NCBI RefSeq assembly: GCF_020097815.1
Contig: NZ_CP083665.1
Location: 1 to 48,463, forward strand
Source of the DNA: Haloprofundus salinisoli
Lineage (GTDB): Archaea > Halobacteriota > Halobacteria > Halobacteriales > Haloferacaceae
Direction: 5' to 3'
DNA: 48,463 nucleotides
Shown: positions 1 through 48,463 of the stretch, one piece after another
How positions within the stretch are numbered: the first letter of the stretch is position 1
How the letters are laid out: each line of letters begins with the position of its first letter
The notes under the pieces: generated by a model
Told to the model about the DNA's origin: nothing
Database searches by the model: none
Seen by the model: only the letters and a program-made list of their open reading frames with translations
Position numbers and translations under genes: made by a program

Positions 1-30
1 CAACGAAGTTAACTTAGTGGACTTTTCGCA

Positions 31-50
31 TTCATTATATAAAAATCACA
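31..50. other. AT-rich putative DNA unwinding element
   Basis: This 20-base stretch is almost free of G and C in an otherwise GC-rich sequence. If the replicon is circular, it sits between the box at 48254-48266 and the inverted box at 170-182, which is where a duplex-unwinding element belongs. No experimental evidence is available. Confidence 0.5.
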
Positions 51-162
51 CTATCCTCAGGACAAAAGGTGGTCTCTAGACATGAATTCCTATTGACAGA
101 CACTGGAACAGAACGGTGACATAGCGGCAACAAAACCCGGGTCTCGGAGGCCACCCCCACCT

Positions 163-199
163 TCGAGCCCGTTACATTCGCGGCGGTGGTGTGTGTGTC
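163..199 (-). repeat. Inverted origin recognition box (ORB)
   Basis: Read on the minus strand, 182-170 is CGCGAATGTAACG, identical to the core at 47754-47766. It is preceded by a run of ACACAC and followed about 15 bases later by a G-run, as in the box at 48254-48266. It has the opposite orientation to all boxes at the right end of the window. A binding site for the Orc1/Cdc6 encoded at 46449-47693 is the natural reading. Confidence 0.75.
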
Positions 200-686
200 C
201 GAGCACTCGCGAGATCAAGGGCCAGTCAACGAGAGCTCGCAGATTATCGTTCTCGTCCGTCATTTTCTACCCACGTTTCAACTGGAACCTCCGAGATACT
301 AGGTCGGCTGTCGATGAATACACTCTCCGGTGCTATAGGCAAGTTGTAGAGTTTTGTCGACGACGCATCTCTACAACGCAGAGGCACTACGTTAGTCCGA
401 TCCACAAATTCGTCCTCTACGCTGACTCCCGGTAACGACGGCCATCGTACTATTCCGAGCTCAGTTACTTCGTACAACTCTTCTTATACAGAGTGATATC
501 GACTCCTACGTTCAGTGACCGCTCTGACTACTTTCTGGGTCGAGCCTCGTGAGACACTGGTTGACCGTTCACTGTTCGGTTAGTTCACCTCTTGGCTGAA
601 TCTCTGGCAAGTCGTCTAACGCCCGGTTCTGGCCTTCTTTTGTCGTTCCTCTCAGTTTGTCAATGCTGTCTCTCCTCTCTTCAAAA
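200..686. other. Intergenic stretch with no supported gene
   Basis: Open frames at 193-435 (+), 244-477 (-) and 592-810 (+) lack the acidic composition and the recognisable domains of the genes around them. I see no RNA gene or clear repeat here. It probably forms the spacer between the origin and the parA control region. Confidence 0.5.
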
Positions 687-783
687 ATGCACTACATTTT
701 TCAATTCACTACATTATAATTCCGAACGAAATGCACTGCATTATCAAAATTTGAGATGCACTGCATTATCTAATGTACTGCAC
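687..783 (+). promoter_or_regulatory. Cluster of palindromic parA operator or centromere sites
   Basis: Five copies of an 11-base palindrome-like word with consensus ATGYACTRCAT begin at 687, 704, 731, 756 and 773. The copies at 731-741 and 756-766 are perfect 5-1-5 palindromes (ATGCA-C-TGCAT). They flank an AT-rich stretch at 742-752 that is well placed to be the TATA box of a leaderless parA message starting at 773. The last copy overlaps the parA start codon. Such sites are expected to bind a dimeric regulator, plausibly the protein encoded at 1753-2163, giving autoregulation and possibly a centromere. Confidence 0.65.
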
Positions 784-1603
784 CCGAAACATTATTGCAT
801 CACGATATGAACTGCCGGCACCCGTGCACACGATTGCAATTACGAACCAGAAAGGGGGCGTCGGTAAAACGACGATAACCGCCCATCTCGCGGTCGGGCT
901 GACGCGACGTGATCACCGAGTTCTAGCGGTCGATCTCGACCCACAGGGGTATCTCACCCGTCACTTCGGTCTCAAGGAGAAACTGTACCGAGCGGACACG
1001 GACAACATTGCACTCCATCTCACTGGCAACGCTCGCGGCGATCCGACCGACCTCGTCGTCGAAACCGACGAAGGTGTCGACCTCGTGCCGAGCAACTACG
1101 ACATGCGCGGTGTCGTGGACGCGCTCTCGAACGCGAGAAACAGGGAGCGCCGACTCCAGAACGTCCTTTCGGCGCTTCCAGACGACAGTTACGACTACGT
1201 GCTCGTCGATAGTCCGCCGAATTTAGGTGTCCTCACCGACAACGCGATTCTCGCGTCGCGTCGGCTACTCATACCGATTCAGGCCGAGGACTCGTCGCTC
1301 GATGCGCTGGAGATGGCGCTCGACGAAATCGAGGAGATCGAGGCCGCGTTCGGTATCGATGTCGACGTCCTCGGCATCGCGCCGAACTTGGTCCCCCGAG
1401 ACGGCGTCGCAAAGTCAACGCTCGAAACGATTCGTTCGACGCCCGGGTTAGAAGAACTCGTGCTTCCGTACGAAATCAGAAAGCGCGCCGATATCAAATA
1501 CGCAATGCGGAGGGGAGAGACGCTCTATGCGTACAACGAGGCGTCGGATATGGTCCCGATCTTCGACCGTCTCGCAGCGGACGTCGAACGGGGTATGAAT
1601 TAG
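773..1603 (+). CDS. ParA/Soj-type partition ATPase
   Basis: A 276-residue Walker-type ATPase of the ParA/MinD superfamily, which moves plasmid copies apart by cycling on the nucleoid. The deviant Walker A motif KGGVGKTT is at residues 27-34, and DLDPQG (residues 54-59) and a VDSPP motif follow. The ATG at 773 is supported by an AT-rich TATA-like stretch about 25 bases upstream, as expected for a leaderless message. An in-frame GTG at 824 would remove 17 residues of unusual N-terminus and cannot be excluded. Palindromic sites lie at both ends of the gene, and a small acidic DNA-binding candidate follows, making a two-gene partition cassette next to the origin. The family assignment is firm; the partition role is inferred from context. 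Confidence 0.93.
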   Translation: MYCTRNIIASRYELPAPVHTIAITNQKGGVGKTTITAHLAVGLTRRDHRVLAVDLDPQGYLTRHFGLKEKLYRADTDNIALHLTGNARGDPTDLVVETDEGVDLVPSNYDMRGVVDALSNARNRERRLQNVLSALPDDSYDYVLVDSPPNLGVLTDNAILASRRLLIPIQAEDSSLDALEMALDEIEEIEAAFGIDVDVLGIAPNLVPRDGVAKSTLETIRSTPGLEELVLPYEIRKRADIKYAMRRGETLYAYNEASDMVPIFDRLAADVERGMN

Positions 1604-1606
1604 ATA

Positions 1607-1617
1607 ATGTACTACAT
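1607..1617. promoter_or_regulatory. Perfect palindromic site downstream of parA
   Basis: ATGTACTACAT is a perfect 5-1-5 palindrome and matches the five sites upstream of parA. It begins four bases after the parA stop codon and directly precedes a set of 24-base direct repeats. Its presence on both sides of parA argues for a role beyond simple promoter repression, for example as part of a centromere. Confidence 0.6.
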
Positions 1618-1624
1618 CACCTTG

Positions 1625-1688
1625 ACTACGATTCCGACCATCATCCAGACCATGATTCCGAACATCGTCCAGACTATGATTCCGAAAC
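1625..1688 (+). repeat. Tandem 24-base direct repeats between parA and its partner
   Basis: Two and two-thirds copies of a 24-base unit start at 1625, 1649 and 1673. Each contains the word GATTCCGA, and the first two share a CATC(A/G)TCCAG ending. They fill much of the gap between parA and the next gene. Iterated short repeats beside a parA gene are typical of partition centromeres, which is my inference here. Confidence 0.6.
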
Positions 1689-1752
1689 ACAGAGGCAGAC
1701 GTACGGGGCAAGCGCGACTGTGCTCTCGATTCGCTAGTTTGAGGTTCCTTCC

Positions 1753-2163
1753 ATGACGGCGGAAGACGACGACCTACAGCGTTCAACTCGCCGACTCGGG
1801 GATCGGTTCGGCGCGGCGACGGACACGAGCGATCGGTCTCGGCGCTCCGTTGAGGAAACCGACGAAGAGTCGGCGGCCGACTCCGGAGCCGAATCGGCAT
1901 CATCCGCCGAGTCGGACCCGAGAGACGAGACTGACTCTGAATCAGAAACTGACAAAGAGCCCGAGTGGGTACCGACGACGCTGTATCTCCCCGAAGAGAC
2001 CCGGCGCGAGTTTCGTCGGTTCCTGAAGCGACTCACGCTCGACTACCCCGAAATCGAGAGCGCGAAGAAACGCGAGCTACACACCGCGCTAGTGCAGATC
2101 GGCATGGAGCAGTCGGGGGCAGTCGCCGAGCGAACGGACGAGCTATCGAGCGACGATAACTGA
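1753..2163 (+). CDS. Small acidic protein, putative ribbon-helix-helix partner of ParA
   Basis: A 136-residue protein with two parts. Residues 1-70 are a disordered, Ser/Asp/Glu-rich segment. Residues from about 72 on contain a strand followed by two helices (TTLYLPEETRREFRRFL), resembling a ribbon-helix-helix DNA-binding domain. It follows parA in the same orientation after a 149-base gap filled with repeats. In ParA cassettes this position is usually taken by the centromere-binding protein, which bridges DNA and ParA and often represses the operon. I do not recognise a specific family, so the DNA-binding role is inferred from fold-like sequence and context. Confidence 0.7.
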   Translation: MTAEDDDLQRSTRRLGDRFGAATDTSDRSRRSVEETDEESAADSGAESASSAESDPRDETDSESETDKEPEWVPTTLYLPEETRREFRRFLKRLTLDYPEIESAKKRELHTALVQIGMEQSGAVAERTDELSSDDN

Positions 2164-2601
2164 GACACCGCGACCGATTTCTGTTCGTCGCTGCGAGTCG
2201 ACCGACGAGCTGTGCCCCTTAGAGGGGAAAATCACCGAGGAAAGTTCGATGAGAGAAGCTTCGACGGGATAACCTCCGGTCGAAGGTGCAATTTCGTCAA
2301 AAGGGTGCAGACCGACGCATTCGTTTCGGCTCCACGGCCAGTAGCCGAGCGAGCGTAGATGGCCTGCGAACCGACATCCGGGCAAGTGCCGGCTCAGCGC
2401 CGAGGGAAGTCCACGTGCGCCATTGCATTCATAAAGAGCTACCCCCTTCGTTATATGCTAGTTACCGGGCTGAAATCTTGGCCTAATTAGAGGGCGGAGC
2501 TGTATTTCCTTCTCTCTGAGCGAAATCGGATGACAGCTCGCGGCCGCCCCGGTGAAAACTCGGTCTGCGCTCCGGCTATCCCGACTGGACCGTCCTGTCC
2601 G
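2164..2601. other. Intergenic region, nothing convincing
   Basis: Between the partition cassette and the convergent tfb gene I see no protein-like open frame. A 5-base hairpin with a 3-base loop at 2215-2227 is too weak to call. An AT-rich spot near 2427-2435 could be a promoter, but it serves no evident gene. Confidence 0.4.
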
Positions 2602-3525
2602 TTACGTGACGACCTCGAGCTGTTCGCGGTAGCGATTTCGGATCGTGACGTCCGTCACCTGTGCTACCTCCGCGACTTCACGCTGCGTCAGGTTCGTATC
2701 GGTGAGTACGGCGGCGGCGTAGATCGCCGCTGCGGCGTATCCCGGCGGCGACTTCCCGGAGTGAAGTCCCGTCGCAGTCGTTTTCTCCAGAATCTCGCGC
2801 GCCTGTGCCTGCACTTCGTGGCTGACGCCGAGCTTCGAGCAGAAGCGCGGAAGGTACTGCGCGGGGTCGGTCGGCTCTAACTGGAGGTCGAGTTCGTCCG
2901 CGATGTACCGGTACGACCGGCCAATCTCGCGCTGTTCGACGCGCGAGACGCTGGACACTTCCTCCAAACTTCTGGGGACGTTGCCCTGACGGCACGCTGC
3001 GTACAGCGCGCTCGTCGAGATCCCCTCGATGGAGCGCCCCCGAATCAGATCCTTGTTGAGTGCCTGGCGGTAGATGACCGCCGCCACCTCTCGGACGGAG
3101 TCGGGTATCCCCAGCGCGCTCGACATTCGGTCGATTTCGCTCAGCGCGTACTGCAGGTTCCGCTCGTCCGCGTTCCGCGTTCGAATCCGCTCCTGCCACG
3201 TGCGCATGCGCGACAGCTGTCGTCTTTTTTCGGAGTCGATCATTCGACCGTGCGCGTCGCGGTTGCCCGCGCCGATCTCGGTCGTCAACCCCTTGTCGTG
3301 TATCATCTGCGTTATCGGCGCTCCGACACGCGAGCGACTGTCTCGCTCCTGTTTGTTGAATGCACGCCACTCTGCCCCTCGGTCGATAGCAGTCTCCTCT
3401 GCTACGAGACCGCACGAGTCACAGACGAGCTCCCCTCGCTCCGTGTCGGTGACGAGCGGCCCTCCGCAGTCCGGGCACTCGTCCCCTCTGTCTCCCGTGC
3501 GCTGCTCGACGGTCCGCGTCATCAA
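2602..3525 (-). CDS. tfb: Transcription initiation factor TFB
   Basis: A 307-residue archaeal TFIIB homologue, which binds the BRE/TATA complex and recruits RNA polymerase. The N-terminal zinc ribbon has Cys at 17, 20, 35 and 38 (CPDCGG, CDSCG). A B-finger-like segment (about residues 50-75) follows, then two cyclin folds (about 110-200 and 205-300). The C-terminal helix-turn-helix (LTQREVAEVAQVTDVTIRNRY), which reads the BRE, is intact. A second Met at residue 2 makes the exact start uncertain by one codon. Haloarchaea carry several TFBs with partly different promoter choice, so a plasmid-borne copy may serve the promoter element repeated in this window. That link is a hypothesis. Confidence 0.96.
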   Translation of the reverse strand: MMTRTVEQRTGDRGDECPDCGGPLVTDTERGELVCDSCGLVAEETAIDRGAEWRAFNKQERDSRSRVGAPITQMIHDKGLTTEIGAGNRDAHGRMIDSEKRRQLSRMRTWQERIRTRNADERNLQYALSEIDRMSSALGIPDSVREVAAVIYRQALNKDLIRGRSIEGISTSALYAACRQGNVPRSLEEVSSVSRVEQREIGRSYRYIADELDLQLEPTDPAQYLPRFCSKLGVSHEVQAQAREILEKTTATGLHSGKSPPGYAAAAIYAAAVLTDTNLTQREVAEVAQVTDVTIRNRYREQLEVVT

Positions 3526-3614
3526 ATAGCAGGTCAGCCGGATTGCACGTAAGAGCAGGAGTCGGTTTCACGCGAAACGAAAGCTTACGGTGTTGAACGT
3601 TGTGAAATGAGCGC

Positions 3615-4958
3615 TCAGTCGGAGAGATCAATGCTCGGGGCTTTTTCTCTCACGCCGTCGACGATCTCGCTCACTTCGGCGAGTATGGCGTCGGCTTCCT
3701 CGTCGGTTCGGGCTTCCGCGGTGAGCCGAATGATCGGTTCGGTACCGCTCGCACGGACGAGGAACCAGCCGTCGTCGCGCTCGACGCGAACGCCGTCGGT
3801 CGTGTCGACGGCAGCGTACTGGGCCGTGAGTCGTTCTTGAACGGTTTCGATCGTGGACAACTCGTCGGTCACTCGAATCGACTTCCGGCGGATCGGATAC
3901 TGTTCTACTTCAGACACGAGCGTCGATAGCGGCCCCCGTCTGCTCACGAGCGACGCTAGCTGACAGGCGGCGAACGGACCGTCCGGGCAGAGCGTCTCGT
4001 CGGGCCATATCCACGCCCCGCTCGGTTCGCCACCGAACACAACGTCTGGTTTTGCGGCTTCGGCAGCGACGTATACGTCGCCTACTTTCGTTCGGACGAC
4101 GGATCCGCCGGCGTCGGCGACCACGTCGTCGACGAGGAGGCTGGTGTCGACGGGGACGGCGACCTGCTTGCCGGGCTTGACCGCCTCGCGCGCGAACAAC
4201 GCTAACAACACGTCTCCGGAGACGAACTCACCGGTCTCGGTGACGGCCATCATCCGATCGGCGTCGCCGTCGTGGGCGATTCCGAGCTCGGCGTCCGTCG
4301 CGGCGACGAACTCACAGAGGGACGTACAGTTCTCCGCGGTCGGTTCACTCGGACGGCCCGGGAACCGGCCATCCGGTTGGGCGTTGAGCGTCTCGACCGA
4401 GCAGCCGAGTCGTTCGAGCGCTTCGGCGACGACACCGCCGGCCCCGTTTCCGACGTCGACGGCGACGGTCAACCCTCGAATCGGGTCGAGCGCCGCCTCG
4501 ATTCGGTCGACGTGCGTCTCTATCGCTTGGTTCCACGACCACTCCTTGCCGTGTTCGTTCCAGTCGGCGAACTCGAACGCCTCGCTGTTGATCCGTCGAG
4601 TGATCTCCCGGCGTTTCGGTCGGTCGAACGCCTGCCCGCTCGGTGTCCAGAGTTTGAAACCGTTGTCGGTCGGCGGGTTGTGAGACGCCGTGACGACGAC
4701 ACCCGCGTCCGCGTCCAGCCAGCCGACGCTCCGTGCGACCGTCGGTGTCGCTGCGACGCCGACGCGGACGACGTCTGCGCCACACTCACGTGCGCCGGCG
4801 CTCACCGCGTCGGCGAGAGCGGACCCACTCTCCCGGGGATCCCGTCCGACGACTATCGTTTGTGCACCCTGAGAGGCGAGGGCTCGACCGACGTCGAGAG
4901 CGAGGTCCGCCGTCACGACTCTCCCGACGGGGCCACGTATTCCACTGGTCCCGAACAT
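3615..4958 (-). CDS. glmM: Phosphoglucosamine mutase (GlmM-like phosphohexomutase)
   Basis: A 447-residue alpha-D-phosphohexomutase. The phosphoserine loop TASHNP places the catalytic Ser at 92, the metal loop DGDADR has Asp at 230, 232 and 234, the sugar-binding loop GEPSG is at 310-314, and the phosphate-binding loop RASGTEP is at 402-408. All four domains are complete. The family also includes phosphomannomutases and phosphoglucomutases. I prefer glucosamine-6-phosphate to glucosamine-1-phosphate because glmS lies 1.6 kb away and a UDP-GlcNAc-consuming operon lies on the same replicon. It is transcribed away from the wHTH gene at 5612 across a 650-base gap. Confidence 0.88.
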   Translation of the reverse strand: MFGTSGIRGPVGRVVTADLALDVGRALASQGAQTIVVGRDPRESGSALADAVSAGARECGADVVRVGVAATPTVARSVGWLDADAGVVVTASHNPPTDNGFKLWTPSGQAFDRPKRREITRRINSEAFEFADWNEHGKEWSWNQAIETHVDRIEAALDPIRGLTVAVDVGNGAGGVVAEALERLGCSVETLNAQPDGRFPGRPSEPTAENCTSLCEFVAATDAELGIAHDGDADRMMAVTETGEFVSGDVLLALFAREAVKPGKQVAVPVDTSLLVDDVVADAGGSVVRTKVGDVYVAAEAAKPDVVFGGEPSGAWIWPDETLCPDGPFAACQLASLVSRRGPLSTLVSEVEQYPIRRKSIRVTDELSTIETVQERLTAQYAAVDTTDGVRVERDDGWFLVRASGTEPIIRLTAEARTDEEADAILAEVSEIVDGVREKAPSIDLSD

Positions 4959-5611
4959 TACACGTTGAAGGCTCTGGAGACAGCATTAGTATACGTTTCC
5001 TAACGATCTCCCCCGAAACTGACGACTTCTTCGCCGTACGAAATTCGCGGAGGAAAACCCTCCGACGGGAGTGCTTGGTTAACGTCACTTTGTTCGTAAA
5101 CACGACTCCGTTCCCCGACCGTACGTTCTGCATCACACCTGCTGCGCACGCGAGGCTACATCGCTCCGAGTTCCGTCCCATCGGACGTGGTGCTGCGATT
5201 CGATTCGACGAGTCGTTCCGGAATCGTGAGGGACAAAACTGGTGATAAACGCCGCGAAATAGCCTTCGAGTCGGATTTCAGAGGTAGCTCGCGGGCGGAC
5301 AATGTCGCCTTACGAAAAGCACCGATGTCGTAGGCTCTCACTGTATTTCGATGTCTCGCGGTTATGCTCGGACGGACTCATGGTATGCACCGACAAACGT
5401 TAGTTTCAACTGATGAAAATTCGGGGTGGGGTTTTCTCGCCCTGTGAAATGGATGGGGGCGCTTATCATGTGATAAGTAGTGATTGATAACTGGTGTGTC
5501 AACCATGCAAGTACGGATGCGGTCTATAGAGCGGCGTCTCCACTCGACGAATAACTACCACGACGATACGAACTCGACCAGCAGCGACAGCAACGGAAGC
5601 GTGTTCTACAA
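4959..5611. other. Long divergent intergenic region between glmM and a regulator gene
   Basis: This region separates two divergent genes. Overlapping frames at 4733-5245 (+), 4786-5181 (-) and 5156-5341 (-) are Arg-rich shadow frames without domains. A TATA-like sequence around 4985-4995 may drive glmM. The perfect inverted repeat at 5462-5477 is the only clear element. The length invites a check for a small RNA or an extended control region. Confidence 0.45.
5462..5477. promoter_or_regulatory. Perfect 7-base inverted repeat, possible operator
   Basis: CTTATCA and TGATAAG are separated by two bases, 134 bases before the start of the wHTH gene at 5612. The symmetry suits a dimeric regulator, and autoregulation by the adjacent gene is possible. 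No second copy was noticed elsewhere in the window. Confidence 0.45.
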
Positions 5612-6196
5612 ATGAGCGTCGCAGAAAGTAAGTTCGACCAACTCCAGGAGTCCCAACAGGACGACGACCAACAGCTCTCGCTCGACGTCATCTTCGAGCT
5701 ACTGAAGAACCGTCGTCGCCGGGACATTTTCCGATATCTCATGGAAGTCGAGCGGACGGTTACGCTCTCGGAACTCGCCGAACAGGTCGCCGCCTGGGAG
5801 AACGATATCGAAGTCCAGGAACTCAACTCCGACCAGCGAAAGCGTGTCTACGTCGCGCTCTACCAGACCCACCTTCCGAAGATGGACAAGGCGGGTATCA
5901 TCGAGTACGAACAGGACCGCGGCAACATCACGCTCTCGGAGAACGCCGACCTGCTCGGTATGTATCTGAACAACGACACCGAGATCGAAACCGAATGGGA
6001 GAAACGGTACCTCGGTCTCAGTCTCATCGGCGGATCGTTCGCTATCCTGTTTCAGCTAGCTGCCGTCGGCCAACTGCTACAAGTCCTCGTCACCATCGCG
6101 TTCGTCGCGTCGGTCCTCGGCGTTTCGCTGGTCCACGCGCGCGATGTCCGTGAGACCCGCCGCGTCGCGGCCGAGAAGTTCTCTCGAATCAAGTAG
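5612..6196 (+). CDS. Membrane-anchored winged-helix regulator, DUF7344 type (paralogue 1)
   Basis: A 194-residue protein with a winged-helix domain at about residues 20-105 and two hydrophobic segments near the C-terminus (about 132-172). The conserved core RVYVALYQTHLPKMDKAGII is shared with three other genes here (33005, 39080, 45868), so these are paralogues. From memory I match the N-terminal part to the haloarchaeal DUF7344 family. A DNA-binding domain tethered to the membrane suggests a regulator that reads a membrane or envelope state. It stands alone between glmM and glmS. Its targets are unknown. Confidence 0.85.
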   Translation: MSVAESKFDQLQESQQDDDQQLSLDVIFELLKNRRRRDIFRYLMEVERTVTLSELAEQVAAWENDIEVQELNSDQRKRVYVALYQTHLPKMDKAGIIEYEQDRGNITLSENADLLGMYLNNDTEIETEWEKRYLGLSLIGGSFAILFQLAAVGQLLQVLVTIAFVASVLGVSLVHARDVRETRRVAAEKFSRIK

Positions 6197-6400
6197 CCAC
6201 TCGCTATCGACGGCTCGGCCCTCGATTTTTCGCAGTCATAGCCCGGGTAGTAGCCGCCTTTTAGTGTTCTCTCCCGGCCGTTCCATCGGACACCTCGCTC
6301 CGCCCCGCTATCCCATATCCGCACGCAAAACCGGTCAATACGGCAATCTAGACGGTTTACTCGCTTGATTAGGGCAGGGTTGCCCGCCGTCAATTAGCGT

Positions 6401-6409
6401 ATAACAATG
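6401..6409 (+). promoter_or_regulatory. Weak copy of the cluster promoter element before glmS
   Basis: ATAACAATG differs from the ATAACAAAG element in its last two bases. It lies 61 bases before a 25-codon open frame and 140 bases before glmS. Its role as the glmS promoter is tentative. Confidence 0.35.
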
Positions 6410-6470
6410 ATTGTACCACGTATAGGCTTGTTCGTTCACTCGACCCTCAAGTCGCAGAACGAAATTACCC

Positions 6471-6548
6471 ATGACACAGGAACAACAGACTCCGACGTAT
6501 CCCGTCGAACGAGCGCCTGCTCCCAGTCGACACGGAGGAGGCGGCTAA
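6471..6548 (+). CDS. Possible 25-codon leader peptide ahead of glmS
   Basis: An ATG at 6471 opens a 25-codon frame, beginning MTQEQQTPTYPVERAP and ending in four glycines. Its TAA ends at 6548, one base before the glmS ATG at 6550. That spacing would allow translational coupling of glmS to the leader. No similarity is recognised, and it could equally be the degraded end of a lost gene or a chance frame in the untranslated leader. Confidence 0.3.
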   Translation: MTQEQQTPTYPVERAPAPSRHGGGG

Positions 6549-6549
6549 C

Positions 6550-8370
6550 ATGTGTGGAATCATCGCCCGCGTCGGCGGCGACGACGGTGTCCAGGAGCTG
6601 CTCCAAGGACTCTCGAACCTCGAGTACCGCGGGTACGACTCCGCCGGTCTCGCGGTCAAGCAGCGAAACGGTTCGCGGCCGACCGTCGTCAAGCGCCAGG
6701 GCAACGTCTCCGAACTCCGTGACTTGGCCGACGGACAGGTTCTCGGCCCGGTCGGTATCGGTCACACCCGCTGGAGCACCCACGGGCCGCCGACGGACGA
6801 CAACGCCCATCCCCACACGGACTGCGAAGAGCGCGTCGCCGTCGTCCACAACGGCATCATCGACAACTACGGCGAGCTCCGAGAGCGCCTCACGGCCGAC
6901 GGCCACGAGTTCCGTAGCGACACCGACACCGAGGTCGTCCCGCACCTCATCGAGGAGTACCTCGACGCGGGCGACAACGCGGAGACCGCGTTCCGAAAGA
7001 CGGTCGACCAGCTCTCCGGTAGCTACGCGATTGCGATGATCGTCGAAGGCGACGACGCCGTGTACGCGACCCGCGAGGGGTCGCCGCTGGTGCTCGGCGT
7101 CAGCGACGACAGCTACTACCTCGCGAGCGACGTCCCCGCGTTCCTCGAGTACACCGACCGCGTCGTCTATCTCGACGACGGCGACATGCTGGTTGTGAGG
7201 CCCGACGGGTACACGCTCACCGACGCGAGCGGTTCGATCGCCGAACCGGCCGTCGAGACGGTGAGTTGGAACCCCGAACAGGCCGGCAAAGGCGCATACG
7301 ACCACTACATGCTCAAAGAGATCTACGAGCAGCCCCACTCGCTCCGGCAGGCCATCGAGGGTCGGGTCAAGCCGGAGTCGAACGAACTCGCGCTCGAAGA
7401 GTTCCCGTCGGGGACGTTCGAGGACGTCGAATCTATACAGTTCGTCGCCTGCGGTACCTCCTATCACGCCGCGAAGTACGCGGTCCAAATGTGCGCCAAC
7501 CGACAGCTCTCCGCACAGGCGTTCCTCGCCAGCGAGTACGCTACCGCAATTCCGCACGTCGACGAGAACACGCTCGTCGTCGGGGTCACCCAGAGCGGTG
7601 AAACCGCCGACACGCTCACTGCACTACGGAAAGCCCAGGACGCGGGCGCACGGACGCTCGCGGTGACGAACGTCGTCGGCAGCACCGCCGCCCGCGAATG
7701 CGACGATACGCTGTTCATCCGCGCCGGCCCGGAGATCGGTGTCGCGGCGACGAAGACGTTCTCCTCGCAAGTCGTCTGCCTCGCCTTGTTCGTCGAACAG
7801 TACTACCGTGACCGCCACGACGGTGAACCGTCCGAGGGCTCCGAGGAGATGCTCGCGGCGATTCGAGACCTTCCGGACGTCATCGAATCGGTTCTCGAAC
7901 AGACGTCCGTCCAGTCCGTCGCCGAGACGTACCGCGACGTGGACTCGTACTTCTTCATCGGCCGCAACACCGGTTACACGGTGGCGCTGGAAGGAGCGTT
8001 GAAGTTCAAGGAGATCACGTACGAGCACGCCGAAGGCTTCGCCGCCGGCGAACTCAAACACGGGCCGCTCGCGTTGGTCACCCCGTCGACGCCTATCATC
8101 GGTATCGTCGACGGCCTCGACAGCGACAAAACCGTCCACAGTCTCGCCGAGGCGAAAACTCGCGGCGCGCCCATCATCGCGGTGACGAGCGACCCCGAAA
8201 GCGTCCGCGACCTCGCGGATATGGTCCTCGAAATCCCCGAGACGAACCTCGAACTCGCGGGTGTCGTCGCGAACGTCCAACTGCAGTTGCTGTCGTACCA
8301 CGCGGCGGCGATGCTGAGCCGACCTATCGACAAACCGCGGAACCTCGCAAAGAGCGTCACCGTCGAGTAG
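6550..8370 (+). CDS. glmS: Glutamine--fructose-6-phosphate aminotransferase
   Basis: A 606-residue GlmS that makes glucosamine-6-phosphate from fructose-6-phosphate and glutamine, the first step to UDP-GlcNAc. The start MCGI leaves the nucleophile Cys2 at the N-terminus of the class II glutaminase domain (about 2-215). Two SIS sugar-isomerase domains follow (about 285-420 and 455-600), with CGTSYHA and the active-site segment GELKHGPLAL. The C-terminus KPRNLAKSVTVE is the canonical GlmS ending, so the gene is full length. A chromosomal copy is expected in any haloarchaeon, so this may be a dedicated second copy that boosts amino-sugar supply for the plasmid glycan. It pairs functionally with glmM at 3615. 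Confidence 0.97.
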   Translation: MCGIIARVGGDDGVQELLQGLSNLEYRGYDSAGLAVKQRNGSRPTVVKRQGNVSELRDLADGQVLGPVGIGHTRWSTHGPPTDDNAHPHTDCEERVAVVHNGIIDNYGELRERLTADGHEFRSDTDTEVVPHLIEEYLDAGDNAETAFRKTVDQLSGSYAIAMIVEGDDAVYATREGSPLVLGVSDDSYYLASDVPAFLEYTDRVVYLDDGDMLVVRPDGYTLTDASGSIAEPAVETVSWNPEQAGKGAYDHYMLKEIYEQPHSLRQAIEGRVKPESNELALEEFPSGTFEDVESIQFVACGTSYHAAKYAVQMCANRQLSAQAFLASEYATAIPHVDENTLVVGVTQSGETADTLTALRKAQDAGARTLAVTNVVGSTAARECDDTLFIRAGPEIGVAATKTFSSQVVCLALFVEQYYRDRHDGEPSEGSEEMLAAIRDLPDVIESVLEQTSVQSVAETYRDVDSYFFIGRNTGYTVALEGALKFKEITYEHAEGFAAGELKHGPLALVTPSTPIIGIVDGLDSDKTVHSLAEAKTRGAPIIAVTSDPESVRDLADMVLEIPETNLELAGVVANVQLQLLSYHAAAMLSRPIDKPRNLAKSVTVE

Positions 8371-8639
8371 CTCGTTCGTTGCCCTCGACTGACGACGCAG
8401 TCGATTCTGCGCTTTCTCGCCGGTGCTTTCGAGTTCGACCGACTGCGCTACCGCTCGCGCGTCTCGAAACAGCCACCCGGAAGAATGGTATGTCAGAGTG
8501 GGTGGCGTGAATTGCCCGCGGTTGACGGTGGTGTATACCGAATCGACGGGACCTAACTGATGTCCGTCTGTGTGATGTGGAAGCGGAGTGTCGGGCGGGC
8601 ACCGACGAACCGTGCCTGGTTACCAGGCGTTCGTGCGGT

Positions 8640-11018
8640 CTACTCTTGCTGGTAATCCTTCTTCAGGTCGACGCTCGCGCTGCCACTCAGGTTGAACTGC
8701 GTGATGTCTCCCGAGAAGAGGTACGCGTCGATGCCACCAGCGACCGCGCCGCTGGCCTTGTTTCCGTTGGCTTCGTCTTCGGCGTCGACGGTGCCGACGA
8801 TGTCGGTGTGCTTGATCTCGCCGGTCACTGCCACCGAGTAGTTGGTGACGCCCTCGCTCGGACCGTTGATGACGAGCAGGTGCGGGTGGTCGGAGTCGCG
8901 CTCGACCTCTTCCTCGCCGCCGGTGTCGCCGCGACCCTCTTCCTCGCTACCGTCGTCGGTGCTGCCGTCGTCAGTGCTACCGTCGCTGGAACCATCGTCG
9001 GTGCTGCCGCCGTCAGTCGTGTCGGACCCGAGTTCCGAGGGGTCGACTTCCTGACCGTTGACGTACACCGTCGCCGTTCCCTCGGTGAAGCGGAACTGCG
9101 TGATGTTCCCGGAGAACGAGTACGCGTCCCGGCCGCCGGCGGTTGCGCCTTCGGCCGTCGCGCCGTGGATGTTGTCCTCTTCGTTGAACGTTCCGGCGCT
9201 AGCGGGGCCGACGCCGAGTTCGCCGTCGACGGTGAACTCGTAGCTCGCAAGACCGTTGTCGCCGCTGATTGCGATGACGTTCGGGCGGGACACAGACGGG
9301 TAGTCGGCCGCGTTGACCGCCTCGCCGTTGAGCTTCACGGTGACGCCGTCGTCGGCATCGAGCGCGTTGAGTTCCCCTTCGAATCCGTAGGAGTCGGTCC
9401 CACCGTTGACGACCGTGCCGCTGGCCGTCTGGGCTTCGATGGAGTCTTCCTTTTCGAGGTTTGCCTTGCCGGCGTTCTTGATCTCGCCCGAAGCCGCAAA
9501 GGCGTAGTTGCCGTCGCCGGTCACTTCGACGTGGTTCGGAAGACCGGATTCGTTGGTTGAACCGCCCGTATTGCCGTCGTACTCGACGGGCCGCCCATCG
9601 AAGTTCGGCGTCGGGCAACTCTCGCTGCCGGAGACGTTGGCCGTGTTCACGTTGGAGCTGTTGAACACGGTCGCCTGACCGGTGACGTTGATGGTGGAGT
9701 CGCGGAGGGTGACGTTGCTCGAACCGTTGATCTGGATACCGTTCTGGTTGCTTCCGTTCTGTTCGACACAGAGGTTGCGCAGTTCGGAGCCGTCGCGGCC
9801 GTAGATGAGAATCGCTTCGTCGCCCGATGCGGTGCCCGTGACGCTGACGTTCTCCATGACGAGGCGTCGGGAGGAGGGCGCGGAGTCCATCGAGACGGCG
9901 CGGAACGGCCAGCTCTTGGGTGAGCGCGATTTCAGGGCCTTGACGTTGTCGTCGATTTTGATTCGGGTGTTCCGAACCGTCATCTTGCCACCTTCAGTTC
10001 CGTGAACGATGGCGCCCGAGGACGCACCGACGTCGCTCATGATGATGTCGCAGTCCTCGATGAGCATCTCGTGGCCTTCCTTCATCCAGATACCGCGGGC
10101 GTTGCGGTCCCGCGGCGTGTGGCTTTTGTCGTCGCAGACGACTTCCGCGCCTTTGACGACCGCTTTCGGGCCGCCGGTACGAATCTGCTGAATGTTGCTG
10201 TTCGCGTAGCGGCCGCCGATGACGTTGACGGGGCCGGAGTGAGCGCTGGCGTAGAGTCCCTCGTGGTCCCAGCGGCTGACGTCACAGTTGACAAAGTTGA
10301 GCGTCCCGGCGGGGTCGAGTTCCGGAACCTCGCCGACGTCGGGGTAGTCGCCGACGATGGTCGGTCGGACCCAGACGCCCATGCCGAGACCGCCTTTCGA
10401 GAAGTCGACGTTCTCGAGCGTCAGGACGGTGTCGGAGCCAGCGCACTGGAGGAATGCGCCGCCGACCTCACTACCGGCGTCCTGCCGGTCGAGAAGCCGC
10501 CAGTTCTTGAGGACGTTCGTTCCGGAGGTCGCTTTGAAGACGACGCGGGAGGACGTGCTGCCCGGCTGTTCGACGTCGAAACCTTCGATGTGTACGCCCT
10601 GCGCTCGCGAGAGGCTGATGAGGGTCGTACCGCCGGAGTGGTCGGGGACGATGGTTGCGCCGTTCGGGGCCACCATCGCGAAGTTCTTGAGGCCGCTCTT
10701 GCTGAACGGGGCGAGCTTGTACGTACCCTTCGGGAACTTGACGAGCGTGTTGTTCTGGAGGTGGTCTTCGAGAACGCTGTTTATCGTCCGGTTGCCGGAG
10801 GTGTCCGCACCTGCTTCGGCGATGTTGACGACGGTGTTGTAGTTGTTTTCCGAGACTGCTGCGGACGCGACGCCGCTGGCACCGGCGCCCGTCGCTGCAG
10901 CCGCCGCGGCTGCGCCGGCCATCTGGAGATAGGACCGGCGACCGAGGAGTAATCCGTCGTTATCGCCATCAGTAGTCGACTCTTCTTCTGTATCGTTGAC
11001 TGCCAGTTCGCGTGCCAT
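8640..11018 (-). CDS. Tat-exported right-handed beta-helix protein with three C-terminal modules
   Basis: A 792-residue exported protein. A twin-arginine signal (RR at 27-28, then an Ala-rich core to about 54) targets it to the Tat system. Residues about 58-480 form a parallel beta-helix of the pectate-lyase type, with repeated strands such as MLIEDCDIIM and MTVRNTRIKI. Three related modules follow at about 494-577, 578-664 and 711-792, each with a G-x-D-x-Y-x-F-x-G signature (GTDSYGFEG, GRDAYSFSG, GIDAYLFSG). A Ser/Asp/Gly-rich acidic linker (about 665-710) precedes the last. There is no C-terminal membrane anchor. The beta-helix part is paralogous to the lipoprotein at 11293. Such folds in lyases, epimerases and adhesins act on polysaccharides, but I cannot assign the reaction. 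Confidence 0.88.
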   Translation of the reverse strand: MARELAVNDTEEESTTDGDNDGLLLGRRSYLQMAGAAAAAAATGAGASGVASAAVSENNYNTVVNIAEAGADTSGNRTINSVLEDHLQNNTLVKFPKGTYKLAPFSKSGLKNFAMVAPNGATIVPDHSGGTTLISLSRAQGVHIEGFDVEQPGSTSSRVVFKATSGTNVLKNWRLLDRQDAGSEVGGAFLQCAGSDTVLTLENVDFSKGGLGMGVWVRPTIVGDYPDVGEVPELDPAGTLNFVNCDVSRWDHEGLYASAHSGPVNVIGGRYANSNIQQIRTGGPKAVVKGAEVVCDDKSHTPRDRNARGIWMKEGHEMLIEDCDIIMSDVGASSGAIVHGTEGGKMTVRNTRIKIDDNVKALKSRSPKSWPFRAVSMDSAPSSRRLVMENVSVTGTASGDEAILIYGRDGSELRNLCVEQNGSNQNGIQINGSSNVTLRDSTINVTGQATVFNSSNVNTANVSGSESCPTPNFDGRPVEYDGNTGGSTNESGLPNHVEVTGDGNYAFAASGEIKNAGKANLEKEDSIEAQTASGTVVNGGTDSYGFEGELNALDADDGVTVKLNGEAVNAADYPSVSRPNVIAISGDNGLASYEFTVDGELGVGPASAGTFNEEDNIHGATAEGATAGGRDAYSFSGNITQFRFTEGTATVYVNGQEVDPSELGSDTTDGGSTDDGSSDGSTDDGSTDDGSEEEGRGDTGGEEEVERDSDHPHLLVINGPSEGVTNYSVAVTGEIKHTDIVGTVDAEDEANGNKASGAVAGGIDAYLFSGDITQFNLSGSASVDLKKDYQQE

Positions 11019-11292
11019 GCACTCGGTTAAGATAAGACTGCACCTATAAATCTTTCCTAGTCTGCCCGATTATTCCTGGATACATTCACTAATTCCTGAA
11101 TGAAACCTTAGAATTTCGTGAATGTATGGAAATCTGATTAATAGCAATGAAACGCCATTTTCGGGTGTTTGACGGGTTATCCCACCGTGTAAATCGCCGA
11201 TTAACACTCCATTAGGAATTCTCCGTCCGGTTATTTCTTGCTTACAAAGGCCCCGTCGTCCGACTCTGTGAACTGTACCGAAAAGGAATATC
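11019..11292. promoter_or_regulatory. Promoter region of the secreted beta-helix gene
   Basis: The minus-strand sequence at 11043-11055 reads as a TATA-type element (AAAGATTTATAGG), 24 bases or so before the 11018 start codon, which fits a short-leader haloarchaeal promoter. The rest of the gap is AT-rich for this replicon and holds no open frame. The upstream beta-helix gene at 11293 probably ends with its terminator here. Confidence 0.55.
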
Positions 11293-12888
11293 TCAGGATA
11301 TGTCGACTAACGTTCCGACCACGCCGCTGTTGTTGACGCCGGTGATCGCGAACCGTCCGTTGCTGGTTCCCTCCCCGAAGAACTGTCTGTCGATGCAGAA
11401 CGGGAGCGTCTCGTCGACGAGATGCCGGTCCGCCTCGGCCCTCGTCTGGTGGTTTCTGCTCTCGAGGCGCGAGCTCTCTCCGAGGAGCACGCCGCAGTCA
11501 TCGCTTTCCTGATTTATGCCCACCAACAGCGGGTATCGGCCGACGACGACCGAGAGATTCTTCAGCACCGTTCCGGGTGAGTCGATGATGTCGATTCCGT
11601 CGCGGTTCGTCCCGGACTGTTTGATATCCACCTGATTCAGCACCGTCTCGTCGCGGCCCTCCACCTGAACCGCACTCCACCCCGTTCCGTTCCCGTGAAT
11701 CCGGACGTTCTCCAGGTTGATGTCCCACTGTTCGGGCCTCGAACGAAGGCTCGGCGCGTAGAAGTTCCCCGGTTTCGGATACCGGGCTTTGATTCCGTAA
11801 GTCGGCGCGTTGACGAGGATATCCGTGTTTTTGACCGTCGTTTTGCCGTGCTCCTTGTCGACGACGATGCCACCGGAACTCAGCGTTCCGTCGAGACTGG
11901 TTATCTTGATGGTACAGTCCTCGATGACGGTGTCGTCTCCCTCTTTGAGCCAGATCCCGCGCATGTTCTTCATGTCGGGTCGTGGTTCGTCAATTCGGAT
12001 CGTCGCCCCTTTCACGAGCGCGGCCGTGTCCGCGTTCCCGCCACCAACACGGATCTGTGAGAGGCCGTTGTTCGCGTACTCGCCGCCAAGTACCTTCATC
12101 GGCCCACCGTGGGCCGAACCGTACAGGCCCTGCTCCTCCCATCCGATTATGCGGCAGTCCTTGAACGTTATCGACCCGGGGTCGCTCGTCGGGAAGATGA
12201 ACACTGCTGTCGAGTGTGTCGACCCCTTCGACATGTCGACGTTCTCGACCAGCAGCTCCGTCTCGGAACCCGATACCCTGCACGTGAACGCCTGAGTTCG
12301 GCGTGAGACTGTGTACCTGCTCAAGAGACTGATGTCCCGAACAACGTTCCTTCCACCGTCGCAGAACACCTGTATCTGGGGTGCAACCCCCTCTCCTCGG
12401 CAGGCTACCGACACTCCCTCGAACAGAAGTCCGTTGACTCTGTCGAAGCTCAGCCAAACACCGCTCTGTCCGTCGGGCGGACGGAACGTCGCGTTCTCAC
12501 CTACGATGCCGACGTTCCGGTGGTCCTGTATCGCCCAAATCGCGTCGATGCGGTACTCCCCTTCGGGGAAGTACAGAAGCGTATCGTCGCCCACGACTCT
12601 GTCCAATAGCCCGTTTATCGCCTCCGAACCGCTCGTATCGGCTCCCGACGCTGCAACGTCGACGACATTCTGATACCGACCTGCGTACGGAATCCCCGAG
12701 TTCGACACCGAGTTGCCGGTCTCGTCGATGGACCCGTTCGACATCGTGGCTGGGTCACCCGACGAGTCGACACAGCCGGCCACCCCGACCGTCAGTCCCG
12801 TAGCAAGTCCCGCCAGGTACGTTCGTCTGCTTACTCCTGAACGAGACTGCTTCTCTGTCACACGTGGTTCTATCTTTGGCCCGGTCAT
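11293..12888 (-). CDS. Tat-exported beta-helix lipoprotein, paralogue of the 8640 gene
   Basis: A 531-residue protein with a Tat signal (RR at 21-22) ending in a lipobox VAGC, so Cys39 is probably lipidated and the protein is held on the outer face of the membrane. The body (about 70-480) is a right-handed beta-helix alignable with the 792-residue neighbour: both share NVVD/TVVN at the start, GRY/GEYAN, NARGIW/NMRGIW and a KEG(H/D) turn. The C-terminal triple module of the neighbour is absent. The pair looks like a duplication giving one released and one membrane-held form. The substrate is unknown. It is divergent from the deacetylase at 12988, 99 bases away. Confidence 0.87.
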   Translation of the reverse strand: MTGPKIEPRVTEKQSRSGVSRRTYLAGLATGLTVGVAGCVDSSGDPATMSNGSIDETGNSVSNSGIPYAGRYQNVVDVAASGADTSGSEAINGLLDRVVGDDTLLYFPEGEYRIDAIWAIQDHRNVGIVGENATFRPPDGQSGVWLSFDRVNGLLFEGVSVACRGEGVAPQIQVFCDGGRNVVRDISLLSRYTVSRRTQAFTCRVSGSETELLVENVDMSKGSTHSTAVFIFPTSDPGSITFKDCRIIGWEEQGLYGSAHGGPMKVLGGEYANNGLSQIRVGGGNADTAALVKGATIRIDEPRPDMKNMRGIWLKEGDDTVIEDCTIKITSLDGTLSSGGIVVDKEHGKTTVKNTDILVNAPTYGIKARYPKPGNFYAPSLRSRPEQWDINLENVRIHGNGTGWSAVQVEGRDETVLNQVDIKQSGTNRDGIDIIDSPGTVLKNLSVVVGRYPLLVGINQESDDCGVLLGESSRLESRNHQTRAEADRHLVDETLPFCIDRQFFGEGTSNGRFAITGVNNSGVVGTLVDIS

Positions 12889-12987
12889 TGTTATATTTCA
12901 CCTACCCCACATTTGGTCGGCTCTCCGCCACCTACGCTGGATTAGCCCCCTCATTCCAAAGCCGACTTCTAGTGAACGGACATTCCG

Positions 12988-13686
12988 ATGGAGTTTACCT
13001 TCGACGAGTACGGTCGTCTCTTAGACTCGCTCATCGAGGACGGCTACTCGTTTACAGATTACGAGCGGATGCCGTCGCGCGGACAAGTTATCCTTCGACA
13101 CGACGTCGACTGGTCGCCGGAGAAGGCGCTTCGGATGGCTCGAATGGAGGCCGACCGCGACGTGCAGTCGACGTACTTCTTTCTCGTGACGACCCCGTTC
13201 TACAACGTTCACGCGAGAGACATCCGAGAGACTATCGCGGAGATCGAAGCGCTCGGACACGACGTCGGACTTCACTTCAGCACGCACGAGTACTGGCGCG
13301 AGGAACCGCTCGAATCCGACTTGCTCCGCCGAATCGACGGCGAACGAAAGACGCTCGACTCCGTCGTCGACGACCTCACCGAGACGATTGCGTTTCACAT
13401 TCCCCCCGAGTGGACGCTCGACCGGTCGTTCAACGGGTTCGTGAACAGCTACGAACCGCGATTCTTCAGCGCCGTCACCTATCTCGGGGACTCCGGCCAG
13501 CGCTGGCGTAGCGGCCATCCGTTCGAGGGCGGTATCCCCGAGCGGATGCAGCTGCTCACCCATCCCGGTCTGTGGGGCGACGAAGACGCGACCTTCGAAG
13601 AACGCCTCGAACAGCAGCAGAAGCGCCGATTCGAGGCCGTACGGGGCTTTTTGGCTTCGGAGTTCCTCTCCGAAGGAGGCGATTAA
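12988..13686 (+). CDS. NodB-type polysaccharide deacetylase (first copy)
   Basis: A 232-residue carbohydrate esterase 4-like protein. The metal-binding HDVDW motif is at 38-42, and a second motif with His96 and His100 (GLHFSTH) supplies the remaining ligands. No signal peptide is visible, so it should act in the cytoplasm on a nucleotide- or lipid-linked sugar, removing an N- or O-acetyl group. The gene starts the rightward half of the glycan cluster and is followed after 34 bases by a GT-C-like membrane protein. A second, more distant deacetylase is at 27679. The exact substrate cannot be read from the sequence. Confidence 0.85.
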   Translation: MEFTFDEYGRLLDSLIEDGYSFTDYERMPSRGQVILRHDVDWSPEKALRMARMEADRDVQSTYFFLVTTPFYNVHARDIRETIAEIEALGHDVGLHFSTHEYWREEPLESDLLRRIDGERKTLDSVVDDLTETIAFHIPPEWTLDRSFNGFVNSYEPRFFSAVTYLGDSGQRWRSGHPFEGGIPERMQLLTHPGLWGDEDATFEERLEQQQKRRFEAVRGFLASEFLSEGGD

Positions 13687-13720
13687 CAATGGCTGTTCTT
13701 CGCTATCTCTGTAACTGTTC

Positions 13721-15544
13721 ATGAGTTTCAGACAGGCCGGCGACGAGTCTTCCGACGGCGAAGACCTCGTCGCGACCGGGCTTCTCGCCGTCGGATTCTT
13801 CGCGCTCGCGGGGGCGATTCTCTACGCGCGAAGCGTCCCGGCGACCGGGTACGAGCTATCGATATACGCCGGAACGCCGGTCGCAGTCTGGGCTGCGATC
13901 GGCGCTGCGGTTCTCGTCGCATCCGTGTACGCGCTGTTTCTCCCGGCGGGGCGGACGCGCCTCTGGGCGCTCATCCTCGGCGGAAGCGCGATCACGACCG
14001 TCGTCTCGATGCCGCTCGTTCGCGGCTACTTCTTCGTCGGGGCGGGCGACTCGCTGAGTCACCTGGGGTGGGCGCGCTCGATCCAGCGCGCATCGGTTCT
14101 GCCTCAGCAGATGTTCTATCCGAGTCTCCATAGCCTCACCGACGCAATAGACCTCGTCACGGCGATGGGACTTCGACGCTCCATGATGCTGGTCGTCGTC
14201 GTCACGCTCGTCGTGTTCCTCATCTTCGTGCCGCTGACGGCGCGTGCGATGACCGGCAGCAGCCGAGCGCTCGTGTTCGGCGCATTCTCGGCGTGGTTGC
14301 TCCTGCCGCTAAACCACATCGCAGTGCACCTGATGCCGCATCCGAGTACGCAGGCGATATTCATCGCCACGCTCGCGCTGTACTTACTCGTCCGCTACGT
14401 CCAGAGTTCGTTCGACGACGTCTCCGGCGGCCCGTTCGTCTTCGGGGCGCTGTTCTTCCTCGTGGGCGCGGGTCTCGTACTCTACCACCCGATGCAGGCG
14501 TTGAACCTCTTTATCGTCTGCGGGACGATCGGTATCATCCAGTTCCTCGCACGCAGGCGGGCGATGGACTCTATCGTCGCCAGTCACCGGCCGGTGTACG
14601 CTCAAACCGGTCTGTTAGGACTGTTCCTGTTCGCGTGGATGATTCCGCGCGACCGGTTCCAAGGCGCGTTCGAGGGTGTGTACGTCGATATCCTGCAGGC
14701 TGCGTTCGTGGGCAGTGACCAAATCAGTACGACGGGTGGGGGCGCTGAGAGTATCGGTGTGAGCTTGGAGGAACTGTTCGTGAAAATCTTCCTCGTTGCC
14801 ACGATTTACGCTGTGCTCACGGGGCTGTTCTTCCTACTCACGTCGACGGGCCGCCTCGACGACGACGTGCGGAGTCAGTCGCTCGTGCTGTACCTCGGCG
14901 TCGCGCTGGTTCCGCTGGTCGGCCTGTTCGGCGCGTACTTCGTCGGGTCGCCGACGCTCGGCTACCGACAGCTCGGCTTCATCTTCGTCGTGGCGACTAT
15001 CGTCGGTGCGGTGGCGCTGAGTAAAATCGTCGGCGGCCTGCAGAGCCGGCTCACGTTCGACGCCGCCCGCTCGGTCGCCGCCGTGGTGATGGTCGCGATG
15101 CTGGCGATGTCGATGGTCGTCATCTTCCCGTCGCCGTACATCGTCAAGACGACCCAGCACGTCTCCGAACAGCAGTACTCCGGCTACGAGACGACGTTCG
15201 AGCACCGAAACGGAGAGGTGTTCTTCTCGTCGACCGGCGGCGGTCCCGAGCGGTTCTCCGACGCGGTGTACGGCTTCGAGAACATCACCGACCCGGCCGG
15301 CCCGCCGGTCGCTAACGTGCCGATCGAAGGCGGCGGCAACAACGTGAGCAACGTCTCCGGACAGTTCGACGGTCCGAGATACTTCGTCACGACAGAGACG
15401 GATTACCAACGTGAGGTGTTGCTGTACAACGAGAAGGCGTACACCAAGGCCGAGTACGAGTCGCTGCCGACACAGCGGCAGTTGAACCTCGTCCAGTCGA
15501 ACTCGGAGTACACGCTGTACGTCACCCGCGACGGGTTCGAGTAG
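13721..15544 (+). CDS. Polytopic membrane protein, GT-C glycosyltransferase-like
   Basis: A 607-residue protein with about 13 predicted membrane segments, followed by a soluble C-terminal domain of about 120 residues that probably faces outside. The loop after the third segment contains GAGDSLSHLG, positioned like the acidic motif in the first external loop of GT-C glycosyltransferases. Such enzymes transfer sugars from polyprenyl-phosphate donors outside the membrane. It could be a glycosyltransferase, a polymerase or a ligase of the glycan made here. It lies 34 bases after the deacetylase and is probably co-transcribed with it. I recognise the architecture, not a named family. Confidence 0.8.
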   Translation: MSFRQAGDESSDGEDLVATGLLAVGFFALAGAILYARSVPATGYELSIYAGTPVAVWAAIGAAVLVASVYALFLPAGRTRLWALILGGSAITTVVSMPLVRGYFFVGAGDSLSHLGWARSIQRASVLPQQMFYPSLHSLTDAIDLVTAMGLRRSMMLVVVVTLVVFLIFVPLTARAMTGSSRALVFGAFSAWLLLPLNHIAVHLMPHPSTQAIFIATLALYLLVRYVQSSFDDVSGGPFVFGALFFLVGAGLVLYHPMQALNLFIVCGTIGIIQFLARRRAMDSIVASHRPVYAQTGLLGLFLFAWMIPRDRFQGAFEGVYVDILQAAFVGSDQISTTGGGAESIGVSLEELFVKIFLVATIYAVLTGLFFLLTSTGRLDDDVRSQSLVLYLGVALVPLVGLFGAYFVGSPTLGYRQLGFIFVVATIVGAVALSKIVGGLQSRLTFDAARSVAAVVMVAMLAMSMVVIFPSPYIVKTTQHVSEQQYSGYETTFEHRNGEVFFSSTGGGPERFSDAVYGFENITDPAGPPVANVPIEGGGNNVSNVSGQFDGPRYFVTTETDYQREVLLYNEKAYTKAEYESLPTQRQLNLVQSNSEYTLYVTRDGFE

Positions 15545-15623
15545 CTAGAGTTTCCCTCGATTTTCGGCTCACGACGCTTCTCAACGCCGACCTACTCAGA
15601 CCGAGTGAGGGAATACGCGACGC

Positions 15624-15632
15624 ATAACAAAG
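15624..15632 (+). promoter_or_regulatory. Cluster promoter element ATAACAAAG before the 15664 gene
   Basis: An exact copy of the nine-base element, 31 bases before the ATG at 15664. The position suits the BRE/TATA region of a message with a very short leader. Confidence 0.7.
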
Positions 15633-15663
15633 CGCGTATCCGGTATGTCTCCGTGTAGTAGCA

Positions 15664-17244
15664 ATGCATTCTGACTCAACGACGCGAGCGTTCGTGCTCG
15701 GACTCGACGGCGTCCCGTGGGGGATGCTTCAGTCGTGGATAGACGACGGGCATCTGCCTAACTTCAAGCGTCTCGCAGACGAGGGTGCGTCCGGTTCGCT
15801 TCAGAGTACTCGCCCGGCGTCGACGCCGCTGGCGTGGCCTTCCATTGCGACCGGCGTCTGGCCGGACAAACACGGTCTCTACGACTTCCAGCGACTCATG
15901 GAGGACTATCGCCGCGAGATGTACACGAGTTCGGATCTCTCGCGCCCGACGCTCTGGGAGATGCTGTCGCCGTCTATCGTGGCGAACGTGCCGATGACCT
16001 ACCCCGCCACCGACATCGACGGCAAGATGGTCACCGGAATGCTCACGCCCGATTTCAACGACCGATTCACGAGTCCGAAGTCGCTCTCGGAGGAAATCCA
16101 GGAGGAGATCCCCGACTACATCATCGGGATGCGGTACGCGGACTACCACGACCGGAAAGACGAGTTCCCCGCCGCCATCGAGAACCTCGCTACCCAGCGC
16201 CGCAAACTACTCTCGAAACTGATGACGGAGGAAGACTGGCGACTGTTCTTCTTCGTCTTCACCGCACCCGACCGGCTCCAACATCTCATCTGGGACGAGG
16301 AGACGCTGCTGGCGCACTACCGCCTGCTCGACACGATTCTCGGCGACGTGCTTCGCTACGTCGAGGAGCGCGGAGCGAACCTCTACGTGGTCTCCGACCA
16401 CGGTTTCGGCCCCATCGACCAGTACGCCTGCGCGAACACGCTGCTCGAACGGGAAGGGTTCCTCGTCCGAAAGCAGGACAAAAAGCGCGGCGCGCTCCAG
16501 CGTTTCGGCCTGACGAAACAACGCATCGAGGAGACGCTCGGCGCGGTCAACCTCGACATCGACACCGTCGCCCGACACCTGCCGGACCGGTTCGTCGACT
16601 CCGTCGCCGACCAGGTTCCGGGCGACCACGCGCTGTACGACGCGGACTTCTCGAAGACCGAAGCGTTCGTCCACGGCTCCGGCCACGTGTTCGTCAACGC
16701 CGAAGACCGGTTCGACGAGGGCATCGTCCCGCGCGAGCGCGTCCCCGAGGTCAAAGCTCGCCTGATGGAGCTGTTCGAGAGCTATACGGACCCCAAAACC
16801 GGCGACCCCGTGTTCGAGGTGTTCGACGGCGACGACATCTACGACGACGACGAACACTCCGCCGACATCGTCCTGGAGGGCCGGCCCGGCTACGAGGTCC
16901 GCGCCTCGCTCACTGAGGACGTCTGCATCGACAGCGGCCAGCTCAAGGCGTCCCACCGTCCCGAGGGAATCTTCTTCGCGTGGGGCGACGACGTGGCCGC
17001 CGGCGCGTCGGTCGACGGCGCGACCGTCGTCGACGTAGCGCCGACGCTCCTGCACGCGCTCGGCGAACCGGTCCCCGAGGACACCGACGGCCGCGTCCTG
17101 CTCGAAGCGTTCGACGACGACTCAGAGACGGCCGCCCGGTCCGTCGAGTACGGCCCCTACGGCGAGGTCGGCCGCGGCGAAGCCGAGGAAGAGGACTTCT
17201 CCGGCGTCGAGGACCGGCTGAAAGGTCTCGGCTACATGGAGTAG
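15664..17244 (+). CDS. Alkaline-phosphatase-fold phosphodiesterase or phosphatase (first copy)
   Basis: A 526-residue protein of the type I phosphodiesterase/nucleotide pyrophosphatase group. The first metal Asp lies in LGLDGVP (Asp15), a Thr/Ser nucleophile is expected in STPLAWPS, and further ligands are in TAPDRLQH and SDHGFG. No signal peptide is present, so it acts in the cytoplasm. A paralogue (558 residues) is at 23096, where it overlaps a flippase. Both end in the same kind of tail (RLKGLGYME, RLEDLGYL). Such proteins recur in archaeal glycan clusters; a role in processing polyprenyl- or nucleotide-linked sugars is plausible but unproven. It has its own promoter element. Confidence 0.85.
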   Translation: MHSDSTTRAFVLGLDGVPWGMLQSWIDDGHLPNFKRLADEGASGSLQSTRPASTPLAWPSIATGVWPDKHGLYDFQRLMEDYRREMYTSSDLSRPTLWEMLSPSIVANVPMTYPATDIDGKMVTGMLTPDFNDRFTSPKSLSEEIQEEIPDYIIGMRYADYHDRKDEFPAAIENLATQRRKLLSKLMTEEDWRLFFFVFTAPDRLQHLIWDEETLLAHYRLLDTILGDVLRYVEERGANLYVVSDHGFGPIDQYACANTLLEREGFLVRKQDKKRGALQRFGLTKQRIEETLGAVNLDIDTVARHLPDRFVDSVADQVPGDHALYDADFSKTEAFVHGSGHVFVNAEDRFDEGIVPRERVPEVKARLMELFESYTDPKTGDPVFEVFDGDDIYDDDEHSADIVLEGRPGYEVRASLTEDVCIDSGQLKASHRPEGIFFAWGDDVAAGASVDGATVVDVAPTLLHALGEPVPEDTDGRVLLEAFDDDSETAARSVEYGPYGEVGRGEAEEEDFSGVEDRLKGLGYME

Positions 17245-17324
17245 CCGAACACGAACGACCTTTCGACTTCACGACGGACGACAATCAGGTCATTACAATA
17301 CCGGTCGTCCCCGATTTTCGGCTC

Positions 17325-18149
17325 GTGCCCACCGAACTACGCGCCTCCGACATCGCATCGTTTCTCGGCGCGAGCCTCGACGGCAACGACGTGTCCGTCT
17401 CCGGCGTCGAGTCGCTGTACGACGCGACGGCCGAGGATTTCGCTTTCTCCCGGTACGACGACCCCGAGGAACTCGCTCGCTCCGCCGCCGGACTGCTCAT
17501 CTGCCCGGAGTCGACGCCCGAACTCGACCGCGCGCTCATCCGCCACCCGGACCCGAAACTCGGCTTCGTGAAGGCCGCCCGCGAGTTCTTCGCCGACCCG
17601 ATAGAAGAGACCACCATCCACCCGAGCGCCGTCGTCGAAGACGGCGCGGAACTCGGCGACCGGTGTTACGTCGGCGCGCAGGCGTACATCGGCGACGCCG
17701 TGACGCTCGGCGACGACTGCCGAATCCACGCCGGAACGACCCTGGGCGAACCCGGATTCGGGTTCGCCCGCGACGAGACCGACCGACCGCTCCGACAACC
17801 CCACCTCGGCGAAATCGTCATCGGCGACGACGTCGAAATCGGCGCGAACAGCAGCGTCGATCGCGCCGCGTTCTCGGAGACGGTCATCGGTGACGGCTCC
17901 GTCCTCAGCGCGCAGGTTCACATCGCACATCAGGTCTTCGTCGGCGAGAACGTCTCCATGGCGTACGGCGCCGGCGTCTCCGGTAGCACCGAAATCGGCG
18001 ACCGGGTGGTCGTCCAGCCGCACGTCGCCGTCGCCGGTCACCTCACCGTCGGCGACGACGCCGAGTTGGGTATCGGTTCGACCGTCCTCGACGACGTCGA
18101 CGCGGGAACGACCGTCGTCGGGTCGCCCGCCCGGCCGATACGGCGATAG
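17325..18149 (+). CDS. LpxD-like N-acyltransferase (left-handed beta-helix)
   Basis: The open frame is longer, but the part before 17325 runs antisense-like through the preceding gene. The GTG at 17325 is the first start codon after that gene's stop and gives a 274-residue protein. Residues 1-95 match the uridine-binding N-terminal domain of LpxD (VSGVESLYDAT, HPDPKLGFVKAA). A left-handed beta-helix of hexapeptide repeats follows, with the LpxD segment PGFGFARDE and a catalytic-type His202 in VHIAHQVFVG. It is shorter than bacterial LpxD (about 340) and lacks its C-terminal helices, which contact acyl carrier protein. Archaea make no lipid A, so acyl-CoA-dependent N-acylation of a UDP-amino sugar is the likely reaction. 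Confidence 0.87.
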   Translation: MPTELRASDIASFLGASLDGNDVSVSGVESLYDATAEDFAFSRYDDPEELARSAAGLLICPESTPELDRALIRHPDPKLGFVKAAREFFADPIEETTIHPSAVVEDGAELGDRCYVGAQAYIGDAVTLGDDCRIHAGTTLGEPGFGFARDETDRPLRQPHLGEIVIGDDVEIGANSSVDRAAFSETVIGDGSVLSAQVHIAHQVFVGENVSMAYGAGVSGSTEIGDRVVVQPHVAVAGHLTVGDDAELGIGSTVLDDVDAGTTVVGSPARPIRR

Positions 18150-18190
18150 CTCTCCTCACGGCGATTCGACCTCGAAAAGCTCGTTTTCGC

Positions 18191-19144
18191 TCAGGCCGTC
18201 TGGGTGACCTTTCGTCCGTTCTTGGCGAGGACCTCCTCGTACACCTCGTAGATGTGGTCGGCCATCTGCTCGATGCCGATGCGCTTGGCCTCTTCGCGTC
18301 CGTTCGACCGCTCGTTTCGTTCGAGCACTCGAACCAGATTCTCGACGAGTTCCTCGTCGGAGTCACAGACGAAGGACGGGTCGACCTCCGCGAGTCGTTC
18401 GGGAACGTCACCGACGCGCGTCGCCACGACCGGCAGATTACACGCCAGCGACTCCTTGACGACGTTCGGCGACCCCTCTCGCTTCGACGTGAGAAGAAGC
18501 GAATCGGACGCGTTCATGTACACCGCGACGCGGGGGTGCGGGAGGCCACTGATCGTGTGGAGTTCGATCGGTTTCGACATCTGATCGCGAGCGGCTTCGA
18601 CCACGCGCTCGGCGCGCGGGTAGTCCTTCACCGTTCGCTCGGGGGAGTACGGGAACAACACGTGGTACTTGTCGTCGTCCCACCCGAGCTCCGCTTGCGC
18701 TTCCGCCTGCGGCGTCGGGCTGAACCGCTCCAGGTCGACGCCGTGGGGAATGACCGAACACTCCTGTCCGAGCGACTCCTTCATCTCCTCGGACATCACG
18801 ATGACGGCGTCGCAGAACCGGGCGGACGTCTTGCTCACCGCCCGGTAAGAGCCTTCGAGGTCCGACCCCCACAGCGACAGCACGACCGGTAGTCGCGGCT
18901 GTGAGAGCGCCATCGGCGCGGTGAGGCCGTAGTTCGCGTGAATCAGGTCGTACTCACCGAGCGACTGGCGGATGACCTGCGGGAAGAACCGCAGGTAGTC
19001 GGCCGCTGTTCGCGGGGACCCGGCGTGGTGTTTACCCGGAACGGAGAGAGTCGTACAGGTTACTCCGTGCGACTCCTCGAGCGCCCGGACCTGTAGTCGG
19101 TAGAATCTTGCGTCGGCGTTGGTAGTCAGGTTGAGAACGTGCAT
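18191..19144 (-). CDS. Family 4 glycosyltransferase
   Basis: A 317-residue GT-B-fold retaining glycosyltransferase. The C-terminal half shows the donor-binding EX7E motif (Glu223 to Glu231 in REGSPNVVKESLACNLPVVATRVGD). The N-terminal acceptor domain carries LWGSDL and VIPHGVDLERF, typical of GT4. It is cytoplasmic with no membrane segment. It is somewhat short for GT4 (usually 350-400), the N-terminal domain being compact. It is transcribed divergently from the DUF354 gene at 19325, and each of the two has its own copy of the ATAACAAAG element in the 180-base gap. The sugar donor is unknown. Confidence 0.92.
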   Translation of the reverse strand: MHVLNLTTNADARFYRLQVRALEESHGVTCTTLSVPGKHHAGSPRTAADYLRFFPQVIRQSLGEYDLIHANYGLTAPMALSQPRLPVVLSLWGSDLEGSYRAVSKTSARFCDAVIVMSEEMKESLGQECSVIPHGVDLERFSPTPQAEAQAELGWDDDKYHVLFPYSPERTVKDYPRAERVVEAARDQMSKPIELHTISGLPHPRVAVYMNASDSLLLTSKREGSPNVVKESLACNLPVVATRVGDVPERLAEVDPSFVCDSDEELVENLVRVLERNERSNGREEAKRIGIEQMADHIYEVYEEVLAKNGRKVTQTA

Positions 19145-19184
19145 ACGACGATGGTGCTACTAACGGGTGTAGTCTATCGTCGGG

Positions 19185-19193
19185 CTTTGTTAT
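19185..19193 (-). promoter_or_regulatory. Cluster promoter element ATAACAAAG before the GT4 gene
   Basis: An exact copy on the minus strand, 40 bases before the ATG at 19144. It forms a back-to-back pair with the copy at 19289-19297, each pointing to its own gene. Confidence 0.68.
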
Positions 19194-19288
19194 CCACACC
19201 CTGATTGACCGCCCGTGGTGAGGGTTCGCTCACTTCCGAAATCGGTAGACGGAGCGGAGTTCGTCCCGCACTCATCGGTAGACAGGCC

Positions 19289-19297
19289 ATAACAAAG
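19289..19297 (+). promoter_or_regulatory. Cluster promoter element ATAACAAAG before the DUF354 gene
   Basis: An exact copy, 27 bases before the ATG at 19325. It is the copy closest to a leaderless TATA spacing. Confidence 0.7.
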
Positions 19298-19324
19298 GCC
19301 GGATGAGGTTATTCTACGAGCGGG

Positions 19325-20440
19325 ATGAGGTATCTAATATTCACGAACACTCCGGCCCACGTTCACGTGTACAAGAACGTGGTCCGGCGACTGGAGGACC
19401 GTGGACACGAGGTCCACATTCTGGCGCGTGACTACACGTGCACCAAGGACCTCCTCGAGTACTACGACCTCCCGTTCGAGATATACGGCCACCACGACAC
19501 GGCGGCGTATTCGAACACCGGGATGGCTCAGGAACTGGCGACGCAACTGCTCAAGATTCCGGTTTCGGCCAAGCGATTCGACCCCGACGTCGTCGTCGGT
19601 CTCGGCGCGTACGCCGCCTACGCGGGGACGCTCCTTCGCGCAGAGACGATTCTCCTCCGCGACTCCGCTCCCGGGACGCTGCTGCCGAAACTCGCCAGCA
19701 AGTTCGCGGACGTGGTGCTTACACCCGACGTGTACGGCCTCGACCTCGGACCGAACCACTACACGTTCCCCGGTCTGAAGGAGTGCGCGTACCTCCACCC
19801 CGACGTGTTCGAATCGGACACGAGCGTCCGCGAGGAGCTCGGCGTCGGGTCCGACGAACGTTTCGTCATGCTTCGCTTCAACTCGTTCGACGCGATGCAC
19901 GACGCCGGGAAGAAAGGGTTCTCACTCGAAGACCGCCGCAAACTCATCGAACACCTCTCCGAGCAGGCGACGGTGCTCGTCTCCGACGAGGGCGACAACA
20001 TGGACTTCGACGACCTTCCGGCGCGACCGTACGACATCCACCCCGCGCGGATGCACGACGCGCTCGCGGAGGCGTCGCTGCTCATCGCCGACACGGGGAC
20101 GATGGTCACCGAAGCGTCGCTGCTCGGCACGCCGGCGATTCGGTCGAGCGCGTTCGTCGACCAGGAGTTCGGCGAGTTCGCCGAACTCGAACGCCACGGC
20201 CTCATCGACAACATCACCGACTTCGACGCCGTCGTCGAGCGAGCGGACGAACTGCTCGTCGACGAGAGCGTCCCCGCGCTCTGGCAGGAGCGTCGCCGGA
20301 CGTTCATGGACGAGCGGGTGAATCTCACCGAGCTCATCGTCGACGTCGTGACCGATCCGCGGGCGGTCAGCAGAAACGCCTCGCTGACTCGCTACAGTGA
20401 ACGAAAGAACGTCGAACAGACCGACGCAACCCCGCTGTAA
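19325..20440 (+). CDS. DUF354-family GT-B-like protein
   Basis: A 371-residue protein of the archaeal DUF354 group, whose fold resembles UDP-GlcNAc 2-epimerases and GT-B glycosyltransferases. The N-terminus (RYLIFTNTPAHVHVYKNVVRRL) gives the typical nucleotide-sugar domain with the family's H-V-H motif. A Gly-rich segment, ADTGTMVTEASLLGTPAIR (about residues 257-275), is the expected UDP-sugar-binding loop. It has no membrane segment. The GT2 gene begins two bases after its stop codon, so the two are co-expressed. It could make or transfer an amino sugar such as ManNAc; the family has no firm assignment that I can apply. Confidence 0.86.
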   Translation: MRYLIFTNTPAHVHVYKNVVRRLEDRGHEVHILARDYTCTKDLLEYYDLPFEIYGHHDTAAYSNTGMAQELATQLLKIPVSAKRFDPDVVVGLGAYAAYAGTLLRAETILLRDSAPGTLLPKLASKFADVVLTPDVYGLDLGPNHYTFPGLKECAYLHPDVFESDTSVREELGVGSDERFVMLRFNSFDAMHDAGKKGFSLEDRRKLIEHLSEQATVLVSDEGDNMDFDDLPARPYDIHPARMHDALAEASLLIADTGTMVTEASLLGTPAIRSSAFVDQEFGEFAELERHGLIDNITDFDAVVERADELLVDESVPALWQERRRTFMDERVNLTELIVDVVTDPRAVSRNASLTRYSERKNVEQTDATPL

Positions 20441-20441
20441 G

Positions 20442-21443
20442 ATGTACGAAGGAAAGACAATCGGCGCCGTGATACCGGCGTACAACGAAGAGAAGTTCAT
20501 CGGCGAAGTCATCGAGACTCTCCCCGAGTTCGTCGACAGAGCGTACGTAATCGATGACGGCTCGAGTGACGACACGTGGAACGCCATCCGTCGCGCCGCC
20601 GAAACAGTCAACGAGGGCTGGGACGCGCCCGCCCCCCGCGCGGACGGCGGCATCGGCTTCGACCGCCGCGTCGTCCCTATCCAACACGAGGAGAACCGCG
20701 GCGTCGGCGGCGCGATCAAGACCGGCTACCAGCACGCGCTGACCGACCACGTCGACGTGACGACGGTTATCAGCGGCGACGGCCAGACCGAACCCGACAT
20801 CGTCGAACGCATCATCCGGCCCGTCGCGCTCGGTGACGCCGACTACTCGAAGGGCAATCGCCTGCGAGGGCGCGCCCGGGAGGACATGCCGAAGTTCCGG
20901 CAGGTGGGTAACTTCGTGCTCTCGCTGCTGACGAAGATCGCCAGCGGCTACTGGAAACTGATGGACCCGCAGAACGGGTCGACGGCTATCTCCTACGCCG
21001 CGCTCGACGAAGTCAACCTCGACTCGTTGTACGAGGATTACGGCTTCGCGAACGACTTACTCGTCCGGCTCAACGTCCACGGAATGGTCGTCGCGGACGT
21101 CTCCCGCCGCGCGGTGTATAAAGACGAAGTCAGCCACATCAAGTACCAGGAGTTCATCCCGAAGGCGTCGGTGCTGCTGCTGCGCGATTTCCTCTGGCGA
21201 CTCCGTGCGAAGTATCTCGTGAAGGACTTCCACCCGCTGCCGCTCTTCTACTACTTCGGCGCGGCCGCGGCGGCGCTCGGCGCTGGATCGGCGGCCCGCA
21301 AACTGTTCAAGCACGAAGACAGCGTGCCCTCGGTGCTGCTGTTTTTCGTCGGATGGCTGTTCATGCTGTTCGCGATGGTGTTCGACCTCCACGAGAACGA
21401 CGACCTGCAGGTCATCGTCCACGACCCCCACGAGTTCGACTGA
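20442..21443 (+). CDS. Family 2 glycosyltransferase, dolichol-phosphate-sugar synthase-like
   Basis: The open frame extends to 20397, but the ATG at 20442 follows the previous stop with one base between and gives a typical GT2 start, so I choose it (333 residues). The GT-A domain shows VIPAYNEE, VIDDGSSDDT and SGDGQTEPD, where Asp113 takes the DXD role. Two hydrophobic segments at about 265-285 and 296-317 anchor the C-terminus in the membrane. This is the layout of enzymes that charge dolichyl phosphate with a sugar, which could feed the GT-C-like protein at 13721. It is the last gene of the rightward block and converges on the flippase at 21579. Confidence 0.9.
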   Translation: MYEGKTIGAVIPAYNEEKFIGEVIETLPEFVDRAYVIDDGSSDDTWNAIRRAAETVNEGWDAPAPRADGGIGFDRRVVPIQHEENRGVGGAIKTGYQHALTDHVDVTTVISGDGQTEPDIVERIIRPVALGDADYSKGNRLRGRAREDMPKFRQVGNFVLSLLTKIASGYWKLMDPQNGSTAISYAALDEVNLDSLYEDYGFANDLLVRLNVHGMVVADVSRRAVYKDEVSHIKYQEFIPKASVLLLRDFLWRLRAKYLVKDFHPLPLFYYFGAAAAALGAGSAARKLFKHEDSVPSVLLFFVGWLFMLFAMVFDLHENDDLQVIVHDPHEFD

Positions 21444-21578
21444 CTCCCTCGTCCCACTCTTTCGTCCGACCTCCGATTTGTCAACCGCTGATCTTCCTCG
21501 TTGACTACTCCCGATTCCGTCGCTACTCGACCGATTGGACTCGATCTGTGGCCGGCTCTCAGGAAATAGATGGTCCGG

Positions 21579-23096
21579 TCAGGTGGGGAAGTACCGGCGG
21601 ACCAGCGGGATACGGACGCCGAGCAGGTCTTCGATGAACTCGACGACGATCAGATCCTCTTCCTGCAGTGCGCCGCCGACGGCTACGACGGCGATACCGA
21701 GCAGTCCGACGACGACGAGGAACGGCAGCAGCGTCAACGTCGAGAGCGAAACCCAGTTTGATAGCACCAGCGCGGGCGGAATCAGCGCGAGAGGTAGCAG
21801 CACGAACGTTCTGACGGACTCGTCGGAAAACGGCGTGATGCCGAAGCGGAGTTTGAGGATTCCGCAGACGATGACGTGAACGATCGCCATCGAAACCGCG
21901 GAGGTGACTGCCGCACCCTCCATCCCGTACTGCGGAATCAACACGAGGTTCACGAGGAAATTGAAGACGAACCCGGCGACGTTGCCGACGAGGATGTAGT
22001 TCGTCTCGCCGAGTGCCGACAGCGTCTCGCGGTCTCGACCCACCGCGGCGCTCAGGAAGAACCCGATGGAAACGATGATGAGCGCCAGGGCGGCCGGTTC
22101 GTACGACGCGCCGAAGATTATCCGGAGGATGTCTCGCGGGAACACGACGAACGTCAGAAAGGCGGGGAACGTCACGATGTACACCCACTTCGTCGTCGTC
22201 TGGTAGATGGTGCCGACTTCGTCGCGCTGGCCGTCGGAGTCGAGTCTGGACGCGAGCGGCAAGTAGAGAAATCCGAACGCCGACAGGACGACCAACATGC
22301 CGGTTCCGAGCGTGTACGCCGCGCTGTACAGTCCGGCTTCCTCCGACGCGCGGAAGTAGCCCAACATGAGCGTGTCCGTCTGCGTCAGCATCGTCGACAT
22401 CACCGTCGAGATGACAAGCGGCGCGGAGAACGCGAGCATCTCGCGGGTATGCGTCTCGAACGGTCCTCGAAGCGTCATCAACCGACTCAGCAGGACGTGT
22501 GACAGGACGAACGCGGCTATCGCCGCGGCGAGGTACGCGTACCCGACTACGACGATGCCGTAACCCGCGGAGAGCAGTGCGAATATGAGGACGATCCGAC
22601 CGACCGGGTAGAGGAGGTCCTGAACGTACGTCTTGTAAATCGTGTTCTCGTGTCCGCGAATCGCGCCGACGCCGATCTGCATCCCGACGACGAACGGGAC
22701 GGCGACAGCGAACAGTTGCACCAGTCTGACGGAGTCCGCTTCGTCGAGCAGATTCTCCGTGAGAAAGCCCGCTGAAGCGAACACCGCCGCACCCGCGACG
22801 ACCCCGACCAAGCCGGCGAAGACGATGCCGCTCACCCACACCCCGCGGCGTTGCTCGTCGCTCTCGTAGCGCGAGAGATACCGGGGGACGCCCTGCGTGA
22901 AACCGACGAGCGACAACGTCGTCACGAACGTCAACATCGCGAGTCCAATGCTCACTTCGCCGTAATCGGCCGGAGAGAGCACCCGACCGATGATCACGCG
23001 CTCGGCTAGCCGTCCCGTCGCACCGACGAGTCCGCCGACGATAACGAGCGACGCACTCGACAGTAACGACTTCAGTTCTTCGCCCGAAGCGGCCAT
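21579..23096 (-). CDS. Wzx-type polysaccharide flippase (first copy)
   Basis: A 505-residue integral membrane protein of the MATE/MVF superfamily with about 14 predicted helices. The N-terminal segment LLSSASLVIVGGLVGATGRLAERVIIGR is nearly the same in the flippase at 24957, so the two are paralogues. Such proteins move lipid-linked oligosaccharides to the outer face. Its start codon overlaps the last base of the stop codon of the phosphatase-fold gene at 23096, so the two are translated together. The presence of two flippases suggests two lipid-linked substrates. Confidence 0.92.
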   Translation of the reverse strand: MAASGEELKSLLSSASLVIVGGLVGATGRLAERVIIGRVLSPADYGEVSIGLAMLTFVTTLSLVGFTQGVPRYLSRYESDEQRRGVWVSGIVFAGLVGVVAGAAVFASAGFLTENLLDEADSVRLVQLFAVAVPFVVGMQIGVGAIRGHENTIYKTYVQDLLYPVGRIVLIFALLSAGYGIVVVGYAYLAAAIAAFVLSHVLLSRLMTLRGPFETHTREMLAFSAPLVISTVMSTMLTQTDTLMLGYFRASEEAGLYSAAYTLGTGMLVVLSAFGFLYLPLASRLDSDGQRDEVGTIYQTTTKWVYIVTFPAFLTFVVFPRDILRIIFGASYEPAALALIIVSIGFFLSAAVGRDRETLSALGETNYILVGNVAGFVFNFLVNLVLIPQYGMEGAAVTSAVSMAIVHVIVCGILKLRFGITPFSDESVRTFVLLPLALIPPALVLSNWVSLSTLTLLPFLVVVGLLGIAVVAVGGALQEEDLIVVEFIEDLLGVRIPLVRRYFPT

Positions 23097-24772
23097 CAGA
23101 GATATCCGAGGTCTTCGAGACGTTCGGTCACTTCCTCCTCACCGCCGGCATCGATCTGTTCTGTCCCGTACGGGACGTCTCTGTACGTTCGGACCGACGG
23201 CGAAAACGAGAGCAGGCCCTCCGGAACCGACCCGGTCATCCGGTCGGGAATGTCGAATCCGGCGAGAGCCATACAGACGGGTGCGACGTCGGTCAACGAC
23301 ATCGTCTCTGGCGCTGGGCCCTCGAATGCGGGGCCCGCACCGAGGAAGACGCCGTTCTGTTTGTGGTCGTAGACGTCGACCGAGAGAAACGGTGGGTCGT
23401 ACACCTTCACCGAGAGTTGGTGGTTCATCTCCCGCGGGAGGAACAGTATATCGGGCGCTTTGTCGGCGTACTCCCCTTGATACACCTCTTCGCGTCGTTT
23501 CACGAAGTCGAACGCGGGGTTTCCGTCGGGTGTCTCCAGATCGGAGAGCAGTTCGATCAGGTCTGTCCGTACGTCTTCGTACTCCGACTCCGGAACGACG
23601 CCGTCGGGTTCTCTCCCTTCGAGGTTAATTCGGACTCCGAGGCGAGTTCCGCTCTGCAGATAGGCTTTCGAGGCACGCCAGTCGACGTGTTTGCCCGCGG
23701 CGTTACGGATTTCGTCCGGCGTAATCGACATGAGCGCCGACTCGACCCCGAACCGCTTCGCCGTCTCGTACACTCTCGTCGGTGAGATGCCGACCTTCTG
23801 GAGCACCGTCCCAGCGGACCCGAACAGGCGAGTGCGTACCGACTCGTCACCCGCCGTTTCCGCTTTCTCGTCTGCGGACGACTCACCGGTGAGATCGGTC
23901 TTGATTGTGCTGAGCGACTCCTGTTTCCCCTGGTTGGTCGTCTCCACGTATCCGTGCTGTCGGAGTATCTCGTTGAGGTAGATCCGGTACCCCGTCGTCG
24001 GTCCGATGCCGTGGTCCGAGCAGACGACGACGTTCGTCGACTCGTCGACGGCGTCTAGGACCGCACCCGCGAGCTCGTCGGCGGCCGCGTACACCTTCCG
24101 CTGGGCGGTCTCCTCGTCGAAGTTGTGAAACACCGCGTCGGTCTTCTGGACCTGTATCACGGCCAGCTCCCAGTCGTACGTCTCCATGAGCGAGAGTGCG
24201 GCGCGTTTTCGAAGGTCGATGAGTTCGAGATAGCCGGCGAGTTTCTTCTCTTTGTCCGACGAGGTCTCTCCGCGCGAGTAGATTGTGTACTCCTCACCGA
24301 GCGACGCAGACAACGCTTCGCGGACGTCGCCGGGGAATCCGGCTGTGTCCTCGGTCGCGAGATATCCCGGGATGAGAGCGCCGCGAATCGGGTCTGCCGG
24401 GTGTGTGACGGGGACGTTCAAGACGAGAGACGGGACTCCTTCGGCATCGAGGTAGTTCCAGAGCGCTGGCCTCCGTACGTCGTTTCGAGTGACGACGGTG
24501 CCGTCGTCTGGATAGCCGTCGTAATCGAAGAATCCGTAGATACCGTGATGACTGGGGTCGGTGCCGGTGTACATCGAGGGCCACGCGCTTCCGGTCCACG
24601 GCGGGAACGTCGACGCGAGCGACGATTCGACCCCGCGTTCTCTAAGCGCCGAGAGGTTCGGCGTGTCGTCGGCGAACGCGTCTAAGTAGCGAAAGTCGAG
24701 CGCGTCGAATCCGAGTACGATTGTCTTCCCGCTCCGCTCTGTCGCCCCTGGTTCGTGAGGTGTCCGATCCAT
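23096..24772 (-). CDS. Alkaline-phosphatase-fold phosphodiesterase or phosphatase (second copy)
   Basis: A 558-residue paralogue of the protein at 15664. Metal and nucleophile motifs are intact: LGFDALDFRYL, FPPWTGSAWPSMYTG, QKTDAVFHNF and SDHGIG. A variable insert (about residues 265-320), rich in Ser, Glu and Asp, distinguishes it. There is no export signal. Its stop codon overlaps the start of a flippase by one base, so the partnership with lipid-linked sugar export is physical in the operon. Release or recycling of a lipid or nucleotide phosphate is a reasonable guess. The 184-base AT-rich gap upstream (24773-24956) probably holds its own promoter, since no ATAACAAAG copy is present there. 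Confidence 0.86.
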   Translation of the reverse strand: MDRTPHEPGATERSGKTIVLGFDALDFRYLDAFADDTPNLSALRERGVESSLASTFPPWTGSAWPSMYTGTDPSHHGIYGFFDYDGYPDDGTVVTRNDVRRPALWNYLDAEGVPSLVLNVPVTHPADPIRGALIPGYLATEDTAGFPGDVREALSASLGEEYTIYSRGETSSDKEKKLAGYLELIDLRKRAALSLMETYDWELAVIQVQKTDAVFHNFDEETAQRKVYAAADELAGAVLDAVDESTNVVVCSDHGIGPTTGYRIYLNEILRQHGYVETTNQGKQESLSTIKTDLTGESSADEKAETAGDESVRTRLFGSAGTVLQKVGISPTRVYETAKRFGVESALMSITPDEIRNAAGKHVDWRASKAYLQSGTRLGVRINLEGREPDGVVPESEYEDVRTDLIELLSDLETPDGNPAFDFVKRREEVYQGEYADKAPDILFLPREMNHQLSVKVYDPPFLSVDVYDHKQNGVFLGAGPAFEGPAPETMSLTDVAPVCMALAGFDIPDRMTGSVPEGLLSFSPSVRTYRDVPYGTEQIDAGGEEEVTERLEDLGYL

Positions 24773-24956
24773 AGTAATCTAGTATCTTCGTGACATCCGC
24801 TGAGACTGTCGTGAGCGTGGTACACAACGGGATAGTATGAGTACCACTTCAACTGTTTTATATTTATATCCTTGCATTTGAACATTCAAAAGTAACAGAT
24901 TTTCCATTGAATTGGAGAAACACGGGAGAAAAGACCGCTGCCTCCGGTGACGCCGT
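24773..24956 (-). promoter_or_regulatory. AT-rich gap, likely promoter of the second phosphatase gene
   Basis: The stretch around 24850-24905 is markedly AT-rich, with several TATA-like words, and lies between the end of the second flippase and the start of the phosphatase-fold gene. No ATAACAAAG copy is present. A terminator for the upstream flippase and a promoter for the downstream gene may both lie here. Confidence 0.4.
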
Positions 24957-26486
24957 CTACGAGGCGAAGTACCGGCGGACGAACGGAATCTGCCGTCCGA
25001 GTCGGTCCTCGAAGAACTCGATGACGAACAGGTCTTCCTCCTGTAGCGCGCCGACTGCAACGACGACGACGATTCCGAGCAGTCCGATGGTGACGAGAAA
25101 CGGAAACAGCGTCACTAGCGACGGCGAGAAGTCGGTGTACCGCTCGAACGCGAATCCCAGGGGCAACAGCAGCAGCGGGACGAAGACGAACGTCCGGACG
25201 TTCGCCGGGGACATCGGCGTGATGTCGAACTTCATCTTCAACACCAGTACGACGATTCCGTTCAGTACCGCAAGCGAGACTGCGGAGGCGATACCGGCAC
25301 CGACGAAGCCGTACATTGGAATCAGGGTGACGTTGAGCGCGAAGTTCACGGCGAACGCGGTGGAGTTCGACACGAGGATGAACTTCGTCTCACCGAGCGC
25401 CGATAGCGTCTCGCGGTTGCGACCGACCATCGCGCTGGTGAAGAATCCGAGCGCGAGGATGGGCAGCACCTGCGCCGCCGGGAGGTAGTCGCTGTTGAAG
25501 ACGATCTGCAGCACGTCGCCGGGGAAGATGACGAACGTGAAAAACGCCGGGAACGTGAGGATGTAGATCCACTTCGTCGTCGTCGAGTAGATGGTGTCTA
25601 TCTCCTCGTGGTTGCCGTCGGCGTCGAGCCGCGACGCCATCGGGAGCATGATGAATCCGAAGCCCGAGAGCGCGACCAACATCCCCGACGCGAGCGTGTA
25701 CGCCGCCCCGTACTGCCCCGTCTGGAAGGAGGTCGTGAAGTACCCGAGCATGATGTTGTCCATCTGGATGATGAGGATGGACATCACGGTCGAGACGATG
25801 AGCGGCGCGGAGAACGCGAGCATCTTCTTGTTGTGCGTCCTGAACGACCCCCGAAGCGAGATCAGCCGGTTGAGGAGCACGTGGGCCACGACGAACGCCA
25901 GGACGGCGGAGACGAGGTAGGCGTACCCGACGGTGAGAAGCCCACCACCGAGTCCGAAGAGGAACACGGCGATGAGTCCGATACGCGTCAACGGATACGT
26001 CAGATCCTGTACGTACGTCTTGTAGATGGTGTTCTCGTACCCGCGAATCGCACCGACGGCGACCTGCATCCCGACGACGAAGGGGATAGTCAGCCCGAAG
26101 AGTCGCAACAGCGTGACGGCCTGCTCTCCGCTATCGAAGAACCACTCCGCTAGCTGCTCGGCGAAGACGGTGACGCTGACCGTCGCGAGGAGGGCGAGCG
26201 CACCGGTGAGTATCATCCCGCCGACCCAGAGGCCGCGCCGGTCGGCGTCGTCGTCGTATCTGGACAGATATCGGGGAATCGCCTGCGTGAAACCGACGAG
26301 CGACAGCGTCGTCGCGAACGTCATCACGGCGAACCCGATATTCATCTCACCGTAGGCGTCGGGCGCGAGCGCCCGTCCGACGATGATCCGCTCGAAGAGT
26401 TTTCCCGCCGACCCGACGAGGCCGCCGACGATGACGAGGCTGGCGCTCGACAACAGCGTCTTGAGTTCGCCACCCTTGTCGACCAT
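24957..26486 (-). CDS. Wzx-type polysaccharide flippase (second copy)
   Basis: A 509-residue paralogue of the flippase at 21579, with about 14 membrane helices and the same N-terminal and C-terminal segments (IPFVRRYFAS here, IPLVRRYFPT there). It lies 73 bases downstream of the FemAB-like gene and is probably transcribed with it from the promoter element at 27605. Two clearly diverged but complete copies argue for two export substrates or for a recent expansion of a tandem set. Confidence 0.92.
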   Translation of the reverse strand: MVDKGGELKTLLSSASLVIVGGLVGSAGKLFERIIVGRALAPDAYGEMNIGFAVMTFATTLSLVGFTQAIPRYLSRYDDDADRRGLWVGGMILTGALALLATVSVTVFAEQLAEWFFDSGEQAVTLLRLFGLTIPFVVGMQVAVGAIRGYENTIYKTYVQDLTYPLTRIGLIAVFLFGLGGGLLTVGYAYLVSAVLAFVVAHVLLNRLISLRGSFRTHNKKMLAFSAPLIVSTVMSILIIQMDNIMLGYFTTSFQTGQYGAAYTLASGMLVALSGFGFIMLPMASRLDADGNHEEIDTIYSTTTKWIYILTFPAFFTFVIFPGDVLQIVFNSDYLPAAQVLPILALGFFTSAMVGRNRETLSALGETKFILVSNSTAFAVNFALNVTLIPMYGFVGAGIASAVSLAVLNGIVVLVLKMKFDITPMSPANVRTFVFVPLLLLPLGFAFERYTDFSPSLVTLFPFLVTIGLLGIVVVVAVGALQEEDLFVIEFFEDRLGRQIPFVRRYFAS

Positions 26487-26559
26487 TACGGCTGCTCCGT
26501 ATTCGACTCGCGGTGCTGTACCGCACTACTCGGTCGTAGACCGTACCCGTTGGAGACCA

Positions 26560-27576
26560 TTATCCGTTGATGAGACTGTATGCTTTCTTCGCCATCTCCA
26601 TGCTCGCACCCGACGATTCGACCGTGTAGTAGGGGACGAGTTCGGCCCCGAACTTCGCTTTGTAGCGGCAGAGGCGTTCGGTGTTCGCGCCCATGAGGTC
26701 GTAGGCGGTGACCGAGTCGATGGGCGCGTTGCCTTCGGCGATATCCTGGATGATACGCCAGTGGATCAGGCTGTTGACCGTCGTTCCGTCGTACTCGCTG
26801 ATCGTCCCGCCCTGCCAGAAGTACGCCATGTCGTTGGAGTACAGCGCGGTGATGCCGCTGAGGTACTCGCCGTCGGGGGTCCGAGCGAGGTACACCCGAC
26901 ACCGGTCGGTCTCGGAGAGCGAGTTCGTGAGGTCGCGGACGTACGGCCACGACAGTTGGTACTGTTCTCCCTGTTCCTCGTAGCGGGATTTCGCGTCCTC
27001 GTACACCAGTTTCGCGCCCTCGGACGCCGGGACCGACTCGATGGTCACGTCGGTGTCGTCGGCGTCCCGAATTTCGCGCCGAAGGCTCTTGCTGAACGAG
27101 CTCAGCAAGTCGTCCGTACTCGTGCCCTCCGTGTCGAGCACGTAGGTGAAGTAGGGGTCGACGCGCATCTCGTTCCACGAGTACGGCCGCGGGTCGGGGT
27201 AGTCGGTGCCGCAGACCATCCGGAAGAAACTGAGAGAGGCGTCCAGATCCAGATCGTCGAGCACCTCCTTCGTGAACTCGCGGTTGACGCGTTCGCGCTT
27301 GCGTCGCTTCGGGCTCGGCGACATCATTATCGGACCGAGCCGGGGAACGCCCATCGAGGGCGGTGGCGAGAACACGGCGGTCCCGACCGACCGGCGGCGG
27401 ACGACGAGCGGGAGGAGGGCGATCGCTTGCTCTCCTTTGAACCCACCGTAGAGCCGAAGTTCACCGGGTGCGTGCTCGCGGAGGACTTTCAGCGCTTCCG
27501 ACGTGTGGAAGACCTCGAAACCAGAGGACGGCAGCGCGTTATCCCACGCTGTCAAGTCGAGCCGTTCAACTCTCAT
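26560..27576 (-). CDS. FemAB/GNAT-type acyltransferase
   Basis: A 338-residue protein with two GNAT-like domains. It resembles FemAB/BioF2-type transferases, which add aminoacyl or other acyl groups to cell-wall or glycan precursors. Features include the segment FSKSLRREIRDA (about residues 158-170) and the C-terminal domain with YFWQGGTISEYDGT and IHWRIIQDIAE. It has no signal or membrane segment. It lies between a deacetylase and a flippase in the glycan region and starts a transcription unit with its own ATAACAAAG element. It may add an amino acid to a sugar amine, which would fit the ATP-grasp gene at 33547. The donor and acceptor are unknown. Confidence 0.8.
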   Translation of the reverse strand: MRVERLDLTAWDNALPSSGFEVFHTSEALKVLREHAPGELRLYGGFKGEQAIALLPLVVRRRSVGTAVFSPPPSMGVPRLGPIMMSPSPKRRKRERVNREFTKEVLDDLDLDASLSFFRMVCGTDYPDPRPYSWNEMRVDPYFTYVLDTEGTSTDDLLSSFSKSLRREIRDADDTDVTIESVPASEGAKLVYEDAKSRYEEQGEQYQLSWPYVRDLTNSLSETDRCRVYLARTPDGEYLSGITALYSNDMAYFWQGGTISEYDGTTVNSLIHWRIIQDIAEGNAPIDSVTAYDLMGANTERLCRYKAKFGAELVPYYTVESSGASMEMAKKAYSLING

Positions 27577-27604
27577 TGTTGACTCCGAAAAGGGACGTTC
27601 AACC

Positions 27605-27613
27605 CTTTGTTAT
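27605..27613 (-). promoter_or_regulatory. Cluster promoter element ATAACAAAG before the FemAB-like gene
   Basis: An exact copy on the minus strand, 28 bases before the ATG at 27576. A 6-base inverted repeat (AAAGGG at 27589-27594, CCCTTT at 27603-27608) overlaps it and could mark an operator. Confidence 0.7.
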
Positions 27614-27678
27614 CCGCCGCATACCTCGACGCAGTACCGTGGTTGTTGCCAGCTACCGACGCACCACAGAGAAGAGAA

Positions 27679-28563
27679 TTACCGCTCTGCGTCGACCGTG
27701 GCTGGATGTTCGAGCGACTGGTATATCTCGTCGAGCGGACCGACGTAGCCGCCGAGTTCCTGCGCTCGTTCGATGAGTCGCCGGTAGAGGCGACGGTAGC
27801 CGGGGCGTTCCTCCTCGTCGTAGTAAGTAGGGTGCCACAACACCGTCATGACGGCCTCGTTCTCGGCGGCTTCTTGGAGCAACCGTTCGCACTCGGCCCA
27901 CGCCTCGTCGACGGTCTCGGAGACGTTCGGCAGCGTTCGCTCCATGATGGTGAGCGGGAAGACGACGAACTCGTCGTCGAAGGGGCGAATGGGGTCGTAG
28001 CCGTGCTCGAAGCCGTAGGTCGAACTCGAACCGAGCGTCGAGTCGTAGCGGAGGCCGATGTCGGCGTGGTGCCGCCACGTCTCCGGGGCGGTCATATTGA
28101 GACAGTGCTGTCTCCCGCCGACGACGGTGTCGCCGACGATGCGTTCGAGCGTCGCCTTCTGCTCGGAGAGCAGGTCGGGGTCGTCGTAGGAGCTGTACGA
28201 CCCGTGGAGACCGACTTCCCACCCCCCGTCGTCGAGGCGGCGGATGAGGTCGTGTATGTCCGGCGCGTGGATGTCGTACCGCCCGATGTGCTCGACCCAG
28301 TGTTTGGCGTCTCGCCACTCCTCGAGCGGGCGCTGGAGCATCGACTGCTCCTGTAGGAAGTAAAACGAAGACCGAACGCCGAGTTCGTCTTCGAGTTCCA
28401 TGATGTCGTCGAACAGCCAGTAGGGATTCGCGCCCGGTCGAAGTCCCCGGAGGCGGCTCGGATTTCGCTCTCGGAGGGCGTAGTACACCGCGTGAATCGG
28501 GCTCTGATACGGTCTATCTACGTCGTGGGTGAGACCGAGTGCGAAATCGTGTCCGGGTATCAT
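27679..28563 (-). CDS. NodB-type polysaccharide deacetylase (second copy)
   Basis: A 294-residue protein of the polysaccharide deacetylase superfamily. The first metal motif HDVD is at 13-16, and a second, GLHGSYSSYDD, lies in the middle. A C-terminal His in VLWHPTYYD is the expected catalytic base. It has no export signal. It lies 24 bases downstream of the sugar dehydrogenase, so it belongs to the Wbp-like operon and may act on its product or on a lipid-linked form. It is only distantly related to the deacetylase at 12988. N-deacetylation of a diacetamido sugar would expose an amine for later acylation; that is a hypothesis. Confidence 0.84.
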   Translation of the reverse strand: MIPGHDFALGLTHDVDRPYQSPIHAVYYALRERNPSRLRGLRPGANPYWLFDDIMELEDELGVRSSFYFLQEQSMLQRPLEEWRDAKHWVEHIGRYDIHAPDIHDLIRRLDDGGWEVGLHGSYSSYDDPDLLSEQKATLERIVGDTVVGGRQHCLNMTAPETWRHHADIGLRYDSTLGSSSTYGFEHGYDPIRPFDDEFVVFPLTIMERTLPNVSETVDEAWAECERLLQEAAENEAVMTVLWHPTYYDEEERPGYRRLYRRLIERAQELGGYVGPLDEIYQSLEHPATVDAER

Positions 28564-28587
28564 GTCGTGTATCTGGTTAGTAGCGAA

Positions 28588-29979
28588 CTACTGTTCGACG
28601 CGTTCTTTCGTTCGCATCTCACCGGGACCGACGCCGATGGTGTAGACGTAGTGGTCGGTGTCGGAGAGGTCGAGCGCTTGCCGGCCGTCGACGACGATCA
28701 TGTCGGCGAACTCGTTCCAGTCTATCTCCTGGAACTGTTCGTGGGCGGTGACGAGCACCGCGGCGTCGTAGTCGTCGTCGGTCACCTCGTCGAGGTCGAC
28801 CGATGTCGCTTCGAACTCGGAGACGTCGACGAGCGGATCCGTCGCGTACACGTCGGCGCCGAGTCCCTGCAGTTCCTCGATGAGCGGTGCGGCGGGCGTC
28901 GCCCGCGTCTCCGCGACGCCGGCGCGGTACGTGACGCCGAGGACGAGCACCTTCGCGCCGTCGATGTCGGTGTGGCGACGCGAAAGCCCGTCGAGCAACT
29001 TCTCGACGCCGAATCCGGGCATCGAGTCGTTGACCTCGCGGGCGGTCTGTAGCAGCGGCGTCTGCTCGGGGACCTGCTGCATCAGGAAGTACGGGTAGTA
29101 CGGGATGCAGTGGCCGCCGACGCCGATACCGGGCGTGTGGATGTTGCAGTACGACTGCGTGTTCGCGGCCTCTATCGCCTCGGTCGTGTCGATGCCGAGG
29201 CTGTCGGTGACGCGGGCGAGTTCGTTCGCCAGCCCGATGTTCACGTCGCGGTAGAGTCCCTCGAACACCTTGACCGCCTCCGCGGTAGTCGCGTCCGACA
29301 CCGGGATGACGTCGTTGTTCGTGATCTCACCGTAGATCATCTCCGCGATACGCGTGCTCTCGTCGTCGATACCGCCGACGATTTTGGGGTGCGCTTCGCG
29401 GAGTTTGTACAGCGCCTTCCCACTGGAGGTTCGCTCCGGGCAGAACGCGAGGCCGAACTCGCCGCGCGAGAGTCCGCTCTCGCGTTCGAGAATCGGCATG
29501 ACGACGTCCTCGCACGTGCGCGGCGGGACGGTGCACTCGATGATGACGAGGTCACCGGGTTCGAGTCCGCTGCCGATGTCGGTGCAGACCGATTCGAGCG
29601 CGCCGAGGTCCGCCTCGTGTTCGTCGTTGATGAGCGTCGGCACGATGACGACGTGGACCGACGACTCCTTTGCGACCGCCCGGGCGTCCGAGCTCGCTCT
29701 CAACCGGTCGCGCTCGACCTGTTCTGCGACGAGTTCCGGCAGTCCCGGTTCACCGTCGATGTGACACTCCCCGCGGTTGATTCCGCGGACGACGTCGTCG
29801 TCGATGTCGACGCCGGTGACGTTGCCGCTCATCTCCGCGTAGACGCTCGCCAGCGGGAGCCCCATCTTGCCGAGTCCGTAGATGGCGATGGGGACCGCCC
29901 CGCTCGTGAGTCCGATGCGCTGTGCTTGCGTCGAATACTCCGACCGGTACAGACCGATTCCGCGCGGAATGCTGCTCAT
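28588..29979 (-). CDS. UDP-sugar 6-dehydrogenase (WbpA/WecC type)
   Basis: A 463-residue nucleotide-sugar dehydrogenase. The Rossmann motif GLGKMG is at 35-40, preceded by an unusual 30-residue extension. The active site has Lys237 in AEAVKVFEGLYRDVNIGLANE and the catalytic Cys291 in GGHCIP. The CPERTSSGKAL segment marks the WecC/WbpA/UGDH group. The enzyme oxidises C6 of a UDP-hexose or UDP-HexNAc to the uronic acid. Its start overlaps the stop of the oxidoreductase gene by four bases (ATGA). With the next three genes it matches the bacterial WbpA-B-E-D set, so UDP-GlcNAc is the preferred substrate. Confidence in the family is high, in the substrate moderate. Confidence 0.92.
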   Translation of the reverse strand: MSSIPRGIGLYRSEYSTQAQRIGLTSGAVPIAIYGLGKMGLPLASVYAEMSGNVTGVDIDDDVVRGINRGECHIDGEPGLPELVAEQVERDRLRASSDARAVAKESSVHVVIVPTLINDEHEADLGALESVCTDIGSGLEPGDLVIIECTVPPRTCEDVVMPILERESGLSRGEFGLAFCPERTSSGKALYKLREAHPKIVGGIDDESTRIAEMIYGEITNNDVIPVSDATTAEAVKVFEGLYRDVNIGLANELARVTDSLGIDTTEAIEAANTQSYCNIHTPGIGVGGHCIPYYPYFLMQQVPEQTPLLQTAREVNDSMPGFGVEKLLDGLSRRHTDIDGAKVLVLGVTYRAGVAETRATPAAPLIEELQGLGADVYATDPLVDVSEFEATSVDLDEVTDDDYDAAVLVTAHEQFQEIDWNEFADMIVVDGRQALDLSDTDHYVYTIGVGPGEMRTKERVEQ

Positions 29980-30941
29980 TGGATCACCTCGTGGCGTTCG
30001 GCCTTCGAGGCCAGTTCGTCGATTTGGCGGGTTACTTCGATGGCGCGAAGCGCGTCTTCACCGGTGACGCGCGGCGTCGTGTTCTCCGTCGCCGCCTTCA
30101 CGAACGCCGTGAGTTCGTCGCGCAGCGGCTCGTTCTTCTCGACCATCGGCTGTTCGACGATGCTCTCGTGGCGGTAGCGCAGTTCGCCGTTCTGCTTGAT
30201 GTACTCCGGCAGCGAGTTGCGGTGGATGTCGACCGACTGGCTGATGTAGTCGACGTCAACGCGGCACTCGTCAGCGGTGACGCTGAGCGTGCGGACCTTC
30301 CGTTGGGTGAGCCGACTCGCCGTCAGCGAGACGACAGTGCCGTCGTCGAACTGTATCTGCGCGTCGGCGTACTGCGTGTTGCGCGTGCCGACCGCTGAAA
30401 CCGACTCGACCTCCGCGTCGACGAGCGAGAGGACGATGTCCACGTCGTGGATCATCAGATCCATCACCACGCTGTCTTCCAAGTCCCGGTTGATCGGCGG
30501 ACCGAGACGATGCGCCTCGATGGCGATGATGTCGAGGTCGGTGACGATGTCGCTAAGCGCCGTGATGGCGGGGTTGAAGCGCTCGATGTGACCGACCTGC
30601 AGCGTCACGCCCGCGTCTTCGGCGCGACGGACGAGTTCACGACCCACTTCGAGGTCGTCGACGAACGGTTTCTCGACGAGGAGGTCGACGCCGGCATCGA
30701 TGCAGTCTCGGGCGATGGACGCGTGAAAGCGCGTCGGAACCGCGACAGAGACCATATCGACGACGTCGAGCAGATTGTCCATCGAGTACGCCGTCGTGCC
30801 GTACTCGGTGGCGATTCGGTCGGCCTGTTCGTCGTCCGCGTCGAAGACGCCGGCGAGGTCGACGCCGGGCATCTCGCTGTAGACACGCACGTGGTTCTGC
30901 CCCATGTGACCGACGCCGATGACGCCGACTTTGGGGTTCAC
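29976..30941 (-). CDS. Gfo/Idh/MocA oxidoreductase, WbpB-like UDP-sugar 3-dehydrogenase
   Basis: The open frame runs much further upstream, but that part is a shadow of the aminotransferase gene. I choose the GTG at 30941 because it overlaps the aminotransferase stop as GTGA, the same four-base coupling used by its neighbours, and because the Rossmann fold begins at once (VNPKVGVIGVGHMG, motif at 9-14). The result is 321 residues. EKP at 90-92 and QVGHIERFNPA are hallmarks of the family. In the Wbp pathway this enzyme oxidises C3 of UDP-GlcNAcA to the 3-keto sugar that the aminotransferase then uses. Confidence 0.9.
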   Translation of the reverse strand: MNPKVGVIGVGHMGQNHVRVYSEMPGVDLAGVFDADDEQADRIATEYGTTAYSMDNLLDVVDMVSVAVPTRFHASIARDCIDAGVDLLVEKPFVDDLEVGRELVRRAEDAGVTLQVGHIERFNPAITALSDIVTDLDIIAIEAHRLGPPINRDLEDSVVMDLMIHDVDIVLSLVDAEVESVSAVGTRNTQYADAQIQFDDGTVVSLTASRLTQRKVRTLSVTADECRVDVDYISQSVDIHRNSLPEYIKQNGELRYRHESIVEQPMVEKNEPLRDELTAFVKAATENTTPRVTGEDALRAIEVTRQIDELASKAERHEVIQ

Positions 30942-32044
30942 GCCATCACCTCCTCGCCGTGGGCGAGGACAGCGTCGGCGATGACCTCCAGGTCGTCGGC
31001 CGACAGCGCCGGGTGGACCGGCAGCGAGAGCGCTTCTGTGGCGGCCGTCTCCGCGTTCGGTGCCGTGTGACCGAGGTCCGCGTACGGTTGCTGCTGGTGA
31101 ATCGGGACCGGGTAGTAGATGCCGGAGCCGACGCCGTGGTCGTCCAGCGTCTCCTGCAGCCCGTCTCGGTCGTCGGTCCGGACGGTGTACTGGTGGAAGG
31201 AGTGCTCGTACCCGTCGGGCGTGTACGGCGTGGTCACCGACGACTCCTCGAGCAGCACGTTGAGGCGGGCGGCGTTCTGCTGGCGCGCTTCGACGAAGCG
31301 GGGCAGTTTCTCCAGTTGCGCCCGTCCGATGGCCGCACCGAGGCTGGTCAGCCGGAAGTTGTGGCCGACGGAGACGTGCTCGTAGGAGGAGCTCCCGCCG
31401 TAGGCGTTCGAGCGTCCGTGGTTGATGTACTCGGCGACGCCCTCCGCGACGTCGCGGCGGTTCGTGACGACCATGCCGCCCTCGCCCGTCGTCATGTTCT
31501 TCGTCGGGTAGAAGGAGAAGCAAGCGGCGTCGCCGAAGGAGCCGACCGGTTGACCGTCGATTCTCGCGCCGTGCGCCTGCGCGGCGTCCTCGACGAGCGC
31601 GAACTCGTACTCGTCGGCGAGTTCGACGAACCGCGGCATCTCCGCCGGAAGGCCGTAGAGGTGGACCGCGAGCACCGCGTCGATCTCCTCGCCGTCGCGG
31701 AGCGCCGCCTCCAGCGCGTCGGGGTCGAGGTTGTACGTCTCGGGGTCGATGTCGAGAAACACCGGTTCGGCACCGGTGAGCCGAATCGCGTTCGCGCTCG
31801 CGATGAACGAAAACGGCGTCGTAGCGACGCGGTCTCCGGGGCCGACGTCGAGCGCCTCGAAGGCGGCGTGGAGCGCGGTCGTCCCGTTCGAGGTGGCGAC
31901 GCCGTGGTCGGCGTCGCAGTAGGTGGCGAACTCCTCCTCGAAGTCGCGTACCTCGGGACCGTCCGCGAGATACCCGCTCTCGATTACGTCTGCGACGCGT
32001 TGCTGTTCCTCGGGGCCAAGTTCGGGGCTGGCGATTGGTATCAT
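30938..32044 (-). CDS. DegT/DnrJ/EryC1-type sugar aminotransferase (WbpE-like)
   Basis: A 368-residue PLP enzyme. The PLP-binding Lys is 182 in FSFYPTKNMTTGEGG, and Asp153 in VEDAAQAHGA holds the pyridine nitrogen. SNGTTALHAA near residue 52 forms the phosphate cup. It transfers an amino group, usually from glutamate, to a keto sugar nucleotide. It overlaps the acetyltransferase by four bases upstream and the oxidoreductase by four bases downstream, so the three are translated as a unit. The set matches WbpE in making UDP-GlcNAc(3NH2)A. Confidence 0.94.
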   Translation of the reverse strand: MIPIASPELGPEEQQRVADVIESGYLADGPEVRDFEEEFATYCDADHGVATSNGTTALHAAFEALDVGPGDRVATTPFSFIASANAIRLTGAEPVFLDIDPETYNLDPDALEAALRDGEEIDAVLAVHLYGLPAEMPRFVELADEYEFALVEDAAQAHGARIDGQPVGSFGDAACFSFYPTKNMTTGEGGMVVTNRRDVAEGVAEYINHGRSNAYGGSSSYEHVSVGHNFRLTSLGAAIGRAQLEKLPRFVEARQQNAARLNVLLEESSVTTPYTPDGYEHSFHQYTVRTDDRDGLQETLDDHGVGSGIYYPVPIHQQQPYADLGHTAPNAETAATEALSLPVHPALSADDLEVIADAVLAHGEEVMA

Positions 32045-32679
32045 TCGAGTAAGTTACGTCCCTGAAGATTCTCCGGCAGGGCCCGGTGTTTCGCGGGTGC
32101 ACCGACTGCGAGCGTTCGCGGCGGAACGTCTTCCGTAACGACTGCACCCGCGGCGACGAACGCTCCCTCACCGACGGTAACACCGGGAAGAATCGTTGCG
32201 TTCGCGCCGATGGAGACGTCGTCTTCCAACGTCGGGCCGGCGAGGTCGACCTCCTTACGAATCGGGTAGGGGTCGTTCGTCAGCGTCGCCGCGGGACCGA
32301 CGAAGACGCGGTCTCCGATGGTGGTCCCAGTCGGGATGTACACGTTCGTCTGGAGGCTCACGTTCGAGCCGATCTCGGTCTGCCCGTCGATGACCGTGTT
32401 CGTGCCGACGAGCACGTCGTCGCCGAGCGTCGTGAGTTCCCGGATCAACGCGTTGTGACCCGTGTTGAGCCCGTCTCCGGCGACGACGTCCTGATAGATG
32501 ATGGTGCCCGCACGTACGGTCGCACCCTCGCCCAACACAGTCGGTTCCGACGCGTTGCCGTGCGGGTGGCCCAAAACTGCGGTCTCGTGGACATCTGCGT
32601 CCGACCCGAGCTCGACAGGGGGCCCTTCGGCTGCGCGGCGTATCTCCTCCGTTTCGCCGTGTTTGTCTCTTTGTGTCAT
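32041..32679 (-). CDS. Hexapeptide-repeat N-acetyltransferase (WbpD/WlbB-like)
   Basis: The open frame begins at 32742, but residues 1-21 of that version are unlike the family. The ATG at 32679 (MTQRDKHG) is preferred, giving 212 residues. Most of the protein is a left-handed beta-helix. The segment VFVGPAATLTNDPYPIR is typical of the WbpD/WlbB sugar 3-N-acetyltransferases. With acetyl-CoA it should acetylate the 3-amino group made by the aminotransferase, giving UDP-2,3-diacetamido-2,3-dideoxy-glucuronic acid. It is the first gene of the four-gene overlapping operon. Its promoter element at 32758 leaves a 78-base leader with this start. Confidence 0.88.
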   Translation of the reverse strand: MTQRDKHGETEEIRRAAEGPPVELGSDADVHETAVLGHPHGNASEPTVLGEGATVRAGTIIYQDVVAGDGLNTGHNALIRELTTLGDDVLVGTNTVIDGQTEIGSNVSLQTNVYIPTGTTIGDRVFVGPAATLTNDPYPIRKEVDLAGPTLEDDVSIGANATILPGVTVGEGAFVAAGAVVTEDVPPRTLAVGAPAKHRALPENLQGRNLLE

Positions 32680-33004
32680 GAATGACGTAGTGTAACCTCG
32701 ACCGGGCGTCAGTCTCCCAGTCCGTCCAGTTGCAACCCTCACCTGATGGTGTCGTAGCTTTGTTATTCACAGCCTGATGGGAGAGTATGTGCCAGTTTAC
32801 CAATTTTCGCCACCTAGTCCTGTGCAATTATTCACAGACGATACGATAGAACGGAGCGGCAACCAAATTACAGCGAACGGCAACTACAGACCATCTGAAC
32901 GTTAGCCAGCGGATAGTAAAGTGGGGATAGTGTGGATGAATAAGATATGTACTGCCAGCCCAGCCGAATCGTAGACGGAGTGAGCTCATGGCCTCACGCG
33001 AGGG
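32680..33004. other. Divergent promoter region between the Wbp-like operon and a regulator gene
   Basis: The minus-strand element at 32758-32766 serves the sugar operon. On the plus strand the regulator at 33005 is preceded by an AT-containing stretch near 32930-32950, but I see no strong TATA box. There are no further open frames with protein-like composition. Confidence 0.5.
32758..32766 (-). promoter_or_regulatory. Cluster promoter element ATAACAAAG before the Wbp-like operon
   Basis: An exact copy, 78 bases before the preferred start at 32679 and 15 before an alternative start at 32742. The spacing is longer than for most other copies, so this operon may have a leader or a slightly different start. 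Confidence 0.62.
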
Positions 33005-33535
33005 ATGACTAGCGCGCCGTCCGGTGGACTCACGCAGGGTGAGTTGTTCGACACGCTCTGCAACCAGCGTCGGCTCGGCATTATCCGTCACCTTCGGGCC
33101 AACGGCGGTGCCTCGGAGCTGAGTCCTCTCGTCGATCACGTCGCTGCCGCCGAAAACGACAAGCAACCAGACGAACTCGCCCGCGCGGAGCGCCGGCGCG
33201 TCTACATCTCGCTGTATCAGACGCATCTGCCGATGCTCGAAGAGCGCGGAATCATCGAGTGGGACCGTTCGGACAACGTCGTCTCGCTTCGGCCAAGCAG
33301 CAACGTCGAGAAGTATCTCGGGCACGGAGCCGAGAGTAAAGCTCCCTGGCACGTCGGATACCTTCTCGCGAGCGTCTTCGGGATGGGGCTGTTGCTGTTG
33401 CAGATACTTCGCATCGCACCGTTCGACGGATTCTCTCTCTCGTGGACTCTCGCTGTGGTGAGTGCTACCGTTCTCGGCGTCGTCGTCACCCGGTACGCGC
33501 TCGAACGGCCGCCACGGACACCGATAACACCCTGA
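33005..33535 (+). CDS. Membrane-anchored winged-helix regulator, DUF7344 type (paralogue 2)
   Basis: A 176-residue paralogue of the genes at 5612, 39080 and 45868. The winged helix (about residues 10-110) holds RRRVYISLYQTHLPMLEERGII, and two hydrophobic segments lie at about 120-165. It starts a unit with the ATP-grasp gene, whose likely GTG start is 11 bases after its stop. It sits just upstream of the Wbp-like operon on the other strand, so it is a good candidate for sensing or controlling glycan synthesis. That role is inferred. Confidence 0.84.
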   Translation: MTSAPSGGLTQGELFDTLCNQRRLGIIRHLRANGGASELSPLVDHVAAAENDKQPDELARAERRRVYISLYQTHLPMLEERGIIEWDRSDNVVSLRPSSNVEKYLGHGAESKAPWHVGYLLASVFGMGLLLLQILRIAPFDGFSLSWTLAVVSATVLGVVVTRYALERPPRTPITP

Positions 33536-33546
33536 GGCAAGAAGTT

Positions 33547-34812
33547 GTGAAGGCAGACAGTCGTGGAAAGACGCCTCCCGACGACGAGCAACGTTCGAAG
33601 GTCCGAACAGGACGCGATAGACATTTAGAATCGAAACGCCGACCGACGGCCGACAGGGTGCTCGTTCTCGACGCTCACTGTCGGTACGCGGTGACGGTGA
33701 TTCGAAGCCTCGGAAGGCGGGGCGTCGACGTAGTCGCCGCCAGCCCGCTCCGCCGGTCAGCGGGGGCGATGTCGAAGTACGCCGCCGAGGAACGACAGTA
33801 CCCCTCGCCTCAGCGAGATCGAGACGGGTTTCTCGCGTGGCTGGAGACGGAACTCCGAGAGGGCGACTATCGGATGGTCCTCCCCGTCGCGGAGGCGACC
33901 GTTCGGCCCGTGTCGGAGGCCCAGGAGCGGTTCGAGCCGTACGCGGTCGTTCCGTTGCTCCCGTACGAACGGCTGCTCGTCGCCCTCGACAAGTCGAAGA
34001 CAATTCGCGTAGCCAAGACGGCGGGCATAGCGCACCCGAAAACGTTGTTTCTGGATTCGCCGGCGTACGACCGGGCGGTCGAGGAGCTCGGTCGACCGCT
34101 CGTCGTCAAAGCGCGGCAAGGCTCGTCCCGAGCCGGTGTGTTCGTCTGTAGGGACCAAGCGACGTTCGAGGAAGCGTTCGAAGCGGCTCACACGCCCTCC
34201 GGCGCGCCGCTCGTTCAAGAGTACGTTCCCGACGGCGGTGAGCGCGGCGTGTACACGGTGTACGGCTGTGACGGCGCGTTGCTCGGACTGACGATACAGC
34301 ATCGCCTCCGTTCGAGTCACGACGACGGCGGTGCGAGCACGTATCGGGAGACCGTCGACGATCCGGAGTTACAACGGACGGCGAGGCAACTGTTAGAAGA
34401 GCTGGAGTGGCGAGGCGCTGCGATGGTCGAGTTCCGCGTCGACGCGCGAACCGGCGAACCGAAACTCATGGAGATAAACCCCCGGCTGTGGGGGAGCCTC
34501 GCTCTCACGGTCGAGGCCGGCGTCGACGTCCCGTATCTGCTGTATCGGACCGCGTGTTTCGGCGACGCGGAACCGACGTTGACGTACGACGCCGGCGTTC
34601 GGATGCGGTGGCTACTCGGCGACGTGATGCGAGTCACGAAAACGAGGGATCGACGCCGCGTGATGACGGAGTTTCTCTCCGACAGCGCCGACCGGACGGG
34701 GTACGACGTTCTCTCGCTCGACGACCCGTTACCGTTCTTCGGCAGCGTCGAGGCGGTACTCAGAAGCGCCTACTCGCGTGCAGAAGAGACGTTACCGGTT
34801 GCGATGCGGTAG
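33547..34812 (+). CDS. ATP-grasp ligase
   Basis: An ATP-grasp protein of about 421 residues. The frame opens at 33442 inside the previous gene, so I use the in-frame GTG at 33547, 11 bases after that gene's stop. Another GTG at 33658 (V-L-V-L-D-A-H) would trim a Lys/Arg-rich, non-conserved leader. The fold shows the RPLVVKARQGSSRAGVF ATP-binding loop and the metal-binding MEINPRLWGSLALTVEAGVD segment. Such ligases join a carboxylate to an amine or thiol through an acyl phosphate. In a glycan cluster with a uronic acid and a FemAB-type gene, attachment of an amino acid to a sugar carboxylate is an attractive guess, not a conclusion. Confidence 0.85.
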   Translation: MKADSRGKTPPDDEQRSKVRTGRDRHLESKRRPTADRVLVLDAHCRYAVTVIRSLGRRGVDVVAASPLRRSAGAMSKYAAEERQYPSPQRDRDGFLAWLETELREGDYRMVLPVAEATVRPVSEAQERFEPYAVVPLLPYERLLVALDKSKTIRVAKTAGIAHPKTLFLDSPAYDRAVEELGRPLVVKARQGSSRAGVFVCRDQATFEEAFEAAHTPSGAPLVQEYVPDGGERGVYTVYGCDGALLGLTIQHRLRSSHDDGGASTYRETVDDPELQRTARQLLEELEWRGAAMVEFRVDARTGEPKLMEINPRLWGSLALTVEAGVDVPYLLYRTACFGDAEPTLTYDAGVRMRWLLGDVMRVTKTRDRRRVMTEFLSDSADRTGYDVLSLDDPLPFFGSVEAVLRSAYSRAEETLPVAMR

Positions 34813-35373
34813 CGACGAACCGAGTCGAAACCGCGGCAGACCGGGAGCGCCGTCCCACAACCAGAGCAGAAACGCCGTCCCGAGGAGACTCAGTTCTAAG
34901 AGAATGTACACGACGCCCTCGGGACTGGCGAGCGTCTCCAGGTAGTTTCCGAGGTAGTAGAAGAAGTTGCTAAAGAGGCCGGCACGCGACGGTGTGGACG
35001 TCTCGTACAGCGGCCAGAGCAGAAACGAGAACGACGGGCTACCGCCGTAGGCGACATCCGAGACGCCGTCACCGAGGAGGTGCGAAAGATAGCCGACGAG
35101 AAACGGTATCCACAGGCGTTTGAATCCGGTCCAGCGACCGACGAGGTACGCCGCCAACGTGACCGGGGGGACGAAGAACGCCGAGTGAGCCAGCGAGACG
35201 CCGCTCGGAAGCAGCTCGAACGTCCACGCCAACGGTTTGTCTATGATATCGGGGAGCTGCGTTGCGACCGCGACAGCCAGCGCCGCAGGAGTGGTGACGC
35301 CCCGACGCGTAACGAGTCGGTGTGCGACCGAGTACAGGATGTAGCCGAACGCGAGATGCTCCCACGGCCACAT
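34792..35373 (-). CDS. Membrane-bound YdjM/DUF457-type putative metal hydrolase
   Basis: A 193-residue polytopic protein, choosing the Met at 35373 (MWPWEHLAFGYI), the usual start of this family, over one six codons upstream. It has about five hydrophobic segments with conserved polar residues: H near the start (WEHLAFGY), DIID, AHS and SHLLGDGVSD. This pattern is that of the DUF457/YdjM group of membrane hydrolases. It converges on the ATP-grasp gene, overlapping its end by 21 bases. Its function is unknown; the family often sits near surface-glycan genes in haloarchaea. Confidence 0.8.
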   Translation of the reverse strand: MWPWEHLAFGYILYSVAHRLVTRRGVTTPAALAVAVATQLPDIIDKPLAWTFELLPSGVSLAHSAFFVPPVTLAAYLVGRWTGFKRLWIPFLVGYLSHLLGDGVSDVAYGGSPSFSFLLWPLYETSTPSRAGLFSNFFYYLGNYLETLASPEGVVYILLELSLLGTAFLLWLWDGAPGLPRFRLGSSLPHRNR

Positions 35374-35460
35374 CTCATCGACACCTCGCACTGGTGCCCA
35401 CAGGCGGGTGCAGACGGAAGCCGAAGGGAGTCACGTCGAACGTCGTCGATACGGGCGTCG

Positions 35461-36462
35461 TCAGGGTGCGGTTACGGTGATCCATATGTGGAGGGCGTCG
35501 TCGGCGTTCTGGGCGCGGGGGTCGGCCGGGGGTTCTCCTTCGTACAGGAGGTACTGAACTCTGAGGTCCTCGCCGGTCATCGAGGGGGCGAGGGAGTGCT
35601 TGTGTCGCCACGTCCCACCGTCGCCGACGCTACGCGAGAAACGGGTAAGTTCCTGTCGCTCGACGACCTGTTCACCGTCCATCCGTTGTAGTTGGACGAC
35701 GACGGAGTAGTTCGTCTGTTCGCCTTCGTTGTTCTCGATGCTCGTCGCCATCGGAATCGCGGTTCCCTGCGTCACCTCCGAGGGGAACCCTGCCGACGAG
35801 AACGTCCCGTTTTCGTCCTGCGTGAGCAGCGAGAAGTCGGTGAACCCACCGCCGGCCGGTGGGGCAGCGAGTGCGAACGCCATGCTGCTGGCGGCGGCGA
35901 GGACGCCGAGGACCAGCAAGACGTTGACTGCCGTGACGGCGGTGCCGCCGTTCGAGAGGCGGCGACGGAAGCGGGCGTAACCGACGGTGAACGACGGGTT
36001 GTACCGCTCCTCGACGGAGAGCCGGTAGCGACGGACGACGCCCACGAGCGAGAACAGCGTCACGAAGAGGCCGAACGCGCCGAGCACCGACTGGAGCGTG
36101 ATCCCCCACACCGACGCGCCAAGGCCGAGAACGAGCAGCGGCCCGATTACCAGGCTCAAACCGAACGAGAGCGCCAGACGCTCACCGCCGGTGACACCGT
36201 GAACGAGCGGCTCGCGCACGTTCGACCACGACCGGTTGGTCTTCTCGGCCGCTCGGTGCGGGAACAGCGCCGCTACCAGCGCGTACCCGGGAAGGAACAA
36301 CAGGAGTGGAAGTCCGAGGAGCAGTCGGACGAATCCCACAGACGGCGGAACGAACAGCGCTGCGAGTACACCTCCGCCGGCCAGCAGCAACGCTGCGAAG
36401 ATGTCAGTTGGGAGCAACTGTTCGGTAGAGAGCTGTGTCGATGTCTTAGTTTCTGATTTCAT
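35461..36462 (-). CDS. DUF1616-type membrane protein
   Basis: A 333-residue protein with four or five membrane segments in its N-terminal 190 residues, followed by a C-terminal domain of about 130 residues with a beta-rich look (YSVVVQLQRMDGEQVVERQEL) that should face outside. The layout matches the archaeal DUF1616 group, which is common in S-layer and polysaccharide clusters. Its biochemical role is not known. A copy of the promoter element (ATAACAAAA) lies 69 bases before the ATG. Confidence 0.8.
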   Translation of the reverse strand: MKSETKTSTQLSTEQLLPTDIFAALLLAGGGVLAALFVPPSVGFVRLLLGLPLLLFLPGYALVAALFPHRAAEKTNRSWSNVREPLVHGVTGGERLALSFGLSLVIGPLLVLGLGASVWGITLQSVLGAFGLFVTLFSLVGVVRRYRLSVEERYNPSFTVGYARFRRRLSNGGTAVTAVNVLLVLGVLAAASSMAFALAAPPAGGGFTDFSLLTQDENGTFSSAGFPSEVTQGTAIPMATSIENNEGEQTNYSVVVQLQRMDGEQVVERQELTRFSRSVGDGGTWRHKHSLAPSMTGEDLRVQYLLYEGEPPADPRAQNADDALHIWITVTAP

Positions 36463-36531
36463 ATTGCCCGTCGTACACTCGAATTCGGCCGTGGTTCGCG
36501 ACTAATCAGCTGTACAGAGCCTCGCTTCGGG

Positions 36532-36540
36532 TTTTGTTAT
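36532..36540 (-). promoter_or_regulatory. Cluster promoter element (ATAACAAAA) before the DUF1616 gene
   Basis: Eight of nine bases match the consensus. It is 69 bases from the start codon, further than most copies, so a 5' leader would be needed. Confidence 0.55.
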
Positions 36541-36577
36541 GCCGCGGTTACCTCCGGCTACGCGATCGCGCGAACGC

Positions 36578-36859
36578 TCACTCCTGGAACGAGAAGTACT
36601 TCTCTTCCCACTCGCGGCGTTTTCGCATCGCTTCCTCGCCGCGTTCGGTGAGCGCGTAGTAGTTCGTCCGTCTGTCGAGCTGGCCTTTCTCGACGAGATC
36701 TTTATTGACGAGCGTGTCCAGATTCGGATACAGTCGTCCGTGGTTGATCTCGGTGTCGTAGTACTGCTCGAGTTCGTCTTTCACCTGCTGGCCGGACGGT
36801 CTGTCGTACCCGCTGATGACGTACAGCAGGTCTCGTTGGAATCCACTCAAGTAATGCAT
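36578..36859 (-). CDS. PadR-family transcriptional regulator
   Basis: A 93-residue PadR-type winged-helix protein. The domain (FQRDLLYVISGYDRPSGQQVKDELEQYYDTEINHGRLYPNLDTLVNKDLVEKG, about residues 7-59) is intact, and the C-terminal helix is short, as in PadR subfamily proteins. PadR proteins are dimeric repressors. It has its own copy of the promoter element, so it may be part of the same regulon and feed back on it. Confidence 0.9.
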   Translation of the reverse strand: MHYLSGFQRDLLYVISGYDRPSGQQVKDELEQYYDTEINHGRLYPNLDTLVNKDLVEKGQLDRRTNYYALTERGEEAMRKRREWEEKYFSFQE

Positions 36860-36894
36860 CTGTACATTCTGATAGACCGTTCAATGGACTGGGT

Positions 36895-36903
36895 ATTTGT
36901 TAT
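36895..36903 (-). promoter_or_regulatory. Cluster promoter element (ATAACAAAT) before the padR-like gene
   Basis: Eight of nine bases match the consensus, 35 bases before the ATG at 36859. It is the easternmost copy. Confidence 0.62.
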
Positions 36904-36959
36904 CCATATCATAAACAACAGTACCCTTCGATTTCTCCCGCTCGAACCGCTGAAGCCGG

Positions 36960-37439
36960 TTACTGGCAGTTCTGGCCCCAGATCTCGACGAACTGTTCGA
37001 ACATCTCGTCGGTAAGGCCAATCTGGACGGTGAGTTCGCGGTCGACCGCGTCGGTGCGGACGTGCTCGAACGGCATCTCCGAGAGCAGACGCATGAGGTG
37101 GTACGAACTGCCGTTCTGGTCGTGCGACGTGACCTCGAACCCGTCGTCGGCGAGGTCGATGTCGAGGTGCGAGAACGTCGTCTTGTACACCTTCTGTCGC
37201 CCGGAGTTCGTGCCGAACTCGATAGACTCCTCGAGAAGGCCGTGGTCGAGGAGCGTGTTGATTCGGCGGTACACCGTCGCTGGCGAGACGTCGCACGAGT
37301 TCGTCAACTGCTTCGCGGTCATCGACTCTCGGCCGGCGGCGGCGAGAATCGCGCGCGAACACTCGTCGCCCAGTACGTCGAGGAGGGCCGCGCTCGCAAC
37401 CGGACTGTCGGGTTTCGTATCGGTGATGTTCTCTGGCAT
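36960..37439 (-). CDS. Winged-helix transcriptional regulator (ArsR/TrmB-like)
   Basis: A 159-residue protein. Its N-terminal winged helix (about residues 15-75) includes TAKQLTNSCDVSPATVYRRINTLLDHGLL. The C-terminal 80 residues form a conserved non-DNA-binding domain ending in EQFVEIWGQNCQ. It resembles many haloarchaeal ArsR- or TrmB-like regulators, but I cannot assign a ligand. It stands alone with a long upstream gap. Confidence 0.85.
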   Translation of the reverse strand: MPENITDTKPDSPVASAALLDVLGDECSRAILAAAGRESMTAKQLTNSCDVSPATVYRRINTLLDHGLLEESIEFGTNSGRQKVYKTTFSHLDIDLADDGFEVTSHDQNGSSYHLMRLLSEMPFEHVRTDAVDRELTVQIGLTDEMFEQFVEIWGQNCQ

Positions 37440-38117
37440 GTGTGGACGTGGAGCGAATCGCTACTGACACACCGGGTGACCCGGGTCGTCGGTACTCCCA
37501 CGGGGCGTCACATAAGCCCTCGTGGGAGGAGTGTCAGCGGCGAGTCGGATTTTGATCGATATCGTGCCTGAAAGCGGGTCGACTCGGAGCCGGACGAACG
37601 CCGTTGTGTCCGATTTCGCGACGACGAGCGCCGAGCGCCGTCGCCGGAATACCCGTTCGATCTGGGATAGTGTCGGTCACCTAGACAGTTACCCCCTGCA
37701 GTCGATATACTCAGACGAGTGTATGTCCACGAGGCTGTAACATTATTACTTGCAGGTTAAAAATCGGCGACGGGGGGAAACCGGTCCGTGAATTCGAATC
37801 AAGCACCGCTTTCGTCGTTCATCACGTTCCCGCAACCCTTGAACGATACGGAACGAAGTGCCTTACCGGGTGGTTACACGAATGTGTGGATTCGGGGGGT
37901 GTAACCCTCATTCACGTAGAAATGTACATCTACTCTGCATGAACTCGAATAAACCTTGACAAACGGTGTTCCTCTTTTATCAGGTCTCTGCACCCACAGT
38001 GGAACCGAAGTCGGAGATACCCGGTCTGTGGCCGCGATCGGCCGCGAGCGGAGAACTAACGACCGTCGGTGGTGGACGCCGCCGCCAGCGAAACGGACAC
38101 ACAGGGAGAATCCAACA
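37440..38117. other. Long intergenic region without a supported gene
   Basis: About 680 bases separate the regulator from the small zinc protein. The frame 37522-37740 (+) and the long minus-strand frames are Ser/Arg-rich and without domains. An AT-rich stretch near 37740-37760 and one near 37970 may be promoters, the latter for the gene at 38118 with a leader. I see no repeats or RNA gene. Confidence 0.45.
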
Positions 38118-38315
38118 ATGGCAGACCTGAACTGGAACGGAAGGGGAGCATCGAACACGAGTCCACGCTGCAGCAACTGCGGACGTCACGTGACACCACA
38201 GTTCGCGCGGGTGTTCGGTGACAACATCGACGACGTGCACGGCTGTCTCGACTGCACGACGTCGCGTGAGCGACAGACTGGCGAACACATCCCACAGCAG
38301 CGGATGAACAGCTAA
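38118..38315 (+). CDS. Small zinc-finger protein, DUF7563-like
   Basis: The frame opens at 37956, but its first 54 codons are unlike a protein. The ATG at 38118 gives 65 residues. Two CxxC pairs (CSNCG, CLDC) and the segment FARVFGDNIDDVHGC match the small haloarchaeal CPxCG-type proteins I know as DUF7563. It should bind one zinc ion. Such proteins are widespread in haloarchaea and some affect swarming or biofilms. The role here is unknown. Confidence 0.82.
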   Translation: MADLNWNGRGASNTSPRCSNCGRHVTPQFARVFGDNIDDVHGCLDCTTSRERQTGEHIPQQRMNS

Positions 38316-38408
38316 GCGGCGGCAGACCGACTCCGTTTTACGAATCGTATTCATCGATCGGTGCCCAGAAAATATATATGACGCTATGCAGAGCGTGGAC
38401 AGTGTACT

Positions 38409-38906
38409 ATGAGGCTCTCCGGATTCCTATCTACGTTCACTGGCGGCCGCTCGGCGGACGGCGAAACGAGCGGACGGAAGGAGCGTAGCGGCAGCGACGG
38501 AACTTCGGAGATCATCGACCGCCTCGTCGAACGGCTCCCGCTCGACGGCGCGGAGACGACCGTCGCCCGCGAGAGCGTCCGGCTCATGATCGAACGAGGG
38601 ACGCTTCCGATCGCCGTCGGGACGGAGACGGTCGCCGAACGCGGCGAGACCACCGACGGTTCGTTGCGACTCTCCATCGACTCGTTCCCGATTGAAGGGG
38701 TGTCCTGGAACAGTTACTACCTCAGCACCGCGGGCGTCGGCGTAGTGTTTCTGCTCGGAAACCTGCTCGGAGCGCCGTACATCCGAACCCTCAACGTTTT
38801 GCTCCCTATCTTCGTCGTCTTCACGCTTCTCGTCTGTGGAGCGCTCTACCAACTGCACACACGGACGAATCTCGTGTTGTTCGGATTGGTCAAGGACACC
38901 GAGTAG
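38409..38906 (+). CDS. Uncharacterised protein with two C-terminal membrane segments
   Basis: A 165-residue protein I do not recognise. Residues 1-35 are polar, about 36-105 form a soluble domain (IIDRLVERLPLDGAE...), and two hydrophobic segments lie at about 107-123 and 128-146. The layout of a small soluble domain tethered by a C-terminal hairpin resembles the DUF7344 proteins, but the winged-helix core is missing. It stands alone with an AT-rich upstream region. Confidence 0.75.
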   Translation: MRLSGFLSTFTGGRSADGETSGRKERSGSDGTSEIIDRLVERLPLDGAETTVARESVRLMIERGTLPIAVGTETVAERGETTDGSLRLSIDSFPIEGVSWNSYYLSTAGVGVVFLLGNLLGAPYIRTLNVLLPIFVVFTLLVCGALYQLHTRTNLVLFGLVKDTE

Positions 38907-39079
38907 TGCGTTGTTGGGTCGCCATCCGTTATTTTAACGCAGTATTTTGGTTGTAAATGTAATACTGAAAGCAAACGTGACAGTGCGAACTATTAAACCT
39001 GCCTGAAGACACAAGCAACATACTGAGACGAAACTGGGACAGTGGGTCACACAATGCTGTGCGGGACTGAGAGAGGACA

Positions 39080-39601
39080 ATGAACTCGTTAGAGAGAATG
39101 ACGGGCGAGGCAAATTCGGAAGGAGAACTGGATGAGGCGGAGATATTCCACATATTGGGAAACGACCGCCGACGAGCCACGATTAACGGACTAGCCGAAA
39201 GCGGCGGGAGCATCGCCGTCTCCGAACTCGCAGAGCAGATAGCCGCACAGGAGGCGGACAGCGAGGAGGACGCACAGAAGCTCTACAAGAGCGTGTACGT
39301 TTCGCTTCGACAGACTCATCTCCCGAAGCTCGAAGAGCAGGGAATCATCCAGTACGACGCGGATGACCAGCGCATCATGCCGGGCGCTCGAATGAACGAA
39401 ATTCAGGTGTACACCGACGGAACCACCGGTCTCGAGGCCATGCAGCGGTCGGTGTATCTGGTTGTGAGCGTCGTCGGGCTGCTCACGATTATCGGTGCCC
39501 AGCTCGGGGTTCCCGTTCTCAACGCGCTCGCCGTCGAGGTCTGGGCAGTAATCTTCCTCACGCTCATCATCGTTCTCGGCGTCTACCAGCAGTACCGCTA
39601 A
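39080..39601 (+). CDS. Membrane-anchored winged-helix regulator, DUF7344 type (paralogue 3)
   Basis: A 173-residue protein. The winged-helix part (about residues 20-115) holds YKSVYVSLRQTHLPKLEEQGII, and a hydrophobic hairpin is at about 128-168. It is closest to the copy at 45868, with the same YKSVYVSL segment and a similar tail (ALAVEVWAVIFL versus VLAAEVWAVLFF). The closeness suggests a recent duplication within this replicon. Its target genes are unknown; nearby are a small hypothetical gene and the PGF-CTERM protein. Confidence 0.85.
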   Translation: MNSLERMTGEANSEGELDEAEIFHILGNDRRRATINGLAESGGSIAVSELAEQIAAQEADSEEDAQKLYKSVYVSLRQTHLPKLEEQGIIQYDADDQRIMPGARMNEIQVYTDGTTGLEAMQRSVYLVVSVVGLLTIIGAQLGVPVLNALAVEVWAVIFLTLIIVLGVYQQYR

Positions 39602-39608
39602 CTCGTTT

Positions 39609-39836
39609 TTAGAGGTCGAGATCCTCGAACGCCATCAGGTCCGGGAGTTCCGCGACCGCCTGATGAGTGCCCCGGTACGCCGCGACTTCGGTAGTGCGGT
39701 TGAACGTCGGCACGTCGGGGTACTCGCGAAGTGTGAGGACTCGGCCGTCAGAGACCGCGAAGACGACTTCCACTGTCCCGTCTTCGTACTGGTACTGGTC
39801 GGCTTTGATAGCGTCTCCGGGGGCAGTCGAATCCAT
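39609..39836 (-). CDS. Small conserved-looking hypothetical protein
   Basis: A 75-residue acidic protein. It reads like a compact alpha/beta domain (VEVVFAVSDGRVLTLREYPDV) and ends MAFEDLDL. I do not recognise a named family. Its stop lies eight bases from the end of the convergent regulator gene, and its composition matches the neighbouring genes, which supports it as real. Confidence 0.65.
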   Translation of the reverse strand: MDSTAPGDAIKADQYQYEDGTVEVVFAVSDGRVLTLREYPDVPTFNRTTEVAAYRGTHQAVAELPDLMAFEDLDL

Positions 39837-39894
39837 ACCCCACAGTTGTATGCGACCGACTTATCTCTTCGTCAGAATAGCAGTGATTGAAACC

Positions 39895-42180
39895 TCAGCG
39901 TCGGGATCGACGCGTGAGGCCCACCGCGAACAGTATCAACGAGGCGAACGCGACGACGGTCCCGAACCCGGGCGTCGTCGTCGAAGTCGTCGTCTCGGAC
40001 GCGCTCTGCTGGTTCTGTACCTCGTCGACGGAGATCTCTAGCGTCTGTCTCGTCTCCGCGCCGAACTCGTCTCGGACGACGACGACGACGGACTGCTCGG
40101 TCGCAGACTGCGGCGCGTACTCGACCGTCGAACCGGTCTGGTTACCGCTCGGCAGTAGCCACGTGACCGTGGTGTTGCCGATGTCGTTCGCGACTGTTGC
40201 ACTGAGTTGCGCGGATTCACCGACCGACAACGATTGCGGTGCGTCGACGGTGACGGTCGGTTGGTCGTTGACCAGGACGGAGACCGTCTGTTCGGCGGTG
40301 AGTCCGTGCGCGTTCGTCACCGTCGCAGTGACGTCGTGGTGACCGGGTTCGTCGAACTGAACGGTCGCAGACTCGCCTTCGGCGGTGCCGTCGGCGAACG
40401 ACCAAGAGACCGAGACGTTCTCGTCGGACCCGCCGGTCGACGAGGCTGCGCTCAGGTCGACAGCCTCACCGGGGGCGACCGCTCCTTGCGGGACGCCGTC
40501 GACGACAGCGGTCGGTGCTTCGAGCGAGGAGACGCCATAGATCGCGTTAGCCGACGAGGGCAGCATCGCGTGGACGACGACAGTGCCGTTGTCGACGGTC
40601 GTCTCGCTGTTTGCGAACTGCCACTGTCCGTCGGCGTAGTAACCGAGGCGAAGCGACGCCGTGGAGACGTTCCGTTCTCGCAGCGCCGCCTCGTCGAACC
40701 GCGCGCTGACCTGCGTCAGCGAGTCCTCACCCTCGTCGGTGCTGGCGATGCTCGCGGCGTACATCGGCGTACCCGGCATCGACTGGTCCAGGAACTGGCG
40801 ACGCGTGAGTGACGGCGAAACGTCGCTCTGGTTTCGTTCTCCGTCGTACGTGAGCTGCAGCGGTTCGTCGCCGAACGTCACCGTCGACGTGCCGTTCTCG
40901 GCGGAGATGGTTCCGTCGACACGGCGGGAGATGCTCACGTACCACCCCTCGTCGCCGGTGAACCCGGCGGCCGCGTAACCGCTGTCGGTGGTGACGACGG
41001 GCCAGAGCGCGTCACGGTCGGTCGTCCCGAGACGCTCTCGCCACTCGGAGTTGCCTTTCTCGTCGGTCCGGATGAGCCAGCCGTCGAGATCCCAGGAGGC
41101 GAAGAGTCGGTTGCCACCGCTGAGGATGTACCCGTCGCCGGTGTAGGCGATTCCCTCCAGCATGTCGTAGCCTCTGTCACCGTACGTTCGGCTGTTGCGG
41201 AACTCACCAGTGTCGCTGAAGCGTGCGAACAAGCCGTCGGGTTTCTCGTTCGACTGGCCGTTGTCGATCCCGGCGATGGCGAACTCCCCGTCACCGGTGG
41301 CGACGGAGCGGTACTCCACGTCGGAGCCCGCCTTCTCGTGCGTCTGTTCCCAGACGAGCGTTCCGTCGGTGCCGAGTTTCGCCACGTAGCCGACGCTGTT
41401 GCCGAAGAACGTCGTTGAGTCGCCGACGAACACGACGCCGTCGTCGGTCACGACGCTGTCACGGATGTACTCGTCCTGTGGGCCGTCCGTGGTCCACTCC
41501 CAGTCGACTTCGCCGGCCTCGTCGGCGGCGACTACGTAGCCGTCAGCACCGTCGCCGTCCGTCGGCGTCCAACCGCTCATCAAGTACGTATCACCCGCGC
41601 GGCTGATAGACCAGAAGGCGTCGCCACGGGCGTCGCCGTACTGCTTCTCCCAGTCGACGGTGCCGTCGTTTGAGAGACCGACGGCCCACGCCTGCGACCA
41701 GCCCGAATCATCGTTCGAGCGACCCACGGCGACGTAACCGTCGTCGGATTCGACGATGTCGAACAGGCGGTCCGTACCCTCGTCACCGAATCGTTTGGTC
41801 CACTGACGCTCGCCCGCAGCGTCGACTTTGACGACGGTGGCTTGGTCACCGAGGTCGTCTTTACCGCTGTCGACCCACCCGGCGAGGAGGAACCCTCCAT
41901 CGTCGGTCTCTACCATACTCGAGAAGACGACTCCGTCGGCGCCGTGATACGTTTCGTTCGACTCTATCGGTGCCGAGTCCGAAGCGGTCGCGTCGACGTT
42001 TCCGATGGCCGCCTGATCGGCAGCCGGAGCCATCGCAGTGACGGGACCAGCTATCGAACTCACGAGAAGCACCGCGGCGAACGTAATCGCAGCGAAGCGT
42101 CTCGACACTCTTCGGCCGGTGATAGACCGGCGCAGACGACGCATTGTGACAAAAATTCCTGTTTGTAAACTCATGATCAC
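39895..42180 (-). CDS. PGF-CTERM surface protein with propeller-like repeats and PKD-like domains
   Basis: A 761-residue secreted protein. A basic N-terminus (MRRLRRSITGRR, about residue 13 on) and a hydrophobic core ending in GPVTAMA form a Sec signal. Residues about 75-430 hold repeats of the form DDGYVAVG...DW, as in beta-propeller proteins. Two PKD- or Ig-like domains follow (about 545-725). The tail has a Thr-rich linker, PGFGT, a hydrophobic segment and RRSRR, which is the PGF-CTERM signal recognised by archaeosortase A. It should thus end up lipid-anchored on the cell surface. A transmembrane HTH regulator lies directly upstream on the same strand. Confidence 0.9.
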   Translation of the reverse strand: MIMSLQTGIFVTMRRLRRSITGRRVSRRFAAITFAAVLLVSSIAGPVTAMAPAADQAAIGNVDATASDSAPIESNETYHGADGVVFSSMVETDDGGFLLAGWVDSGKDDLGDQATVVKVDAAGERQWTKRFGDEGTDRLFDIVESDDGYVAVGRSNDDSGWSQAWAVGLSNDGTVDWEKQYGDARGDAFWSISRAGDTYLMSGWTPTDGDGADGYVVAADEAGEVDWEWTTDGPQDEYIRDSVVTDDGVVFVGDSTTFFGNSVGYVAKLGTDGTLVWEQTHEKAGSDVEYRSVATGDGEFAIAGIDNGQSNEKPDGLFARFSDTGEFRNSRTYGDRGYDMLEGIAYTGDGYILSGGNRLFASWDLDGWLIRTDEKGNSEWRERLGTTDRDALWPVVTTDSGYAAAGFTGDEGWYVSISRRVDGTISAENGTSTVTFGDEPLQLTYDGERNQSDVSPSLTRRQFLDQSMPGTPMYAASIASTDEGEDSLTQVSARFDEAALRERNVSTASLRLGYYADGQWQFANSETTVDNGTVVVHAMLPSSANAIYGVSSLEAPTAVVDGVPQGAVAPGEAVDLSAASSTGGSDENVSVSWSFADGTAEGESATVQFDEPGHHDVTATVTNAHGLTAEQTVSVLVNDQPTVTVDAPQSLSVGESAQLSATVANDIGNTTVTWLLPSGNQTGSTVEYAPQSATEQSVVVVVRDEFGAETRQTLEISVDEVQNQQSASETTTSTTTPGFGTVVAFASLILFAVGLTRRSRR

Positions 42181-42235
42181 TCCCCACCCGCACCATCGGG
42201 CGCGGGGGTCAGTTCGAGAATTGACTGGTTAGGGG

Positions 42236-42244
42236 GATTGTTAT
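42236..42244 (-). promoter_or_regulatory. Weak copy of the cluster promoter element before the PGF-CTERM gene
   Basis: The minus strand reads ATAACAATC, matching seven of nine bases, 55 bases before the first ATG at 42180. It lies outside the core glycan region and is tentative. Confidence 0.35.
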
Positions 42245-42288
42245 TCGTCTACTGAAACAGGTTAGGAGATAGCTACTACTGTAGGCTC

Positions 42289-43146
42289 TCAGTTCTCCTG
42301 GAGGGCGGCGAACGGGGACCGAGACGCTTCGGGTTCGCGACCGCGAGTGCAGATGAGGTTCTCGCGGCCGAGGCGGAGTTTCGTGATTTTTCCGTCCTCG
42401 TCTAACTGCGAGAGCAGTCGACTCACTTTGGCTTTCGACCACTCGACTTCCTCGACGATTTCGACCTGCCGCATTTGGCCGTCGTGAGCCTCGAGTAGCT
42501 GCATAATACGTTCCTCGTCGGTGAGCGTCGGTTCCGGTTCAGCGAGCGACGGTTCGACTTCGCGTTCGATACCGTGCGGTGCCGAGAGCCGACGATACGC
42601 GACGAGACCGATGCTCACGAGTACCGTCGTGAGGCTCAGCATGAGCGCGAAATAGTCGATTTCAGCGAGACGTTCGTTCGGATTCGGATTCATCCACTCG
42701 ATGGGTGGTGCAGCGTGCACGTCGTCGGTCATCGCCGAGCTCGCGTCGACCCGCTGCATCGCCGTGGTCGACGCGGCGTCTAAGCGACCGAGGAACATGG
42801 TCAACGCGAATCCGGGTGAGTTCTCTCGAAGCAACGAACCGTCGAAGACGGTGTCCAACAGTCTGCTACCGACGTCCGCGACGAACGACGGCAGGACAGC
42901 GGCCGAGAGCGACTCGACGTCGGTCTGTACGACCGAGTCACTCGCGGCGAGCTGTACGAGCGGGTTGGCGAACGGAGAAATCCCGTCGGTGGTCTGGCCC
43001 GTAGTAACCGCAAAGACGTCCGTGGATTCAGCGACGGGGGCTGCCGATTCGTCGGTTGCGGAGACCGAACCGCACACGCCGCTCAGCAGGACGATACAGA
43101 GCACGAACAGTTTCACGTGTGTATGCATATCTCTGCCCAAAATCAT
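42289..43146 (-). CDS. Transmembrane one-component HTH regulator
   Basis: A 285-residue protein with an N-terminal signal or membrane segment, an extracytoplasmic domain of about 140 residues, a second membrane segment (about 167-185), and a cytoplasmic winged helix (about 208-265, including RQVEIVEEVEWSKAKVSRLLSQLDEDGKITK). The M at residue 7 may be the true start. The layout joins an outside sensor to DNA binding in one chain. It lies 108 bases upstream of the PGF-CTERM gene on the same strand, so it may report on the surface and control that gene. The link is inferred from position. Confidence 0.85.
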   Translation of the reverse strand: MILGRDMHTHVKLFVLCIVLLSGVCGSVSATDESAAPVAESTDVFAVTTGQTTDGISPFANPLVQLAASDSVVQTDVESLSAAVLPSFVADVGSRLLDTVFDGSLLRENSPGFALTMFLGRLDAASTTAMQRVDASSAMTDDVHAAPPIEWMNPNPNERLAEIDYFALMLSLTTVLVSIGLVAYRRLSAPHGIEREVEPSLAEPEPTLTDEERIMQLLEAHDGQMRQVEIVEEVEWSKAKVSRLLSQLDEDGKITKLRLGRENLICTRGREPEASRSPFAALQEN

Positions 43147-43401
43147 GCTCGAATGACGCTGATATCCTGTCTCATACTTTTCTCCAGAGTGGGACGCAGT
43201 CGGCCACGATGGCGTCGCTGTCTCCGGATTACTTATGCACAGACTGTTTCAGAGGATATAGCCTTTATCACGTTCCAAATGTTCGAAAATAACTATTAAA
43301 TGGTCTGTCATTCTCAGTGATGTGTGCGGAGACGAGAGAGCAGGAACCGAAGCGAGGCTACCGGAGGGCGAGCAGTGCGGGCGTTCACGCTCGGTGGGGG
43401 G

Positions 43402-44316
43402 TCACTCGCACAGCGACGCTAAGCCGTCAGCGAGCGTCACCGTCGGTTCGAAGTCGAGTGCATCACGGATACGCGAGATGTCTGCCCGACTGTCTCGGAC
43501 GTCCCCAGGCCGGGCGTCGACGTGTGTGATCTCCGACGAGGAGTCCGCGGCGTCTCGAATCTCCTCCGCGAGGTCGTTTATCGAGATCGTGTCGCCGGTG
43601 CCGACGTTGTAAGCCCGACCGACCGCATCGGTCGTCCCTGCCGCCAAGTTCGCTTGAACCACGTCGCTCACGTGGACGAAATCCCGGGTCTGTCCCCCGT
43701 CGCCTTCGACGGTTATCGGTTGGTTCGCCCTCGCCTGTTCGAGAAAGATGCTGATGACGCCGCTGTAGTCGCCGGCGGTCTGGCGCGGACCGTAGACGTT
43801 GAAGTATCGGAGTGCGACCGTCTCGAGCCCATAGAGGTCGTGATACAGTCTCGCGTACGTGTCGAGCGCGAGTTTGTCCGCGCCGTACGGTGACTCCGGG
43901 TCCTTCGGATGCGACTCCGAGACCGGAACTTCCTCGGGTTGTCCGTAAATGGCCGCACTCGACGAGAGAACGACTCTCGCACCCTCCTGTCGGGCGTGTT
44001 CGAGCAGCGAGACGGTCGCCGACGCGTTCGTGCTGTGGCTCAAGAGCGGATCTTCGACCGACGCCGAGACGCTGACCAGCGCTGCGGTGTGATAGACGAG
44101 GTCGACGCCCGAGGTCGCGCGTGCGACGAGGTCGTCGTCTCGGATATCCCCCTCGAAGAGAGTGACGTCGTCGTTGAGGTTCTCCCGCCGTCCGGACGAG
44201 AAGTCGTCTAAGATTCGGACCTCGTTCTCCTCGACGAGAGCGTCGACGAGATGACTGCCGATGAAGCCTGCGCCGCCGGTGACGAGTACGGTCTGTCCCG
44301 TTGGTGATTCGCTCAT
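43402..44316 (-). CDS. NAD-dependent epimerase/dehydratase, GalE-like
   Basis: A 304-residue extended short-chain dehydrogenase. The NAD-binding motif GGAGFIG is at 14-20, the Ser/Thr triad segment is SSSAAIYG at 118-125, and the catalytic Tyr144 and Lys148 are in YGADK. RYFNVYGPRQ follows at 170-179. The family includes UDP-glucose or UDP-GlcNAc 4-epimerases, and the sequence fits that group. It is far from the main glycan block, 11 kb from the Wbp-like operon, but on the same replicon, so it could supply a UDP-galacto-type sugar to the same glycan. Confidence 0.92.
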   Translation of the reverse strand: MSESPTGQTVLVTGGAGFIGSHLVDALVEENEVRILDDFSSGRRENLNDDVTLFEGDIRDDDLVARATSGVDLVYHTAALVSVSASVEDPLLSHSTNASATVSLLEHARQEGARVVLSSSAAIYGQPEEVPVSESHPKDPESPYGADKLALDTYARLYHDLYGLETVALRYFNVYGPRQTAGDYSGVISIFLEQARANQPITVEGDGGQTRDFVHVSDVVQANLAAGTTDAVGRAYNVGTGDTISINDLAEEIRDAADSSSEITHVDARPGDVRDSRADISRIRDALDFEPTVTLADGLASLCE

Positions 44317-44519
44317 TGGTACTCGTTTCGAGCGACGACCCTTTGGTATGCGTCGGTTTCCCGCCGCAGATGAAGACGAACCGACATCGAAAACCGCCCG
44401 CTCTTTACACGGGTATCTATGTAATTCGCAACACTGCTCGCTGTTAGCACGGGGATGCGCGTTCTCGCCGGGGGCGGGCGTGGAGAAAATTAATGAAAAT
44501 CTGAATTACGCATTCGTCG

Positions 44520-44531
44520 AAAGGTTTATCT
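44520..44531 (+). promoter_or_regulatory. Promoter of the rdfA-like gene
   Basis: AAAGGTTTATCT lies 26 bases before the ATG at 44558, the spacing and composition of a haloarchaeal BRE/TATA element with a short leader. It does not match the ATAACAAAG element, so this gene is probably under other control. Confidence 0.6.
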
Positions 44532-44557
44532 CGCCAATCGAACACAGGGTAGCAGCC

Positions 44558-45262
44558 ATGAACCAGCAGCGGGGCACCACCGTCGAACCGGAGGATGGCT
44601 GCGGGTGCAAGGTCGAACGAGTCGCCGAGCAGTACGAATTGAGCCGAATCGACGAGGTTCTCGTCTCCCGATGGTTGGGCGAGGGCAGCGAGCGCTACAG
44701 TCTCCGTCGATTGGAGACGCATTTCAACGAGCGAGTGCTGGAGTCGGCGATGGCCGAGACGCCGATACCGATGTTGGACGGCGACGTGACACACCTCCAC
44801 GAGCGCCTTTGTGACGGGTCGGTAAGTGCCGGACAACGGGCCGAGACGGAGAACTATCTCAAACGCGCTGGGGTCAACGTAGAGCGCGTCCGCAACGATT
44901 TCGTTTCGCACCAGACAATACACACGCACCTCCGCGAGTGCCTCGGCGCGACGCGGGACCGAACAGCCGACCCCGAGTCGCGCGTGGAAAAAGCGGACAA
45001 GACGGTTCTCTCGCTGCAGAACAGGATGCGGTTGGTCACCGAAGAGACGGTCGAGCGGCTGAAACGAGCAGATGTCGTCACCCTCGATTCGTTCGACGTG
45101 TACGTGGACACGACCGTCGTCTGTGGCGAGTGCGACCGGTCGCTGTCGTTTCCCGAGTTACTCGACCGTGGGAACTGCCGCTGTCAGACCGACGGGCGGA
45201 GCGCCGACAGTCCGTCAGTCGAACGACAGCGCAACGGCGAGAAAGCGGGTTACGTGGAGTAG
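44558..45262 (+). CDS. rdfA: Rod-determining factor RdfA-like protein
   Basis: The frame opens at 44261, but the ATG at 44558 gives a normal start (MNQQRGTT), with a TATA element 26 bases before it, and 234 residues. The N-terminal part matches the haloarchaeal RdfA group: GCKVERVAEQYEL, RWLGEGSERYSLRRLETHFNERVLE and RNDFVSHQTIHTHL. Near the C-terminus a small CxxC-CxC cluster (CGEC, CRC) may bind zinc. In Haloferax volcanii RdfA is needed for rod-shaped cells. A plasmid-borne copy beside surface-glycan genes suggests that shape and coat are transferred together. Confidence 0.88.
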   Translation: MNQQRGTTVEPEDGCGCKVERVAEQYELSRIDEVLVSRWLGEGSERYSLRRLETHFNERVLESAMAETPIPMLDGDVTHLHERLCDGSVSAGQRAETENYLKRAGVNVERVRNDFVSHQTIHTHLRECLGATRDRTADPESRVEKADKTVLSLQNRMRLVTEETVERLKRADVVTLDSFDVYVDTTVVCGECDRSLSFPELLDRGNCRCQTDGRSADSPSVERQRNGEKAGYVE

Positions 45263-45867
45263 CACACCCCGAACCGGGGTCCCAGTCGCAGGCGAGATTC
45301 GATTGTTGGGAACTGTACCTTCACGACGGTGCCTCGCGCAGGCGCGAGACAAAACATTGAAAATGGAATAGTCGGGGCGGAGATTCGAAATCAGACAGTT
45401 GAGAGTTTGTACTGCGGAATTGCCGGACTACAGGACGGTACCGGCGAATAAGAACACCAGAAACGCGTACCAGAGGCCGACAAGGAGGTTTCGCTTCGGA
45501 GCGTGAGGACGCATTCCGGGTACGTATCGTGTGGTGTTCATGGTGAAGTGGACGTGACTTCGGCCTCGGGTGCTTTCCGAGACGACCGTTCTATCGTACG
45601 GAAGTATCACAGATAGCTATGTGCGGCGTTACCCGGAGTAACAGTAGCTTAGTCGATCGAGAGAACCCATCGTGAGTACTGACTGAGACGAGAGTACGCC
45701 GCGGCCAGGGAGGTATTGCTCGGACAATCTGTCGATTATCGAGAGGAAATCTCCGACTGAACGAGGGGTCCCTCAGGGCACCAAAACCGTCGTATTCACA
45801 GTCATTAAACGCTATATTACTGGATTTTCTGAATAAGAATGAATACGGACTACACACTTGGTAAGGT
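45263..45867. other. Long intergenic region with one possible small gene
   Basis: About 600 bases follow rdfA. The minus-strand frame 45591-46091 overlaps the regulator gene and looks like a shadow. The only coding candidate is the 37-codon frame at 45428-45541. AT-rich stretches near 45800-45850 probably hold the promoter of the gene at 45868. Confidence 0.45.
45428..45541 (-). CDS. Possible 37-residue membrane peptide
   Basis: From the ATG at 45541 the frame gives a basic N-terminal half (RYVPGMRPHAPKRNLLVG) followed by a hydrophobic segment (LWYAFLVFLFAGTVL) that ends the protein. The pattern of a short single-span membrane protein with positive residues inside is credible, and a longer start at 45610 looks less natural. 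No family is recognised. Confidence 0.45.
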   Translation of the reverse strand: MNTTRYVPGMRPHAPKRNLLVGLWYAFLVFLFAGTVL

Positions 45868-46401
45868 GTGATGTTCGCGGAACTGAGTCCTGTCGGCGAA
45901 AGCAGACGATCGAAGACACCGAATCCGGCGGCGAGAGAGGACGTCGTCTTCGATCTCCTCAAAAACGACCGCCGCCGGATGGTGATGGCGCTGTTGGCCG
46001 AGGAGGTCGAATCGGTAACTATCGGCGATATCGCTCGGACGATCGCGGCCGCCGAAGCGGAGGAAACCCCGGCACCGGAGAAGGTATACAAGAGCGTCTA
46101 CGTCTCGCTCCAACAGACGCACCTCCCGAAGTTGGCGGAGAACGGCGTCATTGAGTACAATCAAAGCACCGGAACGGTCGCACCGGGACCGAACCTCGAA
46201 GACGTGCTCGTGTACGTCGAGCCTTCGACCGTCCGCGACGTCTGGCAGTCCGAAGAGCTGATTCTCGGGCTAGTCGGGCTCGGAGCGACGCTCGGTGCGG
46301 TCGTCGGTGTACCGATCGTGAGCGTGTTAGCAGCCGAGGTGTGGGCGGTGCTCTTCTTCACTGCGATTATCTGTCTGAACGCCTACCGCCTCCTCGCGTA
46401 G
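45868..46401 (+). CDS. Membrane-anchored winged-helix regulator, DUF7344 type (paralogue 4)
   Basis: A 177-residue protein, or one residue shorter if the ATG at 45871 is used in place of the GTG at 45868. The winged-helix part (about residues 25-120) holds YKSVYVSLQQTHLPKLAENGVI, and two hydrophobic segments lie at about 130-172. It is closest to paralogue 3 at 39080. It converges on the orc gene, 47 bases away. Confidence 0.84.
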   Translation: MMFAELSPVGESRRSKTPNPAAREDVVFDLLKNDRRRMVMALLAEEVESVTIGDIARTIAAAEAEETPAPEKVYKSVYVSLQQTHLPKLAENGVIEYNQSTGTVAPGPNLEDVLVYVEPSTVRDVWQSEELILGLVGLGATLGAVVGVPIVSVLAAEVWAVLFFTAIICLNAYRLLA

Positions 46402-46448
46402 CGAAGCCTCAGAGCAACCGAACGGGACTCAGATCGGGCCGTGACCCG

Positions 46449-47693
46449 TTACGCGCCGACTCCGTCGAATCCGTCGAATCGATCGTCGGCGGTGATCACT
46501 TTCCTCACGATATCAGCGTCCTCGAGCAGACGGTGGGTACTGTACACACCGCGACCACGGCCGCGACTCGTGCGAGTGGAGTTGATGACGTTCAAAAACG
46601 CCTGTTCCTGGAGAATCTCGTTGACCCGCCGCTCCGACAACTGGTCCATCCCGATTTCGCTCACGATGGACGTGTACGTGTCGTAGACGCGTTTGGTCGA
46701 AAACTCCGTCTCGTCGGCGACAAGCGTCAACATCGCGAGGGCGAGAAGAATTGCCTTCCCCTGAACGGGGGTTCCGGCTACGATTTCGTTGAACCGGTTC
46801 GCTTCCGTACGCTCCTTCGCTTTGCGCACGTGATCTACGACCACTTCCGTGAGTTCCTCTTCGGTGGCGATCCGACCGGCGTTGCGGAGGATATCGATCG
46901 CTTTCCGCGCGTCGCCGTGTTCCTGCGCGGCGAGCGCGGACGTGAGCGGAATGACGTCATCGCCGAGAACACCGGGCCGGAACGCATCGCGCCGGTTGTC
47001 GAGGATGTCGCCGAGTTGGCCTGCGGTATACGGTTTGAAAACGATCTCGTCGTGCTGGAAACTACTTTTGACGCGCTCCGTCAACTGGTCGGGATAGTCG
47101 ATCTTGTTGCTGATGCCGATGACGCCGATACTGCAGCGTGAGACGCGGTTGTTCTCGCCCGCTCGAGAGAGTTTCCGAAGGATCTCGTCGTCTTCGAGCA
47201 TGTCGATTTCGTCGAGAAGAATCAGCGCAACGTCACATCGAGCGTCGAGGATACGCCAGAGTCGTTTGTAGTAGTCTCCAGTGGCAAGTCCGCGTTCGGG
47301 GACCGAGACGCCGGTTTCGGCGGGTTCGTTCAACTGGCTCGCAATCGTTTTCACCGCGGACGTCTCCGTGTTCTCCTCGCCGCAGTCGACGAACGCGGTC
47401 CGGACAGTGACCTCGTCCTTGGCTGCTTCGGCCGCCAACCGTTCTGTTACGTGGCGGGAGACGAGTGACTTTCCGGTCCCGGTCTTCCCGTATATCAGGA
47501 GATGCTTGGGCGGTCGGCCGAAAATTGCCGGGTTGACCGCGTTTGCAACCCGCTGCATGTGGGTGTCACGGCCGACGATCCGTTCCGGGCCGGGGATATG
47601 TCGGATGTCAAGAAGTTCCTCGCGCGCGAAAATCGGCTCCTCGTACCGGAAGAGTGAATCGCGGTCCGTTTCGGAGGGATTTTCGTCGGTCAT
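46449..47693 (-). CDS. orc: Orc1/Cdc6 replication initiator
   Basis: A 414-residue archaeal Orc1/Cdc6. The AAA+ domain carries Walker A GKTGTGKS at 69-76 and Walker B LILLDEID at 157-164, followed by sensor motifs around GISNKID. A C-terminal winged helix (about 320-414) binds origin boxes. The gene points away from a 770-base region full of repeats with the core CGCGRATGTAACG, which are its likely binding sites. Plasmids of haloarchaea commonly use such a gene as their replication initiator, so it is the expected Rep of this replicon. Confidence 0.96.
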   Translation of the reverse strand: MTDENPSETDRDSLFRYEEPIFAREELLDIRHIPGPERIVGRDTHMQRVANAVNPAIFGRPPKHLLIYGKTGTGKSLVSRHVTERLAAEAAKDEVTVRTAFVDCGEENTETSAVKTIASQLNEPAETGVSVPERGLATGDYYKRLWRILDARCDVALILLDEIDMLEDDEILRKLSRAGENNRVSRCSIGVIGISNKIDYPDQLTERVKSSFQHDEIVFKPYTAGQLGDILDNRRDAFRPGVLGDDVIPLTSALAAQEHGDARKAIDILRNAGRIATEEELTEVVVDHVRKAKERTEANRFNEIVAGTPVQGKAILLALAMLTLVADETEFSTKRVYDTYTSIVSEIGMDQLSERRVNEILQEQAFLNVINSTRTSRGRGRGVYSTHRLLEDADIVRKVITADDRFDGFDGVGA

Positions 47694-47750
47694 CGGGTTG
47701 CCGAACCTTTCGAAGCGATGCCGATAAGTCTACCGACAAAATGGGGGGTG

Positions 47751-47960
47751 CGCCGCGAATGTAACGCCGCGTTTTGGGCGACTAGTTCGGCTGAAACGGC
47801 CAAACTGTCGAAAGGGGTTCAGAAGCCACGTCGCGGATGTAACTCCGGAACGATGAGTGTGAACATCCGGACGGGAGAAACGACGAGGCGGGGCACACCA
47901 CCGCCGCGAATGTATTCGGGGGATTCGAGTCTGAGACACCAGTATCGCGAATGAAAATGA
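47751..47960 (+). repeat. Four direct origin boxes next to orc
   Basis: Boxes start at 47754 (CGCGAATGTAACG), 47832 (CGCGGATGTAAC), 47905 (CGCGAATGTA) and 47946 (CGCGAATG). The third and fourth are preceded by ACACCA, like the strongest boxes at 48254 and 170. G-runs follow the first and third boxes. They have the same orientation and probably load Orc1/Cdc6. Confidence 0.72.
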
Positions 47961-48137
47961 ACACCTTCTACGCCGGGTTGAAGGGTAAGATACCTGTCTA
48001 GTTGGCTATTTTTCATTTTTCGTTGCCCTGAGAGAGATGGCAGACATTCAACCACTGGAGTTCCAGACGAAGCGAGAGTTCGACGGGAAATAGTCGAAAC
48101 AGTCGAAGCGCTCATTTCGGGGTGATTTAGAGGGGGT

Positions 48138-48290
48138 ACCGTCGCTAATGTAAACATAGACAATAAACCAATTCGAGCGTTACAGGCCATCTATCGCGCT
48201 TATTTAGCGGTTAGGAGGGATTTGAACGACATCGGTCTCACACACACCATGTTCGCGGATGTAACGGTCACGAGAGAGGGGGGTGCACGG
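48138..48290 (+). repeat. Two direct origin boxes, one strong
   Basis: The box at 48254-48266 (CGCGGATGTAACG) has the full set of features: CACACACC upstream and a G-run (48278-48283) downstream. The box at 48143-48153 (CGCTAATGTAA) is weaker. If the ends join, the strong box faces the inverted box at 170-182 across about 370 bases. Confidence 0.72.
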
Positions 48291-48431
48291 GAACAGGAGG
48301 TTACTGCCGGGGAAAGGAGTACGCGTCTCGAGAGAACGCCGGGAAACCGCTCGACGACCGCACTGACGCGAGGTCTATACATGGACGCCTTTCTCCCCCT
48401 CGAACCCATGTTTCAACTCTGTTACGGTCCC

Positions 48432-48453
48432 AAGCAACGAAGTATCGTTGCTT
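48432..48453. repeat. Perfect 9-base inverted repeat at the window end
   Basis: AAGCAACGA and TCGTTGCTT are separated by AGTA. The word GCAACGAAGT occurs at 48434-48443 and is formed again by the last base of the window plus bases 1-9. GTTACG likewise precedes both copies (48421 and 48458). This tandem arrangement across the junction supports continuity of the two ends. Confidence 0.6.
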
Positions 48454-48463
48454 TTCTGTTACG

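Follow-up and report, generated by a model that had tools for sequence, protein, structure and literature searches.

A bipartite element at the expected TATA position of predicted haloarchaeal surface-glycan operons as a likely activator-dependent core promoter

The basal promoter of haloarchaea is described as having a TATA box 'TTWT', a BRE 'CGAAA' and a -10 'WW', and 72% of Haloferax volcanii messages are leaderless (PMC4983044). In Methanococcus maripaludis the EarA-dependent fla promoter has a weak core element that needs a winged-helix activator (PMC5512572, PMC13286277). CsmR of Haloferax volcanii is an Lrp/AsnC-like regulator with sites that adjoin the TATA box and with cell-shape genes among its targets (PMC13286277). 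Halobacterium NRC-1 has multiple TBP and TFB genes, and promoter classes have been proposed for them (PMC2121645).

Here we discuss an element found in the window, by which we mean the whole stretch of DNA analysed, the 48,463-bp replicon of Haloprofundus salinisoli (NZ_CP083665.1). In literature titles and abstract openings we found no regulator that coordinates archaeal sugar-coat operons. In the literature searched the element word occurred in no haloarchaeal paper and DUF7344, the domain of our candidate regulator, in no paper.

The core word ATAACAAA is present seven times in the window, at 15624(+), 19186-19193(-), 19289(+), 27606-27613(-), 32759-32766(-), 36533-36540(-) and 36896-36903(-), where 0.12 copies are expected and the highest of 100 dinucleotide shuffles had one. 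The host genome has 21 copies, seven on the replicon, which is 1.4% of the genome, and 14 in the other 3.373 Mb (Poisson P of at least seven on the replicon given those 14, 2e-9). By gene calls from a codon-score script of ours, for which genes of the window were the training set, all seven are intergenic, and each is oriented toward the next gene. This bears out the first-pass annotation, which had reported seven oriented intergenic copies with fewer than one expected. The word extends to ATAACAAAG in five of the seven, the last base being A at 36540 and T at 36903. All seven also have A at -9 and a base other than G at -10, while among the 14 copies off the replicon A at -9 is found in six, and A at -9 together with G at +8 in one. 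The element is thus bipartite, HA-N8-ATAACAAA(G), with A at -9 and H at -10 besides the core word, and in the form HA-N8-ATAACAAAG it spans 19 bp. By eye there is no palindrome within the core.

Distances to start codons are given here from the first base of the element. The extended element (-12 to +8) at 15612..15632 (+) has the exact ATAACAAAG, TA at -10/-9 and ATG at +40, and is the putative promoter of a phosphodiesterase-like gene (15664-17244) and an acyltransferase-like gene (17325-18149). Those at 19185..19205 (-) and 19277..19297 (+), both with the exact ATAACAAAG, form a divergent pair (first bases 19193 and 19289). The former, with CA at -10/-9 and ATG at +49, is the putative promoter of a glycosyltransferase gene (18191-19144), and the latter, with TA at -10/-9 and ATG at +36, that of a DUF354 glycosyltransferase-like gene (19325-20440) and a GT2 gene (20442-21443). 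The pair had been noted earlier at 19185/19289; it is real, and recurs in three genomes of the same genus (G001, G003, G004) and also in G021. At 27605..27625 (-) the exact ATAACAAAG, with TA at -10/-9 and ATG at +37, putatively serves a FemAB/GNAT gene (26560-27576) and then the co-directional genes for a flippase (24957-26486), a phosphodiesterase (23096-24772) and another flippase (21579-23096). The extended element at 32758..32778 (-), with the exact ATAACAAAG and CA at -10/-9, is divergent from the DUF7344 gene (33005-33535), and is the putative promoter of an acyltransferase-DegT-MocA-UDP-sugar dehydrogenase run from 32679 to 27679; the distance is 87 nt given the ATG of the acyltransferase gene, with an upstream GTG at 24. 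Of the two variants, ATAACAAAA at 36532..36552 (-), with TA at -10/-9 and ATG at +78, would be the promoter of a DUF1616 membrane protein gene (35461-36462). The other, ATAACAAAT at 36895..36915 (-), with TA at -10/-9 and ATG at +44, would serve a PadR-like gene (36578-36859), and the element also precedes PadR homologues in G001, G003, G004, G010, G041 and G055. With the last base of the 9-mer as reference point, the five shorter ATG distances agree with the 27-40 nt given for five copies in the first pass. The further claim that the element marks the whole glycan cluster is too broad, as inspection by eye shows ordinary AT-rich boxes instead of the element before several replicon genes, those at 11018(-) and 38409(+) among them.

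A scan of related genomes, proposed with the first-pass annotation, finds HA-N8-ATAACAAA(G) ahead of predicted glycan genes in several other haloarchaeal families, with a preferred start-codon distance. Of the 119 sites that have a downstream ORF (123 sites less four without one), 50 have the start codon at a distance of 30-44 nt, in a set not reduced for relatedness and with the longest ORF chosen, so that single distances may err. For many others the chosen start codon is 60-200 nt away, and these would need a leader. From 124 sites we made a logo of 99 after removing near-identical ones; only exact ATAACAAA sites were used, so that columns 0-7 are invariant by construction and the other columns are the informative ones. 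A is found at -9 in 88/99 and H at -10 in 95/99. At the spacing of a canonical -10 'WW' and purine start, and as sequence columns only, A/T is found at +22 in 79/99, and +33 is A or G in 82/99. Outside -10/-9, 0 to +9 and +22 the flanks differ between copies, and the logo has no second TATA-like or A/T-rich box besides ATAACAAAG. In the promoters of acyltransferase operons a GTAG/CTAC-like inverted pair is seen in addition, at about -33 to -19 (positions -31, -30 and -20), which is weak in the general logo.

With about 75% of the DNA called coding by the same codon-score script, 113/117 distinct copies in the cluster loci and 219/227 in the held-out loci (see below) are intergenic. The equal coding and intergenic frequency that the first-pass annotation had named as telling against it is therefore not seen in these loci, although the share alone is weak evidence, as AT-rich control words with the same letter composition are for the most part intergenic too (overlapping AATAACAA 27/27 and 24/24, ATACAAAA 6/6 and 6/7). 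What sets the element apart from the control words is copy number and gene distance. The held-out loci have 227 distinct element copies against 3-24 for each of four control words, and at 31-45 nt before a called gene there are 30 element copies in the cluster loci and 69 in the held-out loci, against 0-1 and 0-7 for the control words. Over all 99 genomes the refined word has 761 matches against 451 for its reversed control, so many genomes have no excess. In G051 (family f17) copies are found genome-wide, before genes for PKD-domain surface proteins, DUF7344 genes and glycan genes (34 proteins were scanned for families, 27 from G051 and seven from the window, and ten of the G051 proteins were rescanned), and the copies before non-glycan genes make the label "glycan cluster" too narrow. 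The earlier proposal of a special promoter or activator site uniting the cluster as a regulon is supported by number, gene distance and recurrence across families, but needs amending in that the site is bipartite and the set of genes wider.

With regard to the described systems, the element resembles the canonical haloarchaeal promoter in its expected place before leaderless starts and in a weak A/T at the presumed -10, and differs from it as described in PMC4983044 in that ATAACAAAG is not TTWT or CGAAA, has a central C and is preceded by another conserved A at a distance of one turn. Element promoters lack a 'TTWT' box about 25-30 nt before the start and have ATAACAAAG there instead, in agreement with the earlier statement that the word is not a normal haloarchaeal TATA box. 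The EarA-dependent fla promoter is similar in combining a weak core element with a winged-helix activator, the latter only a candidate in our case, but as outlined in PMC5512572 it concerns one operon, while here a near-invariant core word extends over many operons and the candidate is membrane-anchored. The CsmR regulon shares with ours a haloarchaeal DNA-binding regulator, again only a candidate here, and a site by the TATA position. However the CsmR site given in PMC13286277 is a semi-palindrome, TATCA(N4)TGATA, and the present element is asymmetric. That motif is by eye absent from the element and its conserved flanks, and we reject CsmR, as far as its site is described there, as reader of the element.

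From its sequence and position we think it likely that the element serves a glycocalyx regulon as an activator-dependent core promoter, and put at about 0.6 the probability that HA-N8-ATAACAAAG is such a promoter of predicted surface-glycan operons and is switched by the divergent membrane-bound DUF7344 protein (33005-33535). In a message with a short leader or none, ATAACAAAG would occupy about -33 to -25, with the A/T at +22 as the -10/-11 element and the +33 purine as start site. TBP and TFB would need help at ATAACAAAG, as it appears to be a poor TATA box, and the helper protein would touch the -10/-9 step, one helical turn upstream of the core, and at the acyltransferase promoters also the A/T steps near -20 and -30. 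The DUF7344 protein would be that helper, relaying an envelope signal via its membrane helices, and sugar synthesis, flippases and surface proteins would presumably be switched on jointly as a result. In a bolder form, which we hold only tentatively, the non-TATA ATAACAAAG with its upstream half-site would be a second type of haloarchaeal core promoter, one that takes the place of the TATA box across the glycocalyx regulon and is opened only by a membrane-anchored winged-helix protein. Archaea would then have an equivalent of one-component or extracytoplasmic control that senses the envelope. Should the core word indeed stand in for the TATA box, it would be an archaeal promoter class beside the TATA-dependent one.

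We infer an activator, for which DUF7344 is the best candidate and a dedicated TFB the main rival. The protein of 33005-33535 (+) matches Pfam PF24035 (DUF7344) at 33047-33286 with 83.4 bits against a cut-off of 27.8. Its AlphaFold2 model (pLDDT 79) has a winged helix and helices at 115-134 and 145-167, in keeping with two predicted C-terminal membrane helices. Foldseek with this model gave no match below E 0.001, only weak winged-helix-like ones, and a sequence search of solved structures with DUF7344 of this type (DUF7344b) gave nothing up to E 1. By gene calls, 12 of the 21 genomes examined have a DUF7344 gene divergent from an element, and G012 has one too. In a held-out test we took the named loci found only via similarity to this one DUF7344 type, 80 less four from discovery genomes, and 70 of the 76 have an exact copy pointing away from the DUF7344 gene within 500 bp, none having the opposite orientation. 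All 70 copies have A at -9, and the same count for 55 permuted 8-mers has a mean of 0.4 and is at most 15. The six misses include one exact copy just past 500 bp and one copy with one mismatch. The loci are related, 69 of their sites reducing to 15 non-redundant ones, and most of them carry genus names from the Natrialbaceae.

DUF7344 is a large family, with 34 matches in the host genome and members in 94 of 99 genomes, so that a member next to an element might be there as a passenger or be itself a target. Of 91 DUF7344 genes tested in three f17 genomes, 11 lie within 700 bp of an element, with 1.2 expected, the element being upstream in the same direction in eight and divergent in three (distances are to the start of the matched domain; 29 of the 30 G051 places were used, a short fragment being left out, and the G056 and G000 rows were not used). 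The 16 genomes with a DUF7344 relative of at least 210 bits have 276 elements against 52 reversed-control matches, and the other 83 have 485 against 399, an association that is partly circular as the ten-row query alignment drew on element-chosen clusters. Thirteen genomes without a 210-bit relative have an element excess of 6 or more, and G029 and G072 have 18 and 17 DUF7344 matches and no refined element.

The main rival is a dedicated TFB, alone or together with a special TBP, that would itself read the element as a core promoter of an alternative class, much as an alternative sigma factor would; in this genus the factor would be the replicon's own TFB (2602..3522, -), which has two PF00382 repeats and is one of seven two-repeat TFB genes in the genome. 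We consider this unlikely, although the element does occupy the expected BRE/TATA place. TFB genes are on or beside element clusters in G021, G041 and G056, the replicon being likewise linked, and a TFB gene of G040 has an element 122 nt ahead of its start. However in G022, G051, G010, G012 and G055 no TFB gene listed by our search is within 30 kb of an element cluster, and in G051, G088 and G097 none of 26 TFB genes is within 700 bp of an element, although the difference from the 11/91 for DUF7344 is not significant (Fisher p 0.12). A TFB is expected to contact DNA downstream of the -10/-9 step, which also counts against this reading. It resembles the idea for NRC-1 that promoter classes are served by different general factors, but the opening summary of that proposal in PMC2121645 gives no such word, and the TFB linkage of the present element is inconsistent.

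Rather less probable is that some other protein, or the PadR-like regulator (36578..36859, -; PF03551), has here an activator site of the ordinary kind that overlaps a standard but weak promoter. PadR homologues in seven genomes, that of the window included, have the element in their own promoter, and A/T steps phased by about one turn resemble activator contacts. In contrast the cluster stretches of G022, G012, G040, G051 and G056 have no PadR, and none of nine listed PadR rows in three element-rich genomes is near an element. We reject PadR as a diagnostic regulator, as its relatives are spread over 94 of the 99 genomes, element-free ones included. It is very improbable that the element works in the messenger RNA leader, on translation or stability; for five of the seven copies in the window a start codon follows within 50 nt, but other copies are 60-200 nt off while the +22 A/T and +33 purine stay fixed to the element, and most haloarchaeal messages are leaderless, as in Haloferax volcanii (PMC4983044). 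Least credible is that the copies are functionless remnants of a duplicated repeat or mobile sequence, as duplication can spread short identical words but the flanks are unrelated between copies, with -10/-9, 0 to +9 and +22 kept, and orientation and gene distance are kept across families.

Read as an activator-dependent core promoter, the near-invariant, family-spanning element would predict regulon members from sequence, suggest corrections of start codons and name DUF7344 as candidate regulator family. The first-pass annotation had overlooked the A at -9 and also the degenerate copies, which we found in a matrix search of the replicon, with scores judged against the maxima of eight Markov-simulated sequences (highest 15.1). 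ATACCAAAG at 44341..44349 (-) scores 18.8, above all simulated maxima, and is 33 nt before an epimerase gene (43402-44316), the homologue of which in G056 has an exact core 32 nt ahead. ATAACGAAG at 2446..2454 (-) scores 16.1 and has no called gene downstream.

Four possible copies score inside the simulated range. ATAACAATG at 6401..6409 (+; 14.9) is 149 nt before glmS (6550-8370), and glmS has exact copies 159-206 nt ahead in G040, G051 and G056. ATTCCAAAG at 12953..12961 (+; 11.0) is 35 nt before 12988-13686 and is unchanged in two same-genus loci, the alignment of a third stopping short of the site. TTAACAATG at 13683..13691 (+; 9.9), unchanged in three same-genus loci, is 38 nt before 13721-15544, homologues of which have an exact core 38 nt ahead in G022 and 34 nt ahead in G018. 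ATAACAATC at 42236..42244 (-; 13.3), before a PKD-domain surface protein gene (39895-42180), is retained in one same-genus locus.

In the case of the degenerate copy ATAACAATG at 12886..12894 (-), which scores 16.0, the site overlaps the listed ATG of 11293-12888. This suggests that the true start of that gene may be the GTG at 12861, 33 nt downstream of the copy, and the G021 homologue has ATAACAAAA 33 nt ahead of its GTG.

To judge by its closest matches, this is a glycan plasmid of the genus Haloprofundus. The host genome comprises three contigs of 3,017,014, 356,276 and 48,463 bp, of which the window is the entire third, and among plasmid records it comes closest to one of 49,319 bp from Haloprofundus halobius and one from Haloprofundus sp. 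MHR1, with a related 48,708-bp contig in Haloprofundus marisrubri of the same genus. There are genes for ParA, a Cdc6 and a transcription factor B (TFB), and the glycan genes span about 3.6-44 kb. These are glmS and genes for a phosphoglucomutase-like protein, a UDP-sugar dehydrogenase, an epimerase, glycosyltransferases, two flippases, two phosphodiesterase-like proteins, acyltransferase-like hexapeptide proteins, a MocA oxidoreductase, a FemAB/GNAT protein, DUF1616, PKD or beta-helix surface proteins and a DegT aminotransferase assigned from protein-family comparison and the annotation of related plasmids.

The first-pass annotation reported seven copies of a shared element with fewer than one expected by chance, and this was right, indeed better than stated. 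The core ATAACAAA is present seven times in the window against 0.12 expected, and the whole host genome has 21 copies, so that a third of them are on 1.4% of the bases (Poisson 2e-9). A stands at -9, counting the first core base as 0, in all seven window copies and G at +8 in five of them, while for the 14 copies elsewhere in the host the figures are six and four, with both in only one. Given co-transcription of co-directional neighbours, the seven copies could serve 17 genes.

With a matrix derived from non-window sites, six of the exact window copies score 22-26 and the T-ended copy 17.3, and three degenerate copies exceed the maxima of all eight Markov-simulated sequences (9.4-15.1). ATACCAAAG at 44349 (-) scores 18.8 and is 33 nt 5' of the epimerase ATG. 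ATAACGAAG at 2446-2454 (-), with 16.1, is beside the TFB gene and has merely a very short ORF after it. ATAACAATG at 12894 (-), with 16.0, lies 33 nt before GTG 12861, a codon inside the listed ORF of a beta-helix/pectate-lyase-like gene, and overlaps the listed ATG 12888; the apparent ATG is thus predicted to be part of the promoter and GTG 12861 is the more likely start. The homologue in one relative, G021, has the same element-to-start spacing. For possible copies at 6401, 12953, 13683 and 42244 the scores fall inside the range of the simulated maxima, their support being position, same-genus alignments and homologues. The one at 6401 is separated by 149 nt from the glmS start at 6550 (+). 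In three relatives (G040, G051 and G056) exact elements are 159-206 nt 5' of glmS, and the spacing in all four suggests a long 5' leader.

The element has a second half, upstream of the core. In an alignment of 99 non-redundant copies A is at -9 in 88 and G at -10 in just four, followed on the 3' side by G at +8 in 81 and C at +9 in 62, A/T at +22 in 79 and A or G at +33 in 82; A/T at -20 and -30 is weak and the remaining columns are nearly flat. If transcription starts at +33, the core would span -33 to -25 with the upstream A at -42. The logo contains no second TATA-like box, and by eye several element-less genes of the replicon have AT-rich boxes at the corresponding place. Haloarchaeal promoter elements described in the literature are TTWT, CGAAA and WW (PMC4983044). 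We regard it as near-certain that the cis element is functional and likely that its role is that of a promoter. The proposal of a special promoter or activator site uniting the glycan cluster is supported: the site is conserved and bipartite, and most likely acts as a promoter element for a regulon of haloarchaeal surface-glycan genes.

In a text search of a collection with few subscription papers, none of the listed archaeal matches to the exact word was haloarchaeal by title, DUF7344 matched no paper, and the word combined with a haloarchaeal term matched solely Deinococcus and Clostridioides papers. Titles and abstract openings retrieved for haloarchaeal exopolysaccharide, PadR and alternative promoters mention no such element. 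These negatives are not proof of its absence from the literature.

Copies of ATAACAAAG are grouped on single contigs in some of 60 relatives, with 8/8 inside 54 kb in G022, 7/8 inside 28 kb in G056, and 6/9 and 6/12 on one contig each in G010 and G021. Divergent pairs also occur in G010, G021 and G051. Other genomes have no excess over the reversed control (21 vs 38 in G009, for example). In 40 stretches of relatives, mostly surrounding element clusters, the genes 3' of the elements are often homologues of the window glycan genes, and the first element base is 30-44 nt from the start codon in 50 of 119 cases.

The element is unequally divided between coding and intergenic sequence, 113 of 117 distinct copies being intergenic in the discovery loci and 219 of 227 in 76 held-out loci, found solely by similarity to DUF7344b (the DUF7344 winged-helix protein of 33005-33535); gene calls assign about 75% of bases to coding sequence. 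Four same-letter control words reach far lower counts (1-27 and 3-24 copies respectively) yet are also mostly intergenic, so the intergenic share is by itself weak proof. It is copy number and distance to genes that set the element apart: 30 and 69 copies are 31-45 nt 5' of a called gene, where the control words have 0-1 and 0-7 copies. The highest control count belongs to AATAACAA, a word that shares bases with the element.

On sequence grounds DUF7344 is a strong candidate for the regulator. It is the commonest regulator-like family in the cluster loci (34 proteins, 15/21 genomes), followed by PadR (11/21) and the HTH protein 36960 (8/21). In 12/21 genomes its gene is back to back with an element 174-335 bp 5' of its start; in G055 the gene across the element is PadR. 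In 70 of the 76 held-out loci an exact element within 500 bp points away from the DUF7344b-type gene, and in none is one in the opposite orientation; all 70 have A at -9 and none G at -10. In the same test 55 permuted 8-mers gave a mean of 0.4 and a maximum of 15, and the exact element is in 5.5% of other 500-bp windows of these loci. The opposite gene is an acyltransferase or DegT homologue in 60/76, glmS in three more and none of these in 13. Of the six misses one has a copy just past 500 bp and one a one-mismatch copy; the remaining four (two Halorubrum, Halorarius and one Haloarculaceae) include one with a two-mismatch copy and three with none at up to two mismatches. The DUF7344b model (pLDDT 79, pTM 0.54) predicts a winged helix (helices 11-19, 21-32, 39-51 and 60-80, strands 84-87 and 92-95) and two long C-terminal helices, both in hydrophobic stretches (115-134 and 145-167). 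No PDB chain matches it with E < 0.001, weaker matches including TubR, ArsR- and MarR-type proteins.

DUF7344 is a widespread, multi-copy family; some genomes rich in it lack the element, and 13 genomes with element excess have no 210-bit DUF7344 relative. Elements number 276 vs 52 for the reversed control in genomes with such a relative and 485 vs 399 in those without (Mann-Whitney p 7e-9), an association inflated by query construction and kinship among genomes. The rival candidate factor is a TFB, genes for which are linked to the element in five genomes, as in G040:C2 (262971-264037), where the start codon of a TFB gene is preceded by an element at about 122 nt. The family f17 genomes G051, G088 and G097 have 37 vs 6, 38 vs 12 and 35 vs 4 refined copies (A at -9, H at -10) vs control hits. 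Of the 91 DUF7344 genes tested there, eight follow a co-directional element and three are divergent from one, and the contrast there between DUF7344 and TFB genes near elements is not significant. Other genes after G051 elements encode four PKD-domain surface proteins, malectin-, FG-GAP- and PQQ-repeat proteins, a glmS homologue, DUF1616, two phosphodiesterases, a hexapeptide protein and FemAB/GNAT; some G051 elements have no convincing gene 3' of them.

The 60,800-bp contig G001:C5 has a DUF7344b gene near both ends (4135-4659 and 57724-58248). The two score identically, and the contig is likely a circular replicon whose assembled ends overlap. In many of loci L112-L160 the stretch just 3' of the acyltransferase-operon element looks conserved (for example ...ctgcccacgcgggtatcg...), and close to the presumed 5' end it could form a small CCC/GGG hairpin. 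Many of these promoters also have a GTAG-N7-CTAC-like inverted pair about 17-33 bp 5' of the element, which places it some one and two turns of the helix upstream of the -10/-9 step.
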